In this document: piece after piece, positions 1-64,000 of the stretch
Layout: every line of letters starts with the position of its first letter
How positions within the stretch are numbered: the first letter of the stretch is position 1
NCBI GenBank assembly: GCA_031213475.1
Contig: JARUPZ010000009.1
Span: forward strand, 4,306,601 to 4,370,600
Direction: 5' to 3'
Source of the DNA: Nereocystis luetkeana
Taxonomy: Eukaryota > Sar > Phaeophyceae > Laminariales > Laminariaceae
Length of the DNA: 64,000 nucleotides
Translations under genes and position numbers: made by a program
Notes under the pieces: model-generated
Database searches by the model: none
What the model saw: only the letters and a program-made list of their open reading frames with translations
Told to the model about the DNA's origin: nothing

Positions 1-330
1 TCGGCTGCCGGCTGCTGTTGCTCTCAGGAGTTTGAATGAAGTATGAGGGCGTTATGATGCGAATATTTGCCCAATATGTAACTTCCCGTAGGGAGGTGCA
101 GTTTGTAGAGCCTTTTGGGATTTTGAAGAAGCTTGCAGAATGGTGAGATGAAGCGAGATCAGACGACAGTCCAAAGCGTCTAGTCAACAGAGCTAGCTGC
201 TTGGACTTAAACGTTATCGGCGGCAACAACGAGAATCTTAGCAAATCTCGTAAATAGCGTGCACAGACGATTGATCGACGTTTACCTTCGGGGCATGGCC
301 AACCAGCCTTCCCTCTAAGAGGAAGGTGAG
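1..330. other. Unassigned left edge, probably terminal part of the DIRS-like element
   Basis: No coding stretch or repeat shared with the rest of the window was recognised here. The sequence leads without a visible border into the gag-like region of the DIRS-like element, so it may be that element's untranslated leader or terminal repeat. DIRS-type elements end in inverted or split direct repeats rather than LTRs; I could not find a matching copy near 6.3 kb, so the left border is unknown. Confidence 0.3.
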
Positions 331-474
331 CACGCCCCGCTAGATGTGATGGGAGACGATGTCGCCTCTCTGAGTGTAGGAGGCGAGCAAGGAGAAGGAG
401 TTGGCGTGCCTTGCTCCGGAGCCCCGGGCTAAGGCATCGGCCCGGGCCTTCCCGCAGCTCCAGCCGATACTGCA

Positions 475-577
475 ATGATGGCGGTGCTGCGGCAGTTGTT
501 GGCGAGCAACCACGCGATCGCGGCTCGGATCACATGTCTTGAAAACATCCAGGCCCAATCGCAGCAGCAGCAGCAAT

Positions 578-620
<43 letters not shown>

Positions 621-1580
621 ACTTCAGCCACTTTTGCAGGCTCACCAAACTCCCGGGGGCGCTATCGCCGGGGGGCCTGTTGGCCCCGTGGGCGGCCGGT
701 ACCATGGGAAATCAGCCGCTGCCTGCGCCGCAAAACGCAAACCTCCAGGCCGCGATCTCAGCGGGCGTGAACGCTACCGCGAAGCAGGCGGCGAACCTAT
801 GTCACGCTCTGGAAGGTCCAAGTCCTTCATCTCGCGCGGGGGCTACAATATGCAGAAGGTCATAACCCGCCTTCTCCTGTTTCTGGCGCTCGACGAGGTG
901 GCGTACATGTCATAAGCTGTCATAAAACAGCTCAGGGCGTTGTCGGAATTTGCCGTAGATTATTTTTTTCCTCCTCTGCCAGCCGTGCAGGCACCGGTGG
1001 GTATGCCAGCTCAGATGCACTTCGCCACGTTCATTGCGGCATTTTGGGTTACCCCGGAATACGGCATGGATGGAGCACAGGCGGTATGCAAAAACCGGGT
1101 TCGCACCTTGCGAGAGGAGCTCGAACAACTACAAAAGACGGTGGAGGTATATCTACGCCTTCACTACGCACAACACTAATGGACCACAAAGTGAAAGTTC
1201 GCGGAGTTCTTCTCACAGCCATGAACGGATGTCTGAAGGCGAGCATGGTCGACCTCGCAACGCAGGGGGGCGTCCTGTACCGGAAGTACCAATAGGCGCC
1301 CCCCCCGTCCGGCAGAGGCATCCCCATGCCTACGCTGGAATTCACGCGGCTGAGGGAGCTGGTGGAGGAAGGCGCGGGATCCAACCTCACGGAACTTCAG
1401 ATGTTCTGGAAGCAGGCCCCCGAAAAAGCAGCCTCTAAGAAGAAAGGAGCTCCCAGCACAGACGGGCAGTGGACTGGCCACTCGCAAGGCCGGGCAGGCG
1501 CCGGAGGAGGAGGCGGGTTCACTTTTAGGGCTCGCATGCCGAAGCGGGGGATTCCGCCGGGCGTGCGGGGTTTTGTATAG
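475..1580 (+). pseudogene. gag-like remnant of the DIRS-like element
   Basis: A (CAG)n tract near 560-617 encodes poly-Gln in the frame that also gives a plausible upstream peptide (NHAIAARITCLENIQAQSQQ). Further coding-like stretches follow around 940-1295 and 1326-1580, the last rich in Gly, Lys and Pro. No zinc knuckle is visible. The placement directly upstream of the reverse transcriptase remnant makes a gag-type role the best guess; the sequence alone does not identify it. The region is broken and belongs to the fossil element. Confidence 0.4.
560..617 (+). repeat. (CAG)n microsatellite
   Basis: About 18 CAG units with one interruption (near 576-578), lying inside the gag-like remnant. 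In its frame it gives poly-Gln, and on the opposite strand poly-Leu, which produces a misleading antisense frame at 340-705. Similar CAG tracts recur at 17884-17920 and 36391-36455, so triplet expansion is a general property of this genome. Confidence 0.9.
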
Positions 1581-1589
1581 CGCAGCGAC

Positions 1590-2330
1590 GTGTGCCGGCG
1601 GGTAAACTGCTCGTTTTTCCACCTCCACGCCACCGGCTCAGCTCCGTTGGTCACCGCGGAGCAGCGGCAGTTGCAAGCACTGTCGCCGTCACCACAGCCT
1701 CCGCCACCTCCGCTGCCACCGGCGCTGCGGCACCAGCCGCCGCAGTCCTGCGGCGGCTGCTACAGTCGGGGGTGGAGCGGCAGGAGGAGGGGCCGGGACC
1801 GCTCGGCCTCCCACTCCCAGGTCGCTGTCGCCGGCTCTGTCGCACGGTGAGAGTCTGTTACCGGGAACCAAAATAGGTGAATCAAGCAGCAGATTGTCTG
1901 AGACAGCGCCCCGGCATAAGATCGTACGGCAAGAAGATAATGTGATTCACGCAGGAACACAGAGCAGCAGCTAGTCAGACCACTCGTCCCACCCACCCCC
2001 GAATGTCTGACACACCAACCCTCCCGCCCCCCGCCAAATTAAGCTCGCACATGGATTTCTATAGTCAGAAAAATCGTGCCACCCAGCCTCGCATGGTCCA
2101 CCCCCCCCCCCCCTCCGCCCCCCGCCGGGTCATGCATGCACGGGGACCCCTATAGCCAAAGTACGCAAGAGGGAAAAGTGATAATGTTTTCAGCTCAAAC
2201 GGCATGGTCCGTTCGCATGGACAATACAGCAAAACATTTCACCGCATGTATCAGATTACCAGCCTCACGACGTGCATCCACCAGCGATAACCCAGAAGAA
2301 GAAGAGAATCCTTGATAAATGGGACTTTCA
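1590..2330. other. Gene-free stretch inside the DIRS-like element
   Basis: The sequence from 1660 to 1860 is Pro/Ala/Gly-rich in every frame because of GC-rich triplet runs (CCGCCA, GCGGCGG). A C14 run follows near 2099-2112. Nothing homologous to a known protein was recognised. It lies between the gag-like and reverse transcriptase remnants and is taken as interior of the fossil element. Confidence 0.4.
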
Positions 2331-2625
2331 GCCTGCACAGAGGGCCAGCTCACCCCACTTCTTTGCGAATCGAGACAGTACCGATGTTGCGGAAGCTTCC
2401 GTACAGCAGGATTGGCGTGAGCAGAGGGTCAGATTTGCCCCTTCCGACCGAGACCGAGACAGTACCGAGGTTGCGGAAGGCTTACAGTACAGCACAGAAC
2501 AGCTTGATCGAGCAGAGGGCCAGATTACCCCACTTTCACGCGAATCGATACAGCACTGTCGATACCGCAGAAAGCTCAAATCAGAGGGCCGTTTACCCAT
2601 TCAGTCCACAGAAATCCCCACAGCA
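2330..2625 (+). repeat. Imperfect tandem repeat, about 70-92 bp units
   Basis: The phrase GCAGAGGGCCAGATTACCCC recurs with changes near 2336, 2419, 2511 and 2581. It is followed each time by a segment like CGAATCGAGACAGTACCGA and TTGCGGAAGC. The array therefore holds about three and a half diverged units. It sits inside the DIRS-like element, upstream of the reverse transcriptase remnant. It makes a continuous but repeat-derived frame (2272-2688), which I do not regard as a gene. Confidence 0.65.
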
Positions 2626-3249
2626 GCACAGACGTCACTCCTAGAGTGGCAGAGAAAACACGGGTGCGACCAGCCACCCTTGCAGTAGTCAGATGAACCC
2701 ACGCTCGTTTCGGCCGACGCGCGAGAGACTATCGGGTCAGCACGTTCACGGCTTCCTAATTAATGGGGAGTCGAGCAGTCGGAAACGATCAGACAGGATG
2801 ATGCAGCAATGACACGCAGAAAACGATAAACTCGGAAATAACGATCTTGACGCCCGAGAAAGAGAAGAACTAACTGCTGTATGCGCTCGACCAACATTTT
2901 CACAACCGTGATGCGTGATAAGAGAGGCGTCGTTGGAGACGTAGCTCGAGCAATAGGAGGATCGATGGTTGCACCACCGATAGACCCCGTACACACTCAA
3001 CGATACTTCGGAGATTTGAAAGGGTTCGGGGCTGTGGACGAGCTAGTCAGGATCGCATCAGTAGGGGTGACTGTACACGCAGCAGCGACGGGCGCAAATC
3101 TAGAGCGCTCATTACAGTAAGTACGGAAACCAGCCCAGTGTCGACGAGCATTTTTTTGCCAGCCGTCTGGAGAAAAAACCGACGAAGACGTACGATGACA
3201 GAAAAGCTTTTCCAAACAAAAATTCAGCTGCGCACTAAATCTACAACTT

Positions 3250-4235
3250 AAGAGTGACCCCGACGGCCGGCGTTGTGATCCAAAAGGCAGGATCATATCT
3301 GATTTATCGTTTGATGAGCAGCGTCGAGGAAAGAAAGGTGGGCTTACCGGAGATAGATACTGACCCTGACACTGTTCCCCAATGCTTGTGCGCACACGCG
3401 CTGCCCAAGGTTTTTGACGAACTCGTGGCACTGAGAAAGAAGTTCCCAGTAGAGAGGATGCTGATGTGTAAGGCCGATGTGGCGGACGCCTTCAGGAACG
3501 TGCGGGCCGATCCCGACCATGCTCACAACGTTTGCTACACAGTAGGAGATCTGTTTGTGATTGATTTTTGCTTAACCATCGGATGGTCGGGATCGCCGCG
3601 TTTCTGGGGCGTCATGTCTGCCGCGGCTGAACACGTGCACTGCAACACCACAGTGAATTCGACTCAGCTATTTGACAAAGGAAAATAAATGATGGCCCAC
3701 GTTAAGGTGGCAGATGGATGGAAAGAGGGTACATCCACGCCGAATCCGTCGGACGCGAAAATCGGAGCGCATAGCGGGGGAGATACTTCCGACCCATTTT
3801 TCGCGACCGTGTACTTACGTAGACGACTTATCCCTTAATAAGGGTACAGCATTCAGACGAAGACAAGACGGCCTTAATTGGATCGGCCTCCCTCGCTTCG
3901 TATCACGTGCGCTTATTCGGACCGGGGGAGGAAGGGGTGCCGCCCACTTTAGCCCCCAAGAGGAGTACGAACGGGGAGTCCACGACTGACGCGTTAGGGT
4001 TCACTATCAATTTGCACACAAAGAGAATCTCGTTTCCGCGAGAAAGTGCCAACGATATGAAAAGGCTCCTGCTTGGTCAGTGGCCCGTGAGCAGAAGGCG
4101 AGCGTCGGAGAAGGACTTTTTCAGTGTGGCCGGGACGTTGTGGAAGATCACGTACGTAGTGCGAGCCGGCAAGGACTTCGTAAAGAGACTTGTGCGACTC
4201 AAGCCGGCAAGGATGACAGGACTCAAGCGCTAGAA
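3250..4235 (+). pseudogene. Reverse transcriptase remnant of the DIRS-like element
   Basis: Peptides typical of DIRS/Ngaro reverse transcriptases are readable: KADVADAFRNVRADPDH near 3470-3520, TIGWSGSPRFWGV near 3575-3620, the polymerase box TYVDDL near 3812-3830, LGFTINLHTKRISFP near 3990-4040 and LWKITYVVRAGKDFVKRL near 4137-4190. The family copies element RNA into DNA. The FGWxGSP-like and YVRAGKxFV phrases are characteristic of tyrosine-recombinase elements rather than of gypsy or copia. The region is broken and lies in more than one frame. Confidence 0.75.
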
Positions 4236-4499
4236 TATATTGGAAACGCATGGTAGACCTTGGCAGAGAGTTTCATGCGGACCTTCTCTTCTTATGGATT
4301 TGGGCAATAGATCACAAGCTGCTCGTAAGAGGCGCTTAGCGCTCCCTGCTACACGGCGATAAAACGACCCACCGCAAGTTTTGAGGCGGTGGGAGGATTC
4401 TGTGTTGAAAATAAAGAATTTTGGAAATACGGCTTGCCGACTGAGCTAGCTATATAACTCAAAAGGAAAGCCGACCTTCAGGAGACGTGAGCCATCACA

Positions 4500-4890
4500 A
4501 TCAACCTCCTAGAGTTATCGGGAATAGCTGTGACTGCGTGGGGGACGCTCGAATTGGTAGGAGACAGGCCAGACGCGGCGGGCGACCCGATTCTGATGCG
4601 AGGCGATGACATGGCGGCAGTATCGTAAGTGTCTCGAAGCGCTTGGGCCCATAAACAAGAGGGACTGCCTACTCATGAAGATGCTGGGGCGCCTTGATCT
4701 AGCAGGCGGATGGAACTACACTGCGAAACATATTCCAGGCGTGCAGAACACTTTGTCGTACGGGATTTCACGGTGGCCTAAGGAGATGTTGGCAATCAAG
4801 GTCAGGGAGCTAACCCACCCCAGCGACTGGCGGTACCAATCCATTGGTCCGCGGGGGTCGGTGATTTTTTATATTGTACTGTAGACAAAG
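4500..4890 (+). pseudogene. RNase H remnant of the DIRS-like element
   Basis: The phrase HIPGVQNTLSYGISRWP near 4730-4785 matches the end of the RNase H domain of DIRS-type elements, where the family normally reads HIPGVxNxxADxISR. Upstream, GDDMAAV near 4603-4620 resembles the family's DNMxAV box. The domain removes the RNA strand during reverse transcription. It follows the reverse transcriptase remnant in the expected order, and is broken. Confidence 0.65.
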
Positions 4891-5339
4891 AACATCCTCA
4901 CAAAACACGACGACGTTTTATGGACGCTCATGACGAACGATGTAGAAGAACTCGCTTGACTCGCGCGCCCGTTATGATGCATGCCTCGTTCAACTCATGG
5001 CATGCCTACGGTACACGCACGCTACCTCGGGGACGGGTGCAACATAGGAGGAAACAAGGACGATCTGGCTAGATTGGTCGATACACTCTCGCTTGGTTCG
5101 GTCGGGAAGGGTACTAAGAAGAATTACTTAGCAGAAGGGAACATCTGGGTAAAATAGGGAAGAAAGCGCAGGGCGAAGGGCCTCGGTTGCATACTACCGA
5201 CGATCCCAGTGACGCGCTGACCGAACTGCTCGAATTAATGACGTCTTGTTTTGTGCGCAATAACCAGCAATCAATCGTCAGAGGGTACTAAGCGGCGATT
5301 CACGTTCCCCAAAAGATGTTCGCAGGATGGGAGCTAGCT

Positions 5340-6125
5340 ACCTTTGTCGCTTTGCATGATCGTCGCAGTGGGAAAGGGAAAAGACAGGGCACGGAATGTC
5401 TACCAAGAAAAAAAACAAGTTAGATTGCCCCTAACGTGGGCAATTCTAGCAGAAGGGCAACAGGCACTCGTGAGTATGGAAGACGGGGGGGTACGTCATG
5501 TGTTTAGGACTCGCCGTGTCACATTTTCAATTGTGCCGAGCGTCGGAGTTGTGCGCGTACGCCAATGGGCAGGTAGATCCCGAGCTTTGTATGATAAGGG
5601 AATGCATATGTTTCTTTCGCGAAGGAGGGCAGGTAGGTGGCGTTGGAGAGCAGAGCGATCGCTAAAGCAGTGCAGGTAAAGTGTTTAGCGTCGAAACGTG
5701 TGACCAAAAACGGGCAGGGTGCACCCTCACGCGAACGCGCCTCGCGCAGGAGAAGTTGACGGGGGGGGGGCGTCAATGGGGGCGTTTGACGTTCTGTTGG
5801 AACTGCTGGATGTTTACCCATTGCTACCAGCGGAACCGCCCTTGACGTTTAGGGGCCCCCCGCTTGGGTGGAAAGTGTTCACTAAGAACAGAAGCGGTAG
5901 CGGCGTTGAGATTTATGGTAGGTAGCACCGGTAGAGATCCCATGCACTTCGCGTTGTACTCTAGAAGAATCGGGAGGGCCACCCAGGTAGTGTCCCAAGG
6001 AATCTCGGAGTTGCAAATTCAGAGCGCAGGACGGTGGACGTCTCTGGCGTTCATGGCGTACGTGATAGTAGAAGGGGAAGGGGCCAGCTCTCCGCTTCTG
6101 CTGCTCTCGCAAAAAATGTAGAATA
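5340..6125 (+). pseudogene. Tyrosine recombinase remnant of the DIRS-like element
   Basis: The stretch around 5940-6065 reads FALYSRRIGRATQ, then QGISELQIQSAGRW and FMAYV. This is the C-terminal catalytic block of tyrosine recombinases (an H/Y-x-x-R box, a GRW box and the nucleophile Tyr region) as found in DIRS-like elements. The 5344-5460 part resembles the preceding domain. The enzyme family integrates circular element DNA by strand exchange. Broken; it marks the right-hand end of the element, and recognisable similarity stops near 6125. Confidence 0.7.
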
Positions 6126-6620
6126 ATATTCGTGACAGCATGGAAAAGAGGTTCAAGTTATCAGGCTGCTTTATGGTGTAAGTGGTAGATAGCCTCGCAG
6201 ACATTGCAGCGGGGCCATCAGAGTTCGGGTTAGCCTGATTCCTTTTCCATAGGAGGTAGAAGAGGGAATAAGAACGGGACACATGACGGAGTGGCCGTTC
6301 GTATCATAGTTTGGGGGGTATCGAATCTGCACGATAGAGGCCTACATGTGAAATGTTAATCTATAATTCTTGAGCCATAAAATAGGTGCCACATATATAT
6401 GCAGCGTTTTTTCTGGACGGAGGTTTTGTCAACTTCATGGAAATTTTGTCTTGCCCAAATAGCATTTGTTTTGCTATTTCATTCAGTCGTTAAAAACAGC
6501 CCTTACCTTTACACCAACCTACTGCTGCTGTAGGTAGGTGGCGTGAACATTGGGGTGTCATCGGAGTTGACATGACATTCCGTTGAGTTCCCATGGAGTG
6601 CCGTGCGTGGCGGTTGCCGC
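6126..6620. other. Gene-free stretch to the right of the DIRS-like element
   Basis: Nothing coding or repeated within the window was recognised. The right border of the DIRS-like element probably falls somewhere before about 6300. Confidence 0.3.
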
Positions 6621-6624
6621 GGGG

Positions 6625-6756
6625 GTTATGTGGTACCACCCACCATGGCATGCCACGGCACCCTCCACGGCGCAATGGAATCCTATGCCACGTCATACGG
6701 GATGCCGTGGGGATGCCATGGAATGCATGGGCCATTGGTGGTACAAAAATGGGCAT
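6625..6756. repeat. Imperfect inverted repeat rich in CCATGG/GGCATGCC words
   Basis: GTGGTACCACC near 6631 pairs with GGTGGTAC near 6738. CACCATGGCATGCCACGGC near 6642-6660 pairs with GATGCCGTGGGGATGCCATGG near 6701-6721, allowing loops. The whole block is built of ATGCCA, CCATGG and GCCACGG words and could fold as a long imperfect hairpin. No matching copy was seen elsewhere in the window, so it may be a lone MITE-like palindrome or a cryptic simple repeat. Confidence 0.55.
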
Positions 6757-6869
6757 GCCACGGAAAATTCAGGTATTAATAGTGTAGAACCCTGTACATC
6801 TCGTACTTATCATCGGAGAGTAGAAGGCCTCTTCTCTACCTGGTGTATGATCGATCGCAAATATAGGGT

Positions 6870-7125
6870 TCGTATATGAATTCGATGCCATAGAAGGAGG
6901 GGGAAGGAAAGCCTGAAGACGTACTCTGTCGAAAAACCATGCAAGGCTAAACCCATAAAAAGCGGGCAGGAGACAGAAGAGCCTGCTCTGTGACCTCAGA
7001 CCTGACTGACGACTAGCCTCACGTCTCGTTTTTGTATGTAGAAAGGAAGGATTAAAAAACGTGAAGACAAAAATCGGAAGGTAAAAAAAAACAAAAAGAA
7101 AAAAAAATATGAAAAAAAAACTCGT
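6870..7125 (+). repeat. Diverged relative of SINE-A (3' part)
   Basis: The order GAATTCGATGCCATAGAAGGAG, AAGCCTGAAGACG, GCGGGCAGGAGACAGAAGAGC, CTGCTCTGTGACC and a final A-rich tail parallels the 3' body of SINE-A (CAATTCGATGCGAGTCGACG through AGAGCCTGCTATGTGACCCC and poly-A). Identity is much lower than among the other copies. It is therefore an old copy or a separate subfamily. The tRNA-like head is not recognisable. Confidence 0.5.
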
Positions 7126-7129
7126 CATC

Positions 7130-7625
7130 TTTGTTACATAAAGATAGACTCCATTATTAGTATTGGTATTTCTCTATTTCTTCGTGTATATACGACCAAT
7201 ATGTACATGTATACGTACCTGACAATGAAAGTTCGAGAATCACGTTTTTTTTTGTCTTTTCGCTCAGGGACGTCGAGTGGTTGGTATGATACAACAATAA
7301 AATGGGGAGAACCGACCATTCTGATCGCGGATTTATTAGACGGCGGTTAGACTTTCGAAAAAGGGGATAACCTTTTTTTTGTTTATAACCCAAAATTTAT
7401 GATGGAGGTATGATATAAAATATACCAGGTAATGGACAAAAGAAGAGAGGTGCAGGTTGGATTTTTCGCAGTAGATATCCTTTCGTACTGTTAATTGAAT
7501 ACTCGGACGGCCCATCCATATCGTTCTTTCATGAGAGGGGGTGGGGGCAGGGGGGGGGGGGGGGAAACGTCTCGTCGACCACATTTCAGGACCGCATCAC
7601 ACCTGTTTTTGGCAAAATCGACGTG
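7130..7625. other. AT-rich gene-free stretch
   Basis: AT-rich DNA with several A and T runs and a G13 run near 7551-7563. No repeat shared with the rest of the window and no coding stretch was recognised. Confidence 0.4.
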
Positions 7626-7631
7626 AAATCG

Positions 7632-7969
7632 TTTTTTTTTTTTTTTTTTTTCTCATCCCATTCATTATCTTCGCACATCTTCTTCTCTCTCTCATTCCAA
7701 CTCGTAACTCAGATCCGGGGTCACATAGCAGGCTCTTCTCCCCCCTTCCCGCTACGGTACGTGCCTTCATTTTTATCGCGAGAAGATTTCAGCCTTTTCT
7801 TCCCTCGTCGACTCGCATCGAATTGTGCCTACCCACGCCGCAAGGCGCTCTCAACAATTGAATCCTTTTTTATTTTTGCAAATAAAGTCAAAGTCCGACC
7901 CACCTGGAACTCGAACCTAGGACTCAAACAAGTAGAATTCGAGGTTAACCACTTGAACCACCCGGGCGT
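7632..7969 (-). mobile_element. SINE-A copy 1, full length
   Basis: Read on the minus strand it starts GCCCGGGTGGTTCAAGTGG (tRNA-like A box), has GGTTCGAG (B box) about 50 bases on, then a family-specific body and ends in a poly-A run of about 19 (poly-T at 7632). Known: such elements are transcribed by RNA polymerase III and moved by a LINE enzyme. Seven other copies in this window share head and body almost base for base. This suggests recent activity. Confidence 0.85.
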
Positions 7970-8156
7970 TTTTTTTTGTTTTTTTTCGGCGATAGGAGGA
8001 AGCGTATATGATGTGCGTATTGCATGGCGTATGCACATAAACCGTGAGAGATAAATATACCAGGTATTTATTAAAGAACCGAGACGCAACGAAGTTTCGC
8101 AGTCCCTGCAAAAATGAAACTACCGATAATATCAACCCATTACCAACTCGACAAGT

Positions 8157-8263
8157 TTAACCGTTTTAAATCCGCAGTCTCGTTCTGGGGACAATTAGGG
8201 ACTAATTACTTGGAATGTGAGTGCCTTGTCCCCAAAACGGGACAGGATTTCTAAAGGGGTTAA
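8157..8263. mobile_element. MITE2 copy a (hairpin element)
   Basis: Inverted ends resembling AACCCCTTTAGAAxxGCAGTCCCGTTxTGGGGAC and its complement enclose a short AT-rich centre. Here GCAGTCTCGTTCTGGGGAC pairs with GTCCCCAAAACGGGACAGG. This is one of five dispersed copies in the window. No transposase is encoded; a non-autonomous DNA element is the likely origin. Confidence 0.7.
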
Positions 8264-8451
8264 GAGGAGGACGATTGTTTCATTATTTCGGTTGGATTGG
8301 CATATTTAGACTTCTTCTTTACTCGCAGGTGAATTTACGTAGTTACGAACCGCCCGAGTACTGGTATGTATGCCCATTCGTGACATGCTCCTATTTATAT
8401 TAGTGATGTACGCAACATTGAAATATATACCAGGTATTTGTCATTTCCCAA

Positions 8452-8660
8452 GTGGGTAGGCACAATTCGATGCGAGTCGACGAGGGAAGCAAAGGCTGAA
8501 ATCTTCTCGCGATAAAAATGTAGGCACGTACCGTAGCGGGAAGGGGGGAGAAGAGCCTGCTATGTGACCCCGGATCTGAGTTACGAGTAGGAAGGAGAGA
8601 GAGAAGAAGATGTGAGAAGATAATGAATGGGATGAGAAAAAAAAAAAAAAAAAAAAAAAA
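8452..8660 (+). mobile_element. SINE-A copy 2, 5'-truncated
   Basis: Begins at GTGGGTAGGCACAATTCGAT, the middle of the SINE-A body, and runs to a poly-A tail of about 24 (8637-8660). The tRNA-like head is missing. Copy 4 is truncated within a few bases of the same point. This fits incomplete reverse transcription, or a separate short element (for example a partner LINE 3' end). Confidence 0.8.
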
Positions 8661-8724
8661 CAGATACTCCCTCTCTTGAATTCTGCAGCTTCACATTCTG
8701 TCTCCTTCATATGCCCTGTGCTTG

Positions 8725-8956
8725 GTATTACGGGGGATCATTTTTAAAAGGACCTGTGGTAACCATAAAAACCTGTAGATTTATCCAGTCCTACTAACAA
8801 TGAGGTAGACTTGGTGTATGGGTTTCCTTGTTTTCGAGGTTTTCTTCTTTCGGGAAAGTTATGAGTGATCCATGTTGAAGGTCATGCTGCACATTGTCGG
8901 ATGGCAAGAGAAATAATAATAATATTTGATTCTATTAACTATGCTCCTCCGCAATA
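8725..8956 (+). mobile_element. MITE1 copy a, split by Rep-F
   Basis: The left half (TATTACGGGGGATC through CTACTAACAAT) and right half (AATATTTGATTCTATTAACT to CCGCAATA) match the two halves of intact MITE1 copies such as 42275-42383. Between them lies a Rep-F element with its (AAT)n tail. Joining the halves would give a normal copy of about 110 bp. MITE1 is a small terminal-inverted-repeat DNA element with TA at its borders and no coding capacity. Confidence 0.75.
8802..8930 (+). mobile_element. Rep-F copy 1, retroposon with (AAT)n tail, nested in MITE1
   Basis: Starts GAGGTAGACTTGGTGTATGG, contains CTTCTTTCGGGAAAGTTATG and GCACATTGTCGGATGGCAAG, and ends in AATAATAATAAT. Its placement exactly between the two halves of a MITE1 copy shows it moved as a unit. 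Other copies are at 20545-20670 and, 5'-truncated, at 56161-56240. A short simple-repeat tail and 5' truncation point to LINE-type retroposition. It could be the 3' end of a LINE or a SINE. Confidence 0.65.
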
Positions 8957-8971
8957 GGATCAAGCGCCGGC

Positions 8972-9290
8972 GTCCCCGGTGGCTTGGTAGGTGGTCCGCG
9001 TGCCAATCAAGATCAATTTCGTGGGTTCAAGTCTCATCGAGTGCAAATGCTCTCAGGGCCTTTTTCTTGCATGAAGAAATTGATTAGCGGAAAGCGCGAG
9101 AGCGTGAGTTAGCTAGCTGAACATCGACGAGCAGTGGGAATGCTGAACCGTTTGCGCGACAAAAAAGAAAGGCACGCACCGGGGGGGAGAAGGGATGACA
9201 CCTGTGACCACGGTTTGTCCAGAAGATCGCCGAGGGTAAAACCCCCTACGAGGTAGGCTAGAAAGTAAAAGTGATCATAAAAAATATATA
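8972..9290 (+). mobile_element. SINE-B copy 1
   Basis: Begins CCCCGGTGGCTTGGTAGGTG (A-box-like) followed about 45 bases later by GTGGGTTCAAGTCTCATCG (B-box-like), then a body with GATTAGCGGAAAGCGCGAGA, ACGAGCAGTGGGAATGCTGA and GGAAAGTAAAAGTGAT-like end. Copies at 11424-11950 and 51388-51730 share the order. The head resembles a tRNA but the anticodon arm is not canonical, so a tRNA-derived SINE is favoured over a gene. Confidence 0.75.
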
Positions 9291-9299
9291 TTTTTAAAA

Positions 9300-9725
9300 A
9301 TCGAACTATCTGTCACACAGCGTGCAAAGATGAGTTTCGAACAGATCGGTTCATTTTTTATGTTTTGTAAATATGCGAAGCGAGGTACGGGTCGGAAGTG
9401 ATCCATCTTTTAATTCCTCCCTGTTTGTCGTGTGTGTGGTATGCCTGTCTCCTACATTCTATAAAAGTAGGGCAAACGATCTGATCTAGATTGTGGCCGC
9501 TACAAGCTCCACGTTACGACACATCTCGTAGTACGAATTATCTGCGAGGCTCTGCTGCTACAAACCCTTCGTTTTTGGCGTGACGGACTTGGTGGTGTGA
9601 TAAGGTTTACATGTTGGCTGGCACTTCGGACGATATGCTTCATTAGGTATGGTCTCGAGATGTCACCAGTTATACCACAGCGAAACCGCGTGAATATTCC
9701 TCGTACCTTTCTTCTAGTTTTTCTT
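9300..9725. other. Gene-free stretch
   Basis: No coding stretch was recognised. The DNA is AT-rich between SINE-B copy 1 and Rep-E. Confidence 0.3.
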
Positions 9726-9727
9726 TC

Positions 9728-10052
9728 ATTTATTTTTATTTTCATCTTTCGATTTGTCTTCTTTGTTTTAGTTTTCCCTCTGATTGTTGTTTCCTTTCGT
9801 TTCTCTATGTCATATATTGTGTATGTCGTGCCTCTCGTATCCAATAATAGTATCATGACATGGCATTGGATTGCCCACTACTACCTGTGCTTACCGCATA
9901 CCTGATACCTGGTACATGGCAACGTAGTATCTCTGTATCTCTGTCGCGTAGTTTTATGACCGTAGAACTATCTTTTTAGATAGAAGAATCGGCACGGACA
10001 CAGGTTGTGCTGGATGTCGACGGGTAGGAAGAACGGTTTGATGCGAAGAAGA
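9728..10052 (-). repeat. Rep-E copy 1
   Basis: Read on the minus strand it matches 30275-30575: a head with ACCGTTCTTCCTACCCGTCG and CATCCAGCACAACC, then CCGTGCCGATTCTTC, GGTCATAAAACTACG, CAATCCAATGCCATGTCATG, ACGAGAGGCACGACATACAC and an A-rich tail. A palindrome TACCTGGTA (9906) is present here but absent at the same place in the copy at 30.4 kb. A-rich end and dispersed copies suggest a retroposon; no promoter box was recognised. Confidence 0.65.
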
Positions 10053-10500
10053 CTCACACACCTACGTATGGTACCGTCGATAGAATGGTTGAGAATATTG
10101 AAAATTATGACACATAAATCATTGAGAAAATACAGATTCGACGTCACAGGCGCTTTATCTACGAGTAATAATGCGAGAGCCACACAGCAGTGAATGTGGT
10201 CGCTGAGAGACAGCGAGCCCAGGCAGACACACACGCGTAACCCTGCTCCGGGAAAGCTCCATTCGGACGCGTAACACCGGCCGCACAAGGTATGTTGTAC
10301 GTGTGTGTCCTTCACATCAAACCGTTCTTTCTACCTGTCGACATCGGTTCGTATAACTCAGGGACCGTTTCCCTTGTTCCTCGTGGATGTCATTATTAAT
10401 GGAGCTTTGCGTGTGACTATTTATGAGTAACATTTTTCTGTGGACCAACTGCCTGCTCCCGCCACATTCATCTGCAACTGTTATTCTTAAATATTACAGC
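10053..10500. other. Gene-free stretch upstream of the acylated-protein gene
   Basis: Contains a 35-base fragment of the Rep-E head near 10318-10350. The rest, which must include the promoter of the gene at 10625, shows no clear TATA or CCAAT box. Confidence 0.35.
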
Positions 10501-10624
10501 TGCTGTGTACGCCGAAAACCTCCCATCTCCAACCGCGGCAGAACGCCTTGCTGGGGAAACAACAACAAGAGCAGCAGCAGAGAAAAGCACTTTCATTGTT
10601 GAGATTTTGCCCATCTTTCTGACG

Positions 10625-11263
10625 ATGGGCTCGTGCCAAAGCAAGCATGTACCAGGAGAAGACGGGGAGGACCCCCGAGCCCCCGACTTGCGCGACGTCG
10701 GCCCGGAGTTCGCAGCTTCCATCGAAACGCCGACGACGCTCTGGGACCGCGAACCGCGGATAGTCCTCTTCAACAGAAGCTCGTACTCTGTCTCCTACTG
10801 GGTAGTTCAGGAGGACAAGAAAAGGACCACCCAACACCTCGAGACCATCGTCAACTCCATCGGTCTGCACCTCAATGCGAGCTTGAGCGATGTGGGTTTG
10901 AGCGGTGACCTGGAGAGGAGGAGCGAGGAGACCACGCACACGGAGGTGGGGGTGTACTACCTCATTAAGGACTACCGCATGGGACCGAGGGGCCAGACCG
11001 AGTCCACCCGAGTTCCCTTCCCGGCAGCCTGCGAAGACGTTCGGGTGTACGGATTTTTCCGGGATGGGATGGAGTGGCGGCCGTTCAAGGACAAGGTGTA
11101 CTCCATTTCAAGAAAGGACAAGATTTTCCAGCTCACCGCGTCGACTCCGAACATCACGCCGTATGCTAGGGCCTCCCCAACACCCCAACTAGCCAAGACA
11201 CCCGGTGAGACACAAAAACGTAAGACACCCGGTGAGACACAAAAACGTACACCTGGATGGTAG
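10625..11263 (+). CDS. Predicted N-myristoylated and palmitoylated protein of unknown function
   Basis: A single open frame of 212 codons runs from the only upstream ATG to TAG; the frame is open further left but contains no other ATG. The start context is good (A at -3, G at +4). The protein begins MGSCQSK. MGxxxSK is the classical N-myristoylation signal, and Cys4 next to it is a likely palmitoylation site, so membrane attachment at the cytoplasmic face is inferred. Residues about 40-175 form a soluble, strand-rich looking domain (RIVLFNRSSYSVSYWVVQE, VGVYYLIKDY, VRVYGFFRDGMEW) that I do not recognise. The C-terminus is a perfect 27-bp direct duplication (KTPGETQKR twice). No introns need be assumed. 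AATAAA occurs at 11359, 96 bases past the stop. Codon use is GC-rich, unlike the flanking DNA, which supports a real gene. Confidence 0.75.
   Translation: MGSCQSKHVPGEDGEDPRAPDLRDVGPEFAASIETPTTLWDREPRIVLFNRSSYSVSYWVVQEDKKRTTQHLETIVNSIGLHLNASLSDVGLSGDLERRSEETTHTEVGVYYLIKDYRMGPRGQTESTRVPFPAACEDVRVYGFFRDGMEWRPFKDKVYSISRKDKIFQLTASTPNITPYARASPTPQLAKTPGETQKRKTPGETQKRTPGW
11195..11248 (+). repeat. Perfect 2 x 27-bp tandem duplication at the 3' end of the gene
   Basis: Positions 11195-11221 and 11222-11248 are identical 27-mers starting AAGACACCCGGTGAGACAC. They encode KTPGETQKR twice in frame. Complete identity implies a very recent duplication or ongoing repeat-length change. Confidence 0.9.
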
Positions 11264-11423
11264 CTGTATGCCTCGTGTCGTCTACATCTATTAATAGTAC
11301 ACCTATTAAATAGCGTCCGTGCTGGTTCTTCATGTTGAAATGATGAAAGCTTTGTGGCAATAAAATGTCCGACACAGAGAGGTAATCCAGGTGTAATAGG
11401 AATAGTTCTTGCTGTACATTCGG

Positions 11424-11720
11424 AGACCGGTGGCTTGGTAGGTGGTACGCGTGCCTATCAAGATCAGTTTCGTGAGTTCAAGCCTCACCGAGTGCATGCT
11501 CGTGGGGGCTTTCTCTCGCGAAAAAGAAATTGGTTACGTGGCGGAAAGCGGGAGAGCGTGAGTTAGCTACATTCGATGAAAATCGACGAGCAGTGGGAAT
11601 CCTGAACCCTATGATATGCGCCACAGAAAAAAAGGTACGCACCGGGGGGGAGAAGGGACGACCCCTGTGACCACGGCTTGTCCAGAAGATCGCCGAGGGT
11701 ACAACCTCCGACGAGCTATA

Positions 11721-11772
<52 letters not shown>

Positions 11773-11950
11773 CTCACATTAACTCACAATTCAATGCAGT
11801 CCGTGGTCGCAGGACAGGCTCCAATAACTCTGGAGTGGAAGAAATACCTCAAGTAAAAACAGAGGCAAAAACAAAAAAACAAGCATACGCACTCCACCAC
11901 TGCGGACACCAAGCTGTATAGGCTGGAAAGTAAAAGTGATTGAGAAAAAA
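11424..11950 (+). mobile_element. SINE-B copy 2, split by Rep-C
   Basis: The head (GACCGGTGGCTTGGTAGGTG, then GTTCAAGCCTCACCGAGTGC) and body follow SINE-B copy 1 closely up to ACCTCCGACGAG. After a 200-bp Rep-C insertion the SINE-B end resumes at GGCTGGAAAGTAAAAGTGAT (11921). The SINE-B copy is therefore older than the Rep-C insertion. Confidence 0.75.
11717..11920 (-). mobile_element. Rep-C copy 1, (CAA)n-tailed element nested in SINE-B
   Basis: On the plus strand it begins with about 17 TTG units, then CTCACATTAACTCACAA, CAGTCCGTGGTCGCAGGACA, AACAAGCATACGCACTCC and ends GCGGACACC. The flanks AGCTATA and AGCTGTATA look like an imperfect target duplication of 7-9 bp. Read on the minus strand, the element has a (CAA)n 3' tail, as some retroposons do. 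Copies: 52711-52912, and a shorter one at 25578-25690. No tRNA-like head is evident. Confidence 0.65.
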
Positions 11951-12260
11951 ATGAACAAACAATTAAAATGCAGTACCTGGTATGGAAGATTGATGAGGAA
12001 ATTTGGGGTTTGTGGAGAGGGTCCCATAAAAAACGGGGATGGCTTGAAATGGAAACGAAGAAGACTATTGACTGCAGCTGTTTGTGGCTATCTGCTCGTG
12101 GGTGTAGACGAGCGGGGGTCTGGCACTGTGGACGAGGTCGGCGAGTTGCGAGAAGAAGACGAAAAAATCATGACGCGTGCATCGTACTTGGGAAGTCGTG
12201 GCGGGGCTTCGAGTTCGTCGATAATTGAAGCTTCAACCGGCTTGGGGAGAAACCCCTGCT
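11951..12260. other. Gene-free stretch
   Basis: A TACCTGGTA palindrome is at 11974. A continuous frame (11936-12367) crosses a MITE and is not considered coding. Nothing else was recognised. Confidence 0.3.
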
Positions 12261-12370
12261 GTGGGGGGCCAGAGTATATAGGACCAAATATTGTTATTAA
12301 CAGGAAAAAAGCGAACAAAACATGTTTTTGTTTGTGCTCTATTAATAGGTCTTATGGTCCCCCGTAATAG
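12261..12370 (-). mobile_element. MITE1 copy b, diverged
   Basis: Minus-strand orientation: the right end reads ATGGTCCCCCGTAATAG and the left end GGGGGGCC..TATAGGACCAAATATTGTTA. The centre differs from other copies, so this is an old or mosaic member. Confidence 0.55.
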
Positions 12371-12432
12371 TGGACTACAGAAGTATTAGGGGACTCACAC
12401 GACGGTATTGTATAGTATCCTTAGTGTGATGC

Positions 12433-12450
12433 TACTGCTGTACAGCAGTA
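12433..12450. repeat. Perfect 18-bp palindrome TACTGCTGTACAGCAGTA
   Basis: Each half, TACTGCTGTA or TACAGCAGTA, also occurs alone or with small changes at many places (for example 15271, 16551, 20368, 23809, 23945, 52430, 54312). The perfect form here could extrude as a cruciform. Function unknown. Confidence 0.8.
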
Positions 12451-12454
12451 CGAG

Positions 12455-13560
12455 CATGAAAAATTGCCAGGCGCTTACCCCGAAGAAGCGCATGCGACCG
12501 TGACCGCGCGCGTGCTGGAAAAACCTCTGCATGCAGTGGAAACACTGAGTCGCGCAAGATAAAAACAAACAACGATCTGCGTGTTGGCCCCTTTGTATAC
12601 ACCAGGTATACATAACATACCCGATATAGATATAAAATGTCTATATCGAGTTTGTTATCTGAGTTAATGTACGGGATACATACAAAATATTTTCCAAGAC
12701 TTCGAATACCACTCGCTGTTACCTGGTATGTTCGAGTAGGACCTGGTGTACAATGTTACCAAACCCTTTGCACGAACTCGTACAACCAGATGCTCAGCCC
12801 AGATGCCCAGGTCTTTGGTTCTCGTTGTGGTCGCGATTTTTATATTCAATCTACATGTCATATACTCCGTATATATGTATATATTCCGGAGGAGCCTGCG
12901 CAACAGGAGTTACAACTGCAGTCCTCAACTTGTTTAGTAGTAGGCAAACATGCATGATTCGTTGGCGTGTCGTGATTGGTCTATGTATAGCCCAGACGTG
13001 AACGTTCCTGGTTTCTTCTCGGAGATCTCTCTCGTGCATGTCTCGTATTTCTGCGTCGCGATCGTAGAACCGGCGAGCTCGAAAGGGGCACCTATTTTTT
13101 CGCGCGCTCTAAAAAGTGGAAACATCGTCCCACCACCAGTATACTAGGGTGTGACGTCGAGCGCAAGGCACAAACGAGCAATATGGAAGGCAGCTTGGTA
13201 TTACCCGGAGAAAATATCCGGGGGGCTACCGTAAATCACCCCCATTCTCCATTATTAAATCCAACCTGGGCCAGCGTTCCTGTTTTCTCTGTGTCCACAG
13301 CGGTAGTAGAGTACAGGACACCAACTATTAATAAGAAACAGGACAATAAAAAAACAGGCTGAGATTTTTTAAAATGGGAAAGACGCGAGGCTGGGCCTCC
13401 GCCGCAAAATATGAAAGGCCTATTGCCCACCTGAGGCGAAAGCCCGATGACCCTTCGGATCACGCTGCTGCCTGCGCCTGGTGGTCGCGAGTAACATTTT
13501 TCAGCTTTTCAGGGACGATTAATTAAAGTATCAACTTTAACCCCGCACAGCAGTGTACTT
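12455..13560. other. Gene-free stretch
   Basis: Two copies of the TACCWGGTA-type palindrome (12601 in 8-bp form, 12720) occur here; no coding region or other repeat was recognised. Confidence 0.3.
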
Positions 13561-13584
13561 GTATACTTCGAAGTATACCAGGTA
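13561..13584. repeat. 18-bp perfect palindrome overlapping a TACCAGGTA site
   Basis: GTATACTTCGAAGTATAC (13561-13578) is a perfect palindrome, directly fused to TACCAGGTA (13576-13584). Its core TACTTCGAAGTA recurs at 28363, and related CGAAGTAT words at 19216 and 29954. Confidence 0.8.
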
Positions 13585-13679
13585 TATACTGTCTGTATGC
13601 ACTACTTCTGTACTCGTCGTAGAAGAGCTTTTTTTTTGTTTATCGCATTTTATTTTGGCCGTCTTATGTTTCCAAATGT

Positions 13680-14491
13680 GTCTTCCCGAGTGACGAAGAC
13701 GACGATAAGGCAATGGATGGTGCTGACATCGGACGACCTCGTCGGTCGGACGGCTTGCCTATGGTTGACGGCGTTGATGACCTAGACGCTGGTCAAACAT
13801 CCCCACCCCTTGAATGCCCATCGGGTTATATGCCCTGTCCTGCTCCGCTCCTCCGGCCCATGATTCATCACTCCTGAAGCGGCACATCATGTTTCGCCGT
13901 CGGTTACGACGGGTGAAGGCCTTCATCACGAGACGGGCACAGGCCCGGACGCGCCAGAACTACGACTAATTAAGCGAACCTATGCCACCCTCCCGAACGA
14001 ATATTCCCCTCGGGAAGTAGACTGACTGCTTGCTGTTGACGAAGCCGCGGCGGAAAGTGCTTGGGTGCTACCGAAGAAGTCTAATGCGCTTTCAAGAATG
14101 CTCCAACGTGATCTATTGACAGCACCGTAGGCAGCGGGCAGGGGAGACATCGGCGGCAACGGTGGCGCTGATTGTGTCTGGGAGGACAACGGAGAGGAAT
14201 GACGACGAGGGAAGAAGGAAGGACTCGGGGGGGACCGGAGTAGAGGGTGACAACTATAGTGATCTCGGAGAGGGTAGCTTTTGCGATAGCAGTGATAGCG
14301 AGGTCGAGGGGGAAGGCGGGGAAGAGGTTGCTGACGCCATTGCCGGGACCCAGCACTCAAGCAGAGGGAAGGGGCGTAAGCGGAAACGTTTCAACTCCGT
14401 TGCTGAGCACGTTTTCTTTGGGCCAGCGCCCACCAGCAAGAGTACACGCGAAAGAGCTCGGACGCCGAACGTGCGGATGCGTAACGAGTGA
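13680..14491 (+). pseudogene. Decayed coding stretch ending in an acidic, NLS-bearing open frame
   Basis: From 14162 to 14491 an open frame without ATG encodes about 109 residues: a Ser/Asp/Glu/Gly-rich part (RTTERNDDEGRRKD, SFCDSSDSEVEGEGGEE) followed by a basic cluster GKGRKRKRF that resembles a nuclear localisation signal. Upstream DNA from about 13680 has GC content and codon-like periodicity of coding sequence but several stops. It may be a host pseudogene, or exons I cannot join. No family was recognised. Confidence 0.3.
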
Positions 14492-14499
14492 CGGGCGTA

Positions 14500-15060
14500 C
14501 AGCCAATAGCGGCATTCATATGAGTGAACATCTTTTCAAAACCATAATAAGAAATCCGCTCCATTCTGTCCGGCGAATATAGGAAACAGGATCAACAAGA
14601 AAAATGCTTAGAAACATTAACGTGTAGAAACCCAGACTGAGCTCATATCGCTGTTTCTTACTAGGTGTCCTGCACTTTAGGCGCCATTGCGTCGATGAAA
14701 ATACGCTCAGGTCGGCTCGAACAAAGGAAGAAAAAATGGGTTGGAAACACAGCTCGCCAGTGGGACTAACTCTAAATCCTACCTGGTACGCATTAGTCTT
14801 AGATCAGACCGAAAAAAAAAAGACATTCGAGTCTGGACAAAAAAATGACGATTCTGAACACCTGGCGCCCACCGTTTCAAGTGTCCTACGCTACTCTCAT
14901 GTAATACCAGGCCTGTACCAGTTAACTATACTGTTGTCGTCTATCCGGGCGTAGTCGTAGCTTCTACAATGTGTGTAAAGCGGCTGCGGCAGTCGCTCTC
15001 GCTACTCCTTCGTCCTCAAAACATCGCAGAAGTACATCGTGTGTTCGTTGTATGAATGTA
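14500..15060. other. Gene-free stretch
   Basis: One palindrome (14780) and a near match at 14904 are present; nothing else was recognised. Confidence 0.3.
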
Positions 15061-15381
15061 TACCAGGTACGAGAACACCATCAGTAGTATATTACCAGGT
15101 ATAGGTTGTGTGTGCCTTCGGTCTTCTATTCTGCACGTCGGGAGTTGACCAAGGTACCCACCGCCATCGAGTTTCTCTCTGTTTTTTTGTGCTGAACAGC
15201 CCCCTTTGCAGAGTGGAGACCTACGTTTTATTATTTCGAGTAGTGGTACCGGTATTTGTGTTTACATCAGTACTGCTGTACCAGGTACGATATACCAGGT
15301 ACCTGGCCAAACGAAAATCAAAGGCAAAATAAAAAATCGAAGATAGCAGGCATTTGGTGTGTGCTTCTACACTACCTGGTA
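15061..15381. repeat. Cluster of five TACCWGGTA palindromes
   Basis: Cores at 15061, 15093, 15279, 15293 and 15373, with a further partial (TACCTGG) overlapping the fourth. The chance expectation for 320 bp is about 0.0025. Flanking bases are usually purine on the left and pyrimidine on the right, making an 11-bp palindrome RTACCWGGTAY. A protein-binding site cluster or a replication-born repeat are both possible. Confidence 0.85.
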
Positions 15382-15389
15382 AATCCTAT

Positions 15390-17880
15390 ACACTAGCACC
15401 GTATGGTCACGTTGGGCGACTACTGGTGTCACAACGCGATTTCAGGCAGCCTTTCCTGATCCGAGGTGACTCTCGTTCGCGTGCGCGAATTCTCTCATCA
15501 CAAACGCGTCTCATCCATTTGAACTCCCAGCCAGTGCGAGTAATACATGATGGGCCCATGTGAAACCAACTATCTTGCTTCCAAACGCAGGAGTTCGGTT
15601 GCTTTCCTTCAGACGTACCAGGTATGCACCAGTAGTACTGGAGCGGTCTAGCAAAATGTTACTCACAAGAGACCCATCAGCCTGAAATACCCGAAAGAAA
15701 GCAATCAAGCGAACTGTCAAGCCTACACCGTAGTCAGTGCCCAAGGTTTGTGAATGTTTGACCCCTTCCTGTGGCTGACCTGGGCCCTAGCATGTGCCTG
15801 ACGTGGGCCGAGACACTATTCAATGGGCACCACTGGATAAGTAGTTTTCTGGGAGGATTAAAAATATCAAAGCGCGACATAAGAAAAAAAATCTTTTGGC
15901 GCGCGTCCAGAATAGGACAGTGGGCCTAATATCGATTTCAGGGTTCTTCGTGTGAGAGGGCCGGTGCTACCGCTACTGTGTATCATACATAACTGCCCCA
16001 TGGAAAAAAACGCTCTACATGCTCAGCCCAACCCCCCCCTCGAAAAAACAGCAGGTTGACACGTTTCTCTCGCTTCCCCACAACCTTTTGCCGCGCCAGC
16101 AGGAACAACGTGACCTCCTACAAGAGTCCAACCCCCCACCTGGCCAGGGTTTTTCTCTGCCCTCTCGTCCCATACAGCGTTCGAGCCATGCCATGGAAGG
16201 CGTAGATAGGGTGGGGGCGCCTTCCGCTCTACGTCTGTGGAGCTGTCCACCACGGAGGGCTTACGGCCTCGAGCTATAGGTACTGCAGTGAGTAGCGGTC
16301 TGGCGAGCGTGGAGCTGGTCGTTGGCTTCGACATGCGGCACAATATGTCTCCTTACCCTGCGCCTCCCCTCTGCTGGAGATGGCGCCTTATAGTATACGC
16401 AAAAGCCCACGGTTTTTCCGCGGCTGGAACAATATCCCTGAGCGGGTAGATTCATTCAGGTGTTTGTGGAGCGCAGCCTTTCTGTACTCGCATCAGAAAT
16501 CTAGCCCGTGGGCTTCTGTAGTAAACCAGCGCATTAGTATGTCGCCGGTACTACTGCTGTAAGCATAGATAGCAGGCAACCATGTGTAGCAACCGTGCTG
16601 TGACTTGTCTGAAAACCGTTCCTAGCATTATGACCTCATCCAAGAGTTGGGAAAGGTGTGGCTGCGGTTCCACCCGCAGGTGTAGCCCAGTTGTAGCTCG
16701 ATAGTACATACAGTGCGTGCAGTGAACTGCTGTTGTAGATGGCGACGACAGCGTCGGGGGTGGGTGGGTGGGTGGGAGGGGGGGAGTGTTATCTTAGGCA
16801 TGAACCTAGCTACACAATATAGAGCTTCCGTTAGGTACTGGCCTGTCGATGCTGCCATTTATCGCCTCCGTCCGGCTTGTATCTTGGATTGTATCTGCGG
16901 TGTCGCCTGCGGCCCCCTGGTCGAGGGGGACGATAGTGAGAGGCTGCAGTGGGCACGGCGTCGCGAAATTGGCTGTGCGTCGAGCGAGAGCGGGCGGGTG
17001 GGCGGGCGGGGGAGCGAGCCGGTGTTAACGAGTACCTGGTACGGGCTTTGTGTTGAGGGTGCCACTGCTCTCGCCTTGAGATAGCTCAGATGTTAGTTTA
17101 GCAGAGTAGTCGAGGGAGCGCGTACGTGATGTTTGCTCTGAGACCCATGTTGTGCTGCTCACGTGTCGTTTTGTGTATTGTATCGGTCATGTCGGTCGCC
17201 GAAGTTCTTGAGTTGTGGCGTTTGTCACCTGCACAGTCGACCACGGATATCTACGCTCGGCCTGCTATTCGTTGCCGACTTTCTGGATCTATTAGTCGCT
17301 GATGCGAGACGTTCAATAGGAGTGATCCCGAAACCAACGTTAAAAAGCTCTATTCGTTGTACTGTGCTCACGCGTCTACCCCCCCCCCCCCCGGACTCAG
17401 GGAAGATTCGAGGACTCCGTCGATTTTGCAAAACGTCTTCACGCTTCCCGCTTTTGGAGAAAAATAAAAGAATGGAGCTGGGGTCATGTAGGTATGTATT
17501 TATGCAGGGCTGGGGAAGGGTGAAGATGCACGTTCACGTGTCTGCCGAATAATTTGATTAAAAAGCAACTGGTGATCGGGACTTCGCCGGGCCTTCCAAA
17601 CAACGGGTCTTGATGGTTTGGGATGAGCCCTGCTGGGCTGCTTTTTGGGTTAATAGGGCCACCATTGATTTAAAGGAGCCCATGAACCAGCTCAAAGCCG
17701 CCAAGGCGGTTGTTTCTGTGTGGCAGCTGTTTTTTTGGGAGGTGCCGATATTTCACCTTTTGCCGTGACATGCTCGTTGTTGGCCCCAGGATCGACGCGA
17801 AACCGTTCCAGCGTACAGCTGGACTCGCCCGTAGACGTGATGCTAAGTGTGTACTGTAATTGGTCAAGGTTGTTTGATCC
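15390..17880. other. Gene-free stretch
   Basis: Palindromes occur at 15616 and 17033, a GGGT-type minisatellite at 16756-16786 and a C14 run near 17380-17393. Several frames of 80-130 codons exist but none resembles a known protein or shows convincing coding composition. Confidence 0.3.
16756..16786 (+). repeat. (GGGT)n-like G-rich simple repeat
   Basis: A run of GGGTGGGTGGGTGGGTGGGA followed by G7. The pattern meets the usual G-quadruplex rule (four or more G3 tracts with short loops). No gene is adjacent. Confidence 0.8.
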
Positions 17881-17883
17881 CCC

Positions 17884-17920
17884 CAGCAGAAGCAGAAGCA
17901 GCAGCAGCAGCAGCAGCAGT
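17884..17920 (+). repeat. (CAG)n microsatellite
   Basis: AGCAGAAGCAGAAG followed by eight CAG units. It gives poly-Ser in one frame and poly-Leu on the opposite strand, which explains the long frames there. No gene is supported. Confidence 0.85.
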
Positions 17921-17929
17921 GATGACCTA

Positions 17930-20540
17930 CTTTCTACGCGGACTGCGCGCGCCAACGCCATGCGGTCCCGTCATTCTATACTCGCACCTTACGTGCCGTT
18001 GGGAGTAGAAGGGGGTGTGCGGATGTAACGCATAAGGCACCATAGGACAGGTGTCATAGGGTACCACACCCTCTGCGATGGATGCCTGAGTCGAGTTACC
18101 CAAGCATAACGGGGGGATGCTCAACCATTGTGGTGATTTTTTTTTTGTTTTTTCATGTGTTAAGAGGCATTCGCATCCTCTCCCCTTCGTCAAGGAAACC
18201 AGCTCCGGAATATTTCTTGGCGGTGGGGGGAGGGGGGGGGGGGGGGGGGGGATTCGAGAGGTATTTTGCGTTTCCAGGTTATGGTGTCTGGTGTTGTGTT
18301 CGTGAAAACAGCCCCTCGTGAAGCAAAGCAGCAGCGACAGCACCCGCAACTGTTACAGTAGGAGTGGTGGCAGGAGCCGCAACAGTAGAAGTGATGGGTA
18401 GCAATACTAGCGGTGGCTGTGTGAGAGCCCACGATCTTGCACGGAGGTTGTACCCGAGTAGTCAAAAAGCTCGGTAGGGGGGGGACGTACCCCTGCGTCA
18501 CGAGGAAAGGCTGCATCCCCTACAAATGAGGTTCGCATGTACCTTCGTTGCTGTACTAGTGTCCCCCTTCGAGGCAAGCTTATAAAAGGAGGTAAAACTC
18601 TGCTTGGAACTTTGTTTGTAGGGGGGGGGGGGAACCAAACATGCTTTCCCCAACTCCGAAGAAACTAACTTGATGTCTTGAATTAATGTATCGCTGTACG
18701 CAGTACGAATTTTCTTCGAAGGTTGATCGATTGATGTATCCAGCTCTAACCTAGCTCAAGTACTGCTGCAGTCATACGCGCGTACCTGTACGTAAGTTAC
18801 AGCAGGAGTGTGGATTTCTCAATCAAGTTGATTTATTTCTGGGGGGGGGAGACTACCAACGCGACGTCGTGTGGCATGCTGTTGCGCAGTGCAGAAAGCT
18901 AATGTGTTTCATGTCGATGCTTGTACACCTGGCTGTCCACCGTTTAGCTCGTGCTGTGCTCCGGGCGTCGTTCCAGAGTCGCATGCCGATGTCGTTGCAC
19001 TCAAGCCCCACTTGTAATGTGTCTGGGCATGCCTCCTAGTTGGCGGTTTCTGTGCGCTTGTTGGTGCAAAATGTTGCGGTCGCCCGGCGGCCCGGCTTTA
19101 CCCTTGTTACTCGCACGAGTACGCGAAAGGATTCTCTGGTTGCTCTGGTGCTTGCATATGTTTCCTGTGTGTAGCGTTGGCCGTGGGCAGGTATTTCGTG
19201 ATGTTTTTACGTGCCTCGAAGTATACTTGTAGATGAGCCTTGTTGGAGTATCCTAGGTAGGGCGGGCGCGGGGGGGGGGGGGGGGGGGGGTTAGGCAGGA
19301 ATGTACTAGTTGTACAATGTGTTGCATTTCACAACACGAGGGGTGTGCCGCGCAGGAAAGCGTCAGAACCCACTTGTTTGGGTACCTAGGGAAGAGATGC
19401 GAACGACACCCACGATTTAAATATAGAGACGAACGATATAACTAGGAGTAAAGCGGCTTGCTTTCACTACTGCTGCAGTGCGCAACGCAAACCTACCACA
19501 CGGGTTTAGCTGTTCACTCTGGCCTGTCACAGCAGTTACTGTCGTGGGGTGTATGTATGTATGGTCTCGTTTTTTTTGCTTTTGTGTCGCGTACCTAGCG
19601 CCATAAGATAGTACGAGTATGTAAACATGATTCAGGTTGTTGAATGAAATGCAGGAGGGCAGGTGCATCCTGCCGGTACAGTGTTGCGTATATATACAGA
19701 GTGGCCATTGGTTTCAACAACTTTTTGTTTTACGAGCGATTGCTTGTTTTTCGCTTGGCTTCCTTGGAAGTGGTTTGAGAGAGAGTAGCGACCCGTCGCG
19801 GTGGGACGTAGCAGGGCCATAGACAGGCAAGGGACGCCCCTGCAGACATTTGTTATGGGGGGGAGTTGATGATGTCGTATCCACAGAGGGAAAGATTGAG
19901 ACGGCGCTCAGGCTTTGTTTTGGTCAGACCTAGTTATTGCAGTTCTGCTCCTATTGAGTTAACACCGCACACATATTGTGCCTGCAACCATAGTCGCAGC
20001 GACTACGATCCTATTACATCTTTAGGGGCTTCGAGAATACGTCCAACGATATTTTGGAAGTGCCTGGAGAGGGGGGAGGGTGTTCGGAGTTTTGGTGCAT
20101 GTACCTGGGTGCAGTGAGGCGGGGGGGCAGAACTCGGTGCTTGTCGTGCAGAGGCTTGCTGGTGTTGGTCATGTGTTTTTTTTTGCGTAGGTGTTCGGTT
20201 GCGGGATATTTACGCATGCAAAACCCCTGTCGCTGCCGGTTTAGGTGTGCTCGCCAATATGTTGCGGCTTGTGCTAAGCCTGCACGTTTTTGGTTTGTCA
20301 ACTGCTTTTGTTTGTTCTCGTGACAGGCACCGCTCAAGCTCGAGGATATCGTATAGTAACCGCCGAGTACTGCTGCTGTAGCCGTAACCACACATGGTTG
20401 AGGTATACTATGGGTGGCACTGCATGTAATGGGTATTCAATCACCGCGCTTGCTTGCAACAACGCCATGCGGCAGCAGCCTTTGTGGCACGAATATAGCA
20501 AATACAGCAAATAGAGTAGACAAGCCGAAAGTTGGCACGA
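17930..20540. other. Gene-free stretch with long poly-G runs
   Basis: Contains G20 at 18232-18251, G11-12 near 18620 and G21 at 19270-19290. No coding region, MITE or SINE was recognised. Open frames here mostly come from G-run or Cys/Trp-rich accidental translation. Confidence 0.3.
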
Positions 20541-20544
20541 AAGG

Positions 20545-20670
20545 GAGGTAGACTTGGTGCATGGGTTTCCTTTTGTTTCCGAGGTTTTCTTCTTTCGGGA
20601 AAGTTATTAGTGATCCATGTTGAAGATCATGCTGCACATTGTCGGATGGCAAGATAAATAATAATATTAA
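20545..20670 (+). mobile_element. Rep-F copy 2
   Basis: Same start (GAGGTAGACTTGGTGCATGG), body and (AAT)n tail as the copy nested in MITE1 at 8802. Identity is roughly 95 percent by eye over 125 bp. That both full copies share the same 5' start suggests this is the real end of a short element, not random truncation. Confidence 0.65.
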
Positions 20671-20879
20671 TATGGCGATTCACGGACGACAATAAAGCGT
20701 GTATAGTTGAACTTCTCCGGGTTGATTCCTCGCGTCTTTCTCACGCCTCGAGTTTTACCCCTGCGCGAAAAACTGCAGCAATTTCTGCGAGTGATGAGGC
20801 GAGCCAAGATTGTCGTTCTCCTTCTTTTAAACGATAATATTAAAGAATCCCATCGCGGTATCATTATAAATATTTTTAT

Positions 20880-20965
20880 TCTAATTATTATTATTATTAT
20901 TATCATTATTTTGATTGTTACCATTCTTGTTATTATAATTATTATTGTTGTTATTGTTGTTGTAG
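20880..20965 (+). repeat. (ATT)n/(GTT)n microsatellite
   Basis: Impure ATT/TTG triplet array of about 85 bp, starting TTATTATTATTATTATCATT. It creates poly-Ile/Val frames of no coding meaning. Confidence 0.85.
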
Positions 20966-20969
20966 ACAA

Positions 20970-21350
20970 ACTACTCAGAATTTGACATGTTGCTTGCAGT
21001 CCTAAAATGGAAAATGAACGAGAGAGCTGATCCAGGGGGGCTTGTCCTCTGGCTTCTTTTGCCCGACCTGCCACCGCCCGCACTCTTTTTGTTTTCCCCC
21101 GAGCTTGTCATGCCGAATACTTTTCTTTCATCTTTCATGTCTTGGGGGCACTATACCTTGTTGTTTTTCGCTTGCCATCCGACAAAGTGCAGCACGAGCT
21201 TCAACGTTGATCACTCAATACATTCCTAGAAGAAGATACCCCCCAGACTAAAGGAAACGTATCGACAAGGTCTTAAATATGCCGCAAGTTTCCACCATGT
21301 TTCATCGCACAACCGCCGCGGTATCAACAATAGTATACGGGTAACGGGTA
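20970..21350. other. Gene-free stretch
   Basis: Nothing recognised apart from a TACCTGGTA palindrome at 21349. Confidence 0.3.
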
Positions 21351-21361
21351 CCTGGTACATG

Positions 21362-21459
21362 TTCAACCCTTTCAAGGCTGCAGTCCCATTCCGGGCACAT
21401 AATACTAAATGCCCAAGTGATTCATCCACAAAACGGGGCTGCGGTACTAAAAGGGTGGA
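21362..21459. mobile_element. MITE2 copy b, diverged
   Basis: CAACCCTTTCAAGGCTGCAG and GTCCCATTCCGGGCAC face CAAAACGGGGCTGCGG and TACTAAAAGGGT on the right. The hairpin is weaker than in copies c and d, so this copy is older. Confidence 0.6.
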
Positions 21460-23790
21460 GGACGGCGCTGACTATTTCAGCTTGTCTGAGGATGGATCCC
21501 TTACTATGTACCCGAAAAATATTGCGCGGTTTGCTCTGGTGGTCTACACGGTGTTTGTCCCGTATTGGCTCCGAAGATTTAGCATGTTGGATGTGCTGCT
21601 GTGACAGTCTCGTCGAGCATCCTTTTTTTGCAGTATCGACAAATATTTAGGCCCGCCATCTTTACACACAACACAACAACCCAAGGGCCCTTACCGACCG
21701 AGAGTCAGTCAGGTCTTCGCTCCCCCAGCACACACCATCGATCAAGTCAGGCCCTCTTTCTTTCTCTCAATTTTGTGAAACTTTCTGAACTAAAAAGGTT
21801 GAGTGTTACTTCAATCTCACTCCTACCACACCGATACCCTTAACTCGTGCTTTCTCACGTGCGTACACGCCCCCCAACGTTCGAAGGGTCTGTCCTCTGT
21901 CCCCCCTACCAAGACCCGCACTTCCTTCAATTCCCCGCGAACATGGCCCTGTGTCGAATATTTTCCGTGGTTAATGTCTTTGGTAGCAGCACACCTATTT
22001 GACTGACTTTGGTTGGGGCACTGATGAGCCATTGCGGCACACCCGGGGTATATACATGATAACCCCTTACAGAAGTCTTAGCCACCGGTCGGCTTGGAGC
22101 AGAAGCTTCCCGAGGCCACCAGTCAGTTATCGAGCATGAAACATGAGTTTCAGGCGTTGATTGTGCAGGCCCGGTTTTTCGATCGAACTATATGTACTCT
22201 GGTTCATCATCAGAAGAAGAGCTGCTTTGCACGTAATGTTTCGACTGCATGGTCGGTGTATTCGTGCAGTTGAGCGGGCAACGACACCGGTTGCTGATGT
22301 ACACGCTTGGGTCATGTGGTTAGTTGTGTTGGCAAGATCAACGGTGGTGAAAGATACCATAACCTCGCAGTGAAATGTCGCCGCAAAGGGGGCCACCGTT
22401 CCAGCAGAATTTCACCCCATAATAATAAGCGATTTTTGAGCAAGCTTAGGGATAGAATAGAGTCGGTAGGCCCAGCAGTAACTAGTTGAAGAGGATGTAT
22501 CGATTGCAATGGCTTCTCACTGCACAGCGATGGCTTCTCACTACACACGCTGCAACGTCAGAGTTTGTGCGTTCATTTTGGTTCTAGGATGAGCAGTGAG
22601 AGACGACGACAGCGGTTTTTGACGAATTTTCAATACCTAACCGTTGAACTGTTCGCGCGATAACTCCGTTTCGGCGGGTGGTGCTGCTATTCGTCATGAG
22701 ACACCATGGTCTAGTACGGAATACCTGGTACGCTTGCGGAGCTCATGCGCACACCAAGCGACCTCCGTGTCCCAACATATTCACTCATGGGTGCCTTGTG
22801 GCGTATCGTGAGGTCCTTCGTACGAACCCGGCCTTACCTCGCTTCCGACGCGACGATCATTTCCATCTATCTGCAAAAATTGTATGAGAATGCACAGTTA
22901 TTATCACACATCCCCGCCCCGTACGGCCACGGGTGCCTCTAGCCGAGACGGCCGGTGTGATCTTAACCCCATCTGCTGGACCGTCGCCTGCGTGTCGCCA
23001 CACTATCACTAACTCCAAATGCCACCTCTCTAAGAACGGGGCTCACCAAACTATGAACTGCGCTGGAATGCATCGGATCGACGGCAATAATAACAATAAA
23101 AGCATCTACGTTGTCAGTAGGCTCCTGAGCCTTCACCGACCACACAAGGAATAGGTGCGTGTTGGGTTAGACGAGGCATCCTAACCCGAATGGGCGATTG
23201 CCGCCCGAGATGCGCTATTTCCCTCAGCCCCGGCGTTTGTCAAGGCGAGCAGGTTAAATAGTCCCCTGCGCACGACAATGTTAACAACGTGAAACGTCTA
23301 CTGCACCAGGTATACGACGAGACAGGTGGGTGGCACGACCAGTCGTTCTGCTTCCGGCCTCAACTATGTCGCGCTAGGCCCATCCAAAAATCCGCATTGG
23401 TTCGGGTGAACGAGTCTTTTCCGAAAAAGTCAAATTAGGACCGAAACCTTGGAACCACCTTTCGCCAACGGTTCAATATTCTCTCGTTTTACTGATCTTC
23501 TCCTTATAATAAACGGCCGTTCGAAACAAGTGTCAGATGAGAGGTCTGTCTCCAAAAAAAGGATATAAAAACCATATATTTCAGAACAATATTGTCGTTT
23601 CCGTTGACCACTGAACGTATTGGGATCGGTTGTTTGACCGACCTGCTGAGTGTACGTAGCAAGAAGAGGTCTTCTCTGAAGAAACGAGGAGTCGCCATAT
23701 ATATCTATGGTCGTTTCGTAGTCGTCTTCGTGCCCCTACTACCGTTCTTGTCCTTATCGTCCGCCGTCGGGGCACAAGTGGTCGCCCTCC
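21460..23790. other. Gene-free stretch
   Basis: Palindromes occur at 22722 and, in 8-bp form, at 23305. Around 21640-21960 is a CT/CA-rich stretch that resembles an untranslated leader, but no downstream coding frame follows. A 20-bp phrase, ATGGCTTCTCACT, is doubled at 22510 and 22533. Nothing else was recognised. Confidence 0.3.
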
Positions 23791-23799
23791 GATAAAACA

Positions 23800-24310
23800 G
23801 AGCGCCACTACAGCAGTAGCTACGATGATAGCCCAAACTCTATCGTCAGGAGTCACCCAGTAGTATTGTATCGACTTGCCGGCCAAACACCTCACACGAC
23901 AGAAGGGCATCGTGTAACCCCCCTACGTAAAAATAAAGCGCCACTACAGCAGTAGCTCCGATAGCCGAAACTCTATCGTCAGGGGCACCCAGCATTGTAT
24001 TGACTTGCCAGCCAAACACCCCACTCGACAGGAGGGCATCGCGTAACCCTCTTACCATAAAAACAGCGCCACGGCAGCAGTAGCTCCGATAGCCGAACCT
24101 CCATCGTCAGGAGGCACCCAGTATGTTATTGACTTGCCAGCCAAACACCCCACTCGACAGGAGGGCATTGCCTATCCCCCCTACCATAAAAAACTGCGAC
24201 ACTACAGCAGTATTTCCGATAGCCGAAACTCTATCGCCAGGAGGCACACAGTATGGTATTGACTTGTCAGCCAAACACCCCTACCCGAGAGGAATGCATC
24301 GTGTAACGGT
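23800..24310 (+). repeat. Tandem array, four units of about 130 bp
   Basis: Units start near 23802, 23938, 24066 and 24196 (periods 136, 128 and 130). Each begins GCGCCACTACAGCAGTAGCT or a variant and contains CGATAGCCGAAACTCTATCG, CAGGAGGCACCCAGTAT, TTGACTTGCCAGCCAAACACC and GAGGGCATCG. Unit similarity is about 85-90 percent. CGATAG and CTATCG inside each unit can pair, so each unit could form a small stem. No reading frame is kept from unit to unit. This is satellite-like DNA of unknown role. Confidence 0.85.
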
Positions 24311-25577
24311 CTGATAGCCGGGATAGCAGGCAGACGAACCTGCTACGCCGTCATCCACGGGACGTTCAGCCGTACCGCTTCTAGAGTGGCCCAATGTTTT
24401 GTTGCACCACTACTACAGCGAATGAAAAACATCGTTACACCTAGGGCAATTAAAATGATGTATGCGACACCCCGGTTTTCATGAACCTGAAATAGTCAGC
24501 GAGTGCTAACACCACATCGACCACCGCCACCAACACAATCACTGCGTCCACGGATCTTGGCAGGCGTCTAAACATTGGTTGAAAACACTCGTCAATCCCG
24601 TTTCGCTGATGTGTGGTGGCCGCAAGATCTGAGACCCGATAGGGAAGAGGGGGTCGGACCGCCGCCACGATGTGTAGGAGGCGACACCGAGTAAGGCAGT
24701 ATCTGTAGTAAACTGTATGAGCACCCTCGACGCCTCGGTTGCGTCTCGTGCAGCCTACCGTCGCCGCCACACTCTCAACGTCACCCTTATTATGTCATAT
24801 CTGTGGCGCGGGGCGTTCTGTGTTTGCTGGCGAACGACAGTCTTCGCCCTCTATGAGGTAACGCTCGCGTGCGTTTCGAGAGGCAATTTCGTTCGCTGGC
24901 CGTATCATGCCTCTTCAACGACAACGAATTCTGTATGCCACCGAAGGCACTTTTTAGCCGCAACATCTGTTTCTTGGGAACTGTCGGCGCGTGTGCCCTC
25001 TAGTCTAGCTCGTGGAGGGCCTGCGCAACCGTTCATGAGTCAGCCGAGGGGGATCCCGCGAGTGGAAGCATTACCCAGATAAAGAAGATCGTCCGACGAG
25101 TAGACCAACAGGACTCCAAGAGAGAAGATTGCTTCCCACGCAGCCGGCCGTTAGCCTCGACTGGCCGATGTCGGTGGAAACCGTGCATGGTTAGGCATCG
25201 TGCCCACCTGTTGAACCCTCTTTTTCTGATCGCACTTCAAGACGGTAACTACAGCATTTCGAGGGCGCCGCTAGGTGGGTCGTGAGGTCTGGCGTTGCGC
25301 GCAGAAAATACGGCGCAGGGCAACGGGTCGCGGGGGTGCGAGGCCGAGGTAGTGGAGCTGATTCAAAATGAGGCGGCGAGCCAGTTGGTTCTGTTAAGCC
25401 AACACATGGTTCAGCGGCAGCTAGAGTGCTACGGGTAGGGGTATGGTCAGGTCTAGGATGCCACGCACGGACGGCAGCTATACCCGGACGACTCCCTCTC
25501 GTTTAACAGGTGTTCATATGCCGACTCCAGCATACTCTCAGGTGTGGGAATGCGCGGGACGTTCAGGCGTATGTGCA
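24311..25577. other. Gene-free stretch with a short coding-like patch
   Basis: Around 25290-25440 one frame reads GCEAEVVELIQNEAASQLV and LLSQHMVQRQLECYG, an amphipathic helix-like peptide with coding-type composition. It stops at once and no neighbour extends it. It may be a relic exon. The frame at 24717-25082 has no support. Confidence 0.25.
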
Positions 25578-25690
25578 ACTTGTTGTTGTTGATGTTGTTG
25601 TTGTTCTCACATAAACTCTCTGACGAAGGAGTCCGTGGTCACACAAAGGTGCTGGAGCCCTAGGAAGATCCGAAAAACAAAAACAAACGA
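25578..25690 (-). mobile_element. Rep-C copy 3, partial and diverged
   Basis: TTG units (with one GAT interruption) lead into CTCACATAAACTCTC and AGTCCGTGGTCACAC, matching the (CAA)n-tail end of Rep-C. Similarity fades after about 80 bp. Confidence 0.5.
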
Positions 25691-25699
25691 AAATTCGGC

Positions 25700-28600
25700 T
25701 GCCTCAAAATACACAAGACGGAAAAAGCGCACACAAGATAAAACCAATGTGCAAAACTGAACTAACATGGCCGCGGGTATATCCTCTCAACTATAACATA
25801 GAAGAGTACCCCCGTTCCCACCACTAAACAACTCGTGGCTGCTGACTACAGCGGATGCTGTCTGAAGTGCTGCCTGCACCGTACGAAACGCACGGTAGTC
25901 GTGAAAACGAAAGAGGAACACACCTGCCTGCTATCTCGAGTGCTGTCAGAGTGAAGACTCGCGGATATGCAGTGAAAAAAGGAGCAATCGAACCTTACTA
26001 CCACAAGAAAATATCAACGATCGCCATCTCTTCCTGGACTGTCTGACACAAAAAGGTGCAGCACAGTTATGATACCACGTCCCTGATAATTGCGTAGGAT
26101 ATTCCCCATGAAGGGTACAAGTATACAACTCGTTAAACTACAAAGACCAGTGACGAGTACCGGTAGATACTATTCTGCCTCGTGAAGAACAATACCAGGA
26201 AAAAACAAACTATGACTGCTTCTCTCGTGATGATAGTGTGCGCGCAGATCATGGGTCTCCATGCACCGTCTCCTGCCGCTCTTCATGACCGCCTCGTCGC
26301 CTTGGACCAATCCACCCGCTCCTTTGCGCGTGTACTCGTTGCCATTCCCTTCCAGTCGTTTCCTTTTCTCCGTCATCCTGAAAAACAAAATGCTCCTCGC
26401 ACTTGCGGTTCTGATCTGGGAAATAAAAATTCTCGCGCAGGGGGAGGTCAATCCGTCTCTTCCCCGCACGTCGACGCTCAGTCTCCCTCCTCCCTCGTCG
26501 TCGAATCCAGCCTCCTACCGGCGCAATAGACTGTGCCGTAGTGTGGCCTGTGGTGGGGCCTGCCTCCGCGCACGGACACCCCGATTGAGCATTGCTGCTC
26601 AGCCGCAGCTGCCTCAAAAAGACGCGCGAATCGTAGGTCTCCGTGCCTGACGCACCACGTACGACCCAACTCTACTGTCACCTGAGCCTCGCGGCCACAG
26701 GCAGCAGCAAGAAGGTATCACTCCTTGAGGGTGAGTCCGGCCTTACACCCGCCAGAAAGACCTACCCCACTCGCTATAATAAGCCTGATAGGGCATGCCT
26801 CGCAGCATTCCTTGCCGAGGCAGCGAGGGGAACGGATGTATATATACAACTATGGTTGTAACAGATTATCGCTGCAGGTGTCCGGGATTTTGGAGCTCGG
26901 TAGGAGGAGACACTCGCTGAATCGTCTGGAGTGGTACCAGCCTCGGTTTCGGTGTCCTTTGGAACGTGCGATATGAGGATGGGAGAGTTTTTTCCTCTCT
27001 GGGAGTAGTAGCACCTTGCCGTGCTGCAAAAGAGATTGACAAGCGGAGTTCAATCCTATCTTTCCGCTGGGCCAGTGCGCAAGCGGACAAATACCCGGCA
27101 GCAGCTGGCCCACTCGTAATAATATCATGCGCAATTAGGCGAACGATGTGTAACTTCGCTGCCACGAAAAAAACGTTGGCTCCTTGAATGCGGACAACAG
27201 CGAGACGTTTCGAAACGAACACTTCCTTCGACGACAGGGTGAAAAAAACACCCTGACGTATTGACGTCAGAGTACCGCCGCAAAGTGGCGGTGAGAGGCT
27301 AGACGTCTGAGTACAGGCAGTGCTGATCGAAACGAGTTTGACGGTATTCAACTCTGAGGCGCCCGGACTGATACGAACGCACTTGCCCGAGACAGATATG
27401 TATCGCAGTATGTATCGCAGCAGAAGAACGTAAAAGCCACCACTAAGTTTGCCACGATCGACGGCAGCACCGAGCGCGCATCACAGCTCCTTGGACGTTG
27501 GCGTAATCGAGTGCGAATATTATTTGGATACTGCGGTTTATTCTGCTTTCCGGCATCACAATTATCGTGTGTCGCCGGGCTGAGACAATTTATAACCCAT
27601 AGCTACTTGTTCTTGAGCACGCTAACAGCCCTGAACGGCGGCTATTCGAACACGGTGTATGTCAATACCTCGTACACTCCCGATAGCCCTTTGTTATTGC
27701 TGAAATTACAGTGCATTCATACAAGGAAAGCTTTGTACGGAGTTTGCTTGTCTCCAAACACGGTGTTCCCGGCATTGTCTTTCTCGACACCCCGAAAACA
27801 TATCGAAACGTGAGACAAAAAAATCAGAGCGCTGTGATCACGGGACGATTTAAGAGAAGAAGGTTTACGCTTGCCTTTCTTTTATTGGCCTAGGCAGGTG
27901 GGGAGGGACTCGGAGGGCTCTCTTTGAACAAGTGATCAAGGATTATAAAAACAAAATGGGCAAACAAGAGTGTTTTGCTCTAAAATCATCCTGTCGTCAC
28001 AACGGTCCGGTTGTTTTTCGGGCTGATCTTGTTTGATGTGATCTAGCGAACAATCACTGCCACAGGCACCCTCGGGGTATCCCCTATTAAAGATGTGAGA
28101 CGTGGGTACCAGGGTGCGCCCCCGAGTACACCTCAAATACCCAAGATATTGATATACGGGTACCTCCGAAGTGCGAGTCCCTACCAAGCACGCCCTTCAC
28201 GGCTGCGTTGGTTGCGCTGCGCATTATAGACTACCAGGTAGGTATAGAAATTTAGTACACTACGTGTGCTGTGTTAATTTCATACAGCCTGATGTAATAC
28301 CGTAACACACAACATTGCTACTGTTGTGCTAAATACTACGAGTGCGAGTAGAACCTGAAGGTATACTTCGAAGTACTCGTTTCATACTTAGTACTAATAA
28401 AATGTCATCCTCTGCAGTATGTACCGCTGGTTATATCCTGAATTCACCCTAAACAAAATGTGCTCGTAACCGCAACACGTACATTGCGATACTGCTTCCG
28501 AGCAGCAGCTACCAGGTATGTATGCAGCGCGGCTGCATTACAACAGTAAGTAGCGCAAGCTGTAGACAGTCGTGTGTAGTGTGCGTTTGCAGCGCCGCTC

Positions 28601-30085
28601 CAAATTGCTGCTGGGCGCTCGTAGCACAGCATGCAGCACGCACGCATGCCCCGTAACGTATGTATATGTGTGTATGGAGCCGGTGTCACATGTGGTTTCG
28701 CGTTCGTCAGGGATTCACTCACGGAGGTCATAAACAGATTGGACACTGCAGAAACACACATACCTGCTGCGAGCGACCGCGTTGTGCAACCTTTTGTGGA
28801 AGTTGGGTGGGATGTTCCACTACCCCTCCTCCAGCAAATAAATATCATTGAAAAACGCCCTCACGGGTTGCGCGCAGCTTTTCCACGATTGGCCTCTAAA
28901 CTTACTACAGCCTGGCCTTCAGAGTGTTCGTTTTCTCGATGGAAGCTGAATACAGTAGTAGCACGAGGCGTTCGTCTGTTACAAACGTTCTGGGGTCCCC
29001 CATATGGCGGCCAAACCAGTTCTAGCGTCGGTGTTTTCAGTTTTCTACGAGTGAGTGGCGCGACCGCCTGACAGTACGAGCCGGATCTCATGTGATACGC
29101 TTGTTTGTGCCGTACAACCCCTTGCATTGTAACTCGGACAATGTTTTCTATCATCCCCAAGAAGGTAGTAGTGGCCGTAGCTCTACAGTTCGCCATTAAT
29201 TGTTCGACCTTTTTTTCCTACGACGTCCGCAGAGAGAGATTTTGTACCCGGGCTGCAGTATTTCAGTACCATTATTTACGCCCCCCCCCCCCAATTAGTT
29301 TTTTTTTATAAAGTGTGCAGTTTTCACGCAAGCATTTAGACTACGCATGCTACTATTAATACAGTATTACTCCAGTAGTAGAGGCGCACAATTTTTTCAT
29401 GATGCTTCTCACTTGAGAAACTCCATACTTGACCCGAAAATTGACTTCAGCAAGTAAGTTTCAAATTGCACCCCGATGGGAACTATCATGGCCCGAGTAT
29501 ACACAAATTAATTTTATTTACTTACTCGTCGAAACAAAATTGGCTTTCCGAAGACTATGGGTTATAAAGAGCCCCGTGTAAAGGAGTCCCGTCACCCATG
29601 AAACTTTTTTTCTTAGCGGAAACGTATTACCTCAATCATCGTCGAACGCGACGAACTGTGCAATAATAGGGCCAGCTCATGTGTCCGGTCGGGCTATGAT
29701 GTTACAACCGGCGGATGCAGGCTTCCTCGTTGCTGAGGCGCAGTCTCCGCAGTTAAGTTCTTGTTTGTTTGTAATGATTGTTTGTTTACTACTTGTTCGA
29801 TTGGCTTGCTTGGTGAGGTGTTTTCTGTTCAGCCCATCCGAAATTATCTTCGCCCTTCTATTCTCTACTCCCCTTGCCAGAGGCGATATATAGGCTTTGT
29901 GCGGGGTTTCATATGACCGACATCGAACGGCATTATTATTAGTCTTTTAGGCATACTCCGAAGTATTCTCAAACAGGTCCCAGCATGGTACGATAATACC
30001 ACCGTAAAGCTGGTTGGATAGTCGATTTGTTTTCGATGTGTATCGGCCCAAAACTAACAGGACCTATCATTATTTCGTTAAAAAA
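25700..30085. other. Long gene-poor stretch
   Basis: No known protein family was recognised. Open frames of 120-160 codons at 26249-26650, 26866-27351, 28631-29071 and 28444-28848 overlap on both strands and have no recognisable motif. TACCAGGTA palindromes lie at 28232 and 28510 and a TACTTCGAAGTA palindrome at 28363. A C12 run is near 29281. Genes with short exons cannot be excluded. Confidence 0.25.
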
Positions 30086-30087
30086 AC

Positions 30088-30178
30088 TGGAAGTAAGTGT
30101 GAAGGTGTTAACTACTGAGCTAAAGGGGTAAAAGACCGATCGATTACCCAGCCCAAGGTAATCCTTATACTGTATAAC
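30088..30178 (-). repeat. SINE-D copy 1 (tRNA-like), partial
   Basis: Minus strand: AAGGATTACCTTGGGCTGGG, ATCGATCGGTCTTTTACCCC and TTTAGCTCAGTAGTTAACAC, the last an A-box-like phrase. It matches SINE-D copy 2 at 31783-31908 over about 75 bp, then diverges before the B box. Confidence 0.5.
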
Positions 30179-30271
30179 ACCCTCCCCCCCTCTGAACGGC
30201 GGGATTTTTGGGGCGTCGGAACCGTATACATACGTCCGTACGCTGACCTACCCGCTTCGTTTCATTACCTG

Positions 30272-30575
30272 TGTGTGTGTTCTTTAAACCGTTATTTCTA
30301 CCCGTCGACATCCAGCACAACCAGTGCCCGTGCCGATTCTTCAATCCTAAAAGAGATACAAGTTCTGTGGTCACAAAGCTACGCCACAGAGATACTACGT
30401 TGCCACGTGTGCAGTATGCACTGCAGTGGGCAATGGGCAATGCAAAGCCATGTCATCATACTAGGTACGACAGGCACGACATACGCAATCTATGAAATAG
30501 TGAAACGAAAAGAAACAATCAAAGAGAAAACAAAAACAAGGTAGACAAATCGAAAGAGAAAAAAAAAAAATGAAC
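30272..30575 (+). repeat. Rep-E copy 2, with A-rich tail
   Basis: Head CTACCCGTCGACATCCAGCA, then CGTGCCGATTCTTCAATCC, TGTGGTCACAAAGCTACG, GCAATGCAAAGCCATGTCAT, ACGACAGGCACGACATACGC, and a tail that becomes almost pure A at 30559-30571. The plus strand is therefore the sense strand of a probable retroposon. Also seen at 9728-10052 (minus), 50640-51345 (minus, interrupted) and 51985-52110 (partial). Confidence 0.65.
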
Positions 30576-30579
30576 GCAA

Positions 30580-31160
30580 AATCTAGGAGAAACAATCTGT
30601 CGTGCCACCCCCCCCGCAGGCGAGGTGGCCAACACTTGAAAACAAACGAGCTGGAAAAAAAAGAAAGAAACAAAAAATATACCAGGTATATATTAAGAAA
30701 AAACACCACTGCTTGTAAACAGAGTAAGACAAAGAACCAAGGAAAAAAGTAACAAACAAGGAAAAAAAAGGGGGAAATAACAGGCAGCCCAAAGCCCAAA
30801 GCACCTTCCAGGTGGCGGCAGCAGTTAGCGGTACGATTAGTATAGCCCAGGTTCTCCCTGCTAATACGCCTGGCACCTTGCTAGCCAGACTGCCGTCTCC
30901 GCCCTGCGTTCGTCAACTATGCCCAGCCCCTTGGCGTCAGACAATACGAAACGAGCAGAGCAGGTTCGTCATCCAACCACGCCACACGGCTCCTTCAGTA
31001 CGGCTTATCAATTAGAAAAGGAAGAGAAAAAAGAATAAGAAAATCACGGAGAGTCAGCGCAAGAAAGAAAAAAAACAAAACAAGAAGAGAAGACAAGGGA
31101 AGACCACGTTCGCGCCAGCTGCACCAGTTGGTAGCACTACTAGTAGTATGGTCATGTTCT
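30580..31160. other. Gene-free stretch, possible LINE 3' untranslated region
   Basis: It lies downstream (minus strand) of the LINE coding relic, and contains A/T-rich runs and a palindrome at 30680. It may hold that LINE's 3' end, but no tail could be fixed. Confidence 0.3.
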
Positions 31161-31165
31161 ACTTC

Positions 31166-31745
31166 CTAGTCGACTTGGTGCCTTGCTACCCCGTCTGCCA
31201 TCTCCTTCCTACTTCCGTCTACCGCCATTTCCCTTCTACCCCTCCTGTTCCCCCCCCTCTCCGCATTCCCTTGGTCGGGCTTTCTGCCACTTCTCCTGTT
31301 GCCCCCTCCCCCTCCGTTCCCTTGGACACCATCCACGGCGGATGCGCGGCGCTGCCTACTCATCTCAGCCTCAGCCTCGTGCCACCTCACCATGAACCGT
31401 TCGGCTGCTTCAAGGACCCCCCGCACCACTTCCCCGCCTTTTTGGCTGCTGCAGTGGACCACAACGCGGTCTCAACTCCAAACACCAAGGGGGCAACTTC
31501 CGTTGACCCTTCGGTGGCTCGGAACTTCCCCAGGTCTTCGACTATGCATCTATGCCAAGTCTTACACTGTCCGCCTGGTTTCGGGTTCTCCCCACCAGTT
31601 ATCGTCCCGAACATTACCCGACTGGGTAATCGCTCCTTGCTTTGCCGGGCCACGCCCCCCGCAAAGAAGAGCCGCCGTTTACGAATGGTCGTGTCGATGC
31701 TCTCGCAACGTGTCATCTTGAGGGCCTGGGGAACCAGGGAGAGGT
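31166..31745 (-). mobile_element. LINE (non-LTR retrotransposon) relic, C-terminal end of the pol frame
   Basis: On the minus strand a frame at 31716-31387 reads TIRKRRLFFAGGVARQSKER, then LPSRVMFGTITGGENPKPGG and WHRCIVEDL. This is the signature of the region after the reverse transcriptase in jockey/CR1/RTE-like LINEs (family form: RKRRLxFAGxVARMxxERLPxRVMFGE...GGQ). A neighbouring frame continues with AAERFMVRWHEAEAE, typical of the last residues; the two lie in different frames, so at least one frameshift has occurred near 31400. Reverse transcriptase and endonuclease are absent, as expected for 5' truncation. Such a LINE could have mobilised the SINEs here. Confidence 0.65.
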
Positions 31746-31782
31746 GTTTTTTTGGCGTGCACGCGCAAGCGTTTTTCTGAAA

Positions 31783-31908
31783 AAAAAAACGTTCGAAGTG
31801 AGGTTCGAACCCATGACCTGGACGACGTTAAATGTGAAGGTGTTACCTACTGAGCTGTAGGGGTAAAAGACCGATCGACTACCCAGCCCAAGGTAATCCT
31901 CATAACAG
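31783..31908 (-). repeat. SINE-D copy 2 or tRNA-like Pol III unit
   Basis: Minus strand: CCCCTACAGCTCAGTAGGTA (A box), 35 bases, then CATGGGTTCGAACCTCACTT (B box), followed within ten bases by T10. This is the layout of a Pol III gene with terminator. The acceptor ends do not pair and the anticodon arm is not canonical, so it is not a working tRNA gene. The conserved 50 bases upstream of the A box (ATTACCTTGGGCTGGG, ATCGGTCTTTTACC) recur at 30088, which favours a small SINE family. Confidence 0.55.
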
Positions 31909-31909
31909 A

Positions 31910-32175
31910 AGAGTTTCTATTAGTAGCTGGGTTTTTAGTTTGAGAAATTGTGCGCGTTCTACGCTTAATTCAGCACAACGACTCAAGAATATTATATATT
32001 TCCTGCGAAAATCGACCAGCGATTATTTTAGTGCCTGTCTTCTCGTTCGGTGTTCTGTACGGGCTGTAAGGGGCTTGGGACAGCAGGGGGAAGGGTGAAA
32101 GATGCCTTTGATACTAAACATCGTTTTGCTTTTTCTTCATTTCTACAAGAACTGCATAGAAATATGTACTTGAAC
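31910..32175. other. Gene-free stretch
   Basis: AT-rich; nothing recognised. Confidence 0.3.
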
Positions 32176-32178
32176 TAC

Positions 32179-32287
32179 TATTAGGGGGGACCATAGTTAA
32201 CAGGACCTATGGTATACATAAAAACCTATATGTTTAACTAATTTTACTAACAATATTTGGTCCTGTTAACTATGGGCCCCCGTAATA
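32179..32287 (+). mobile_element. MITE1 copy c, intact
   Basis: Left end TATTAGGGGGGACCATAGTT, right end AACTATGGGCCCCCGTAATA; the terminal inverted repeat extends through TTAACAGGACC on both sides. The centre is TA-rich. A TACCTGGTA palindrome starts three bases beyond the right end (32290). Confidence 0.8.
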
Positions 32288-32289
32288 TA

Positions 32290-32586
32290 TACCTGGTATG
32301 TATGTATATATATGTCGAAACAACTAGCTATTAATAGAGAATTATTAAAATCTGATTGATGGTACTTACACGCTTTCAATACAACACCCTGTGTAAAATC
32401 AGAGTAGGAAATATGCTGCTCGCTGTCGTAGTACTGCTGGTCCATTGGACTGTGCTTCAGCCACTCGGCCCAAAATATAAGGCGGGGGAGAGTCGTTTAC
32501 GGTGCCATGCAGCGGAATTCATTTCGGCTGCACTGACCCCTATTATAGATGCTTGTTTCCTCGTCGATCTCCGTTCTTCACTAAAT
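32290..32586. other. Gene-free stretch
   Basis: A palindrome is at 32290; nothing else was recognised. Confidence 0.3.
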
Positions 32587-32935
32587 GCCCCGGTGGTTCA
32601 AGTGGTTAACCTCGAATTCTACTTGTTTGAGTCCTGGGTTCGAGCCCCAGGAGGGTCGGACTTTGACTTTATTTGCAAAAATAAAAAAAGGGATTCAATT
32701 GTTGAGAGCGCCTTGCAGCGTGGGTAGGCACAATTCGATGCGAGTCGACGAGGGAAGAAAAAGGCTGAAACCTTCTCGCGATAAAAAATGAAGGCACGTA
32801 CCGTAGCGGGAAGGGGGGAGAAGAGCCTGCTATGTGACCCCGGATCTGAGTTACGAGTTGGAAGGAGAGAGAGAAGAAGATGTGCGAAGATAATGAATGG
32901 GATGAAAAAGAAAAAAAAAAAAAAAAAAAAAAAAA
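32587..32935 (+). mobile_element. SINE-A copy 3, full length
   Basis: Head GCCCCGGTGGTTCAAGTGGT, B box TGGGTTCGAGCCCCAGG, body and poly-A of about 25. The flanks TAAATGC on the left and AAATGC after the tail may be a short target duplication. Near identity to copies 1, 5, 6 and 8 suggests recent spread. Confidence 0.85.
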
Positions 32936-33049
32936 TGCAGAGGTGAGTGGCATGCGAAATACAAGTGCGTGAGTATGTACACCAGGTACAGCAGGTACCA
33001 TTATACATCAAGCAGTATACGCAAGCGCTCGTCTTCGTCATTTTGGATA

Positions 33050-33146
33050 AGTATTTCAAGACTGCAGTCCCGTTTCGGGGACAAACTACTTGGAATTTTA
33101 CTGGTTTGTCCCCACACATGGGACTGCGGTTTTCTAAAAGGGTTAA
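33050..33146. mobile_element. MITE2 copy c
   Basis: CTGCAGTCCCGTTTCGGGGA facing TTTGTCCCCACACATGGGAC, then GCGGTTTTCTAAAAGGGTT. One of the better preserved MITE2 hairpins; centre CTTGGAATTTTACTGG. Confidence 0.75.
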
Positions 33147-33149
33147 GCT

Positions 33150-33770
33150 GCGGGCACAATGCAGCGCAAGCTCCTATTGATACCAGGTATATAGTAAAAA
33201 AAGCCTATGAGTAAAACTGCTGACCAGACATAAATAAATACATCTGCGTGAGTCTTGGGAATCAACATCTTATCATCAGATCGGAGTACTATGATGGGTT
33301 CGGGGTCGCTTACAAGTCTAAGTTCGTGTTGTCTGCACCAATAACATCCGTGTTCCCTACCCACCCTTACACCAACCAGTTGCTGAGTACCAGGTACCAG
33401 GTACCTGGTAGTGTATACCCCACATTGATCTTGATTGTTATATCGCTATAGATACACAGAAAAAAATTTGTGGTCGAACACTGTGCTTGCCGCCGTGACA
33501 CAAATAAATGTTAACCAAAATACTCGTTAACGAAGCAAGGTACACCCGCAAAAAATAATACAACGTGGAATACTCAGTAGGAAAACACGACATATTATTA
33601 TATATAGTGTATAAATATAATACCAGGAACCAGGCAAGATATATGCTACCCAAGGAAGTATTAACCCAGAAATACACCACCTACCTCCTAATAATCCTAC
33701 AAAACGAATCCCGGAACGATACTCTAAGCAATAATACTATTAATAATAGGGCTGTCTAGAAAATGACGCA
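33150..33770. other. Gene-free stretch with a triple palindrome
   Basis: TACCAGGTA at 33181, then three overlapping cores at 33388, 33395 and 33402 (TACCAGGTACCAGGTACC, continuing TGGTA). AT-rich otherwise. Confidence 0.4.
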
Positions 33771-33975
33771 TTTTTTTTTTCTTTTTTTTTTTTGCTCATC
33801 CCTTTCAGTATCTTCGCCCATCTTCTTCTCTCTCTCCTTCCAACTCGAAACTCAGATCCGGTGTCACATAGCAGGCTCTTCTCCCCCCTTCCCGCTACGG
33901 TTCGTGCCTTCATTTTTATCGCGAGAAGATTTCAGCCTTTTCTTCCCTCGTCGACTCGCATCGAATTGTGCCTAC
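33771..33975 (-). mobile_element. SINE-A copy 4, 5'-truncated
   Basis: Poly-T start (33771), the SINE-A body, and an end at GTGCCTAC, the complement of the SINE-A mid-point GTAGGCACAATTCG. Its break point is within four bases of that of copy 2. Confidence 0.8.
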
Positions 33976-33979
33976 TACT

Positions 33980-34575
33980 ATAGTATGTAAAGAAAGGCTG
34001 TTGTTGTGCTGCGGTGAATAATTATGGTACTTGACATTGTCACAACTCTATTACCAGTAAGAAGAGGAGTCGAGTGAGTGTTTGGTGTGAATGGCGTTTA
34101 CAGGTTAGACTGGGATAATATCGTATGTATGTATGGATGTTTGTATGTAATACATGTTGCTTGCGAGACGGCACGCCGACGGCCTGCCATCATACCAGGC
34201 CGCGCGAGTACAGCTCTGAGATTGAATTCAACCAAACCACATGGAAAACGCTTTTTCGTTCTACTACGGTGGGCACCCGCGGTTAAGAAACTTCACCTAG
34301 AGAAAAATAGGCTATATATCGGCACGAACAATAAGAACCTCAGCTAAAGAAACACGTATATATATACAAGATATATCTATCTAACAGATCTGAGAGTATA
34401 AAATCAAGGTTGAAGAGCAAAATGAGACATTGTGAGCCTGGACACCAAATTGACGATTCTCAACACCGGGCGCCCACTGTCTGTACAGTAACTGCTGTAT
34501 GTAGTCGGTGGAAAAATCGCAACCCCATGTCGTCTCGTGTTTAGGGACGAACCACTTGCTACATCATAAGTGGTG
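33980..34575. other. Gene-free stretch
   Basis: No repeat or coding region was recognised. The 89-codon frame at 34078-34347 has no known motif. Confidence 0.3.
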
Positions 34576-34580
34576 TGTTT

Positions 34581-34677
34581 TACCCCTCTAGAACGGCAGT
34601 CCCGTTTTGGGGACAAACTAAGCTTGAAAACTGAGTGGTTTGCCCCCAAAACGGGACGACTGCGGTTCTAAAGGGGA
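34581..34677. mobile_element. MITE2 copy d, best preserved
   Basis: TTACCCCTCTAGAACGGCAG and TCCCGTTTTGGGGACAAAC face GTTTGCCCCCAAAACGGGA and CTGCGGTTCTAAAGGGG. The arms are about 40 bases each with few mismatches. No reading frame. Strong single-strand folding is expected. Confidence 0.8.
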
Positions 34678-34679
34678 TA

Positions 34680-35205
34680 TAAAACGGGACTGCAATCACA
34701 ACAGGGTTATAACTCGTAGTTGAACGCATGCACAGGAAGTTGCCGGAACTCCTGCCTCGGCCTGGCATATAATGCTGGGCGTAGACACGTCCTTATGAAG
34801 ACATTGAACGATGTATTTAGCAAATATCCTCAGTTTGGCAGGCCTAACAATGCATAATTTGGTGGCTCGCGGTGTGCTACTTCGTTCACGTTCAGCGTCT
34901 CCACGAGAGGGGGCCTATTTACACCCACTTTTCGTGTGGAAGGGGGAGTTCCCGACCACCTGTCTGTCTGTCTGTCTGAGCGTTCGAAGGCAGAGTGAAA
35001 CCTGGTAAAAAAATAGGGCCCACTCTTAACTTAGAATCGGGCAGAGGTACATGACGGACCGTGGTAAGCGATGGAAATGCGTGCTCTCAAAAGGGAGGTC
35101 TGAGGATGTTGACTCGTGTAGACAGCAGTGGTCCCAGGCTGGAGTGCGTGCTGTCAAGGCGGACTTCGGATTTATCGCACCATCATCGGTCGGTGTAGTG
35201 TGTAT
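34680..35205. other. Gene-free stretch
   Basis: A (CTGT)4 tract lies at 34962-34979 and an 8-bp ACCTGGTA at 35000; nothing else was recognised. Confidence 0.3.
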
Positions 35206-35209
35206 GTAT

Positions 35210-35255
35210 ACTACTAATACTACTACTACCACTACTACTACCACTACTACTACTA

Positions 35256-35319
<64 letters not shown>

Positions 35320-35320
35320 A
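35210..35320 (+). repeat. (TAC)n microsatellite, about 110 bp
   Basis: About 36 TAC units with a few CAC interruptions near the left side and a pure run on the right. Poly-Thr on one strand and poly-Val on the other are artefacts of translation. Confidence 0.95.
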
Positions 35321-35473
35321 GTAACTCTGCTGTCTTGGCATTTCAAACCGCTCGTTCTACCCAACAACTACATCAATCATCAACACGCCTAATAATACCA
35401 GTAGTGACCGCCCTTATTCGTTACTGGTTCTCTGGGGGCAAACTCGTATTTTTTTTTTGGTCGCAGAGTGTGA

Positions 35474-36181
35474 TGTGGGATTTGCTCGTACCAAAGTCTG
35501 ATTTTCTGATTGTACTGAATTGTGTGATTCTTGTAAATGTAATATATCTACGGAGATTGCGGCGGGATTAGTGTTTCCCCGAGGAGTTGCATAAAATTGT
35601 GTTTGACCTGCTTTCAGGGGTCTTATAGAGTCTTTTTTTTTTTTTTTTTTTTTTTTTTTTCCATCCCATTCATTATCTTCGCACGTCTTCTTCTCTCTCT
35701 CCTTCCAACTCGTAACTCAGATCCGGGGTCACATAGCAGGCTCTTCTCCCCCCTTCCCGCTACGGTACGTGCCTTCATTTTTTTATCGCGAGAAGATTTC
35801 AGCCTTTTCTTCCCTCGTCGACTCGCATCGAATTGTGCCTACCCACGCTGCAAGGCGCTCTCAACAATTGAATCCCTTTTTTTATTTTTGCAAATAAAGT
35901 CAAAGTCCGACCCTCCTAGGGCTCGAACCCAGGACTCAAACAAGTAGAGTTCGAGGTTAACCACTTGAACCACCGGGGCGACCGGCTAGGGGAACGTGGC
36001 CCCCTTGCTCTCAGTCCACCAGTACACTAAAAATAATTGATACCTTTCTACTTCTTCTACACACCGCCTTATGGCGCGAATGCACCCGATCGACCGCTCT
36101 CCGTGAGCAAGGCTCTCCGCCCCAGGGCAAGCCTCACCCGCGCATCACCCAAGCGCACCCGGTGCTCGAATTGATCCCTTA
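35474..36181 (+). repeat. Left LTR of the copia-type element, enlarged by SINE-A
   Basis: Positions 35474-35632 and 35987-36181 together equal the right LTR (354 bp). The order of the two parts and the exact size match were checked base by base at both junctions. The LTR starts TG and ends TA. Confidence 0.9.
35633..35986 (-). mobile_element. SINE-A copy 5, full length, inside the LTR
   Basis: Poly-T of about 28 at the left, full body, and the head CCGGTCGCCCCGGTGGTTCA read on the minus strand. Comparison with the intact right LTR fixes the insert at 354 bp between GAGTC and TAGGGG. No target duplication longer than one base exists. This gives the true ends of SINE-A: GCCGGTCGCCCC at 5' and poly-A at 3'. 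Confidence 0.9.
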
Positions 36182-36240
36182 CGCTAGCGTTAGCCTCTGA
36201 CATATGGTCACGGTCGCTCGGGCACGGGGTGTAGCGCACC

Positions 36241-36391
36241 ATGGTGGGTTTTGTGGTTTTAGGGGAGGAGCTTCCTTGGATGACAAGGATCCTCGATCAG
36301 GAGAGGCGACACCGCGAGGGAGCGGACATCGGGTTGGGGACATGGACTCCTGAAGAATGGAAGGAGCTACAGGAAACAGCAGCAGCCCCAT

Positions 36392-36432
<41 letters not shown>

Positions 36433-37287
36433 GCGGCAGCGGCAGCAGCAGCAAAGCAGCAGAAGCAGGAGCAGGAGCAGGAGGAGCGTCACGGTAGGCC
36501 GGGCGCAGGATGCCGCATGGATTTATCATCTTTCCACTTGCTTACCGTCAAGGAGCAACAAGAAGCCATTGAAAAACATGTTGACCAGCAGCTGAGAGCT
36601 AGGAGGGGTTACGCAACCGCCGCGAATGCACGAGAGGAGGCAAGGAAAAAGACAGAGAACACGCACCAAGCCCAGGACAATGGTTCGAGGAGCTGCGACA
36701 ACTCGTCACCCGCCGACCCAGTGCTATCGAGAGCAAAAAGTGCGGTTCAACAGCAACAGCAGCAGCAACAACAAGTACGGGCTTCTACGTACGTCAAGAA
36801 AGGCGACGAGGAGGAGTTGATGGATATTACTGAGGAGGAGGAGTCGGATGAGGAGGAGCAGCACGGTTTGGAGCGTGAAGTGGTACCGGTGGATGGCATG
36901 GGGATGGTGAGGGAGACGGAACTGGAGGAGTCGGATGAGGAGGAGCAGCACGGTTTGGAGCGTGAAGTGGTACCAGTGGATGGCATGGGGATGGTGAGGG
37001 AGAGGGAACTGGAGGAGGAGTCGGATGAGGAGGAGCAGCACGGTTTGGAACGTGAGGGGGTACTAATGGATGGCATGGGTCTGGTGGGGGAGATTGGTGT
37101 GACGGAAGGAGCTGTCGGGTGTTCGGAGAACATTGACGAGGACGACGGTGCGCCGAATGGAAGCGCTTGGGAGCGAGTTGGGATCGGTACGGGTTGGTCA
37201 TGCAGCGGCACCTTCGTGGGGTGGGGGTGTGAGGTGGCCGGTCGGCGTCCGACTCGGCTACGGCGGGCGCGCGTGCGAGAAAAGTGA
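36241..37287 (+). CDS. 348-codon frame of unknown function in the gag position of the copia-type element
   Basis: An uninterrupted ATG-to-TGA frame starts 60 bases after the left LTR. Residues 1-48 (MVGFVVLGEELPWMTRILDQ onward) look structured. Residues about 50-72 are poly-Ala from a GCA tract, followed by a Gln/Glu/Lys-rich part, a helix-like part (VKEQQEAIEKHVDQQLRARR) and poly-Gln near 160-175. Then come three repeats of 29-30 residues (SDEEEQHGLEREVV and VDGMGMVRE; DNA periods 87 and 90), all multiples of three. The tail is basic (RPTRLRRARVREK). No zinc knuckle or Gag motif was recognised. It may be an unusual Gag or a captured host gene. It is open despite the low-complexity tracts, in an element whose other coding parts are incomplete. 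Confidence 0.5.
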
Positions 37288-37289
37288 AG

Positions 37290-38215
37290 GACCATCATCT
37301 TCGAGCAATTGCTCATCAGGCACGTTCTTGCTGTCTGTGTTTGGTTTGTTTTTAGAAACGTGATACTCGTACGAGTACGAGTAGTCTAGTCTTCGCTGTG
37401 GATTTGATCTTGTATTTTTTTCTTTGTTTTGCAGCGTTTCGAGACTTGTCATAATTTGGTGATGGCCATTATTTGATGCGTGGCGTGTGTGACTGCAACT
37501 TTTGGAACTTTGAGCTTTCATTTACAAAAATACGTATCAAGTTCCGGACATATGTACGATTCACGTAGTATACGATACACGTAACGTGTTGGATCACAAA
37601 AACGCAGTTCGTATACGAGTAAAAACTACTGAGACGAGCGCGGCTGGAGGATAGAAAACTTGACTGGTATATATAATGTTTGCGATGGGCACAAACTAGG
37701 GAGGGTAGTATGAGAGTTCAGTTTGAGCACATCGGAAATTCACACGGAATACCGGGTATCTTGATTGATAGTTTGCATGACCCTGGTTGCTCCCCCCACA
37801 GACAATATTTGAGGTGTACACAGGCCATGCGGGTGATATCCTCTTCCAACTATCACCAAGCTATTAATGTTTCGTCCGATAGGATGAAGAGTCACCAGAT
37901 TCCCTCATTCGAGTACCCTTGCTTTTCCCCCCTTTCGCTGTCGATGATTTGCCGAATCTCTGCTTGGAGACTGCACTGCGTTGATTGCATCAGGTGGACG
38001 GTTGACGAGAGGACCAAATCACGACCGGGCGTGGTGAACGGAGAAAATGAGGTGGATGCTCGACGGTCGTGATGTGTGGTTGTAGTGGTACTATTATATT
38101 GGGTAACGGTTGGTATTGATAGTGTTTTTGTTGTGTCTTTTTTATTATTTTGCTCGGTACTGCTATGTAAAAAGCGCAGGTAGTGGTTCGTTTTTGCTTG
38201 ACATTGTGTGTAGCT
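37290..38215. other. Interior of the copia-type element without recognisable coding
   Basis: No protease or integrase motif was recognised here. The frame at 37680-38072 has no known motif. It contains a palindromic ACTCGTACGAGTACGAGT near 37367. Confidence 0.35.
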
Positions 38216-38219
38216 TCTT

Positions 38220-39003
38220 CCAGTCAGATCTTGCCGACACAAGTTCTACTGCCATTTTGACTGTTGAGCAGGCTTTCGTGCAGTCTGATCTTGAGGAAAA
38301 TGTTTTCATGCGTTTGCCTCAGGGATGCGGTAGACTGTCGGGGAAGATAGTAAGACTGAACAAGAGCTTGTACGGTTTGAAGCAGGCATCGAGGCAGTGG
38401 CATGCCCACCTCACTAGGTACTGCGCTGCTCCCAAGTTAGTGCACTGGAGGGCAGCACTTGGTATTTTAGGGTATGTGAGGAGGACTAGTTCTTTCGGAG
38501 TCACTTTTCAGAGAGGTACGGACGGGGGGCTGAGCTTGCAGGTGTTTGCTGACGCAGACTATGCAAGCAAGGCGGCTGACAGAAGGTCAGTTTCAGGAGG
38601 ATTGGTGATGTGTGGGGGTGCATGCGTGTCTTGGTTTTCTAGGACTCAGAAATGCGTCACACTTTCCACGACGGAGGCAGAGTACGTGGCACTTGCAGAC
38701 GTCATTAAGGAAGTGTTGTTCTTGAGGCAGGTTTGGCGCTTCATGTTGCCTGATGTAGGCATGCCGTGCATACCGGTGTTCGAGGATAATCAGGGTGCGG
38801 TGCAGCTTGCACAGAACCCTATCACCAACTCAAACTCCAAGCACATCGACGTGCGACACCACTTCCTCAGGGAACTGGTTGGGAGGAAAGAGATATCGAT
38901 CATCCACGTACCGTCCCCTTTTCAGCATGCGGATTTTCTAACCAAGGCCATCTCGCGAGAATCGTTCGAGTTCCACCGTAGCCTTGCGATGAATATGTGG
39001 TGA
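38220..39003 (+). pseudogene. Reverse transcriptase end and RNase H of the copia-type element
   Basis: Readable copia motifs: MRLPQGC, KLNKSLYGLKQASRQWH-like phrase near 38350-38400, GYVRRTSSFGVTF near 38475, FADADYASKAADRRSVSGG near 38545-38600, SRTQKCVTLSTTEAEYVAL near 38640-38695 and the ending SNSKHIDVRHHFLRE with a final HADFLTKA. These are the standard closing blocks of Ty1/copia Pol. The frame is open but the polymerase domain is not complete, so the element is called broken. Confidence 0.9.
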
Positions 39004-39261
39004 CTCTATTGGTGTGGTATTGATTCCATCGGGTACTGGTGATCGTTAGCCATGGCCAGTACCTTAGTAAAATTCGTGTTAATCCCAACGGGTGTCGATG
39101 ATCGTTAGCCATGATTGACACTTTAGTGACCTTCCTTCGGACTGTGTTATTTTATTTTGAGATTTCAGGGTGTTATCATTAAAGGCGTTGGATGCATAGG
39201 TTTTATTTTTGATATTTTGACCGGACGAGAGTTATCAGGACTGTGAAACGAGCAGGGGGAA

Positions 39262-39615
39262 TGTGGGATTTGCTCGTACCAAAGTCTGATTTTCTGATTG
39301 TACTGAATTGTGTGATTCTTGTAAATGTAATATATCTACGGAGATTGCGGCGGGATTAGTGTTTCCCCGAGGAGTTGCATAAAATTGTGTTTGACCTGCT
39401 TTCAGGGGTCTTATAGAGTCTAGGGGAACGTGGCCCCCTTGCTCTCAGTCCACCAGTACACTAAAAATAATTGATACCTTTCTACTTCTTCTACACACCG
39501 CCTTATGGCGCGAATGCTCCCGATCGACCGCTCTCCGTGAGCAAGGCTCTCCGCCCCAGGGCAAGCCTCACCCGCGCATCACCCAAGCGCACCCGGTGCT
39601 CGAATTGATCCCTTA
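39262..39615 (+). repeat. Right LTR of the copia-type element
   Basis: 354 bp, uninterrupted, followed directly by TGTGA, the target duplication. It serves as the reference for the split left LTR. Confidence 0.92.
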
Positions 39616-39620
39616 TGTGA

Positions 39621-39966
39621 AACAAAGAAGAACCACAAGCAAAACGAGGAGCACCGCATCACACAACACAAGCCCCACCAGAAAATGGGAACCATGAAGC
39701 TGTCGCTCAGGCTGGAAGTCCTCATCATCGCCGCGGTAGCCAGCATCTAAAGAAATAACAATAGAGCCAGCGTAAACCGCTTTTTGCGCCCACCCGAAGG
39801 CACGAGATGGAGAATGATGACCGTTCTGACGAGCTCCTCTCACAGTGCTGGCCAAGGGGTTTCGCAGGATCATTTTGGTTCTCTGACACACCACATGGTT
39901 CTTCTGGAGATACGGCTTGGTTCTCATTTTAGGCTTCGTTCCCATTTTTCGGTTTTCCCACACCAC
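39621..39966 (-). mobile_element. MITE3 copy a (older), with open frame
   Basis: Minus strand: a frame from the family ATG (MGTKPKMRTKPYLQ) through GWAQKAVYAGSIVISLDAGY and RGDDEDFQPERQL stays open to the copia LTR. Relative to the other three copies it carries two 3-base insertions (an extra Lys after YLQ, and His-Ser for Ala after NGH) and no frame-breaking change in that part. The right-hand terminal repeat is still visible as GTTCCCATTTTTCGGTTTT. The copia element inserted at or just beyond its far end. Confidence 0.6.
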
Positions 39967-40072
39967 AAAATTTTTTTATAGAAGATAAATAAATCTGGAA
40001 CAAACCATTGTGACGCAAGGATATCAGGAAGGTGGTAGTAAAATACTGCGGCTGCTGTTGTCGGAAAAGACT

Positions 40073-40305
40073 AATACGGGGGAACATAGGTAATAGGACC
40101 TATCTATGCCATAAAAAACACCCAAGTGTATATACTTTCACCCATTTTTACTAGTAATAGTTGGTGCTATATTTTTGCTTCTTCTGGAGAATTTCACGAA
40201 TAGTGACAGAACGCCTACATATCTCCAATTATTTCCAAACTTTGGAAATTTTGGAAAAAAAGCTCTCCGATAAGAATGAGTCTAACTAAGGTCCCCCGTA
40301 ATAAT
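40073..40305 (+). mobile_element. MITE1 copy d, long form
   Basis: Ends TAATACGGGGGAACATAGGT and AAGGTCCCCCGTAATA; typical left interior (TATGCCATAAAAAACACCC, TTTACTAGTAATAGTTGGT). About 120 extra bases (CTTCTTCTGGAGAATTTC and onward) lie before the right end. Either an insertion or a longer MITE1 variant. Confidence 0.65.
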
Positions 40306-40476
40306 AAGAGAAAAAATAATACCTACCTGCCCAAGATGAAGAGACGGGTACAATACACATACATACATGTGGCCGGGATCTCGACGTGACAAAAGTCGGG
40401 TTGGAGGCTTTGAACGATGTAGCAAACCCCACAAAGCGCCCACAACCACTCTATTGTGATAGGGAACGTTAGATTA

Positions 40477-40856
40477 TATTACGGGGGACCACATAGTTAA
40501 TGGGGCCTACGGTACACACAAACAATAAGAGCCATCCCACAGCAGGGGTGCACCAGAAGAAGCTCCTGAGCCCCTCACGTTAGGAGCTCAATATCTCACC
40601 CCGTAAAAAACTTGGAAGAAATTCGTTCGTGCCACCTGACCGGTACTGTTATTATGAGCTATTCATAGTCATAAAACGAACATACGCTTAATTTTTTCTT
40701 CCTAACTGGTAGTTCCTTACTCAAGGAACTCAATTGGTCAGAAACCTTAGGCCCAAAACGTGCAAAACCCCTACCGTGGGGTGATTCATAACTTAAATAT
40801 TTTCCTATCTTTACCAACAGTATTTGGCCCTATTTACTATGCCCCCCCATAGTAAT
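40477..40856 (+). mobile_element. MITE1 copy e, long form
   Basis: Ends TATTACGGGGGACCACATAG and TACTATGCCCCCCCATAGTA. About 270 extra bases (CAGGGGTGCACCAGAAGAAG and onward) separate the halves. It shares the phrase CAGAAGAAG/CTTCTTCTG with copy d's extra part, so both may descend from a longer parent. Confidence 0.6.
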
Positions 40857-40982
40857 ATATAACCGTTACATGGTACATGGTACACGGAACATGGTACCAG
40901 GTATTCCGCACAGTTGGGTCCTATCCGTGTACTCGTACCGCCTGGAATCATAATGTTTTATTTGCGATACTGGTACGCAGGC

Positions 40983-41094
40983 TATTACGAGGGTCCCTAG
41001 AAAATAGGGCTTACGGTACAACACACGAAACCCTAAATATTTACCTATTTGTACTAACAATATTTGTTCCTACTTACTATGGTCCCCCGTAATA
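40983..41094 (+). mobile_element. MITE1 copy f
   Basis: TATTACGAGGGTCCCTAGAA on the left, CTTACTATGGTCCCCCGTAA on the right; interior CTAAATATTTACCTATTTGT and ACTAACAATATTTG as in other copies. Confidence 0.75.
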
Positions 41095-41099
41095 GTATC

Positions 41100-42270
41100 C
41101 CTGCGTACCCTGAGGAGAAGCGGAGATAGATGTACTCATGTGGTATGGCTATGCGTCGGGCTTCAGGTTACACGGGGTGTTAGCATGATTGGAGTTGGGG
41201 ATGACGTATGTATGTGCGCTTACCATTTTTATTCTAGCCGGTTGAAGCCAGAGGGTACTTCTGGATTCAACCATCTATCTGCCCCACCTCCCCGTTGTCT
41301 TTGACTGGTCTCACTTGCCTCCTCGACCAAGCCTCGCACCAAAAAATAGAGAACAACGAAATGAACTAGGTCTTGGCTTTGCCAAGCACAGACACCTGTG
41401 TCACACGTTTTCTGTGGATAATCACCTGGCACTCTTGCCCGCTTCTCTCCACAATTGGCGTCGTCCACAGGACTACATATCTATCTGCTCATGGCCATCC
41501 CTTCGACCTGTTATTCAAGCCTTGTCCCCCGTTAGGTGTGAGTTTTCCCACTCCAGGAGACGGAGCGTAGATGGAGTATGAAAGCCGTGCGGGCGACATG
41601 ATCGGAGATGATCTTGACTGGCCGTCAGTAGCCTCGATGGGAGGCTCCGAGAATGACGCCGCGGTCAATAGAGCTCCTATTGCCTTGGGTTTCAGCCACC
41701 CATCGAATTTACCCCAGGTATACTCTTAGGGCATCCAGGTCGTTGATTTTTATGCACTTAGGGGACCTCCAGAGCCCCAGGGATACTCCTTGGGTGTTAA
41801 GAGCGTTTATGCAACGGCCTATCCACCAACCACCCGCACTCGTGGTAGGTCTCGGTTTAGTATTTACTTGTCCAAATTTGCGTTGAATACTATGTCGTAG
41901 CGATGTTGCCCCCGGCTACGTTTTAGTCGTAGCGATGTCGTCCGATTACTCGACATCACGGGGCCGATCAAGATGAAGCCCCTTCCGTCCCTCTGCCCCA
42001 ATTCACGGAGCGCTACCCGAGAGTCCTGATATCTTTAGCGTCATCAGGCCGGAGGACTCGCACGCGGTGTACTCCGGAATGAATGCCCCCCGCCCCCCCT
42101 CCCACTCGTCCGGTCGACCAGTTAGACGTAGCTGATGGTTAACGTATGCGTTTATCGTCGTATACTGGTTTCAGGACGAATGGTTCCGTGCGTCCGCCGT
42201 CTTTGGCATGCGTTCGCTCTGTGGCTTGAATCCTTGAACCCATCTATCTACCATCTGATATTGCCTTCTT
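41100..42270. other. Gene-free stretch
   Basis: No repeat shared with other parts was recognised. Frames of about 80 codons at 41229-41886 lack known motifs. GTCGTAGCGATGT is doubled near 41895 and 41928. Confidence 0.3.
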
Positions 42271-42274
42271 TAGG

Positions 42275-42383
42275 TATTACGGGGGACCCTAGTTAACAGG
42301 ACCTATGGTATACATAAAAACCAATATATTTAACCATTTTTACCAACAATATTTGGTCCTGTTAACTATGGCCCCCCGTAATA
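42275..42383 (+). mobile_element. MITE1 copy g, intact
   Basis: 109 bp, TATTACGGGGGACCCTAGTT to AACTATGGCCCCCCGTAATA, with terminal inverted repeats of about 30 bases reaching TTAACAGGACC. It gives the clearest view of the element's ends and of TA at both borders. Confidence 0.85.
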
Positions 42384-42389
42384 GGACCT

Positions 42390-43140
42390 ACTTCGCACAA
42401 ATGAAGTGTTTTCGAACTTTCGGGTCTGCCATTGTATTCTACCTCCTCTTGCTTTTTCTCGGATCGCTTTTCCGGTTTTCGGCCTGTAGGTATTTTTCCT
42501 CCGTCCTTCCTTGCTTTGTGTGGTACTTTATCTTCGTTTTTCGGGCTAAGATCACGTAGGAACCATATTATTGCGTCATTCCCGCCCTAGTTTATTGTCG
42601 ACGTTTGAATTGAGACACACTATGCGAAGCATTTTGCGGGTTTTTTACTTAGCTACCGAGTTCGTGTTTTCCTTTTCTCTGCATTTCACCGTTTTCCTGA
42701 TATGCTTACACCACGGATAGCCACTCGGTATATCACCCTCAAAGTTACCTACCCCTCCTTAGTGTCACTGGTTTCGTGGTAAACCACGTCGACCATCTCT
42801 ATGTGTATCTCTCTGTTCGTTTAATTTGCTGTTCACTTCTCTAGCATCAAAACTGCCCCATCCAGCATGCCCGACAGTACAAGGGTCTCACTCCTACCGG
42901 AGGCATCTATCTCGCCTCGTTGGCGGGGTGTGAGCTGGTCTATAGTTTCATTGGTCAATCGTTTGTTTAGAATAGCCGTATGTTCGATCTCCCTCTTTGG
43001 ATTGTTTAATATCTTTTGGCCATCGGGAAACCGGTAGGATCCGTTAGATAGTAATCCGTACAGTTCGATCGTATCCACTTCTGCTTAGATCAACCGCACA
43101 TACATAGGATCCGTCAGATATTATTCCCCACAGCAGTTGA
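42390..43140. other. Gene-free stretch
   Basis: Nothing recognised; the 81-codon minus-strand frame at 42833-43078 has no known motif. TAGGATCCGTTAGATAGTAAT near 43036 is repeated with changes at 43107. Confidence 0.3.
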
Positions 43141-43149
43141 ATCGCACCT

Positions 43150-43270
43150 TCTCTTCTCCTCTCTTCCCTTCTCTTCTATTCCCTTCTATTCTCTTCTCTT
43201 CTCTTCCCTTCTCTTCCCTTTTCTTCTCTTCTCTTCTCCTCTCTTCTCTTCTCTTCTCTTCTCTTCTCTT
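43150..43270 (+). repeat. (CTCTT)n / (TTCTC)n pyrimidine tract
   Basis: About 120 bases of almost pure CT repeats built on CTTCT and CCTTCT. The strand asymmetry (polypurine/polypyrimidine) allows triplex formation. The Glu/Arg/Lys-rich antisense frame is an artefact. Confidence 0.9.
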
Positions 43271-44104
43271 TTGCCCCTCCTGGTCATCCTGTCCTGCTGG
43301 GCAAGATCGATGACTGACGCTGGCCTTGAGTGCCGTTGTCTTTCATATTGGCATCGAAGGCCCAAAGCTTGAAGAACAATTAGTCGGTTCGACACCGGCT
43401 GAGGTTCGTACCTCTGCGGCGGGCGGCCTGATCCAAGTGAGAACCCGCGCACACACGACTATGCGGAGGTTCCTTCAAGAGGGTATGATACTCGGTGTTT
43501 ACGTGAGCACTACAGAGCCGCGAGCCGTCATCATCACCAAGAAAGTATACCTGCTGGGGCCGGGCTGCAGCTACTACTTCTCACACAGTGCTGGGAAGAT
43601 CATCACCTTCTCGAGCTGCTGTACGAGTAACGGCAGCGGACGACGAGAAGAAAACCTACAGAGCTGCCACAACCATCGCTATCGGGCTGCTTGCAGATAC
43701 AAAAGACTGCACACAGCCACCACGATCATCGCCATCATCTGGAGATATTTCTACTGACCACGAGTGTACCATTACCGCGTACAGTGAACCCTGGATTGTG
43801 AGTACGAGTTTACGAAGTACTCGAAACCGTTGAAACGCTCATTTATTTGAAGAAAGTGGCGAGGTATATACGATTTCGAGCACGAGTACATTCAGCCCCG
43901 TTGACACACGTTAGAATAGCCGACTGCCTTTGTGTGTATGTGACGGGCTGATGCGAAACTATCATCCCTGCTGCTGCTGCACTGCTGCTGTTGGTAGCGT
44001 AAGACAGACTGCTCGTAGCCGAAACCATGGGAAATATTTCTGATTGAAGCTCGGAGAAGTCGCTGTTGCTGGTATGTACGACAAAAAATTAAACCTGTTG
44101 AAGG

Positions 44105-44750
44105 ATGGGCAGTCTTTCAAGCGCATTGAGGGTTCTAAAGCCATTTTGTGTCACAAATCTCACGGAGGCGCACCGGGACGTCAAGATGGTAGGTAGAAGG
44201 GACCCAGACTTCGATCTCCGTAATGATTGGTCCGTACGTCACCTTTACCTGTACGGGGTGTCGAGGAAACAAATGGGTAGGGTTGCTGGACGTGGCATGG
44301 TTCTGACAGCAACAACAACATCACCTGATACCAGTGCTATTGTCTGCCACAAAAACGGCAAGGCAGGGCACTACAGGAGCGGCCGCACCGTGCCTGCCAA
44401 GGCGCACGGGAAAATCAACAAGCTCGCCGGCCAGAAGAAGAAATTTGGACCAAGGAGACGACCTGGGCAGGAGTGTTGCTCTGTGCACAGAGCGAGCGCG
44501 CACAGCGGCGCTAAGTGCTACGCGCAGGGGGCCTCGCGCCCACAGTCGAGTGGTACGCACACAGCTGCTGCGATGGGAGCCCAAACCGGCCCCGATGACA
44601 CCGAAAAATGAGCCGGTTGTTAACGTTGGCGACGACGTTTACAGGGGCTTCGCATTTGAACTTTCCCAAGTACTGCAGGGACAGCCAGCCGCTACGGGGG
44701 TCATATTACCAGCGCGGGGTCGCCTGAAATATGCTTTACGGGATCTCTGA
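44105..44750 (+). pseudogene. Ty1/copia gag remnant
   Basis: Two clustered Cys/His phrases are readable near 44345 (CHKNGKAGHY) and 44485 (CCSVHRASAHSGAKCYAQ), separated by a Lys/Arg-rich linker. This resembles the zinc-knuckle plus CSxHxxxxHxxxxCxAQ arrangement of copia Gag in this type of genome. The part before it (LRVLKPFCVTNLTEAHRDVK) fits a gag body. No LTRs or pol parts are adjacent. Broken and isolated; an old fragment unrelated to the young element at 35.5 kb. Confidence 0.55.
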
Positions 44751-44972
44751 AAATACACGTGTTTGGGACTACTGTCGAAAAGACAACTTTCGGAATTGCT
44801 ACACCACTATTCGACCAGACTGCCGGATATTCCGGAGTCGCGACGCTCACAAACGAATAGTGGGGTCGCCGAAGAGCCTTTTCGGGATCAGGCCTTATCA
44901 TATACCAGGTAGCGATTAACATATGCGGGGGAGAAGCTTATCTGGAATCGCCGCTTCATCGTCTACCTGGTA

Positions 44973-45190
44973 TTGTTTTAGGGCTGCTGGGAATCGTTTT
45001 TGGGGTTGCTGGAGATCATCTGGATCGCTTTAGGGCTGTTAGAATATCACTCTTGGGGTCGCATGGACGTCACCTGGGTCGTTTCAGGCCTGCTGGAACA
45101 TCGCGTGTGGCGTCACTGGACATCTTCGCGTTTAAAGGCTGCTAGAATGCCGCTTTTGGGGTCGCTGGAAATAGTATGAATCGTTGAGGG
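44973..45190 (+). repeat. Degenerate minisatellite, about four units of 50-57 bp
   Basis: Units begin GGGCTGCTGGGAATCG, GGGCTGTTAGAATATC, GGCCTGCTGGAACATC and GGCTGCTAGAATGCCG, each followed by TTTTGGGGTCGCTGGA-like and ATCNTCTGGATCG-like phrases. Similarity between units is about 70-75 percent. Two TACCWGGTA palindromes lie just before (44903, 44964). Confidence 0.7.
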
Positions 45191-45199
45191 GGACATCTG

Positions 45200-45730
45200 C
45201 ATCGTGGGGTCGCATCCACTCGATAACTAGATGTATTCGCTTTGTAGTACGTAGCACCACACGCCTCGTATGTATGTGAGGGTGACAGGAACATGGATCA
45301 GGTGCTATTAAGAGGCCATTTGTGCAAGATTTACTTTTTAGTAGCCTCAAATGTCTTCTTTGTACGGAGGGTGGGGCGGCGACGTGGTGGGTTGCTTCGT
45401 AGTTATTATCTTGGTCCACGAACTGACCATTGAAATACTGTATATCCTTGAGATAGATGCAGTTTATGAGTTTGTCGCAGAAAGACGTTATTGTCTCTCT
45501 ACAAACCAACCTGGCTTCAGCCGTCCAAGTGCCCTTGGGGCGGTACAGCCCCATGACTACGTATGCGGAATGTGTGTTCAGGAGCAAAGTATGGTATATC
45601 TACTGTTGTTCGGCTGGTATTCTTTCAGAAGCAATAACTCACGGTCAGTAGCGGCGCGTAGTAGTTAGCTTAGCGTACAAAGTAATATCGTATACCAGGT
45701 ACGCATTATGGGATCCGCCCATGTTTCGAG
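45200..45730. other. Stretch with an unassigned minus-strand frame
   Basis: On the minus strand a frame of up to 151 codons (45587-45132, no ATG at its start) reads YVVMGLYRPKGTWTAEARLV and DIQYFNGQFVDQDNNYEATH, which looks more protein-like than most frames here. No family was recognised. A palindrome is at 45693. Confidence 0.3.
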
Positions 45731-45731
45731 G

Positions 45732-46130
45732 TCTAACAGACAAATCGGAAAAATGGGAACGAAGCCTAAAATGAGAACCAAGCCGTATCTCCAGAACCAT
45801 GTGGTGTATCAGAGAACCAAAATGATCCCGCGAAACCCCTTGGCCAGCCCTGTGAGAGGAGCAAGTCAGAACGGTCATGCTCCATCTCGTGCCTTCGGGT
45901 GGGCGCAAAAAGCGATATACGCTGGTTCTATTGTGATTTCTCTAGATGCTGGCTACCGCGGCGATGCCGAGGACTTCCAGCCTGAGCGACAGCTCATTCG
46001 AAGGCTGCTGTACAGCCCCACAGGACTGTCAACTTTTTTTCTTGGAGTTGTACACAATTGGTTTGCTTTCTAAAAAAAAACGTCCGTTCCCATTTTTTGT
46101 TTCGTTCTCATTTTTCCATTTTGTCTGTTG
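45732..46130 (+). mobile_element. MITE3 copy b, with 106-codon frame
   Basis: Ends CTAACAGACAAATCGGAAAA and TTTTTCCATTTTGTCTGTTG form imperfect inverted repeats of about 40 bases. Between them is an open frame MGTKPKMRTKPYLQNHVV ... FFLGVVHNWFAF ending in TAA (45753-46073). It differs from copy c by only a few substitutions. No DDE transposase motif is visible in the peptide, so the element is either non-autonomous or encodes something other than a transposase. Confidence 0.75.
45753..46073 (+). CDS. Small conserved frame inside MITE3 (copy b)
   Basis: 106 codons, ATG to TAA. The peptide is basic at its start (MGTKPKMRTKP), then RNPLASPVRGA, SRAFGWAQKAIYAGSIVISL, DAGYRGDAEDFQPERQL and a hydrophobic end. 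The same frame is open in copies a, c and d. Function unknown. It may be a captured exon, a transposon-encoded small protein, or a chance frame kept because most copies are young; the two in-frame insertions in copy a argue against the last. Confidence 0.4.
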   Translation: MGTKPKMRTKPYLQNHVVYQRTKMIPRNPLASPVRGASQNGHAPSRAFGWAQKAIYAGSIVISLDAGYRGDAEDFQPERQLIRRLLYSPTGLSTFFLGVVHNWFAF

Positions 46131-46134
46131 TCTG

Positions 46135-47700
46135 AGTGATGTGTTTGCGTTTTGCATGCTCGTCTATGCATATAAACCTGTCGCGGCAGTAGTATGCCTT
46201 TGCATGTTGCCAGGTTATTATGCGCGTTGTTGAAAAAGTCGTGAAGGGTTGGCCACCTATCCTGATCGGAGCAAGAACGTTCGATGTTGCCGCAACGCCG
46301 CATTGAAGCGATGATTTTTTGTCGCGACATAGCAACGAACGGGGTACACACCCAAAACATGCAGAGAGGTAGTTAGTTCAGAGAAGTACACCGGTCTTGA
46401 AGCTAGAGTAGAAACCTTGAAAAATATGTAGCGGAGTAAGGTGAGTACCTATATATAGCAATAATCAGGCAAGAAGAGTTAATTACCGTATATATATTGG
46501 GTAATCCAATTTGATAGTTGAATGCAGCACGTTTGACTATGTCACCTCCACCTCGTACCAAGGAGAGCTACCATGCTACCCAGCAGTAGTAGCCGATAGT
46601 CTCTGCCGAGTCACTGATCGGTATCATGGCCCCTTGTAGCGCGCAGACTACAGGAGGAGTACAGGGCAGAACAAGCAGTGCACTATGTTTAATGACGAAT
46701 CATGAGTAGTGTGCGTTGGATTTCCGTTGTCTCAGATATGTCGGAATTAACATGCGCAAAAACACCGAGATACCGGTTTGAGTTCAGATGAGTTATTTTT
46801 CCGAAAAATCGTTTTCACCGCATGCTGGGGGTCTTGAGACTTGAGAGCTCCGTCATTGATCGGCCGTGCATGCGAACACTCGTCCACTTCTCTTTTCTTA
46901 TCTTCTGTCCTCTTTTCTTCCCCTCCTTGTCCCATCCCGTTGGACAAGACCCATAACTTCCGTAGTATTTCGCATGTTTTCCTAAGAAGACCTGAAGCTT
47001 GAACAACAACCAGTCGGTTCAACACTTCTTTTGTAAATCCTGCATGCACTCGCACGGCAGTTGACGACAGCTATAAATCCGTGCTGTGCGAATTTCTATG
47101 GACATCTTGAGTTCATACCGTGTTCTTGTACGGGTATCAACTCTCACTGTATCCAACTCTCCTACCACTAAACAAAGCTGAAAAAATGCATGAACAACCA
47201 GACTTGCGTTACCCTGTGTCTCGTGGCGTGCATGTATCAGTTCTGGGAGAACAGTCGAAATGCCTGCACGCAAGGCAATCATGATAGGAGCTACCGCTCC
47301 AGGGTTCTTTCGACACCTAATAACAAGCCCCTGTTTTCACACCGTGGTTTACATTTTTTCCCAGACTTCTAGCCCGCTCTATGCTAGGCGTGTATGCCAC
47401 GCTCATGCTCTGCCCAAGTTCATGCACGCGCTTACCGGTGTGCTACGCAGCCTGCCGTCCTTGTTGGTGAGTCATCGCAAGCGCTGACATGACCGCTGCC
47501 CCTTGGTGTGGTATAGTCGTTAGTGCCGATGGTAATAGATAACGCTACGTAGGGAGCTACGAGAGGTTGTGGGCTGCATCGGCCACACATCCGTTCGTGC
47601 GGGCAGGCGTTTATCTCCGTGTTTGGTCACATCACCCCCCTTCGAACACTACGCCCTCCGACTCATCTGGAAACCCTCGGATACTTGGAAAAACCACCGT
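46135..47700. other. Gene-free stretch
   Basis: No coding region was recognised. A faint tRNA-like phrase near 47511-47580 was judged insufficient. Confidence 0.3.
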
Positions 47701-47704
47701 AACA

Positions 47705-48500
47705 TCCTCCCCAGCTGATTGGCCGGATATGGACAGTCATGGGATATTTTGAACGGTGGATCCGAGATACGTTACGCCAACCAACTGAGGAGAGAAAACC
47801 TGGTCAAAATATATATAAAAACCCCTTCCCAGCACGCACACTCATGCGCCGTCTTACCCACTAACGCGGTGAACGCGACACCTTCTGTAGTTTGGGGCCT
47901 TCTCGGTCGTTAACCGCACGCCTCCTCTACCGATCCTCTTCGGTTGCGATCGCGAACTGAGAACTGCCTCCCTCGTGTAGTGACACAACACCTAATCCAG
48001 TCAAACCCGCAAAACTCCAGAATAAATTGCGGAAACACGCACAGTATAAATAAAAACAAAAACGAATGAATCAACCCTAGAGGCCAAGGCACTCCCGTGA
48101 ACGCCCTGGGATCCTTTGATAAACATATATATTGTCCTACCCCGCTGATTGGCCGGACAAGGGCAGCCACGCGATGTCCCATGAGGTGGATCCGATACAC
48201 ACTATATCAACCAAACTGAGAAGAAGAGCAGACTCCGCCTCTTATCGGATAAAAAACCCCTCCACAGAAAGTCCACTCATGAGCCTCCATACTAACTCGG
48301 TGAACAGGACGCCCTCTTCTTAAGATCAGGACCTTCCTGGACGCCCACCCCACGGCCTCCACGAAGCCCCCCCGGTCGCGATCTCGTACCCGGGGCTCCC
48401 GCCTCGTGTGTACCGACGGAACGCGAAATCCAGTAAACCCCACCAAACTCCGGAATAATTCATTATGGTGAAACTCCCCATAATAATATCAAAACGTACA
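47705..48500 (+). repeat. Two diverged tandem copies (about 420 bp) of a promoter-like module
   Basis: Both copies contain, in order: GCTGATTGGCCGGA (a CCAAT-type box, 47714 and 48143), GGTGGATCCGA, CAACTGAG, a TATA-like AAATATATATAAAAACCCC or GGATAAAAAACCCC (47808 and 48247), CACTCATG, GGTGAAC, TCGCGATC or GATCGCGA, AATCCAGT, and CCGGAATAA or CAGAATAA. Similarity is about 70 percent. A CCAAT box about 80-95 bases before a TATA box is typical of Pol II promoters, including those in LTRs. No coding frame follows, so old solo LTRs or duplicated promoters are possible. Confidence 0.5.
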
Positions 48501-48549
48501 AGAGAAGGAATCGAAGTACAACCCCTTACATCGAACTGCGCCTACCTAT

Positions 48550-48590
48550 TCTATTCCTAACCCTATTCCTAACCCTAACCCTAAGAATCC
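48550..48590 (-). repeat. Interstitial telomere-like (CCCTAA)n tract
   Basis: CTATTCCTAACCCTATTCCT followed by AACCCTAACCCTAAG: about six CCTA-type units, three of them perfect CCCTAA. TTAGGG is the common eukaryotic telomere unit. So short a tract inside a sequence is usually a repaired break or ancient fusion scar. Confidence 0.7.
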
Positions 48591-48957
48591 TTGTTCTGTG
48601 GGAAATCAGTTCAACCCTGTAGACGAACTGTGAAGCCAGCCCGGATGAAAAACAATAAACCGTCGGGAGGCTTCTACTGCTTCCTCGAAGCCAACAGAAA
48701 CTACCCCGAGAGGCATACCACGACATCCCTCCGGCGTCTGTTCTCCACATACATACATACATACATACATGCAAAAACAAATCATCACCCCAAAAAATAC
48801 ATACAGAACGACAAAAAACACACACAACTAGAACAGACGAGAACAAAAACGGGTGTTGATTTATTCTCTCATAATAAAAGGTATAGACGCAGCTGGCACA
48901 GGAACGCGTGGTTCACTCCAGACAACAACACGGAACTGCTCTTATATTATATCCGAG

Positions 48958-49356
48958 CTAACAGACAAATCTGAAAAATGGGAACGAAGCCTAAAATGAG
49001 AACCAAGCCGTATCTTCAGAACCATGTGGTGTATCAGAGAACCCAAATGATCCTGCGAAACCCCTTGGCCAGCCCTGTGAGAGGAGCTCGTCAGAACGGT
49101 CATGCTCCATCTCGTGCCTTCGGGTGGGCGCAAAAAGCGATATACGCTGGCTCTATTGTGATTTCTCTAGATGCTGGCTACCGCGGCGATGCCGAGGACT
49201 TCCAGCCTGAGCGACAGCTCATTCGAAGGCTGCTGTACAGCCCCACAGGACTGTCAACTTTTTTTCTTGGAGTTGTACACAATTGGTTTGCTTTCTAAAA
49301 AAAACCGTCCGTTCCCATTTTTTGTTTCGTTCTCATTTTTCCGTTTTGTCTGTTAG
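48958..49356 (+). mobile_element. MITE3 copy c, intact, with 106-codon frame
   Basis: 399 bp from CTAACAGACAAATCTGAAAA to TTTTTCCGTTTTGTCTGTTAG; the outer 15 bases are inverted repeats with about one mismatch. It carries the frame 48978-49298, encoding almost the same 106 residues as copy b. It fixes the family's ends and size. Flanking GAG and CTG give no clear target duplication. Confidence 0.8.
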
Positions 49357-49359
49357 CTG

Positions 49360-49565
49360 TCGAGTCGATTTTTGCCTCGTGTGGAACCACACCACCGAAT
49401 GACATTGATTGGTGGGCACACATTACCCCAATAATATCCCAATAATACCCTTTATTAGCCAGAATCTCGTTTCAGCTTTTATATAACTCCTCAATCCACG
49501 ATGGATCTTGTGTGTCAAGTTTCTGACAACAAGCAACATCCTCCCTACTCAGTATACACGACCAA
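49360..49565. other. Short gene-free stretch
   Basis: Nothing recognised. Confidence 0.3.
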
Positions 49566-49567
49566 AC

Positions 49568-49682
49568 TATTACGGGGGACCACATTGAATAGGAGCAGTA
49601 CCTGCGGTAGACACAAAACCCTCAATATTTCCCTATTTTTACCTACAACTTTTGATCCTATGAACTATGGTCCCCCTTAATA
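49568..49682 (+). mobile_element. MITE1 copy h
   Basis: TATTACGGGGGACCACATTG to AACTATGGTCCCCCTTAATA; interior CCTCAATATTTCCCTATTTT as in copy f. Slightly diverged. Confidence 0.75.
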
Positions 49683-49689
49683 TATCCTT

Positions 49690-50580
49690 CTTACTCTTGT
49701 GCATGACAAAATCAATATTCCCCGCAGCTATGTACATAAAAAAAATGTACGACATCGCAAGGTTGGTAGATCTCAATAATAATATCCACTTGTATCAACC
49801 TCAGATACTCAAAAATCCAATCTGCAACTCAAAAATCATATTCTCGGATCACCACTCAAATCCTCAAATCAGTGCTCAAACTCTCGATCAAATCCACGGC
49901 TTCTCTGTTGTAAACGTAAACGTATACTGATATTAATAGGAAAGAAATCCAGTGCCAGGTGAAACGGCATTACATTTATTATATGTATTATTGCCATTTT
50001 TTTCGGATCAAGCCGAGTAAACGGCTTTTCCCGCGGAATAGGTCCAAAAATATACCCGTCTACTCTGAAGAACAAAAACACCATTTTTCATGAATCTAAA
50101 AATCACGCTCTCCATTTCCGAGGTACCGCCCAAACCCTCCAAGTAAAAAAAATTTAACAAGGACCACACACGCCCCAACGCGCTTCCGTGTTTTTCTTTC
50201 CAGATCCACATCGAAAACCTGCCCGTCTACAGTATTTCACCAGAGATTAATGCAAGTCATGGGAAGTATCCAAGCAGGAGGAGTAGTCATGCTAATAATA
50301 AAAATAAATAAGCCACGGAATTCAATGCTATTATTAGAGATCGCACAATGCGCAAGGAACTCCGTTCCGCGGGACAAGAGCCTCCCCTTATCGCCTACTC
50401 CCGCCATAGATACACAACTCGCGACGGTAATGTGACTCCACGCCCAGACAAAAGCCTACAGTAGTAATAGTACCGTTTTAGCTTGGAGGTTGCTTTTGTT
50501 TTTCTCGTCGTACTTCGGTTTGCCACTTAATTGCGACTCATCCCGCGCTCTGTTGACACGGCGTGGCATCATGGTTTTTG
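49690..50580. other. Gene-free stretch
   Basis: AT-rich; no family repeat or coding region was recognised. Confidence 0.3.
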
Positions 50581-50828
50581 GAACCTTTTGTTCACATATA
50601 TATATATATATATAATATATATATTTGTTTTTTTTTCGTTTATTTTGATATTTCAGATTTTTTGTTTTTTTCGTTTTGTGCCTTGAATATAATCTGTAGG
50701 TCATGCAGGGTCATGCCTGTCGTATCCAGTGCGATGCCATGATACTTCATTGTCTACTCATGACTCGGTTTACCGCATACCAGGGTAACAATGTGGTATG
50801 TCTGTGCCGTGGGTATGCATCCACGGAG

Positions 50829-50841
50829 CCTGTATATATAT

Positions 50842-50893
<52 letters not shown>
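50829..50893. repeat. (AT)n microsatellite
   Basis: About 65 bases of alternating AT with one break, directly left of SINE-A copy 6. A second AT tract is at 50586-50625. ATATATAT also lies just right of the SINE, so the tract may be its expanded target duplication. Confidence 0.9.
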
Positions 50894-50894
<1 letters not shown>

Positions 50895-51247
50895 TTTTTT
50901 GTTTATTTTTCCCATCCCATTCATTATCTTCGCACACCTTCTGCTCTCTCTCCTTCCAACTCGTAACTAACTCAGATCCGGGGTCACATAGCAGGCTCTT
51001 CTCCCGCCTTCCCGCTACGGTACGTGCCTTCATTTTTTATCGCGAGAAGATTTCAGCCTTTTCTTCCCTCGTCGACTCGCATCGAAATGTGCCTACCCAC
51101 GCTGCAAGGCGCTCTCAACAATTGAATCCTTGTTATTTTTTTATATTTTTGCAAATAAAGTCAAAGTGCGACCCTCCTGGGGCTCGAACCCAGGACTCAA
51201 ACGAGTAGAATTCGAGGTTAACCACTTGAACCACCGGGTCGACCGGC
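50894..51247 (-). mobile_element. SINE-A copy 6, full length
   Basis: Poly-T-rich start with two interruptions, full body, and head GCCGGTCGACCCGGTGGTTC on the minus strand. It carries the family's complete 5' end (GCCGGTCG). Flanked by AT repeats on both sides, and nested in Rep-E. Confidence 0.85.
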
Positions 51248-51387
51248 ATATATATCTCCAGGATTGAAGAATCGGCACGGTCTCTATTAATAGTTATGCT
51301 GGATGTCGACGGGCTGAAAGAACCGTTCAAAGTGAAGAACAACAACACCTTTAATGTTAACAATACACACCACACACGGTATCGAAA

Positions 51388-51730
51388 GTCCCCGGTGGCT
51401 TGGTAGGTAGTCCGCGTGCCTATCAAGATCAATTTCGTGGGTTCAAGTCTCACTGTGTGCATTCTCGTATATAGGTGTTTTTTCTAGCAAGAAAATATAA
51501 TGATTAGCGGAAAGCGCGAGAAAATTAGCTACATTCGCGGAAAATCGACGAGCAGTGGGAATGCTGAGCCCTATGCGCGACAAAAACTTTACCAGGTATG
51601 CACGTACCGGGGGGGCGAAGGGATGGCACTTTTGTCCACGGCTTGTCCAGAAGCTCGTTGAGGATAAAAACTCCCACGAGTAAGGCCGGAAAGTAAAGTG
51701 AATCAGATTTTGAAAAAAAACAAAAAAAAG
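51388..51730 (+). mobile_element. SINE-B copy 3
   Basis: Head CCCCGGTGGCTTGGTAGGTA, then GTGGGTTCAAGTCTCACTGT, body GATTAGCGGAAAGCGCGAGA and ACGAGCAGTGGGAATGCTGA, and an A-rich end at about 51710-51729. A TACCAGGTA palindrome (51590) lies inside it where the other two copies have AAAAGGCACGC or AAAGGTACGC. Confidence 0.75.
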
Positions 51731-51734
51731 TACA

Positions 51735-52545
51735 GTTGGGTTTTCATACTTAAACTAGTACTTGTATTTTCTTCTCGATGCCCCCTGTACTTCCCTCTAG
51801 AGTTTTGGAGGGTATATGAGTGCGAGGAGTTTTTTTTTATATAATATATATACCTGGTAATGCAACATCATTTTCAGTGCTAGAAAGCGGGTGTTCTTTA
51901 TATTTCAGCTCTTCCTGCCAGCCGATATCCTACTCGCCCAGCGTCCGTGCCGGCTGTTTGATCGAAGAGGGAGATATGCATACTCTGTACGGTGGTCACA
52001 AAACTACGAAACCAAGCCGAGATACCATCAATCAGACTAATGTATATTGTTATCCACTAAGCAGAGCAGGCAAACCAATGCGATGCCATCGTTCTAGGTA
52101 CGATAGTCATGTCAAAATGATTCGACTGTTATATCCTAGCATGTGTGTATGTATGCGTTGAACTACAGGAATATCTAAAGAACAAACAAAACAAACATGG
52201 AAACATTGTTTTTGTATAACATTGTTGTGCATACATATATAATACTCGTACTTGTATCCCTTCGAAGCAGATGTGGCAAACAACACCATAATATACACAT
52301 AAAATCAGGTAAATAAAACAACTACCTAACTACAACCATTCAGCAGAAACAGAGCAAATACGGAAAACGAAAGGAACTGACAGACAGGTAAACAGACGCA
52401 AAGCAACACCTGACTATCTATGTGCTACTGCTGTACAGGCGCAACACGTACCAGGTAGGCATACTTATTTAGCAGGGCATCCTGTTTCGTTGGCGGGGAT
52501 GTACACGTTATACGCAATATTGGTGTCTCATACCAGGTATGCGTA
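51735..52545. other. Gene-free stretch with a Rep-E fragment
   Basis: 51985-52110 matches the middle of Rep-E (GGTGGTCACAAAACTACG, CAATGCGATGCCATCGTTCT). Palindromes are at 51851, 52449 and 52531. Nothing else was recognised. Confidence 0.4.
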
Positions 52546-52548
52546 ATG

Positions 52549-52668
52549 CAGCGGGAAGGGGGGAAAAGAGCCTGCTATGTGACCCCGGATCTGAGTTACG
52601 AGTTGGAAGGGGAGAGAGAAGAAGATGTGCGAAGATAATAAATGGGATGGAAAAAGAAAAAAAAAAAA
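52549..52668 (+). mobile_element. SINE-A copy 7, 3' end only
   Basis: Starts at GCAGCGGGAAGGGGGGAAAA and runs to poly-A. Strongly 5'-truncated. A TACCAGGTA core (52531) lies ten bases before its start. Confidence 0.8.
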
Positions 52669-52710
52669 TGCGTAAAAGGAACGACGTAACCCATATGCTT
52701 TCGATACTTA

Positions 52711-52912
52711 CTTGTTTGTTGTTGTTGTTGTTGTTGTTGTTGCTGTTGTTCTCGTTGTTGTTGTTCTCACATTAACTCACAACACAATGAATGCAGTCCG
52801 TGGTCGCAGGACAGGCTTCATTAACTCTTGAGTGGAAGAAACACCTCGGTAGGTAGCAAAACAGAGGCAAAAACAAAAAACAAGCATACGCACTCCCCCA
52901 CTGCGGACACCA
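52711..52912 (-). mobile_element. Rep-C copy 2
   Basis: (TTG)n on the left with GCTGTTGTTCTCG interruption, then CTCACATTAACTCACAACAC, CAGTCCGTGGTCGCAGGACA, AACAAGCATACGCACTCCCC and CTGCGGACACC. About 90 percent like copy 1 beyond the triplet tract. Both copies end at the same place, which fixes the 5' end of the element on the minus strand. Confidence 0.7.
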
Positions 52913-52914
52913 GG

Positions 52915-53245
52915 GGAGCAAAAAGGAGACTATTAATAATAGCAGACAAAAACCTAACACAGAAGATGACGCGGAGCAAAAAAAAAAAAACAATAAAAGA
53001 AGCAGATAGAAAAACGCATACAAGGCGTACCATACCAGGTACCTGGTACATTGTTGCGTGTCTCTCTTTTAATAGTCAGCATTATTAAGAGAATATAGGA
53101 AACGGAATGTCTACCACGGGTTCCGTGGAAGGAAGTCGAACCCACGTTTCACCCCCCCCGTGTTCTACAACCGTAGCCTCTGCTGTGCGTACTTTTGCAT
53201 GCAGCAGTGAAGAAGGAGCCTAACTCTTCTTGCATTCTGTCGGCC
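52915..53245. other. Gene-free stretch
   Basis: Overlapping palindromes are at 53033 and 53040. Nothing else was recognised. Confidence 0.3.
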
Positions 53246-53340
53246 TTAACCCCTTAAGAACTGCAGCCCCGTTTTTGGGACAAACTACCTGAAAGTGAAG
53301 TGGTTTGTCCCCGAAACGGGACGGTGGTTCTAAAGGGGTT
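53246..53340. mobile_element. MITE2 copy e
   Basis: TTAACCCCTTAAGAACTGCA and GCCCCGTTTTTGGGACAAAC face GTTTGTCCCCGAAACGGGAC and GGTTCTAAAGGGGTT. Well preserved. Confidence 0.75.
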
Positions 53341-53344
53341 CGGC

Positions 53345-55205
53345 CTCGTCCTTCCTGCCGTTGAATGATTCTTCTATGCAGCACCAGTGGCACGGGAGGG
53401 GCCAGCCGAGGTGACTTTACGTAGCGCTGCGGAATTGTGCTCGTGTGTTTGTGTTGCACACTACCTTGTATTGTTTTTTTAGTATCAATATGATGAAATG
53501 CAGATATGAATACTCACTTTGTACTTGTGAATCGCACGTATGTTGTCCGGAAATGGCCGTAGGGATTCCTGCCTTCGAGTAAAAAAAGTGGCTTGTGGTT
53601 TCCACCCGTGGTTCATGTCACCACAATTCGGATTTCTCGCCATCTGTGTTCCCGGATCTGAGACACCAGGAACAACAGACGCACGTGTAGCCGGTGCAGC
53701 GGAGGTCCTACAACTACACCGACCCTACGGGAAGGAGACACACCCATCCACGGCTCCGTGTCCCGCGAGAGAGGTCACCATCATCGTATTCTCGGAGGTG
53801 AGGAGATACCTAAGGAGAGCCACTGCTGTTTATTGTTCTCGTTCCAATATTTGGCTTGTACTCCTACAACTCCTGCTGCTGCTCGCAAGCAGTCCTGCTG
53901 TGAGGTGCTTGTCTGGGACTCGGTTCGATCAATAGTGTCATGTTATGTTGTATGTGGTATATGGTATGTACGATATATACCCTCGCAGTCTGTGTCTTTC
54001 GTGCATGGGCCACATGGTTCATCCGCAGTACCTTATAGACTAGTATACGATAATTACTCGGAGACTTTCCTGATCTCGTGTCACAACCTTATTAATATCC
54101 TAGACCCGCTGTTTAGACGTGCTGAGCAAAGGCTGGCGGCCCTTTCCTGTGTAACTGATCAGCAAGAGGTAGTACATGCAGAGTAGAAACTCAGGCAGTG
54201 CTCGATGAGCTTGCGACGATTTTCTGTCGGCATCGTTCTCTCCGTAGCGTCTCCACGTTACATGACCGACTGTGATTTTGTTTCGCGGTCTGGCTCTCCG
54301 TCTACGGGGTTGGGTTACAACAGCAGTAGTACCATGAACAAGGCACAACCGAAAAAATGACATACTACATACATTACATGGCGAGAAAACGACTGCCCTT
54401 GTTGTTTACGCCATCACTATATTCGCCGAATTTCAGACACGAGGAAAGCTCCCCGATAGCCTTGCAAGCGAGTACCTGGATCATAGCACCGTATACCTCA
54501 GCGAAAAACACGGAGCATTAAACGAAAACACTTTGAGGCGGTGCTTTCAATACACCCCCTCGCGCACAATAGTGGCCGAAGTGATGCTCAAGTTACGACG
54601 GGCGACGGTTGATAAGACTGATACAGCCTTTGACGCAGCAAGGCGAAACACCGACGGCAAGATCTGTCCGTCAGTATATTTCCATCCCCTAACGTTCTCA
54701 TCGATCCTCCTCGTTTGAGCGTTTGTCTGTGAAACTGTGGCAGCACCCACTTTCGTGGCGGCATCGTTCGACGTTAGTTGCTGCTGTACTACGAGTATGT
54801 GAGTCGCCTTTACCTGGGAAAGCACAAGACAAACCTTTTCGAATGGGAGGAACCACCGATAGACAAGCTACGCAGAGCCTGTTCCTGGCTTCACTGTTTG
54901 TGGCTGCATGGTATTTTGTTTCGCGCACGTTCACATGATGTGTACGGTAACTGTCTCTGAATTCAAAAAGTTAACGTAACTATAACAAATTGACGCGGCC
55001 GAAACATCGGTTTCCTACAAATAGCACATTTTTTGCACCTGTTTTTGTTTGGTGATATTTCATTGTTTTCGTTTTTTCAATTAATTACAGTTCAGTTTGT
55101 GTTATTCCTTCCATGAGGATGGATCATTAATAGTGTCATCGCCACCGACGAAAGCACAAGTAGGTGTCATACCAAGTGCACATCATATCAGTTACGAGGT
55201 ATACG
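53345..55205. other. Gene-free stretch
   Basis: Frames of up to 142 codons on the plus strand (53540-54186) show no recognisable domain; one ends in a hydrophobic run (LVLLQLLLLLA). No repeat family member was seen. Confidence 0.25.
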
Positions 55206-55210
55206 TACAT

Positions 55211-55308
55211 GACAAGGTAGGCCAGACATTGCCTGCACCAGATTGATGTGAAATCGGAAACCCATTGTGCTTTCACGCGCAAAGGTTCGGGTCCTGCCGA
55301 CGACGCCA
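55211..55308 (+). pseudogene. tRNA-Ser-like relic
   Basis: CACCAGATTGATGTGAAATC, a long variable-arm-like segment with CACGCGCAAAGGTTCGGGTC and an end GACGACGCCA recall a serine tRNA (long extra arm, GGTTC T loop, terminal CCA). The A box (AGGCCAGACATTGCC) and the acceptor pairing are poor, so it is not a functional gene. A SINE derived from tRNA-Ser is an alternative. Confidence 0.3.
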
Positions 55309-55442
55309 TTTGAGGACGTCTTGGTCCGTTGGGCTAAACGTTAAAGGTTCACCAATCGCCCACCCAATCTAAGCCTCATCACAAACGCCGAATGCGATGA
55401 TCATGTCGAATCGGATCCGATAATCTTATACTTCGTACAGTT

Positions 55443-55788
55443 GCCGGTTGCCCCGGTGGTTCAAGTGGTTAACCTCGAATTCTACTTGTTTGAGTCCTGG
55501 GTTCGAGCCCCAGGAGGGTCGGACTTTGACTTTATTTGCAAAAATAAAAAAAATAACAGGATTCAATTGTTGAGAGCGCCTTGCAGCGTGGGTAGGCACA
55601 ATTCGATGCGAGTCGACGAGGGAAGAAAAGGCTGAAATTTTCTCGCGATATAAATGAAGGCACGTAGCGTAGCGGGAAGGGGGGAGAAGAACCTGCTATG
55701 TGACCCCGGATCTGAGTTACGAGTGGGAAGGAGAGAGATAAGAAGATGCGCGAAGATAATGAATGGGATGAGAAAAAAAAAAGAAAAG
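55443..55788 (+). mobile_element. SINE-A copy 8, full length
   Basis: Head GCCGGTTGCCCCGGTGGTTC, B box GGGTTCGAGCCCCAGG, body and A-rich tail. The full 5' end GCCGGT is present. Confidence 0.85.
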
Positions 55789-55794
55789 TACCTG

Positions 55795-56160
55795 TTAAAA
55801 GATTTCAAAATCGGAAAGTCGCCATTGGAAGTATTCCCTGACCGACATGTTTTTGCACGTTTGTCCATGAGATACGTCAAGGTTTCGTGCGTTTGAATGG
55901 TACAAAACATCCCTATGCCAGACCGGCCCTACATGAAGAAATCATGACTCCACCTCAGGATATTTTTTGGTCTGAAAGGGGGAGTTAGTTGCAGTATCCA
56001 CGAGTGAGTCACTTGCTTCATTGTAACTAATCCCGATTGGTATATATACAATGGGAACCTCAAGTTGGGTTTCTTGTTTTTTGTGCGTAGGGCCAGGTCT
56101 AACCGGTGGTATAATATATACCCGGTATGTATATATAATACATAACATATAATATATATA
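55795..56160. other. Gene-free stretch
   Basis: AT-rich with TATATA runs near 56110-56160; nothing else was recognised. Confidence 0.3.
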
Positions 56161-56245
56161 CTTCTTTCGGGAAAGTTATGAGTGATCCATGTTGAAGATC
56201 ATGTTGCACATTGTCGGATGGCAAGAGAAATAATAATGATATACA
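56161..56245 (+). mobile_element. Rep-F copy 3, 5'-truncated
   Basis: CTTCTTTCGGGAAAGTTATG to GGATGGCAAGAGAAATAATAAT. It lacks the first 45 bases present in copies 1 and 2. Confidence 0.65.
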
Positions 56246-56639
56246 AGGCGCTTACGCCGCCCGCTACGCTCGCTCTGGAAGGAAAAAAGTACATCAATTT
56301 ATGCGAAGTGACAGAGGTCCACGATTGAGTTTAGGTCGTACTTGCAAACCGGCGACTTGATAATGCCAAGAGTCCCGCCGCCATGCTTCAGGAAAAAACA
56401 GCTCCGACGCCAGCTCGAATGCCACATATATATGCGCTTCGCGTCGCGGATATGTAGTACGTACGTACATACCCCAGGTAGGATACTGCTGTCTGTACAT
56501 ATTTTCTTCTTTCGATATACTCTTATTATGTCTGTACTCGTATGTAGGAAGAAGGCGAAAGCACAGCACGGCACAGCAGCAAAAAAAATGAAAATGAAAC
56601 CGAAAACTCGGAAAGGAAAAAAAATCCCCCGTCCCCTCT

Positions 56640-57910
56640 CGTGTAATAATTTTCTCTGATTGGAACACCTTGCACCCGGTCAAAAAAAAAAGAAGAAAAA
56701 ACCGCACAGAAGGGCTTCTCTCTCAGCCTCGTACGCCGTCTGCCCCTCGCGCGACCACCTCGCTACCGATTCGGTCCGGGTAAAGTTTTTATCACTCTCT
56801 GCCACAATCAGCCCCGTCGCCCGCCTCGCGTGAAGCCCGGTGCTCACCGTGGCCGTCGTTCGCCAGCTTGATAACGTTGGTGTTCAAACTGCACACCTAC
56901 TTCTTTCAAAATCAGCGTGGTCGCAAAAATAATCACCGCTTGAATAGTATCTTGCCCTTATGAACGACCTTTATAAACTCGTACATACTCTATCAACAAT
57001 AATCATAAATCGAAGCCAGATAAAGCCCGCTCATGCATCCCTCGTGTCTCGAGGCACACGCGACGCCTAGGCACGAAAGCGGCGACCGCGCTCCTTGCAA
57101 CCCCCCTTCTACCCGCCAGCACCCGCTGACACCCGCGACGGCGCCGGGCTCTCCAGCCGTGCCGTGCTCGGAGTACACGCACGCACACGAAACGAAAGAC
57201 GAAAAAAGGAAGAAAGAACGTGCCCAGAGAAATAATGGAGAAAACCAAGAACTGCTGGAAAGGTCCGGCAAGTAGTAATGAAAAGCTGCCTGATTGGAGC
57301 ACCTTGCACCCGGTCGAAAAGAAGAAAAGAAAAGAATCGCACAGAAGAGCTTCTCTCTCAGCCTCGTACGCCGCCCGCAGCTCTCGCGACCACCTCGCTA
57401 CCGATTCGGTCCGGGTAAAGCTTGTATCACTCTCTGCCACAATCAGCCCCGTCGTCTGCCCCGCGTGAAGCCCGGTGCTCACCGTGGCCGTCGTTCGCCA
57501 GCTCGATAACGTTGGTGTTCAAACTGCACACCTTCTTCTTTCAACTTCAGCGTGGTCGCAAAAATAAGCACCGCTTGAATATCATCTTGCCCTCCTGAAC
57601 TACCTTTATAAACTCGTACATACTCTATCAACAATCATAAATCGAAGCCAGACAAAGCCCGTTCATGCATCCCTCGTGTCTCGAGGCACACGCGACGCCT
57701 AGGCACGAAAGCGGCGACCGCGCTCCTTGTAACCCCCCCTCTACCCGCCAGCACCCGCTGACACCCGCGACGGTGCCGGGTCCTCCCGCGATGCCGTGCT
57801 CGGAGAACACGCACGCACACGAAACGAATGAAGAAAAAAGGAAGAAAGGACCGAGAAAACAAAGCACTGCTGGAAGGGTCCGGCAAGTAATGAAAGGAGG
57901 TGGTTTGGAA
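56640..57910. repeat. Tandem segmental duplication, period about 634 bp
   Basis: Positions 56707 and 57341 (CTTCTCTCTCAGCCTCGTAC) and 57032 and 57666 (GCATCCCTCGTGTCTCGAGG) show two direct copies about 634 bases apart. Similarity is about 93-95 percent over most of their length. On the minus strand both copies keep a peptide pattern: ATTLxLKExGVQFEHQRY, then GLIVAESDxxFTRTESVARW and AYEAEREALLC, with amino-acid changes but no stop inside these stretches. This may be part of a duplicated gene (the CGGTGAGC between the stretches could be a splice donor). No family was recognised. Confidence 0.75.
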
Positions 57911-58009
57911 GTGTGAGCTCTGAGAGGCCAGGGATGCACCAACCGAGCACGCTCAGGGGTTGTGATCTAAGTATGTAGTTCTATATACACATCAGTTTTA
58001 TGTGTTCTA

Positions 58010-58026
58010 TGTACGCACACCCAGGC

Positions 58027-58057
<31 letters not shown>

Positions 58058-58660
58058 CGTATTTTTCTTCTCCGCCTTCTCGGCCGCTGTGAGCGAAGCC
58101 CAGAATTCTGATTTTATCTTCAACTTTGTCCGGGACTCCGGACGCCTTCGCTTCCCTGCCTTCGTCATTGCTTTTTCGACAGCTTTCCTCCACGGTCGCG
58201 CGAGCCGGCCTCCGACGGGTGGTTTCCAGTGCGCGCGTCTCGGAATCTCGCGGCACCGACGATCGCGGCGACCCCGAACTTGAGGGATGTTTGCTGGGAA
58301 AAGGAGACACGGACGTTCTGCGGTCCTGGAAATTTGTTTAGGTGTTGATGCTCCGCGAAGAGCTTCTTGTGACAGGCTCCATCTTACAGTAGTAGTTTTT
58401 TTCTCTCCGAGGTTCGATCTCTCGGTCTTGCTGATGCTACCGCTTTCTACCGACTGCCTTGCTTTGCGGACCGCCGCCATCGGCCTGTTCGAACCCCTGG
58501 GTCCCGCACTACTCGGTGGCTGTGCCTTCCCTTTGCCCCTCTCTCTTCGCCGGATGACTACACACGCCTTCTCGGGGTATGTATCGCGCCGTTCTTGGTA
58601 CCAGATCGTTGCATACCCCGGTGATTTTGCTTTTTTGGTGTTTTTGTTAATAAAATTTTG
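58010..58660 (-). pseudogene. Duplicated basic, Ser/Arg-rich frame, copy 1 (frame shifted)
   Basis: Minus strand, starting at GTG rather than ATG: VVIRRRERGKGKAQPPS, ESGSISKTERSNLGEKK and ALRGASTPKQISRT match copy 2 at 60478-60990. The second half of the match (SGSPRSSVPRDSETRALETT, then RRRPARATVEES) is in another minus-strand frame, so a frameshift has occurred near 58290. The plus strand of the same block is also conserved and open in parts, so the coding strand is not certain. No known domain. Confidence 0.35.
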
Positions 58661-58679
58661 ATAACTCAGCACGTCTTCT

Positions 58680-59080
58680 GGTTTCGCCGGTTGAACGGAA
58701 TGAAGGTTGTTGGGAAGTATGAATTCGGCCGAGTGTTGTCAGTTCGATAAGAAAGAACAACCAATCACGTCGGAGGGCATCGTACAAGTGGCGGTACACG
58801 CTCGAACTTTCCACTCCTACCTCTGAGTGAGGCGCATTGGAATACCAGTACTATTAATAACAACGAACTACAGCAGCAGCAGTAGAGTAGTTCAGAGGTG
58901 TTCTACTGTACTTCGAATATGTACGTACAAAGCTTCGTTTTTGCCGGTCGAATTGAATGAAGGCTGTAACATGTTGGCAAGTCGGCCGGGTGCTGTAAGT
59001 TCGATAAGAAAAAACGACGAATCGCATCGGAGGATTTGCTACACAGCAGACGTTTTTCACTTTGAGAAAAAAAATCAAAT
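58680..59080 (+). repeat. About 250-bp sub-repeats inside the 2.4-kb unit
   Basis: The phrase CGGCCGAGTGTTGTCAGTTC followed by GATAAGAAA, CATCGGAGG, GGTACACGCTCGAA and a TACTGCTG or ACAGCAGCAG tract occurs near 58728 and 58980 in unit 1. It recurs near 61052 and 61313 in unit 2. The doubling therefore predates the 2.4-kb duplication. Confidence 0.6.
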
Positions 59081-59599
59081 CCAGTCCAGATGCAAGGTCT
59101 ATCTTTACTAGTAAATAAATGGGAGATACGGACCCGCTTTAAAGATACGATCCTTCGTTCCAGGTACTATATAATATATATGATGTTCGGCTGGGTACGA
59201 TTCCCTGTTGAAAAGCGCGTCCACTTGTTTCGGCGAGCACTACTGGAGATAATCGAGGGTTGGATGCTGCGTGCTCAGACTGCAAGTACTCAACTCGCAG
59301 TATGTCGGAGTTTTGTGCTGCTGTACGTATACTCCTGCGTGTGCTGTATGTAGTACTATAATATAATATCCGAAATGAATATTTCGATTTTCACGCTTTG
59401 AGAATACTGCCCATGTCGGCACTACTTTGCGGTGGCTCTGTATTGCCGATCGATATTATTAGGTATCAGGTATCAGGTGTTGGATACTGTTCACACTCGC
59501 AGCATCTCAACTACTGCCTGACCTCAGCATTGAGTGCGATCATGCGCATACAATATGCGTCCTGTTCTCCCAGTAATTTGGGCGTATGTATACTGCAAG

Positions 59600-59790
59600 T
59601 TGTTGTCTTCTTCTTCTGCGATGACCTACGTACCGCTGCTGCTGTTGTGCTGCTGCTGGTCTCACGGCTGGGTCTGCACAGCAGCAGCTGCAGCAACTGA
59701 CCGCAGCAGCAGCGTTGCCTGCTACTACTCCTGCTGCTGGTGCTGCTGTTGTTGCTAAGATTTTGCATGTTGTGCTGCTGCTGCTGCTGC
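59600..59790 (+). repeat. (CTG)n-rich tract
   Basis: GCTGCTGCTGTTGTGCTGCT, GCAGCAGCAG and CTGCTGCTGGTGCTGCTGTT words fill this part of unit 1. Much of it is missing from unit 2, so it expanded or contracted after the duplication. Confidence 0.7.
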
Positions 59791-60477
59791 TATCGCTTCC
59801 ATGTGCGGGAGAGACCCTCTCGTCTGCACAACAAGCGCCGTTGGAAGTAGGTACAGCTCGCCGATAGGGGTGTGATGTCGGCGTGGGTTGGGTACTTGGC
59901 TACTGGACAGAAATAGGGCAGCAATGCTACTATCGTAAACAACACCATCAACGTAATCTCTGTTCTGAGAGTATAAGAGAGACCTCTCACACCTGAGCTG
60001 ATTTCTGCCCCCGCCAGCAGTAACTGGATTCCAAAAAAAATATCGTGGATTTCCCGGCCTAAAATCATACCAGGTAGACGGTTCTGAGTTTTGGGCTTCA
60101 GAGTAGTAGTAGCGGATGGCTGAAGAAGACAGCAAAAATAACGTCCCAAAAAAATGCTACCCTGATATAGAAGTTGGTCTATAAGTGAGACAGATACAAG
60201 AACTGAGAACTGACACTAGGCATTTCCTCTTCTTCCCTGCACCACTTGACATTGTCCTGATCCCGTTCGCAGCAAGATCGAATGGTGTACTTATTATGTC
60301 AACTTGCCTAAACCTGATCACACGACTTTTGGCACTGGGGAATATTTTCCTATCTGGAGCATGGCTGCCGGCAGGCACCCATGCGGAGCCTTTGTACATA
60401 TATATCTCTATATATAAACAATCCGTAGGGACGCCTCAGAGAGAAGCATTCGCTTCCGATTCCTCCTTGAATTTAGG

Positions 60478-60990
60478 CTAGGACTCCTGACGTCTTTGTT
60501 TCACTTCCCTGCCTTCGTGCTTGCGTTTTCGACCGCTTTGCTCGAGGGTCGCGCTCGCCGGGCTCCGACGGGTGTTCTCCCGTGCGCGCGTCTCAGAGAC
60601 TCGCGCCGTCGACGAGCGCGGCGACCCCGAACTCGGAGGATCTTCTCTGGGGCGAGGAGACGCGGAGGCTTTATTTTCTTCGGTCCTGGAGATTTGTCTC
60701 GCTGTTGTTGCTCCACGAAGAGATTTTTGCAACAGACTCGATGATAGCTTTTTTTTCTCTCCGAAGTTTGATCCCTCGGCCTTGCTGATGCTTCCACTTT
60801 CTCCAGACTCCGTTGCTTTGCGGGCCACCATCGCCCTGTTCAACTCTCTCGGTGTTCCCTTACTCGGTGGCTGCCTTCCCTTGCCCCTCTCTCTTCGCGG
60901 GTCGACTACACGTGCCCTCTCGGGGTATCGCGCCGTTCTTGCTACCAGATCGTTGGAATTCCCGGTAATTTGATGGTCACAATTCGGCAC
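60478..60990 (-). CDS. Duplicated basic, Ser/Arg-rich frame, copy 2 (open)
   Basis: Minus strand, 170 codons from a GTG; the first ATG gives about 117 residues, so an upstream exon is likely if this is real. It reads RYPERARVVDPRRERGKGRQ, ESGSISKAEGSNFGEKK, ATTARQISRTEEN, SSGSPRSSTARVSETRAREN and ends EGREVKQRRQES. Composition suggests a disordered nucleic-acid-binding or scaffold protein. Conservation with copy 1 at about 60 percent, including in-frame length changes, supports past coding. The opposite strand has a 150-codon frame (60521-60973) that is equally conserved, so the strand remains open. Confidence 0.35.
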   Translation of the reverse strand: MPNCDHQITGNSNDLVARTARYPERARVVDPRRERGKGRQPPSKGTPRELNRAMVARKATESGESGSISKAEGSNFGEKKKLSSSLLQKSLRGATTARQISRTEENKASASPRPREDPPSSGSPRSSTARVSETRARENTRRSPASATLEQSGRKRKHEGREVKQRRQES

Positions 60991-63113
60991 GTCATTTTTT
61001 TCCCCGGTGGAATGGAATGAAGGTTGTTGGAGAGTACCTGGTATGAATTTGGCCGAGTGTTGGGAGTTTTATTAGAAAAACCGATCAATCACATCGGAGT
61101 ACATCATCCAAGGTGGTCGTACATGCTCGAATTATATACTGCTGCTGGAAGGTCTGGTGTCCAGTGGTGGATTGAAATACGAGCACTACTACAGCAGCAA
61201 CAGTACAGTCTTTCAGAGGCGTTTTAATTCGAATATACGTACAAAGCTATGATTTCGCCGGTCGAATTGAATTGAGGTTATTTATTGCAAACTAATTTCT
61301 GTAGTATGAATTCGGCCGAGTGATGAGTTCGATAAGAAAACCCGACCTCGATCGCATCGAAGGATATCAGACGTGGTCCTGCATGCTCGGACTGTCTACT
61401 GCTGCAAGGTCTGATCTCTGTAGGGGCATGGAGATACGAGTACTACCTACAGCAGCACTAAAGTAAATCAGAGGTGTGCTACTTCGAGTATGCACAAAGC
61501 CACAATGAATATCCACTATTAATATCATAACAAGTACGCCCGATAAGCTTGTCTGACGTATCACGCAGCTTCTAAAGTTGAGCTCCAAACACCCAATCGG
61601 TTGTACGCACACCAGAGGTTATTCGCTTTAAAAACAGCGTAATGCAAGGTACCCACTCAAGAAATGGGAGATCAGGCCCCGCTTTAGCATACGATCCTTT
61701 GAACCAGGTACCGGTATACTGTATGAAGATAAGATGTTCGCCTTACTATTTTCGGATGAAAAACACGTCAAGTTATTTCCGCGAGCACTACTAGTACTCG
61801 AGGTAATAATCGAGGGTTGGTTCGAGACTGTTTGCTCCCACTGCGAGTACTCGCAGTATATCGGGGTCTGTGCTGCTGCTGTGGATACCGTGCAGCGTGT
61901 GCTTTACGTATATCCAACCTGAATGATCCGGGGTCCACACCGAGAATTATGCCCATGTAGTGCAAGGATCGGTTGCCAGCTTGTTGTTCTGTTTTGCCGA
62001 TCGGGATAAGGTATCAGATGTTCAATACCTCTCGTACTCGGAGCATCTCAGCTTAAATACTGAAATTGCTGCCTGTAGTCATAGTTGAGTAATTCATACT
62101 GGTATACAGAGTCAGCGTATACTTTTCCTGATGCTGCATCTGATTCTGTACTGTTGCCGAGCTGGAGTGGTACTACTTACTGTTGTTTGTGGTGGTGCAG
62201 CTACTTCTGCTATCGCCCGCTGCATTCATGTGAAACGAGGGTCCATCTCTCCTGCACAGGCACCGTTGGCAGTAGTAGCTACAACAGCTCGCCTTAGATA
62301 GGTGTGATGCTTCGGCGTGGGTATGGGGTACTTGGCAGCTAGCTGGGCAAATAAAGGGTTGCAGTACTCTATTAAAAGTACACAAAATCAAATTAATTTC
62401 ACTTCTGAGAAATACGACAAACCTCTCGGAACTCAGCTGCTGTCTGCCCCCTCCAGAAACTGAGACCTAAAGTACCGATGATTCCCCGCCCCATAATAGA
62501 CGGTTCTGAATTTTTGGCTTCAGAGATCGCTGAAAAATAACGTCAAAAAAAAAATGACATCAAAGTTGATCTATATATATTAATGCGAGTGAGATAAATA
62601 CAAAACCTGAGAACTGAAACTCGACATTGCCTTTTTCCTGCACCACTTGGCATTGATTGGCCTGATCCTGTTCGTACTAGAATCGAACATTGCATTTACG
62701 TTGCGTAAATAAAGTAATCACGAAATGACACTGAGGTATGTTTTCCTATCCGGCGCATGGATGGGTCCCTGCCGGCATGCGGATTTGTTGTGTATATATA
62801 TATCTTCCTGGTCGACAACAAGTTTAGGAAACAATATCCGAATTTGAAGGGAGGGACACTGCACGGACATTGCAGGCGACGTGTTCGCTCTCAGATGTTG
62901 ACGTGTACTAGGTACGAGGTACATGGTTATCACAGGAGTTTTGTATGTTGTAGTATGTGTAAGCTCATGCGTTGGAGGGAGCCAGCAAAAAAGACATAAT
63001 CGTGACCGTTGCCAGCCGGTATGACGACACCGCTCTATCGCACGTACTTTTCGTAATTATTCCAAAAACATTGTGGAATTATTGGCACCAAGAATGCGAT
63101 CGTTTTTCCCCAG

Positions 63114-63355
63114 CTAACAGACAAATCTGAAAAATGGGAACGAAGCCTAAAATGAGAACCAAGCCGTATCTCCAGAACCATGTGGTGTATCAGAGAACCA
63201 AAATGATCCTGCGAAACCCCTTGGCCAGCCCTGTGAGAGGAGCTCGTCAGAACGGTCATGCTCCATCTCGTGCCTTCGGGTGGGCGCAAAAAGCGATATA
63301 CGCTGGCTCTATTGTGATTTCTCTAGATGCTGGCTACCGCGGCGATGCCGAGGAC
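63114..63355 (+). mobile_element. MITE3 copy d, right side missing
   Basis: CTAACAGACAAATCTGAAAA through GCTACCGCGGCGATGCCGAG, then it leaves the family sequence at GGACCAGCTG. Across the retained 240 bases it is nearly identical to copy c. The frame starting ATG at 63134 is open through the whole retained part. Confidence 0.8.
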
Positions 63356-63359
63356 CAGC

Positions 63360-64000
63360 TGTAGGCCCTTCTGGAAAGAGAAAGTGCCTCGTTCGAAACC
63401 AGATTTTTCAAGAAGTATATCATCGAGAGCTTGCCGAGCAGGTAGATTCTGTTGGATTTTTTTTTCGCGGCCTTACCCTTATCGAAAAAAGATCACTGAA
63501 AATCGATGTCACCCCTGAGCGAAATACAAATGAACGTTTTCTTCGGTGTTGGCTTAGGCGAGAACCTTTAATAACAATTTTCCTATTTATTTATAGCTAC
63601 CGTACGATGTCGACCGCTTCTATATTGCTTCACGCTAGGATTTGATGTGGAGCTGCAAAAATGCACACTTACTTCTTGCCAGGACGACGTGCAACACTCT
63701 AACCAATCGTTGACTTCGACGCCCCGACGCCAAAACTAAGTCAGTTGTTACCCCCCACAATGCAACCGAGTCAATCCATGCCAACACGAAGAACAAGATA
63801 ATATCTTCAACACACTAAAACTAAGTCAATTCCGATCTCCCCCAACAAAAACGAAGTATCTGGTACATTTTAGGTGCGAAAAGAAGCTCGTTTTTAACGC
63901 AAGGAAGAGCATAATAATAAGAGAAATTTTGTTTGACATCTCTACATCGCACGAAACGACTCGCGCGCATCGTCGTCTCCGTCCTTACTCCTCGCTGTCG
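63360..64000. other. Unassigned right edge
   Basis: No repeat family or coding region was recognised. AAAACTAAGTCA occurs twice (near 63731 and 63818) with similar followers, a weak local repeat. Confidence 0.3.

Follow-up and report, generated by a model that had tools for sequence, protein, structure and literature searches.

Palindromic TACCWGGTA words in the genome of Nereocystis luetkeana as probable excision footprints of a TA-specific transposon

Transposons of the Tc1/mariner superfamily show palindromic, TA-centered target preferences, and Sleeping Beauty leaves TAC(A/T)GTA. In ciliates, TA-bounded IES are excised by a domesticated transposase and a single TA is left, and HIP1 of cyanobacteria, a short palindrome in extreme genome-wide excess, is not known to be produced by insertion at TA. 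In the available parts of the sources, Tc1/mariner footprints are given as 2 to 4 bp (PMC7913693), those of Osmar5 and Stowaway as 1- to 4-bp end fragments within the TA duplication, with longer summed end fragments (TACTCC...AGTA) also published (PMC1925063), and the strand cleavages of Mos1 as staggered by 3 bp (PMC5481204). The footprints described in these parts come from single loci or donor plasmids (PMC7913693, PMC9976928, PMC1925063, and PMC3660474).

We analyzed the palindrome TACCWGGTA in a window of N. luetkeana DNA, the whole stretch of 64,000 nucleotides at positions 4,306,601 to 4,370,600 of contig JARUPZ010000009.1. The word resembles the footprints of Osmar5, Stowaway, Mos1, Sleeping Beauty, and ZB in its duplicated TA target, the few putatively terminal bases between the TAs, and the small variation of the joint. 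It differs from them in having five bases between the TAs and approximately 180,000 copies in one genome, in a donor that was not found in 334 kb, and in favoring flanking TAs at 7 and 14 bp. With HIP1 it shares the short palindrome and the extreme excess, but empty sites show that it originates by insertion; like the ends of ciliate IES it is TA bounded, but it retains 7 bp rather than a single TA. Among the literature matches listed for TACCAGGTA and TACCTGGTA, all looked unrelated by title and start of abstract, and those listed in searches on footprint terms, on elements of brown algae, and on footprints in kelps included no report of TACCWGGTA scars. The words "footprint" and "excision" are absent from the available part of PMC12477816.

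Abundance of TACCWGGTA and its insertion at TA

By exact matching, the window contained 37 copies (23 A centered and 14 T centered on the plus strand), compared with an expectation for both centers of 0.61 (order-2 Markov) to 0.71 (order 3). An earlier note on this DNA had reported an extreme excess from 36 starts; all 36 were exact, and one copy, at 7423-7431, had been overlooked. Simulated windows held at most 2 copies in 40 order-2 runs and at most 4 in 40 order-4 runs, and the next commonest of the other odd 9-mer palindrome classes in the window reached only 8 occurrences. Among 9-mers with at least 10 occurrences in the window, only ATATATATA had a higher z-score (43.9 versus 43.1). The excess was not confined to the window: the 465-Mb genome contained 182,395 copies, or one per 2.55 kb, which is approximately 105-fold above the control, the same word reversed (1,744 copies), and far from the near-expectation count that would have spoken against the earlier claim. 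Twenty 10-kb stretches chosen by place, three of which adjoin the window and two of which carry 2,500 masked bases, held 68 copies in total (range, 0 to 10 per stretch). Among the five-base spacers between TAs, CCWGG was by far the most frequent word. The one-mismatch variants were transition rich at all half-site positions, a pattern that looks like neutral decay. Searches of the window for Rfam families and tRNAs gave no matches.

Apart from the copies discussed individually, those in the window lie at 8058-8066, 8428-8436, 11974-11982, 12720-12728, 13576-13584, 14780-14788, 15061-15069, 15093-15101, 15373-15381, 15616-15624, 17033-17041, 21349-21357, 22722-22730, 28232-28240, 28510-28518, 30680-30688, 33181-33189, 40895-40903, 44903-44911, 44964-44972, 45693-45701, 51851-51859, 52449-52457, 52531-52539, and 60068-60076. 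The 37 copies had no common flanks and were thus not all embedded in one longer element. As the earlier note had stated, none lies in the copia element (35473-39615), where chance alone could give zero at a density of one per 2.55 kb.

For the most part, TACCWGGTA represents an insertion of 7 bp. Several sites show this insertion at TA, and the scars vary between repeat copies. In relatives of dispersed repeats that lacked the word, a bare TA usually stood opposite TA-CCWGG-TA. Scoring was possible at only 10 of 126 sites, 3 of which (window 9906, L026:581, and L026:588) are related places. Most relatives were exactly 7 bp shorter at five of the ten, compared with 4 of 173 other TAN5TA sites and 0 of 1,108 arbitrary positions; the majority gap at the other five was 0 (two sites), 5, 8, or 13 (one each). 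The net gain of 7 bp ending in TA, which corresponds to a Tc1/mariner insertion at TA with duplication of the TA, was clearest at L012, window 61035, L021, and L026 (double). At L012:7563 (gttacaTACCAGGTAgtactc), all seven aligned relatives were 7 bp shorter, and they read TA (five), CA (one), or TG (one). Empty-site relatives were also present for the scar at 61035-61043 (one, at window 58635-58818, with a bare TA), for L021:7419 (two), and for L030:2269, which lies inside a MITE (one). The scar at 9906-9914 adjoins an apparently decayed unit, TACCTGA; its relative L026 has two stacked units there, and this 14-bp double unit stands opposite a single TA in L007. At 51590-51598, one of the five sites with a majority gap of 7, two relatives were 7 bp shorter, the displayed one having no clear TA there. 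A motif-blind survey of 4- to 16-bp insertions returned TACCWGGTA twice and TACCAGGTACCTGGTA and TATTAATA once each. The earlier view that the copies stand outside dispersed repeats therefore needs amending: some do sit in such repeats, mostly as copy-specific insertions. In L017, L049, and L050, a common copy looks inherited.

Stacking, target context, and joint variants

The scars stack, and distances between sites of 7 bp (eight times) and 14 bp (three times) stand out. The window has a triple stack, TACCAGGTACCAGGTACCTGGTA, at 33388-33410 (starts 33388, 33395, and 33402), a double stack, TACCAGGTACCTGGTA, at 53033-53048 (starts 53033 and 53040), and a pair of scars, 15279-15287 and 15293-15301, that are 14 bp, or two units, apart. 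The reported purine-left and pyrimidine-right flanks were borne out, with a pyrimidine directly outside the TA in 200 of 252 half-sites. The flanks are not otherwise featureless: another TA lay exactly 7 bp out in 77 of 252 half-sites and 14 bp out in 50, whereas RTAY sites in general gave 21.5 and 20.6 per 252. The preferred target is thus palindromic and TA centered, consisting of R-TA-Y with additional TAs 7 and 14 bp to either side; we know of no precedent for the 7-bp TA spacing in Tc1/mariner target preference. Decayed older scars are too few to account for the excess of flanking TAs at 7 bp; among the five-base spacers at flanking TAs, 8 of 61 matched CCWGG at four of five bases, versus 6.1% of all TAN5TA.

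Five bases formed the main class of spacer between TAs, and four and six bases were minor classes. Three minor joints had the same outer letters as the main scar: TACCGGTA (11 versus approximately 4.3 expected), TACCATGGTA (3 versus approximately 0.4), and TACCAGGGTA (6, with L024 left out, versus approximately 0.8). The joint variants of interest were TACCGGTA, TACCATGGTA, TACCTAGGTA, and TACCAGGGTA. CCATGG occurred three times and CCTAGG not at all, counts that are too small to tell whether the ends begin CCA.

A second scar type and the search for a donor

A second word, TATTAATA, occurred 93,112 times genome-wide, versus 10,689 for its control word. Few of its sites could be scored, and these indicate that it likewise represents insertion at TA; in the strict test, the gap at the only four scorable sites was 6 (one), 0 (two, at L029 and L031, which are copies of one another), and −1 (one). 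The copy at 51285-51292 has three relatives that are 6 bp shorter and read TG, not TA. The word includes the outermost bases, TT…AA, of an approximately 107-bp MITE that is still present in the genome. Its five full copies (105 to 110 bp, with TTACGGGGGACCAT-type ends) were preceded by TA in all five cases and followed by TA in three, and its end cluster had 29 members in a boundary search of 334 kb; the MITE is thus short and TA flanked, with inverted ends and many copies. One copy in the window, with TTACGGGGG-type ends, lies at 32179-32287, and a second lies at 42275-42383; excision of this MITE would leave TATTAATA. The TACCWGGTA scar at 32290-32298 is immediately outside a TTACGGGG MITE copy. 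Judged by its sequence, TATTAATA is a second kind of scar, in keeping with the ends of the surviving MITE, and it serves as an internal control for TACCWGGTA. The MITE, which we label Stowaway-like, and the putative source of TACCWGGTA are alike in targeting TA and in corresponding to a palindromic scar; that which fits the outer bases of the MITE, TATTAATA, exists in tens of thousands of copies, and donor copies of the MITE are present. The MITE differs in its ends (TTAC...GTAA), its CTA flank (often TACTA), similar to that of its scar, and its 4-base insert.

No element with CC ends, which the CC...GG symmetry of the insert would fit, was found in 334 kb. The boundary search of this sequence, which recovered the TATTAATA MITE, gave 42 clusters with TACC leads, and we recognized in none of them the ends of an element family. 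A DDE_1 profile had 28 matches genome-wide, none linked to CC ends; at E 0.001 there were no matches to DDE_3 (30 candidates scored) or, in a search that had no working control, to Transposase_1 (3 candidates scored). The DDE_1 families with readable ends, which we take to be pogo type, were rejected as the donor, since these ends begin CAG or GC and never CC: CAGTACCGGCC (L039 and L042), CAGTGGGG (the left boundary common to L029 and L031), and GCACCGGGG / GCGCCGGGG (L037). The DDE_1 loci L030, L032, L033, and L035, which are still candidates, had no TA-flanked ends in approximately 3.5 kb each. A candidate element at L017:8130-8510 with ends CCAGACACATAACAAA / CCAGGCACCTACCAAA was also rejected, since its relatives L049 and L050 are similar on both sides of these ends, which are therefore not element boundaries. 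Two words that appeared over-abundant between TAs, TACGAGTA and TACGACTA, were ordinary repeats that the relatives mostly share at unchanged length. TACCAGTA occurred 17 times versus 3.7 in the RTA-TAY context, with length unchanged at its single scorable site. TACAGTA/TACTGTA occurred 125 times versus 46, and the survey of 4- to 16-bp insertions contained two such 5-bp insertions; these may be scars of CAG-ended elements.

Origin of the scars and what they would record

We consider it probable that TACCWGGTA words are excision footprints of a TA-specific, Tc1/mariner-like cut-and-paste transposon with ends beginning CC. What we infer from the scars includes the donor itself, with its ends and its transposase, as well as the chemistry of the overhangs, the rate, and a common origin of all copies. 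Such an element would insert at TA, duplicate it, and later leave by cut and paste, and TACCWGGTA would be the donor site after repair. Both ends would begin 5'-CC, probably CCA; excision would leave a few terminal bases on each flank, and joining of the flanks would give TA-CC-W-GG-TA, the central W arising when the A.A mismatch of two CCA overhangs is repaired to either A or T. Hopping over a long period, a low-copy element would leave one scar per hop, and stacking in 7-bp steps would follow because a scar and its TA surroundings would be a suitable place for the element to insert again. Against this reading, the five bases between the TAs are not an insert of 2 to 4 bases and exceed the 2 to 4 bp reported for the superfamily.

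The absence of a donor in 334 kb despite one scar per 2.55 kb genome-wide would be accounted for by micro-insertion without a donor, in which a TA-specific nuclease (e.g., a domesticated transposase) cuts TA, the 3' ends gain CC(A), and end joining gives TACCWGGTA. It would also make sense of an insert length equal to the 7-bp spacing of the preferred flanking TAs, a coincidence that the transposon model does not explain. We nevertheless regard this as unlikely: CCWGG dominates the five-base TA spacers, whereas untemplated tailing should be more variable, and for the genome's other scar, TATTAATA, a candidate donor can be seen. We give similarly little credence to the broader proposal of a TA-specific break-and-join system, its mobile donor gone or never needed, that writes CCWGG plus a duplicated TA and prefers TAs recurring at 7 bp. 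If it were true, one machine would set both the 7-bp target spacing and the 7-bp insert, and the genome would carry approximately 180,000 marks of programmed or domesticated transposase activity.

The other origins have little left to them. The earlier note had proposed a binding site or a methylation or nuclease target, and the palindrome and its CCWGG center would suit such a functional site if selection had maintained or spread it, but the sequence offered nothing in favor of binding or methylation, the scorable sites arose mostly by insertion rather than substitution, and the variants decay with transitions at every half-site position, so this is highly improbable. The note's third suggestion, templated repair or slippage as the maker of the word, came nearest, since the 7-bp empty-site comparisons point to breakage and rejoining of DNA at a TA dinucleotide; slippage itself does not suit isolated copies, because their source is a bare TA with no adjacent unit as template. 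If the copies belonged to a single longer dispersed repeat, or if a 7-bp unit had multiplied by microsatellite slippage, this would fit the units stacked at 7 and 14 bp and TACCTGG without a following T (46 versus 28 expected), but we hold either origin to be scarcely credible given the differing flanks of the 37 window sites, the isolation of most copies, empty sites that are mostly TA alone, and TACCAGG without a following T (32 versus 38 expected).

Returning to excision footprints, the genome appears to document a mobile element of which the examined sequence yielded no full copies. In contrast to footprints described at single loci, the TACCWGGTA scar is present 182,395 times, and TATTAATA 93,112 times, in one 465-Mb genome. 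These results caution motif finders that an extreme palindrome is not necessarily a binding site, and they provide a cheap test for any genome, namely, to look for over-abundant TA-X-TA words and then for empty sites. If the footprint reading is true, an element too rare to see in 334 kb left a readable history of approximately 1.26 Mb (7 bp for each of 180,651 excess copies), and its scars could be used to date activity, to map target choice, and to measure the joining of broken ends in the lineage, and could reveal elements that have died out.

Abundance and structure of the TACCWGGTA insertion

The palindrome TACCWGGTA occurred 37 times in the window, versus expectations of 0.61 and 0.71 under order-2 and order-3 Markov models. 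All 36 starts listed in the earlier note were present, and a further one, at 7423, had been missed. The runner-up classes of odd 9-mer palindromes reached 8 occurrences, and among all window 9-mers with at least 10 occurrences only ATATATATA had a higher z-score. The extreme excess claimed from the window was borne out in the genome (465,085,209 bases in 1987 contigs, with the window at C9:4306601-4370600), which held 182,395 copies versus 1,744 of the control, the same word read backwards, while twenty ten-kb stretches chosen by place contained 68 copies (0 to 10 per stretch). The excess thus extends across the genome and amounts to about 105 times the control.

When sites were aligned to their repeat relatives, some relatives carried a bare TA where the site read TA-CCWGG-TA. 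Judged from these alignments, TACCWGGTA is a 7-bp insertion at TA, which we read as the probable scar (CCWGG plus a duplicated TA) of a TA-targeting transposon. After removal of overlaps, the pool of the window, 20 stretches, and the search loci amounted to 275.8 kb (later 334.4 kb); it was not fully random, as loci L001 to L008 were chosen for containing TACCWGGTA and L029 to L048 for matching a transposase, and three stretches adjoined the window. Relatives were well aligned on both sides at 10 of 126 sites, and three of these 10 were related places (window 9906 and two in L026). At 5 of the 10 scorable sites most relatives were shorter by exactly 7 bp; the majority gap at the remaining five was 0 (two sites), 5, 8, and 13. 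The same gap test gave a 7-bp majority at 4 of 173 other TAN5TA sites and at 0 of 1108 arbitrary positions (every 60th), with at least one copy 7 bp shorter at 5 of the latter. At position 7563 of L012, all 7 aligned relatives were shorter by 7 bp and read TA (5), CA, or TG. Relatives that were 7 bp shorter with a bare TA also were found at window 61035 (one), L021:7419 (two), and L030:2269, inside a MITE (one), and a 14-bp double unit in L026 corresponded to a single TA in L007. At window 51590, one of the five 7-bp sites, the relative showed no clear TA. In a motif-blind survey of 4- to 16-bp insertions, TACCWGGTA accounted for 2 of 32 seven-base insertions, the second over-abundant palindrome, TATTAATA, for 1 of 26 six-base insertions, and TACCAGGTACCTGGTA for the sole 14-base insertion; the TA-bounded share overall was not unusual.

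Target preference and a presumed second scar word

In 200 of 252 TACCWGGTA half-sites a pyrimidine (C or T) lay just outside the TA. A further TA lay 7 bp outward in 77 and 14 bp outward in 50 of the 252, versus 21.5 and 20.6 per 252 at RTAY sites generally. Two spacings stood out between neighbouring copies, 7 bp (8 cases) and 14 bp (3 cases). The spacers between flanking TAs were mostly unlike CCWGG (8 of 61 matched 4 of the 5 bases), and in L030 the MITE relative that lacks the insertion nevertheless carries the TA 7 bp out; thus, the preference lies largely in the target and not in decayed older scars.

TATTAATA, our internal control, numbered 93,112 in the genome versus 10,689 for its own control, and alignments suggest that it, too, can arise by insertion at TA. 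The site L023:3784 read gcagcTATTAATAgctgcg versus gcagcTAgctgcg in two relatives, and at window 51285 three relatives were 6 bp shorter and read TG; the strict gap test had few scorable sites, with a gap of 6 at 1 of 4. All 5 full copies of a MITE of 105 to 110 bp with ends TTACGGGGGACCAT had TA before the left end, extended to CTA in 4 and to TACTA in 3, and this family formed a 29-member cluster of ends in a boundary search from TATTA. The presumed scar thus contains TT and AA, the outer bases of this surviving family. The three bases outside the TA of TATTAATA were C, A, and T in 70, 70, and 69 of 130 half-sites. In the window, 10 of 14 copies were preceded by C (11289, 12340, 13326, 29354, 32329, 33738, 51285, 52931, 58852, and 61517), mostly as CTATTAATA. 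We interpret TATTAATA as the scar that the TTACGGGG MITE leaves on excision.

Search for a donor and the proposed joining of its ends

The corresponding boundary search, with 2601 TACC leads on the two strands of the 334 kb, gave 42 clusters, all inspected, and none read as a family with similarity starting at TA and inverted partners; inverted-end scans revealed no TACCWGGTA donor either. Provided that the donor's ends are conserved, extrapolation from 334 kb suggests that it probably does not exceed a few thousand copies. Genome-wide, DDE_1 had 28 matches, DDE_3 had 0 among 30 scored candidates, and Transposase_1 had 0 among 3 candidates in a search that ran without a working control. The readable ends of DDE_1 loci began with CAG or GC. 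At least three families combined this transposase with TA-flanked ends: CAGTACCGGCC (L039, L042, and relatives), CAGTGGGG (L029/L031), and GCACCGGGG (L037/L038, overlapping loci with almost identical copies that face opposite ways and are separated by about 2.8 kb on contig C34). TACAGTA/TACTGTA, with the triplet between TAs, occurred 125 times versus 46 expected in the pooled 334 kb and possibly represents scars of CAG-ended elements.

Several other features were recorded. A young copia-like element (window 35473-39615; LTR segments 100% and 99% identical; RVT_2 match) had its 5' LTR broken by a repeat of ~350 bp (35634-35985), perhaps a SINE, which carried a T run on one side and recurred near 7632, 8452, 32587, 33771, 50895, and 55442. 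A single open frame at L013:1-2730 (minus strand) joined a NADAR domain (E 5e-48) to an RVT_1 reverse transcriptase (E 2e-22), to our knowledge an unusual combination for a retroelement. Interstitial telomere-like CCCTAA repeats lay at window 48545-48583 and L017:8316-8365. The ten-kb stretch L024, rich in TACTAC/TACTCC microsatellites with a longer repeated unit, contained no TACCWGGTA. Immediately downstream of the window, two long open frames (L027:3-1112 and L028:4465-5613) matched nothing in Pfam or among PDB sequences at E 0.01.

Mos1 strand cuts are staggered by 3 bp (PMC5481204), which, in our own reading, leaves the element's outer bases on the flank. With ends beginning CCA, abutting overhangs would put A opposite A, and repair would yield CCAGG or CCTGG; full retention would yield CCATGG, and loss of the third base would yield CCGG. 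Numbers were small: CCATGG was seen 3 times, CCTAGG 0 times, and CCGG 11 times versus about 4.3 expected. The centre-changed form TACC[CG]GGTA also was in excess (9 versus 2.7). An equally good alternative would be a 5-base CCAGG overhang that anneals around a central A.A mismatch. An origin with no donor, by tailing and joining of cut TA ends, is less likely but possible, because no donor element was seen and because the insert is as long as the TA spacing (7 in each case).

Novelty, age, and rate of the presumed scars

Excision footprints as such are already known. One account (PMC7913693) gives 2 to 4 bases as the usual insert, in contrast to the 5 bases of TACCWGGTA. Among the matches listed from the footprint, brown-alga element, and kelp literature, there was no description of a genome-wide, single-word scar population that exceeds its unseen element and combines a 5-base insert with a 7-bp-phased target preference.

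One-mismatch forms of TACCWGGTA numbered 114 versus about 67 expected, alongside 124 intact copies (summed by hand), and the excess was richest in transitions. Mean divergence is roughly 4% per base, and the copies thus are not all young, but not ancient either. Inheritance appears to explain some scars: one was common to L017 and L050, with a changed form in L049, and a double unit was common to L026 and window 9906. At an assumed mutation rate near 1e-9 per generation, about one new TACCWGGTA scar every few hundred generations would be enough, a rate that a handful of element copies could supply.
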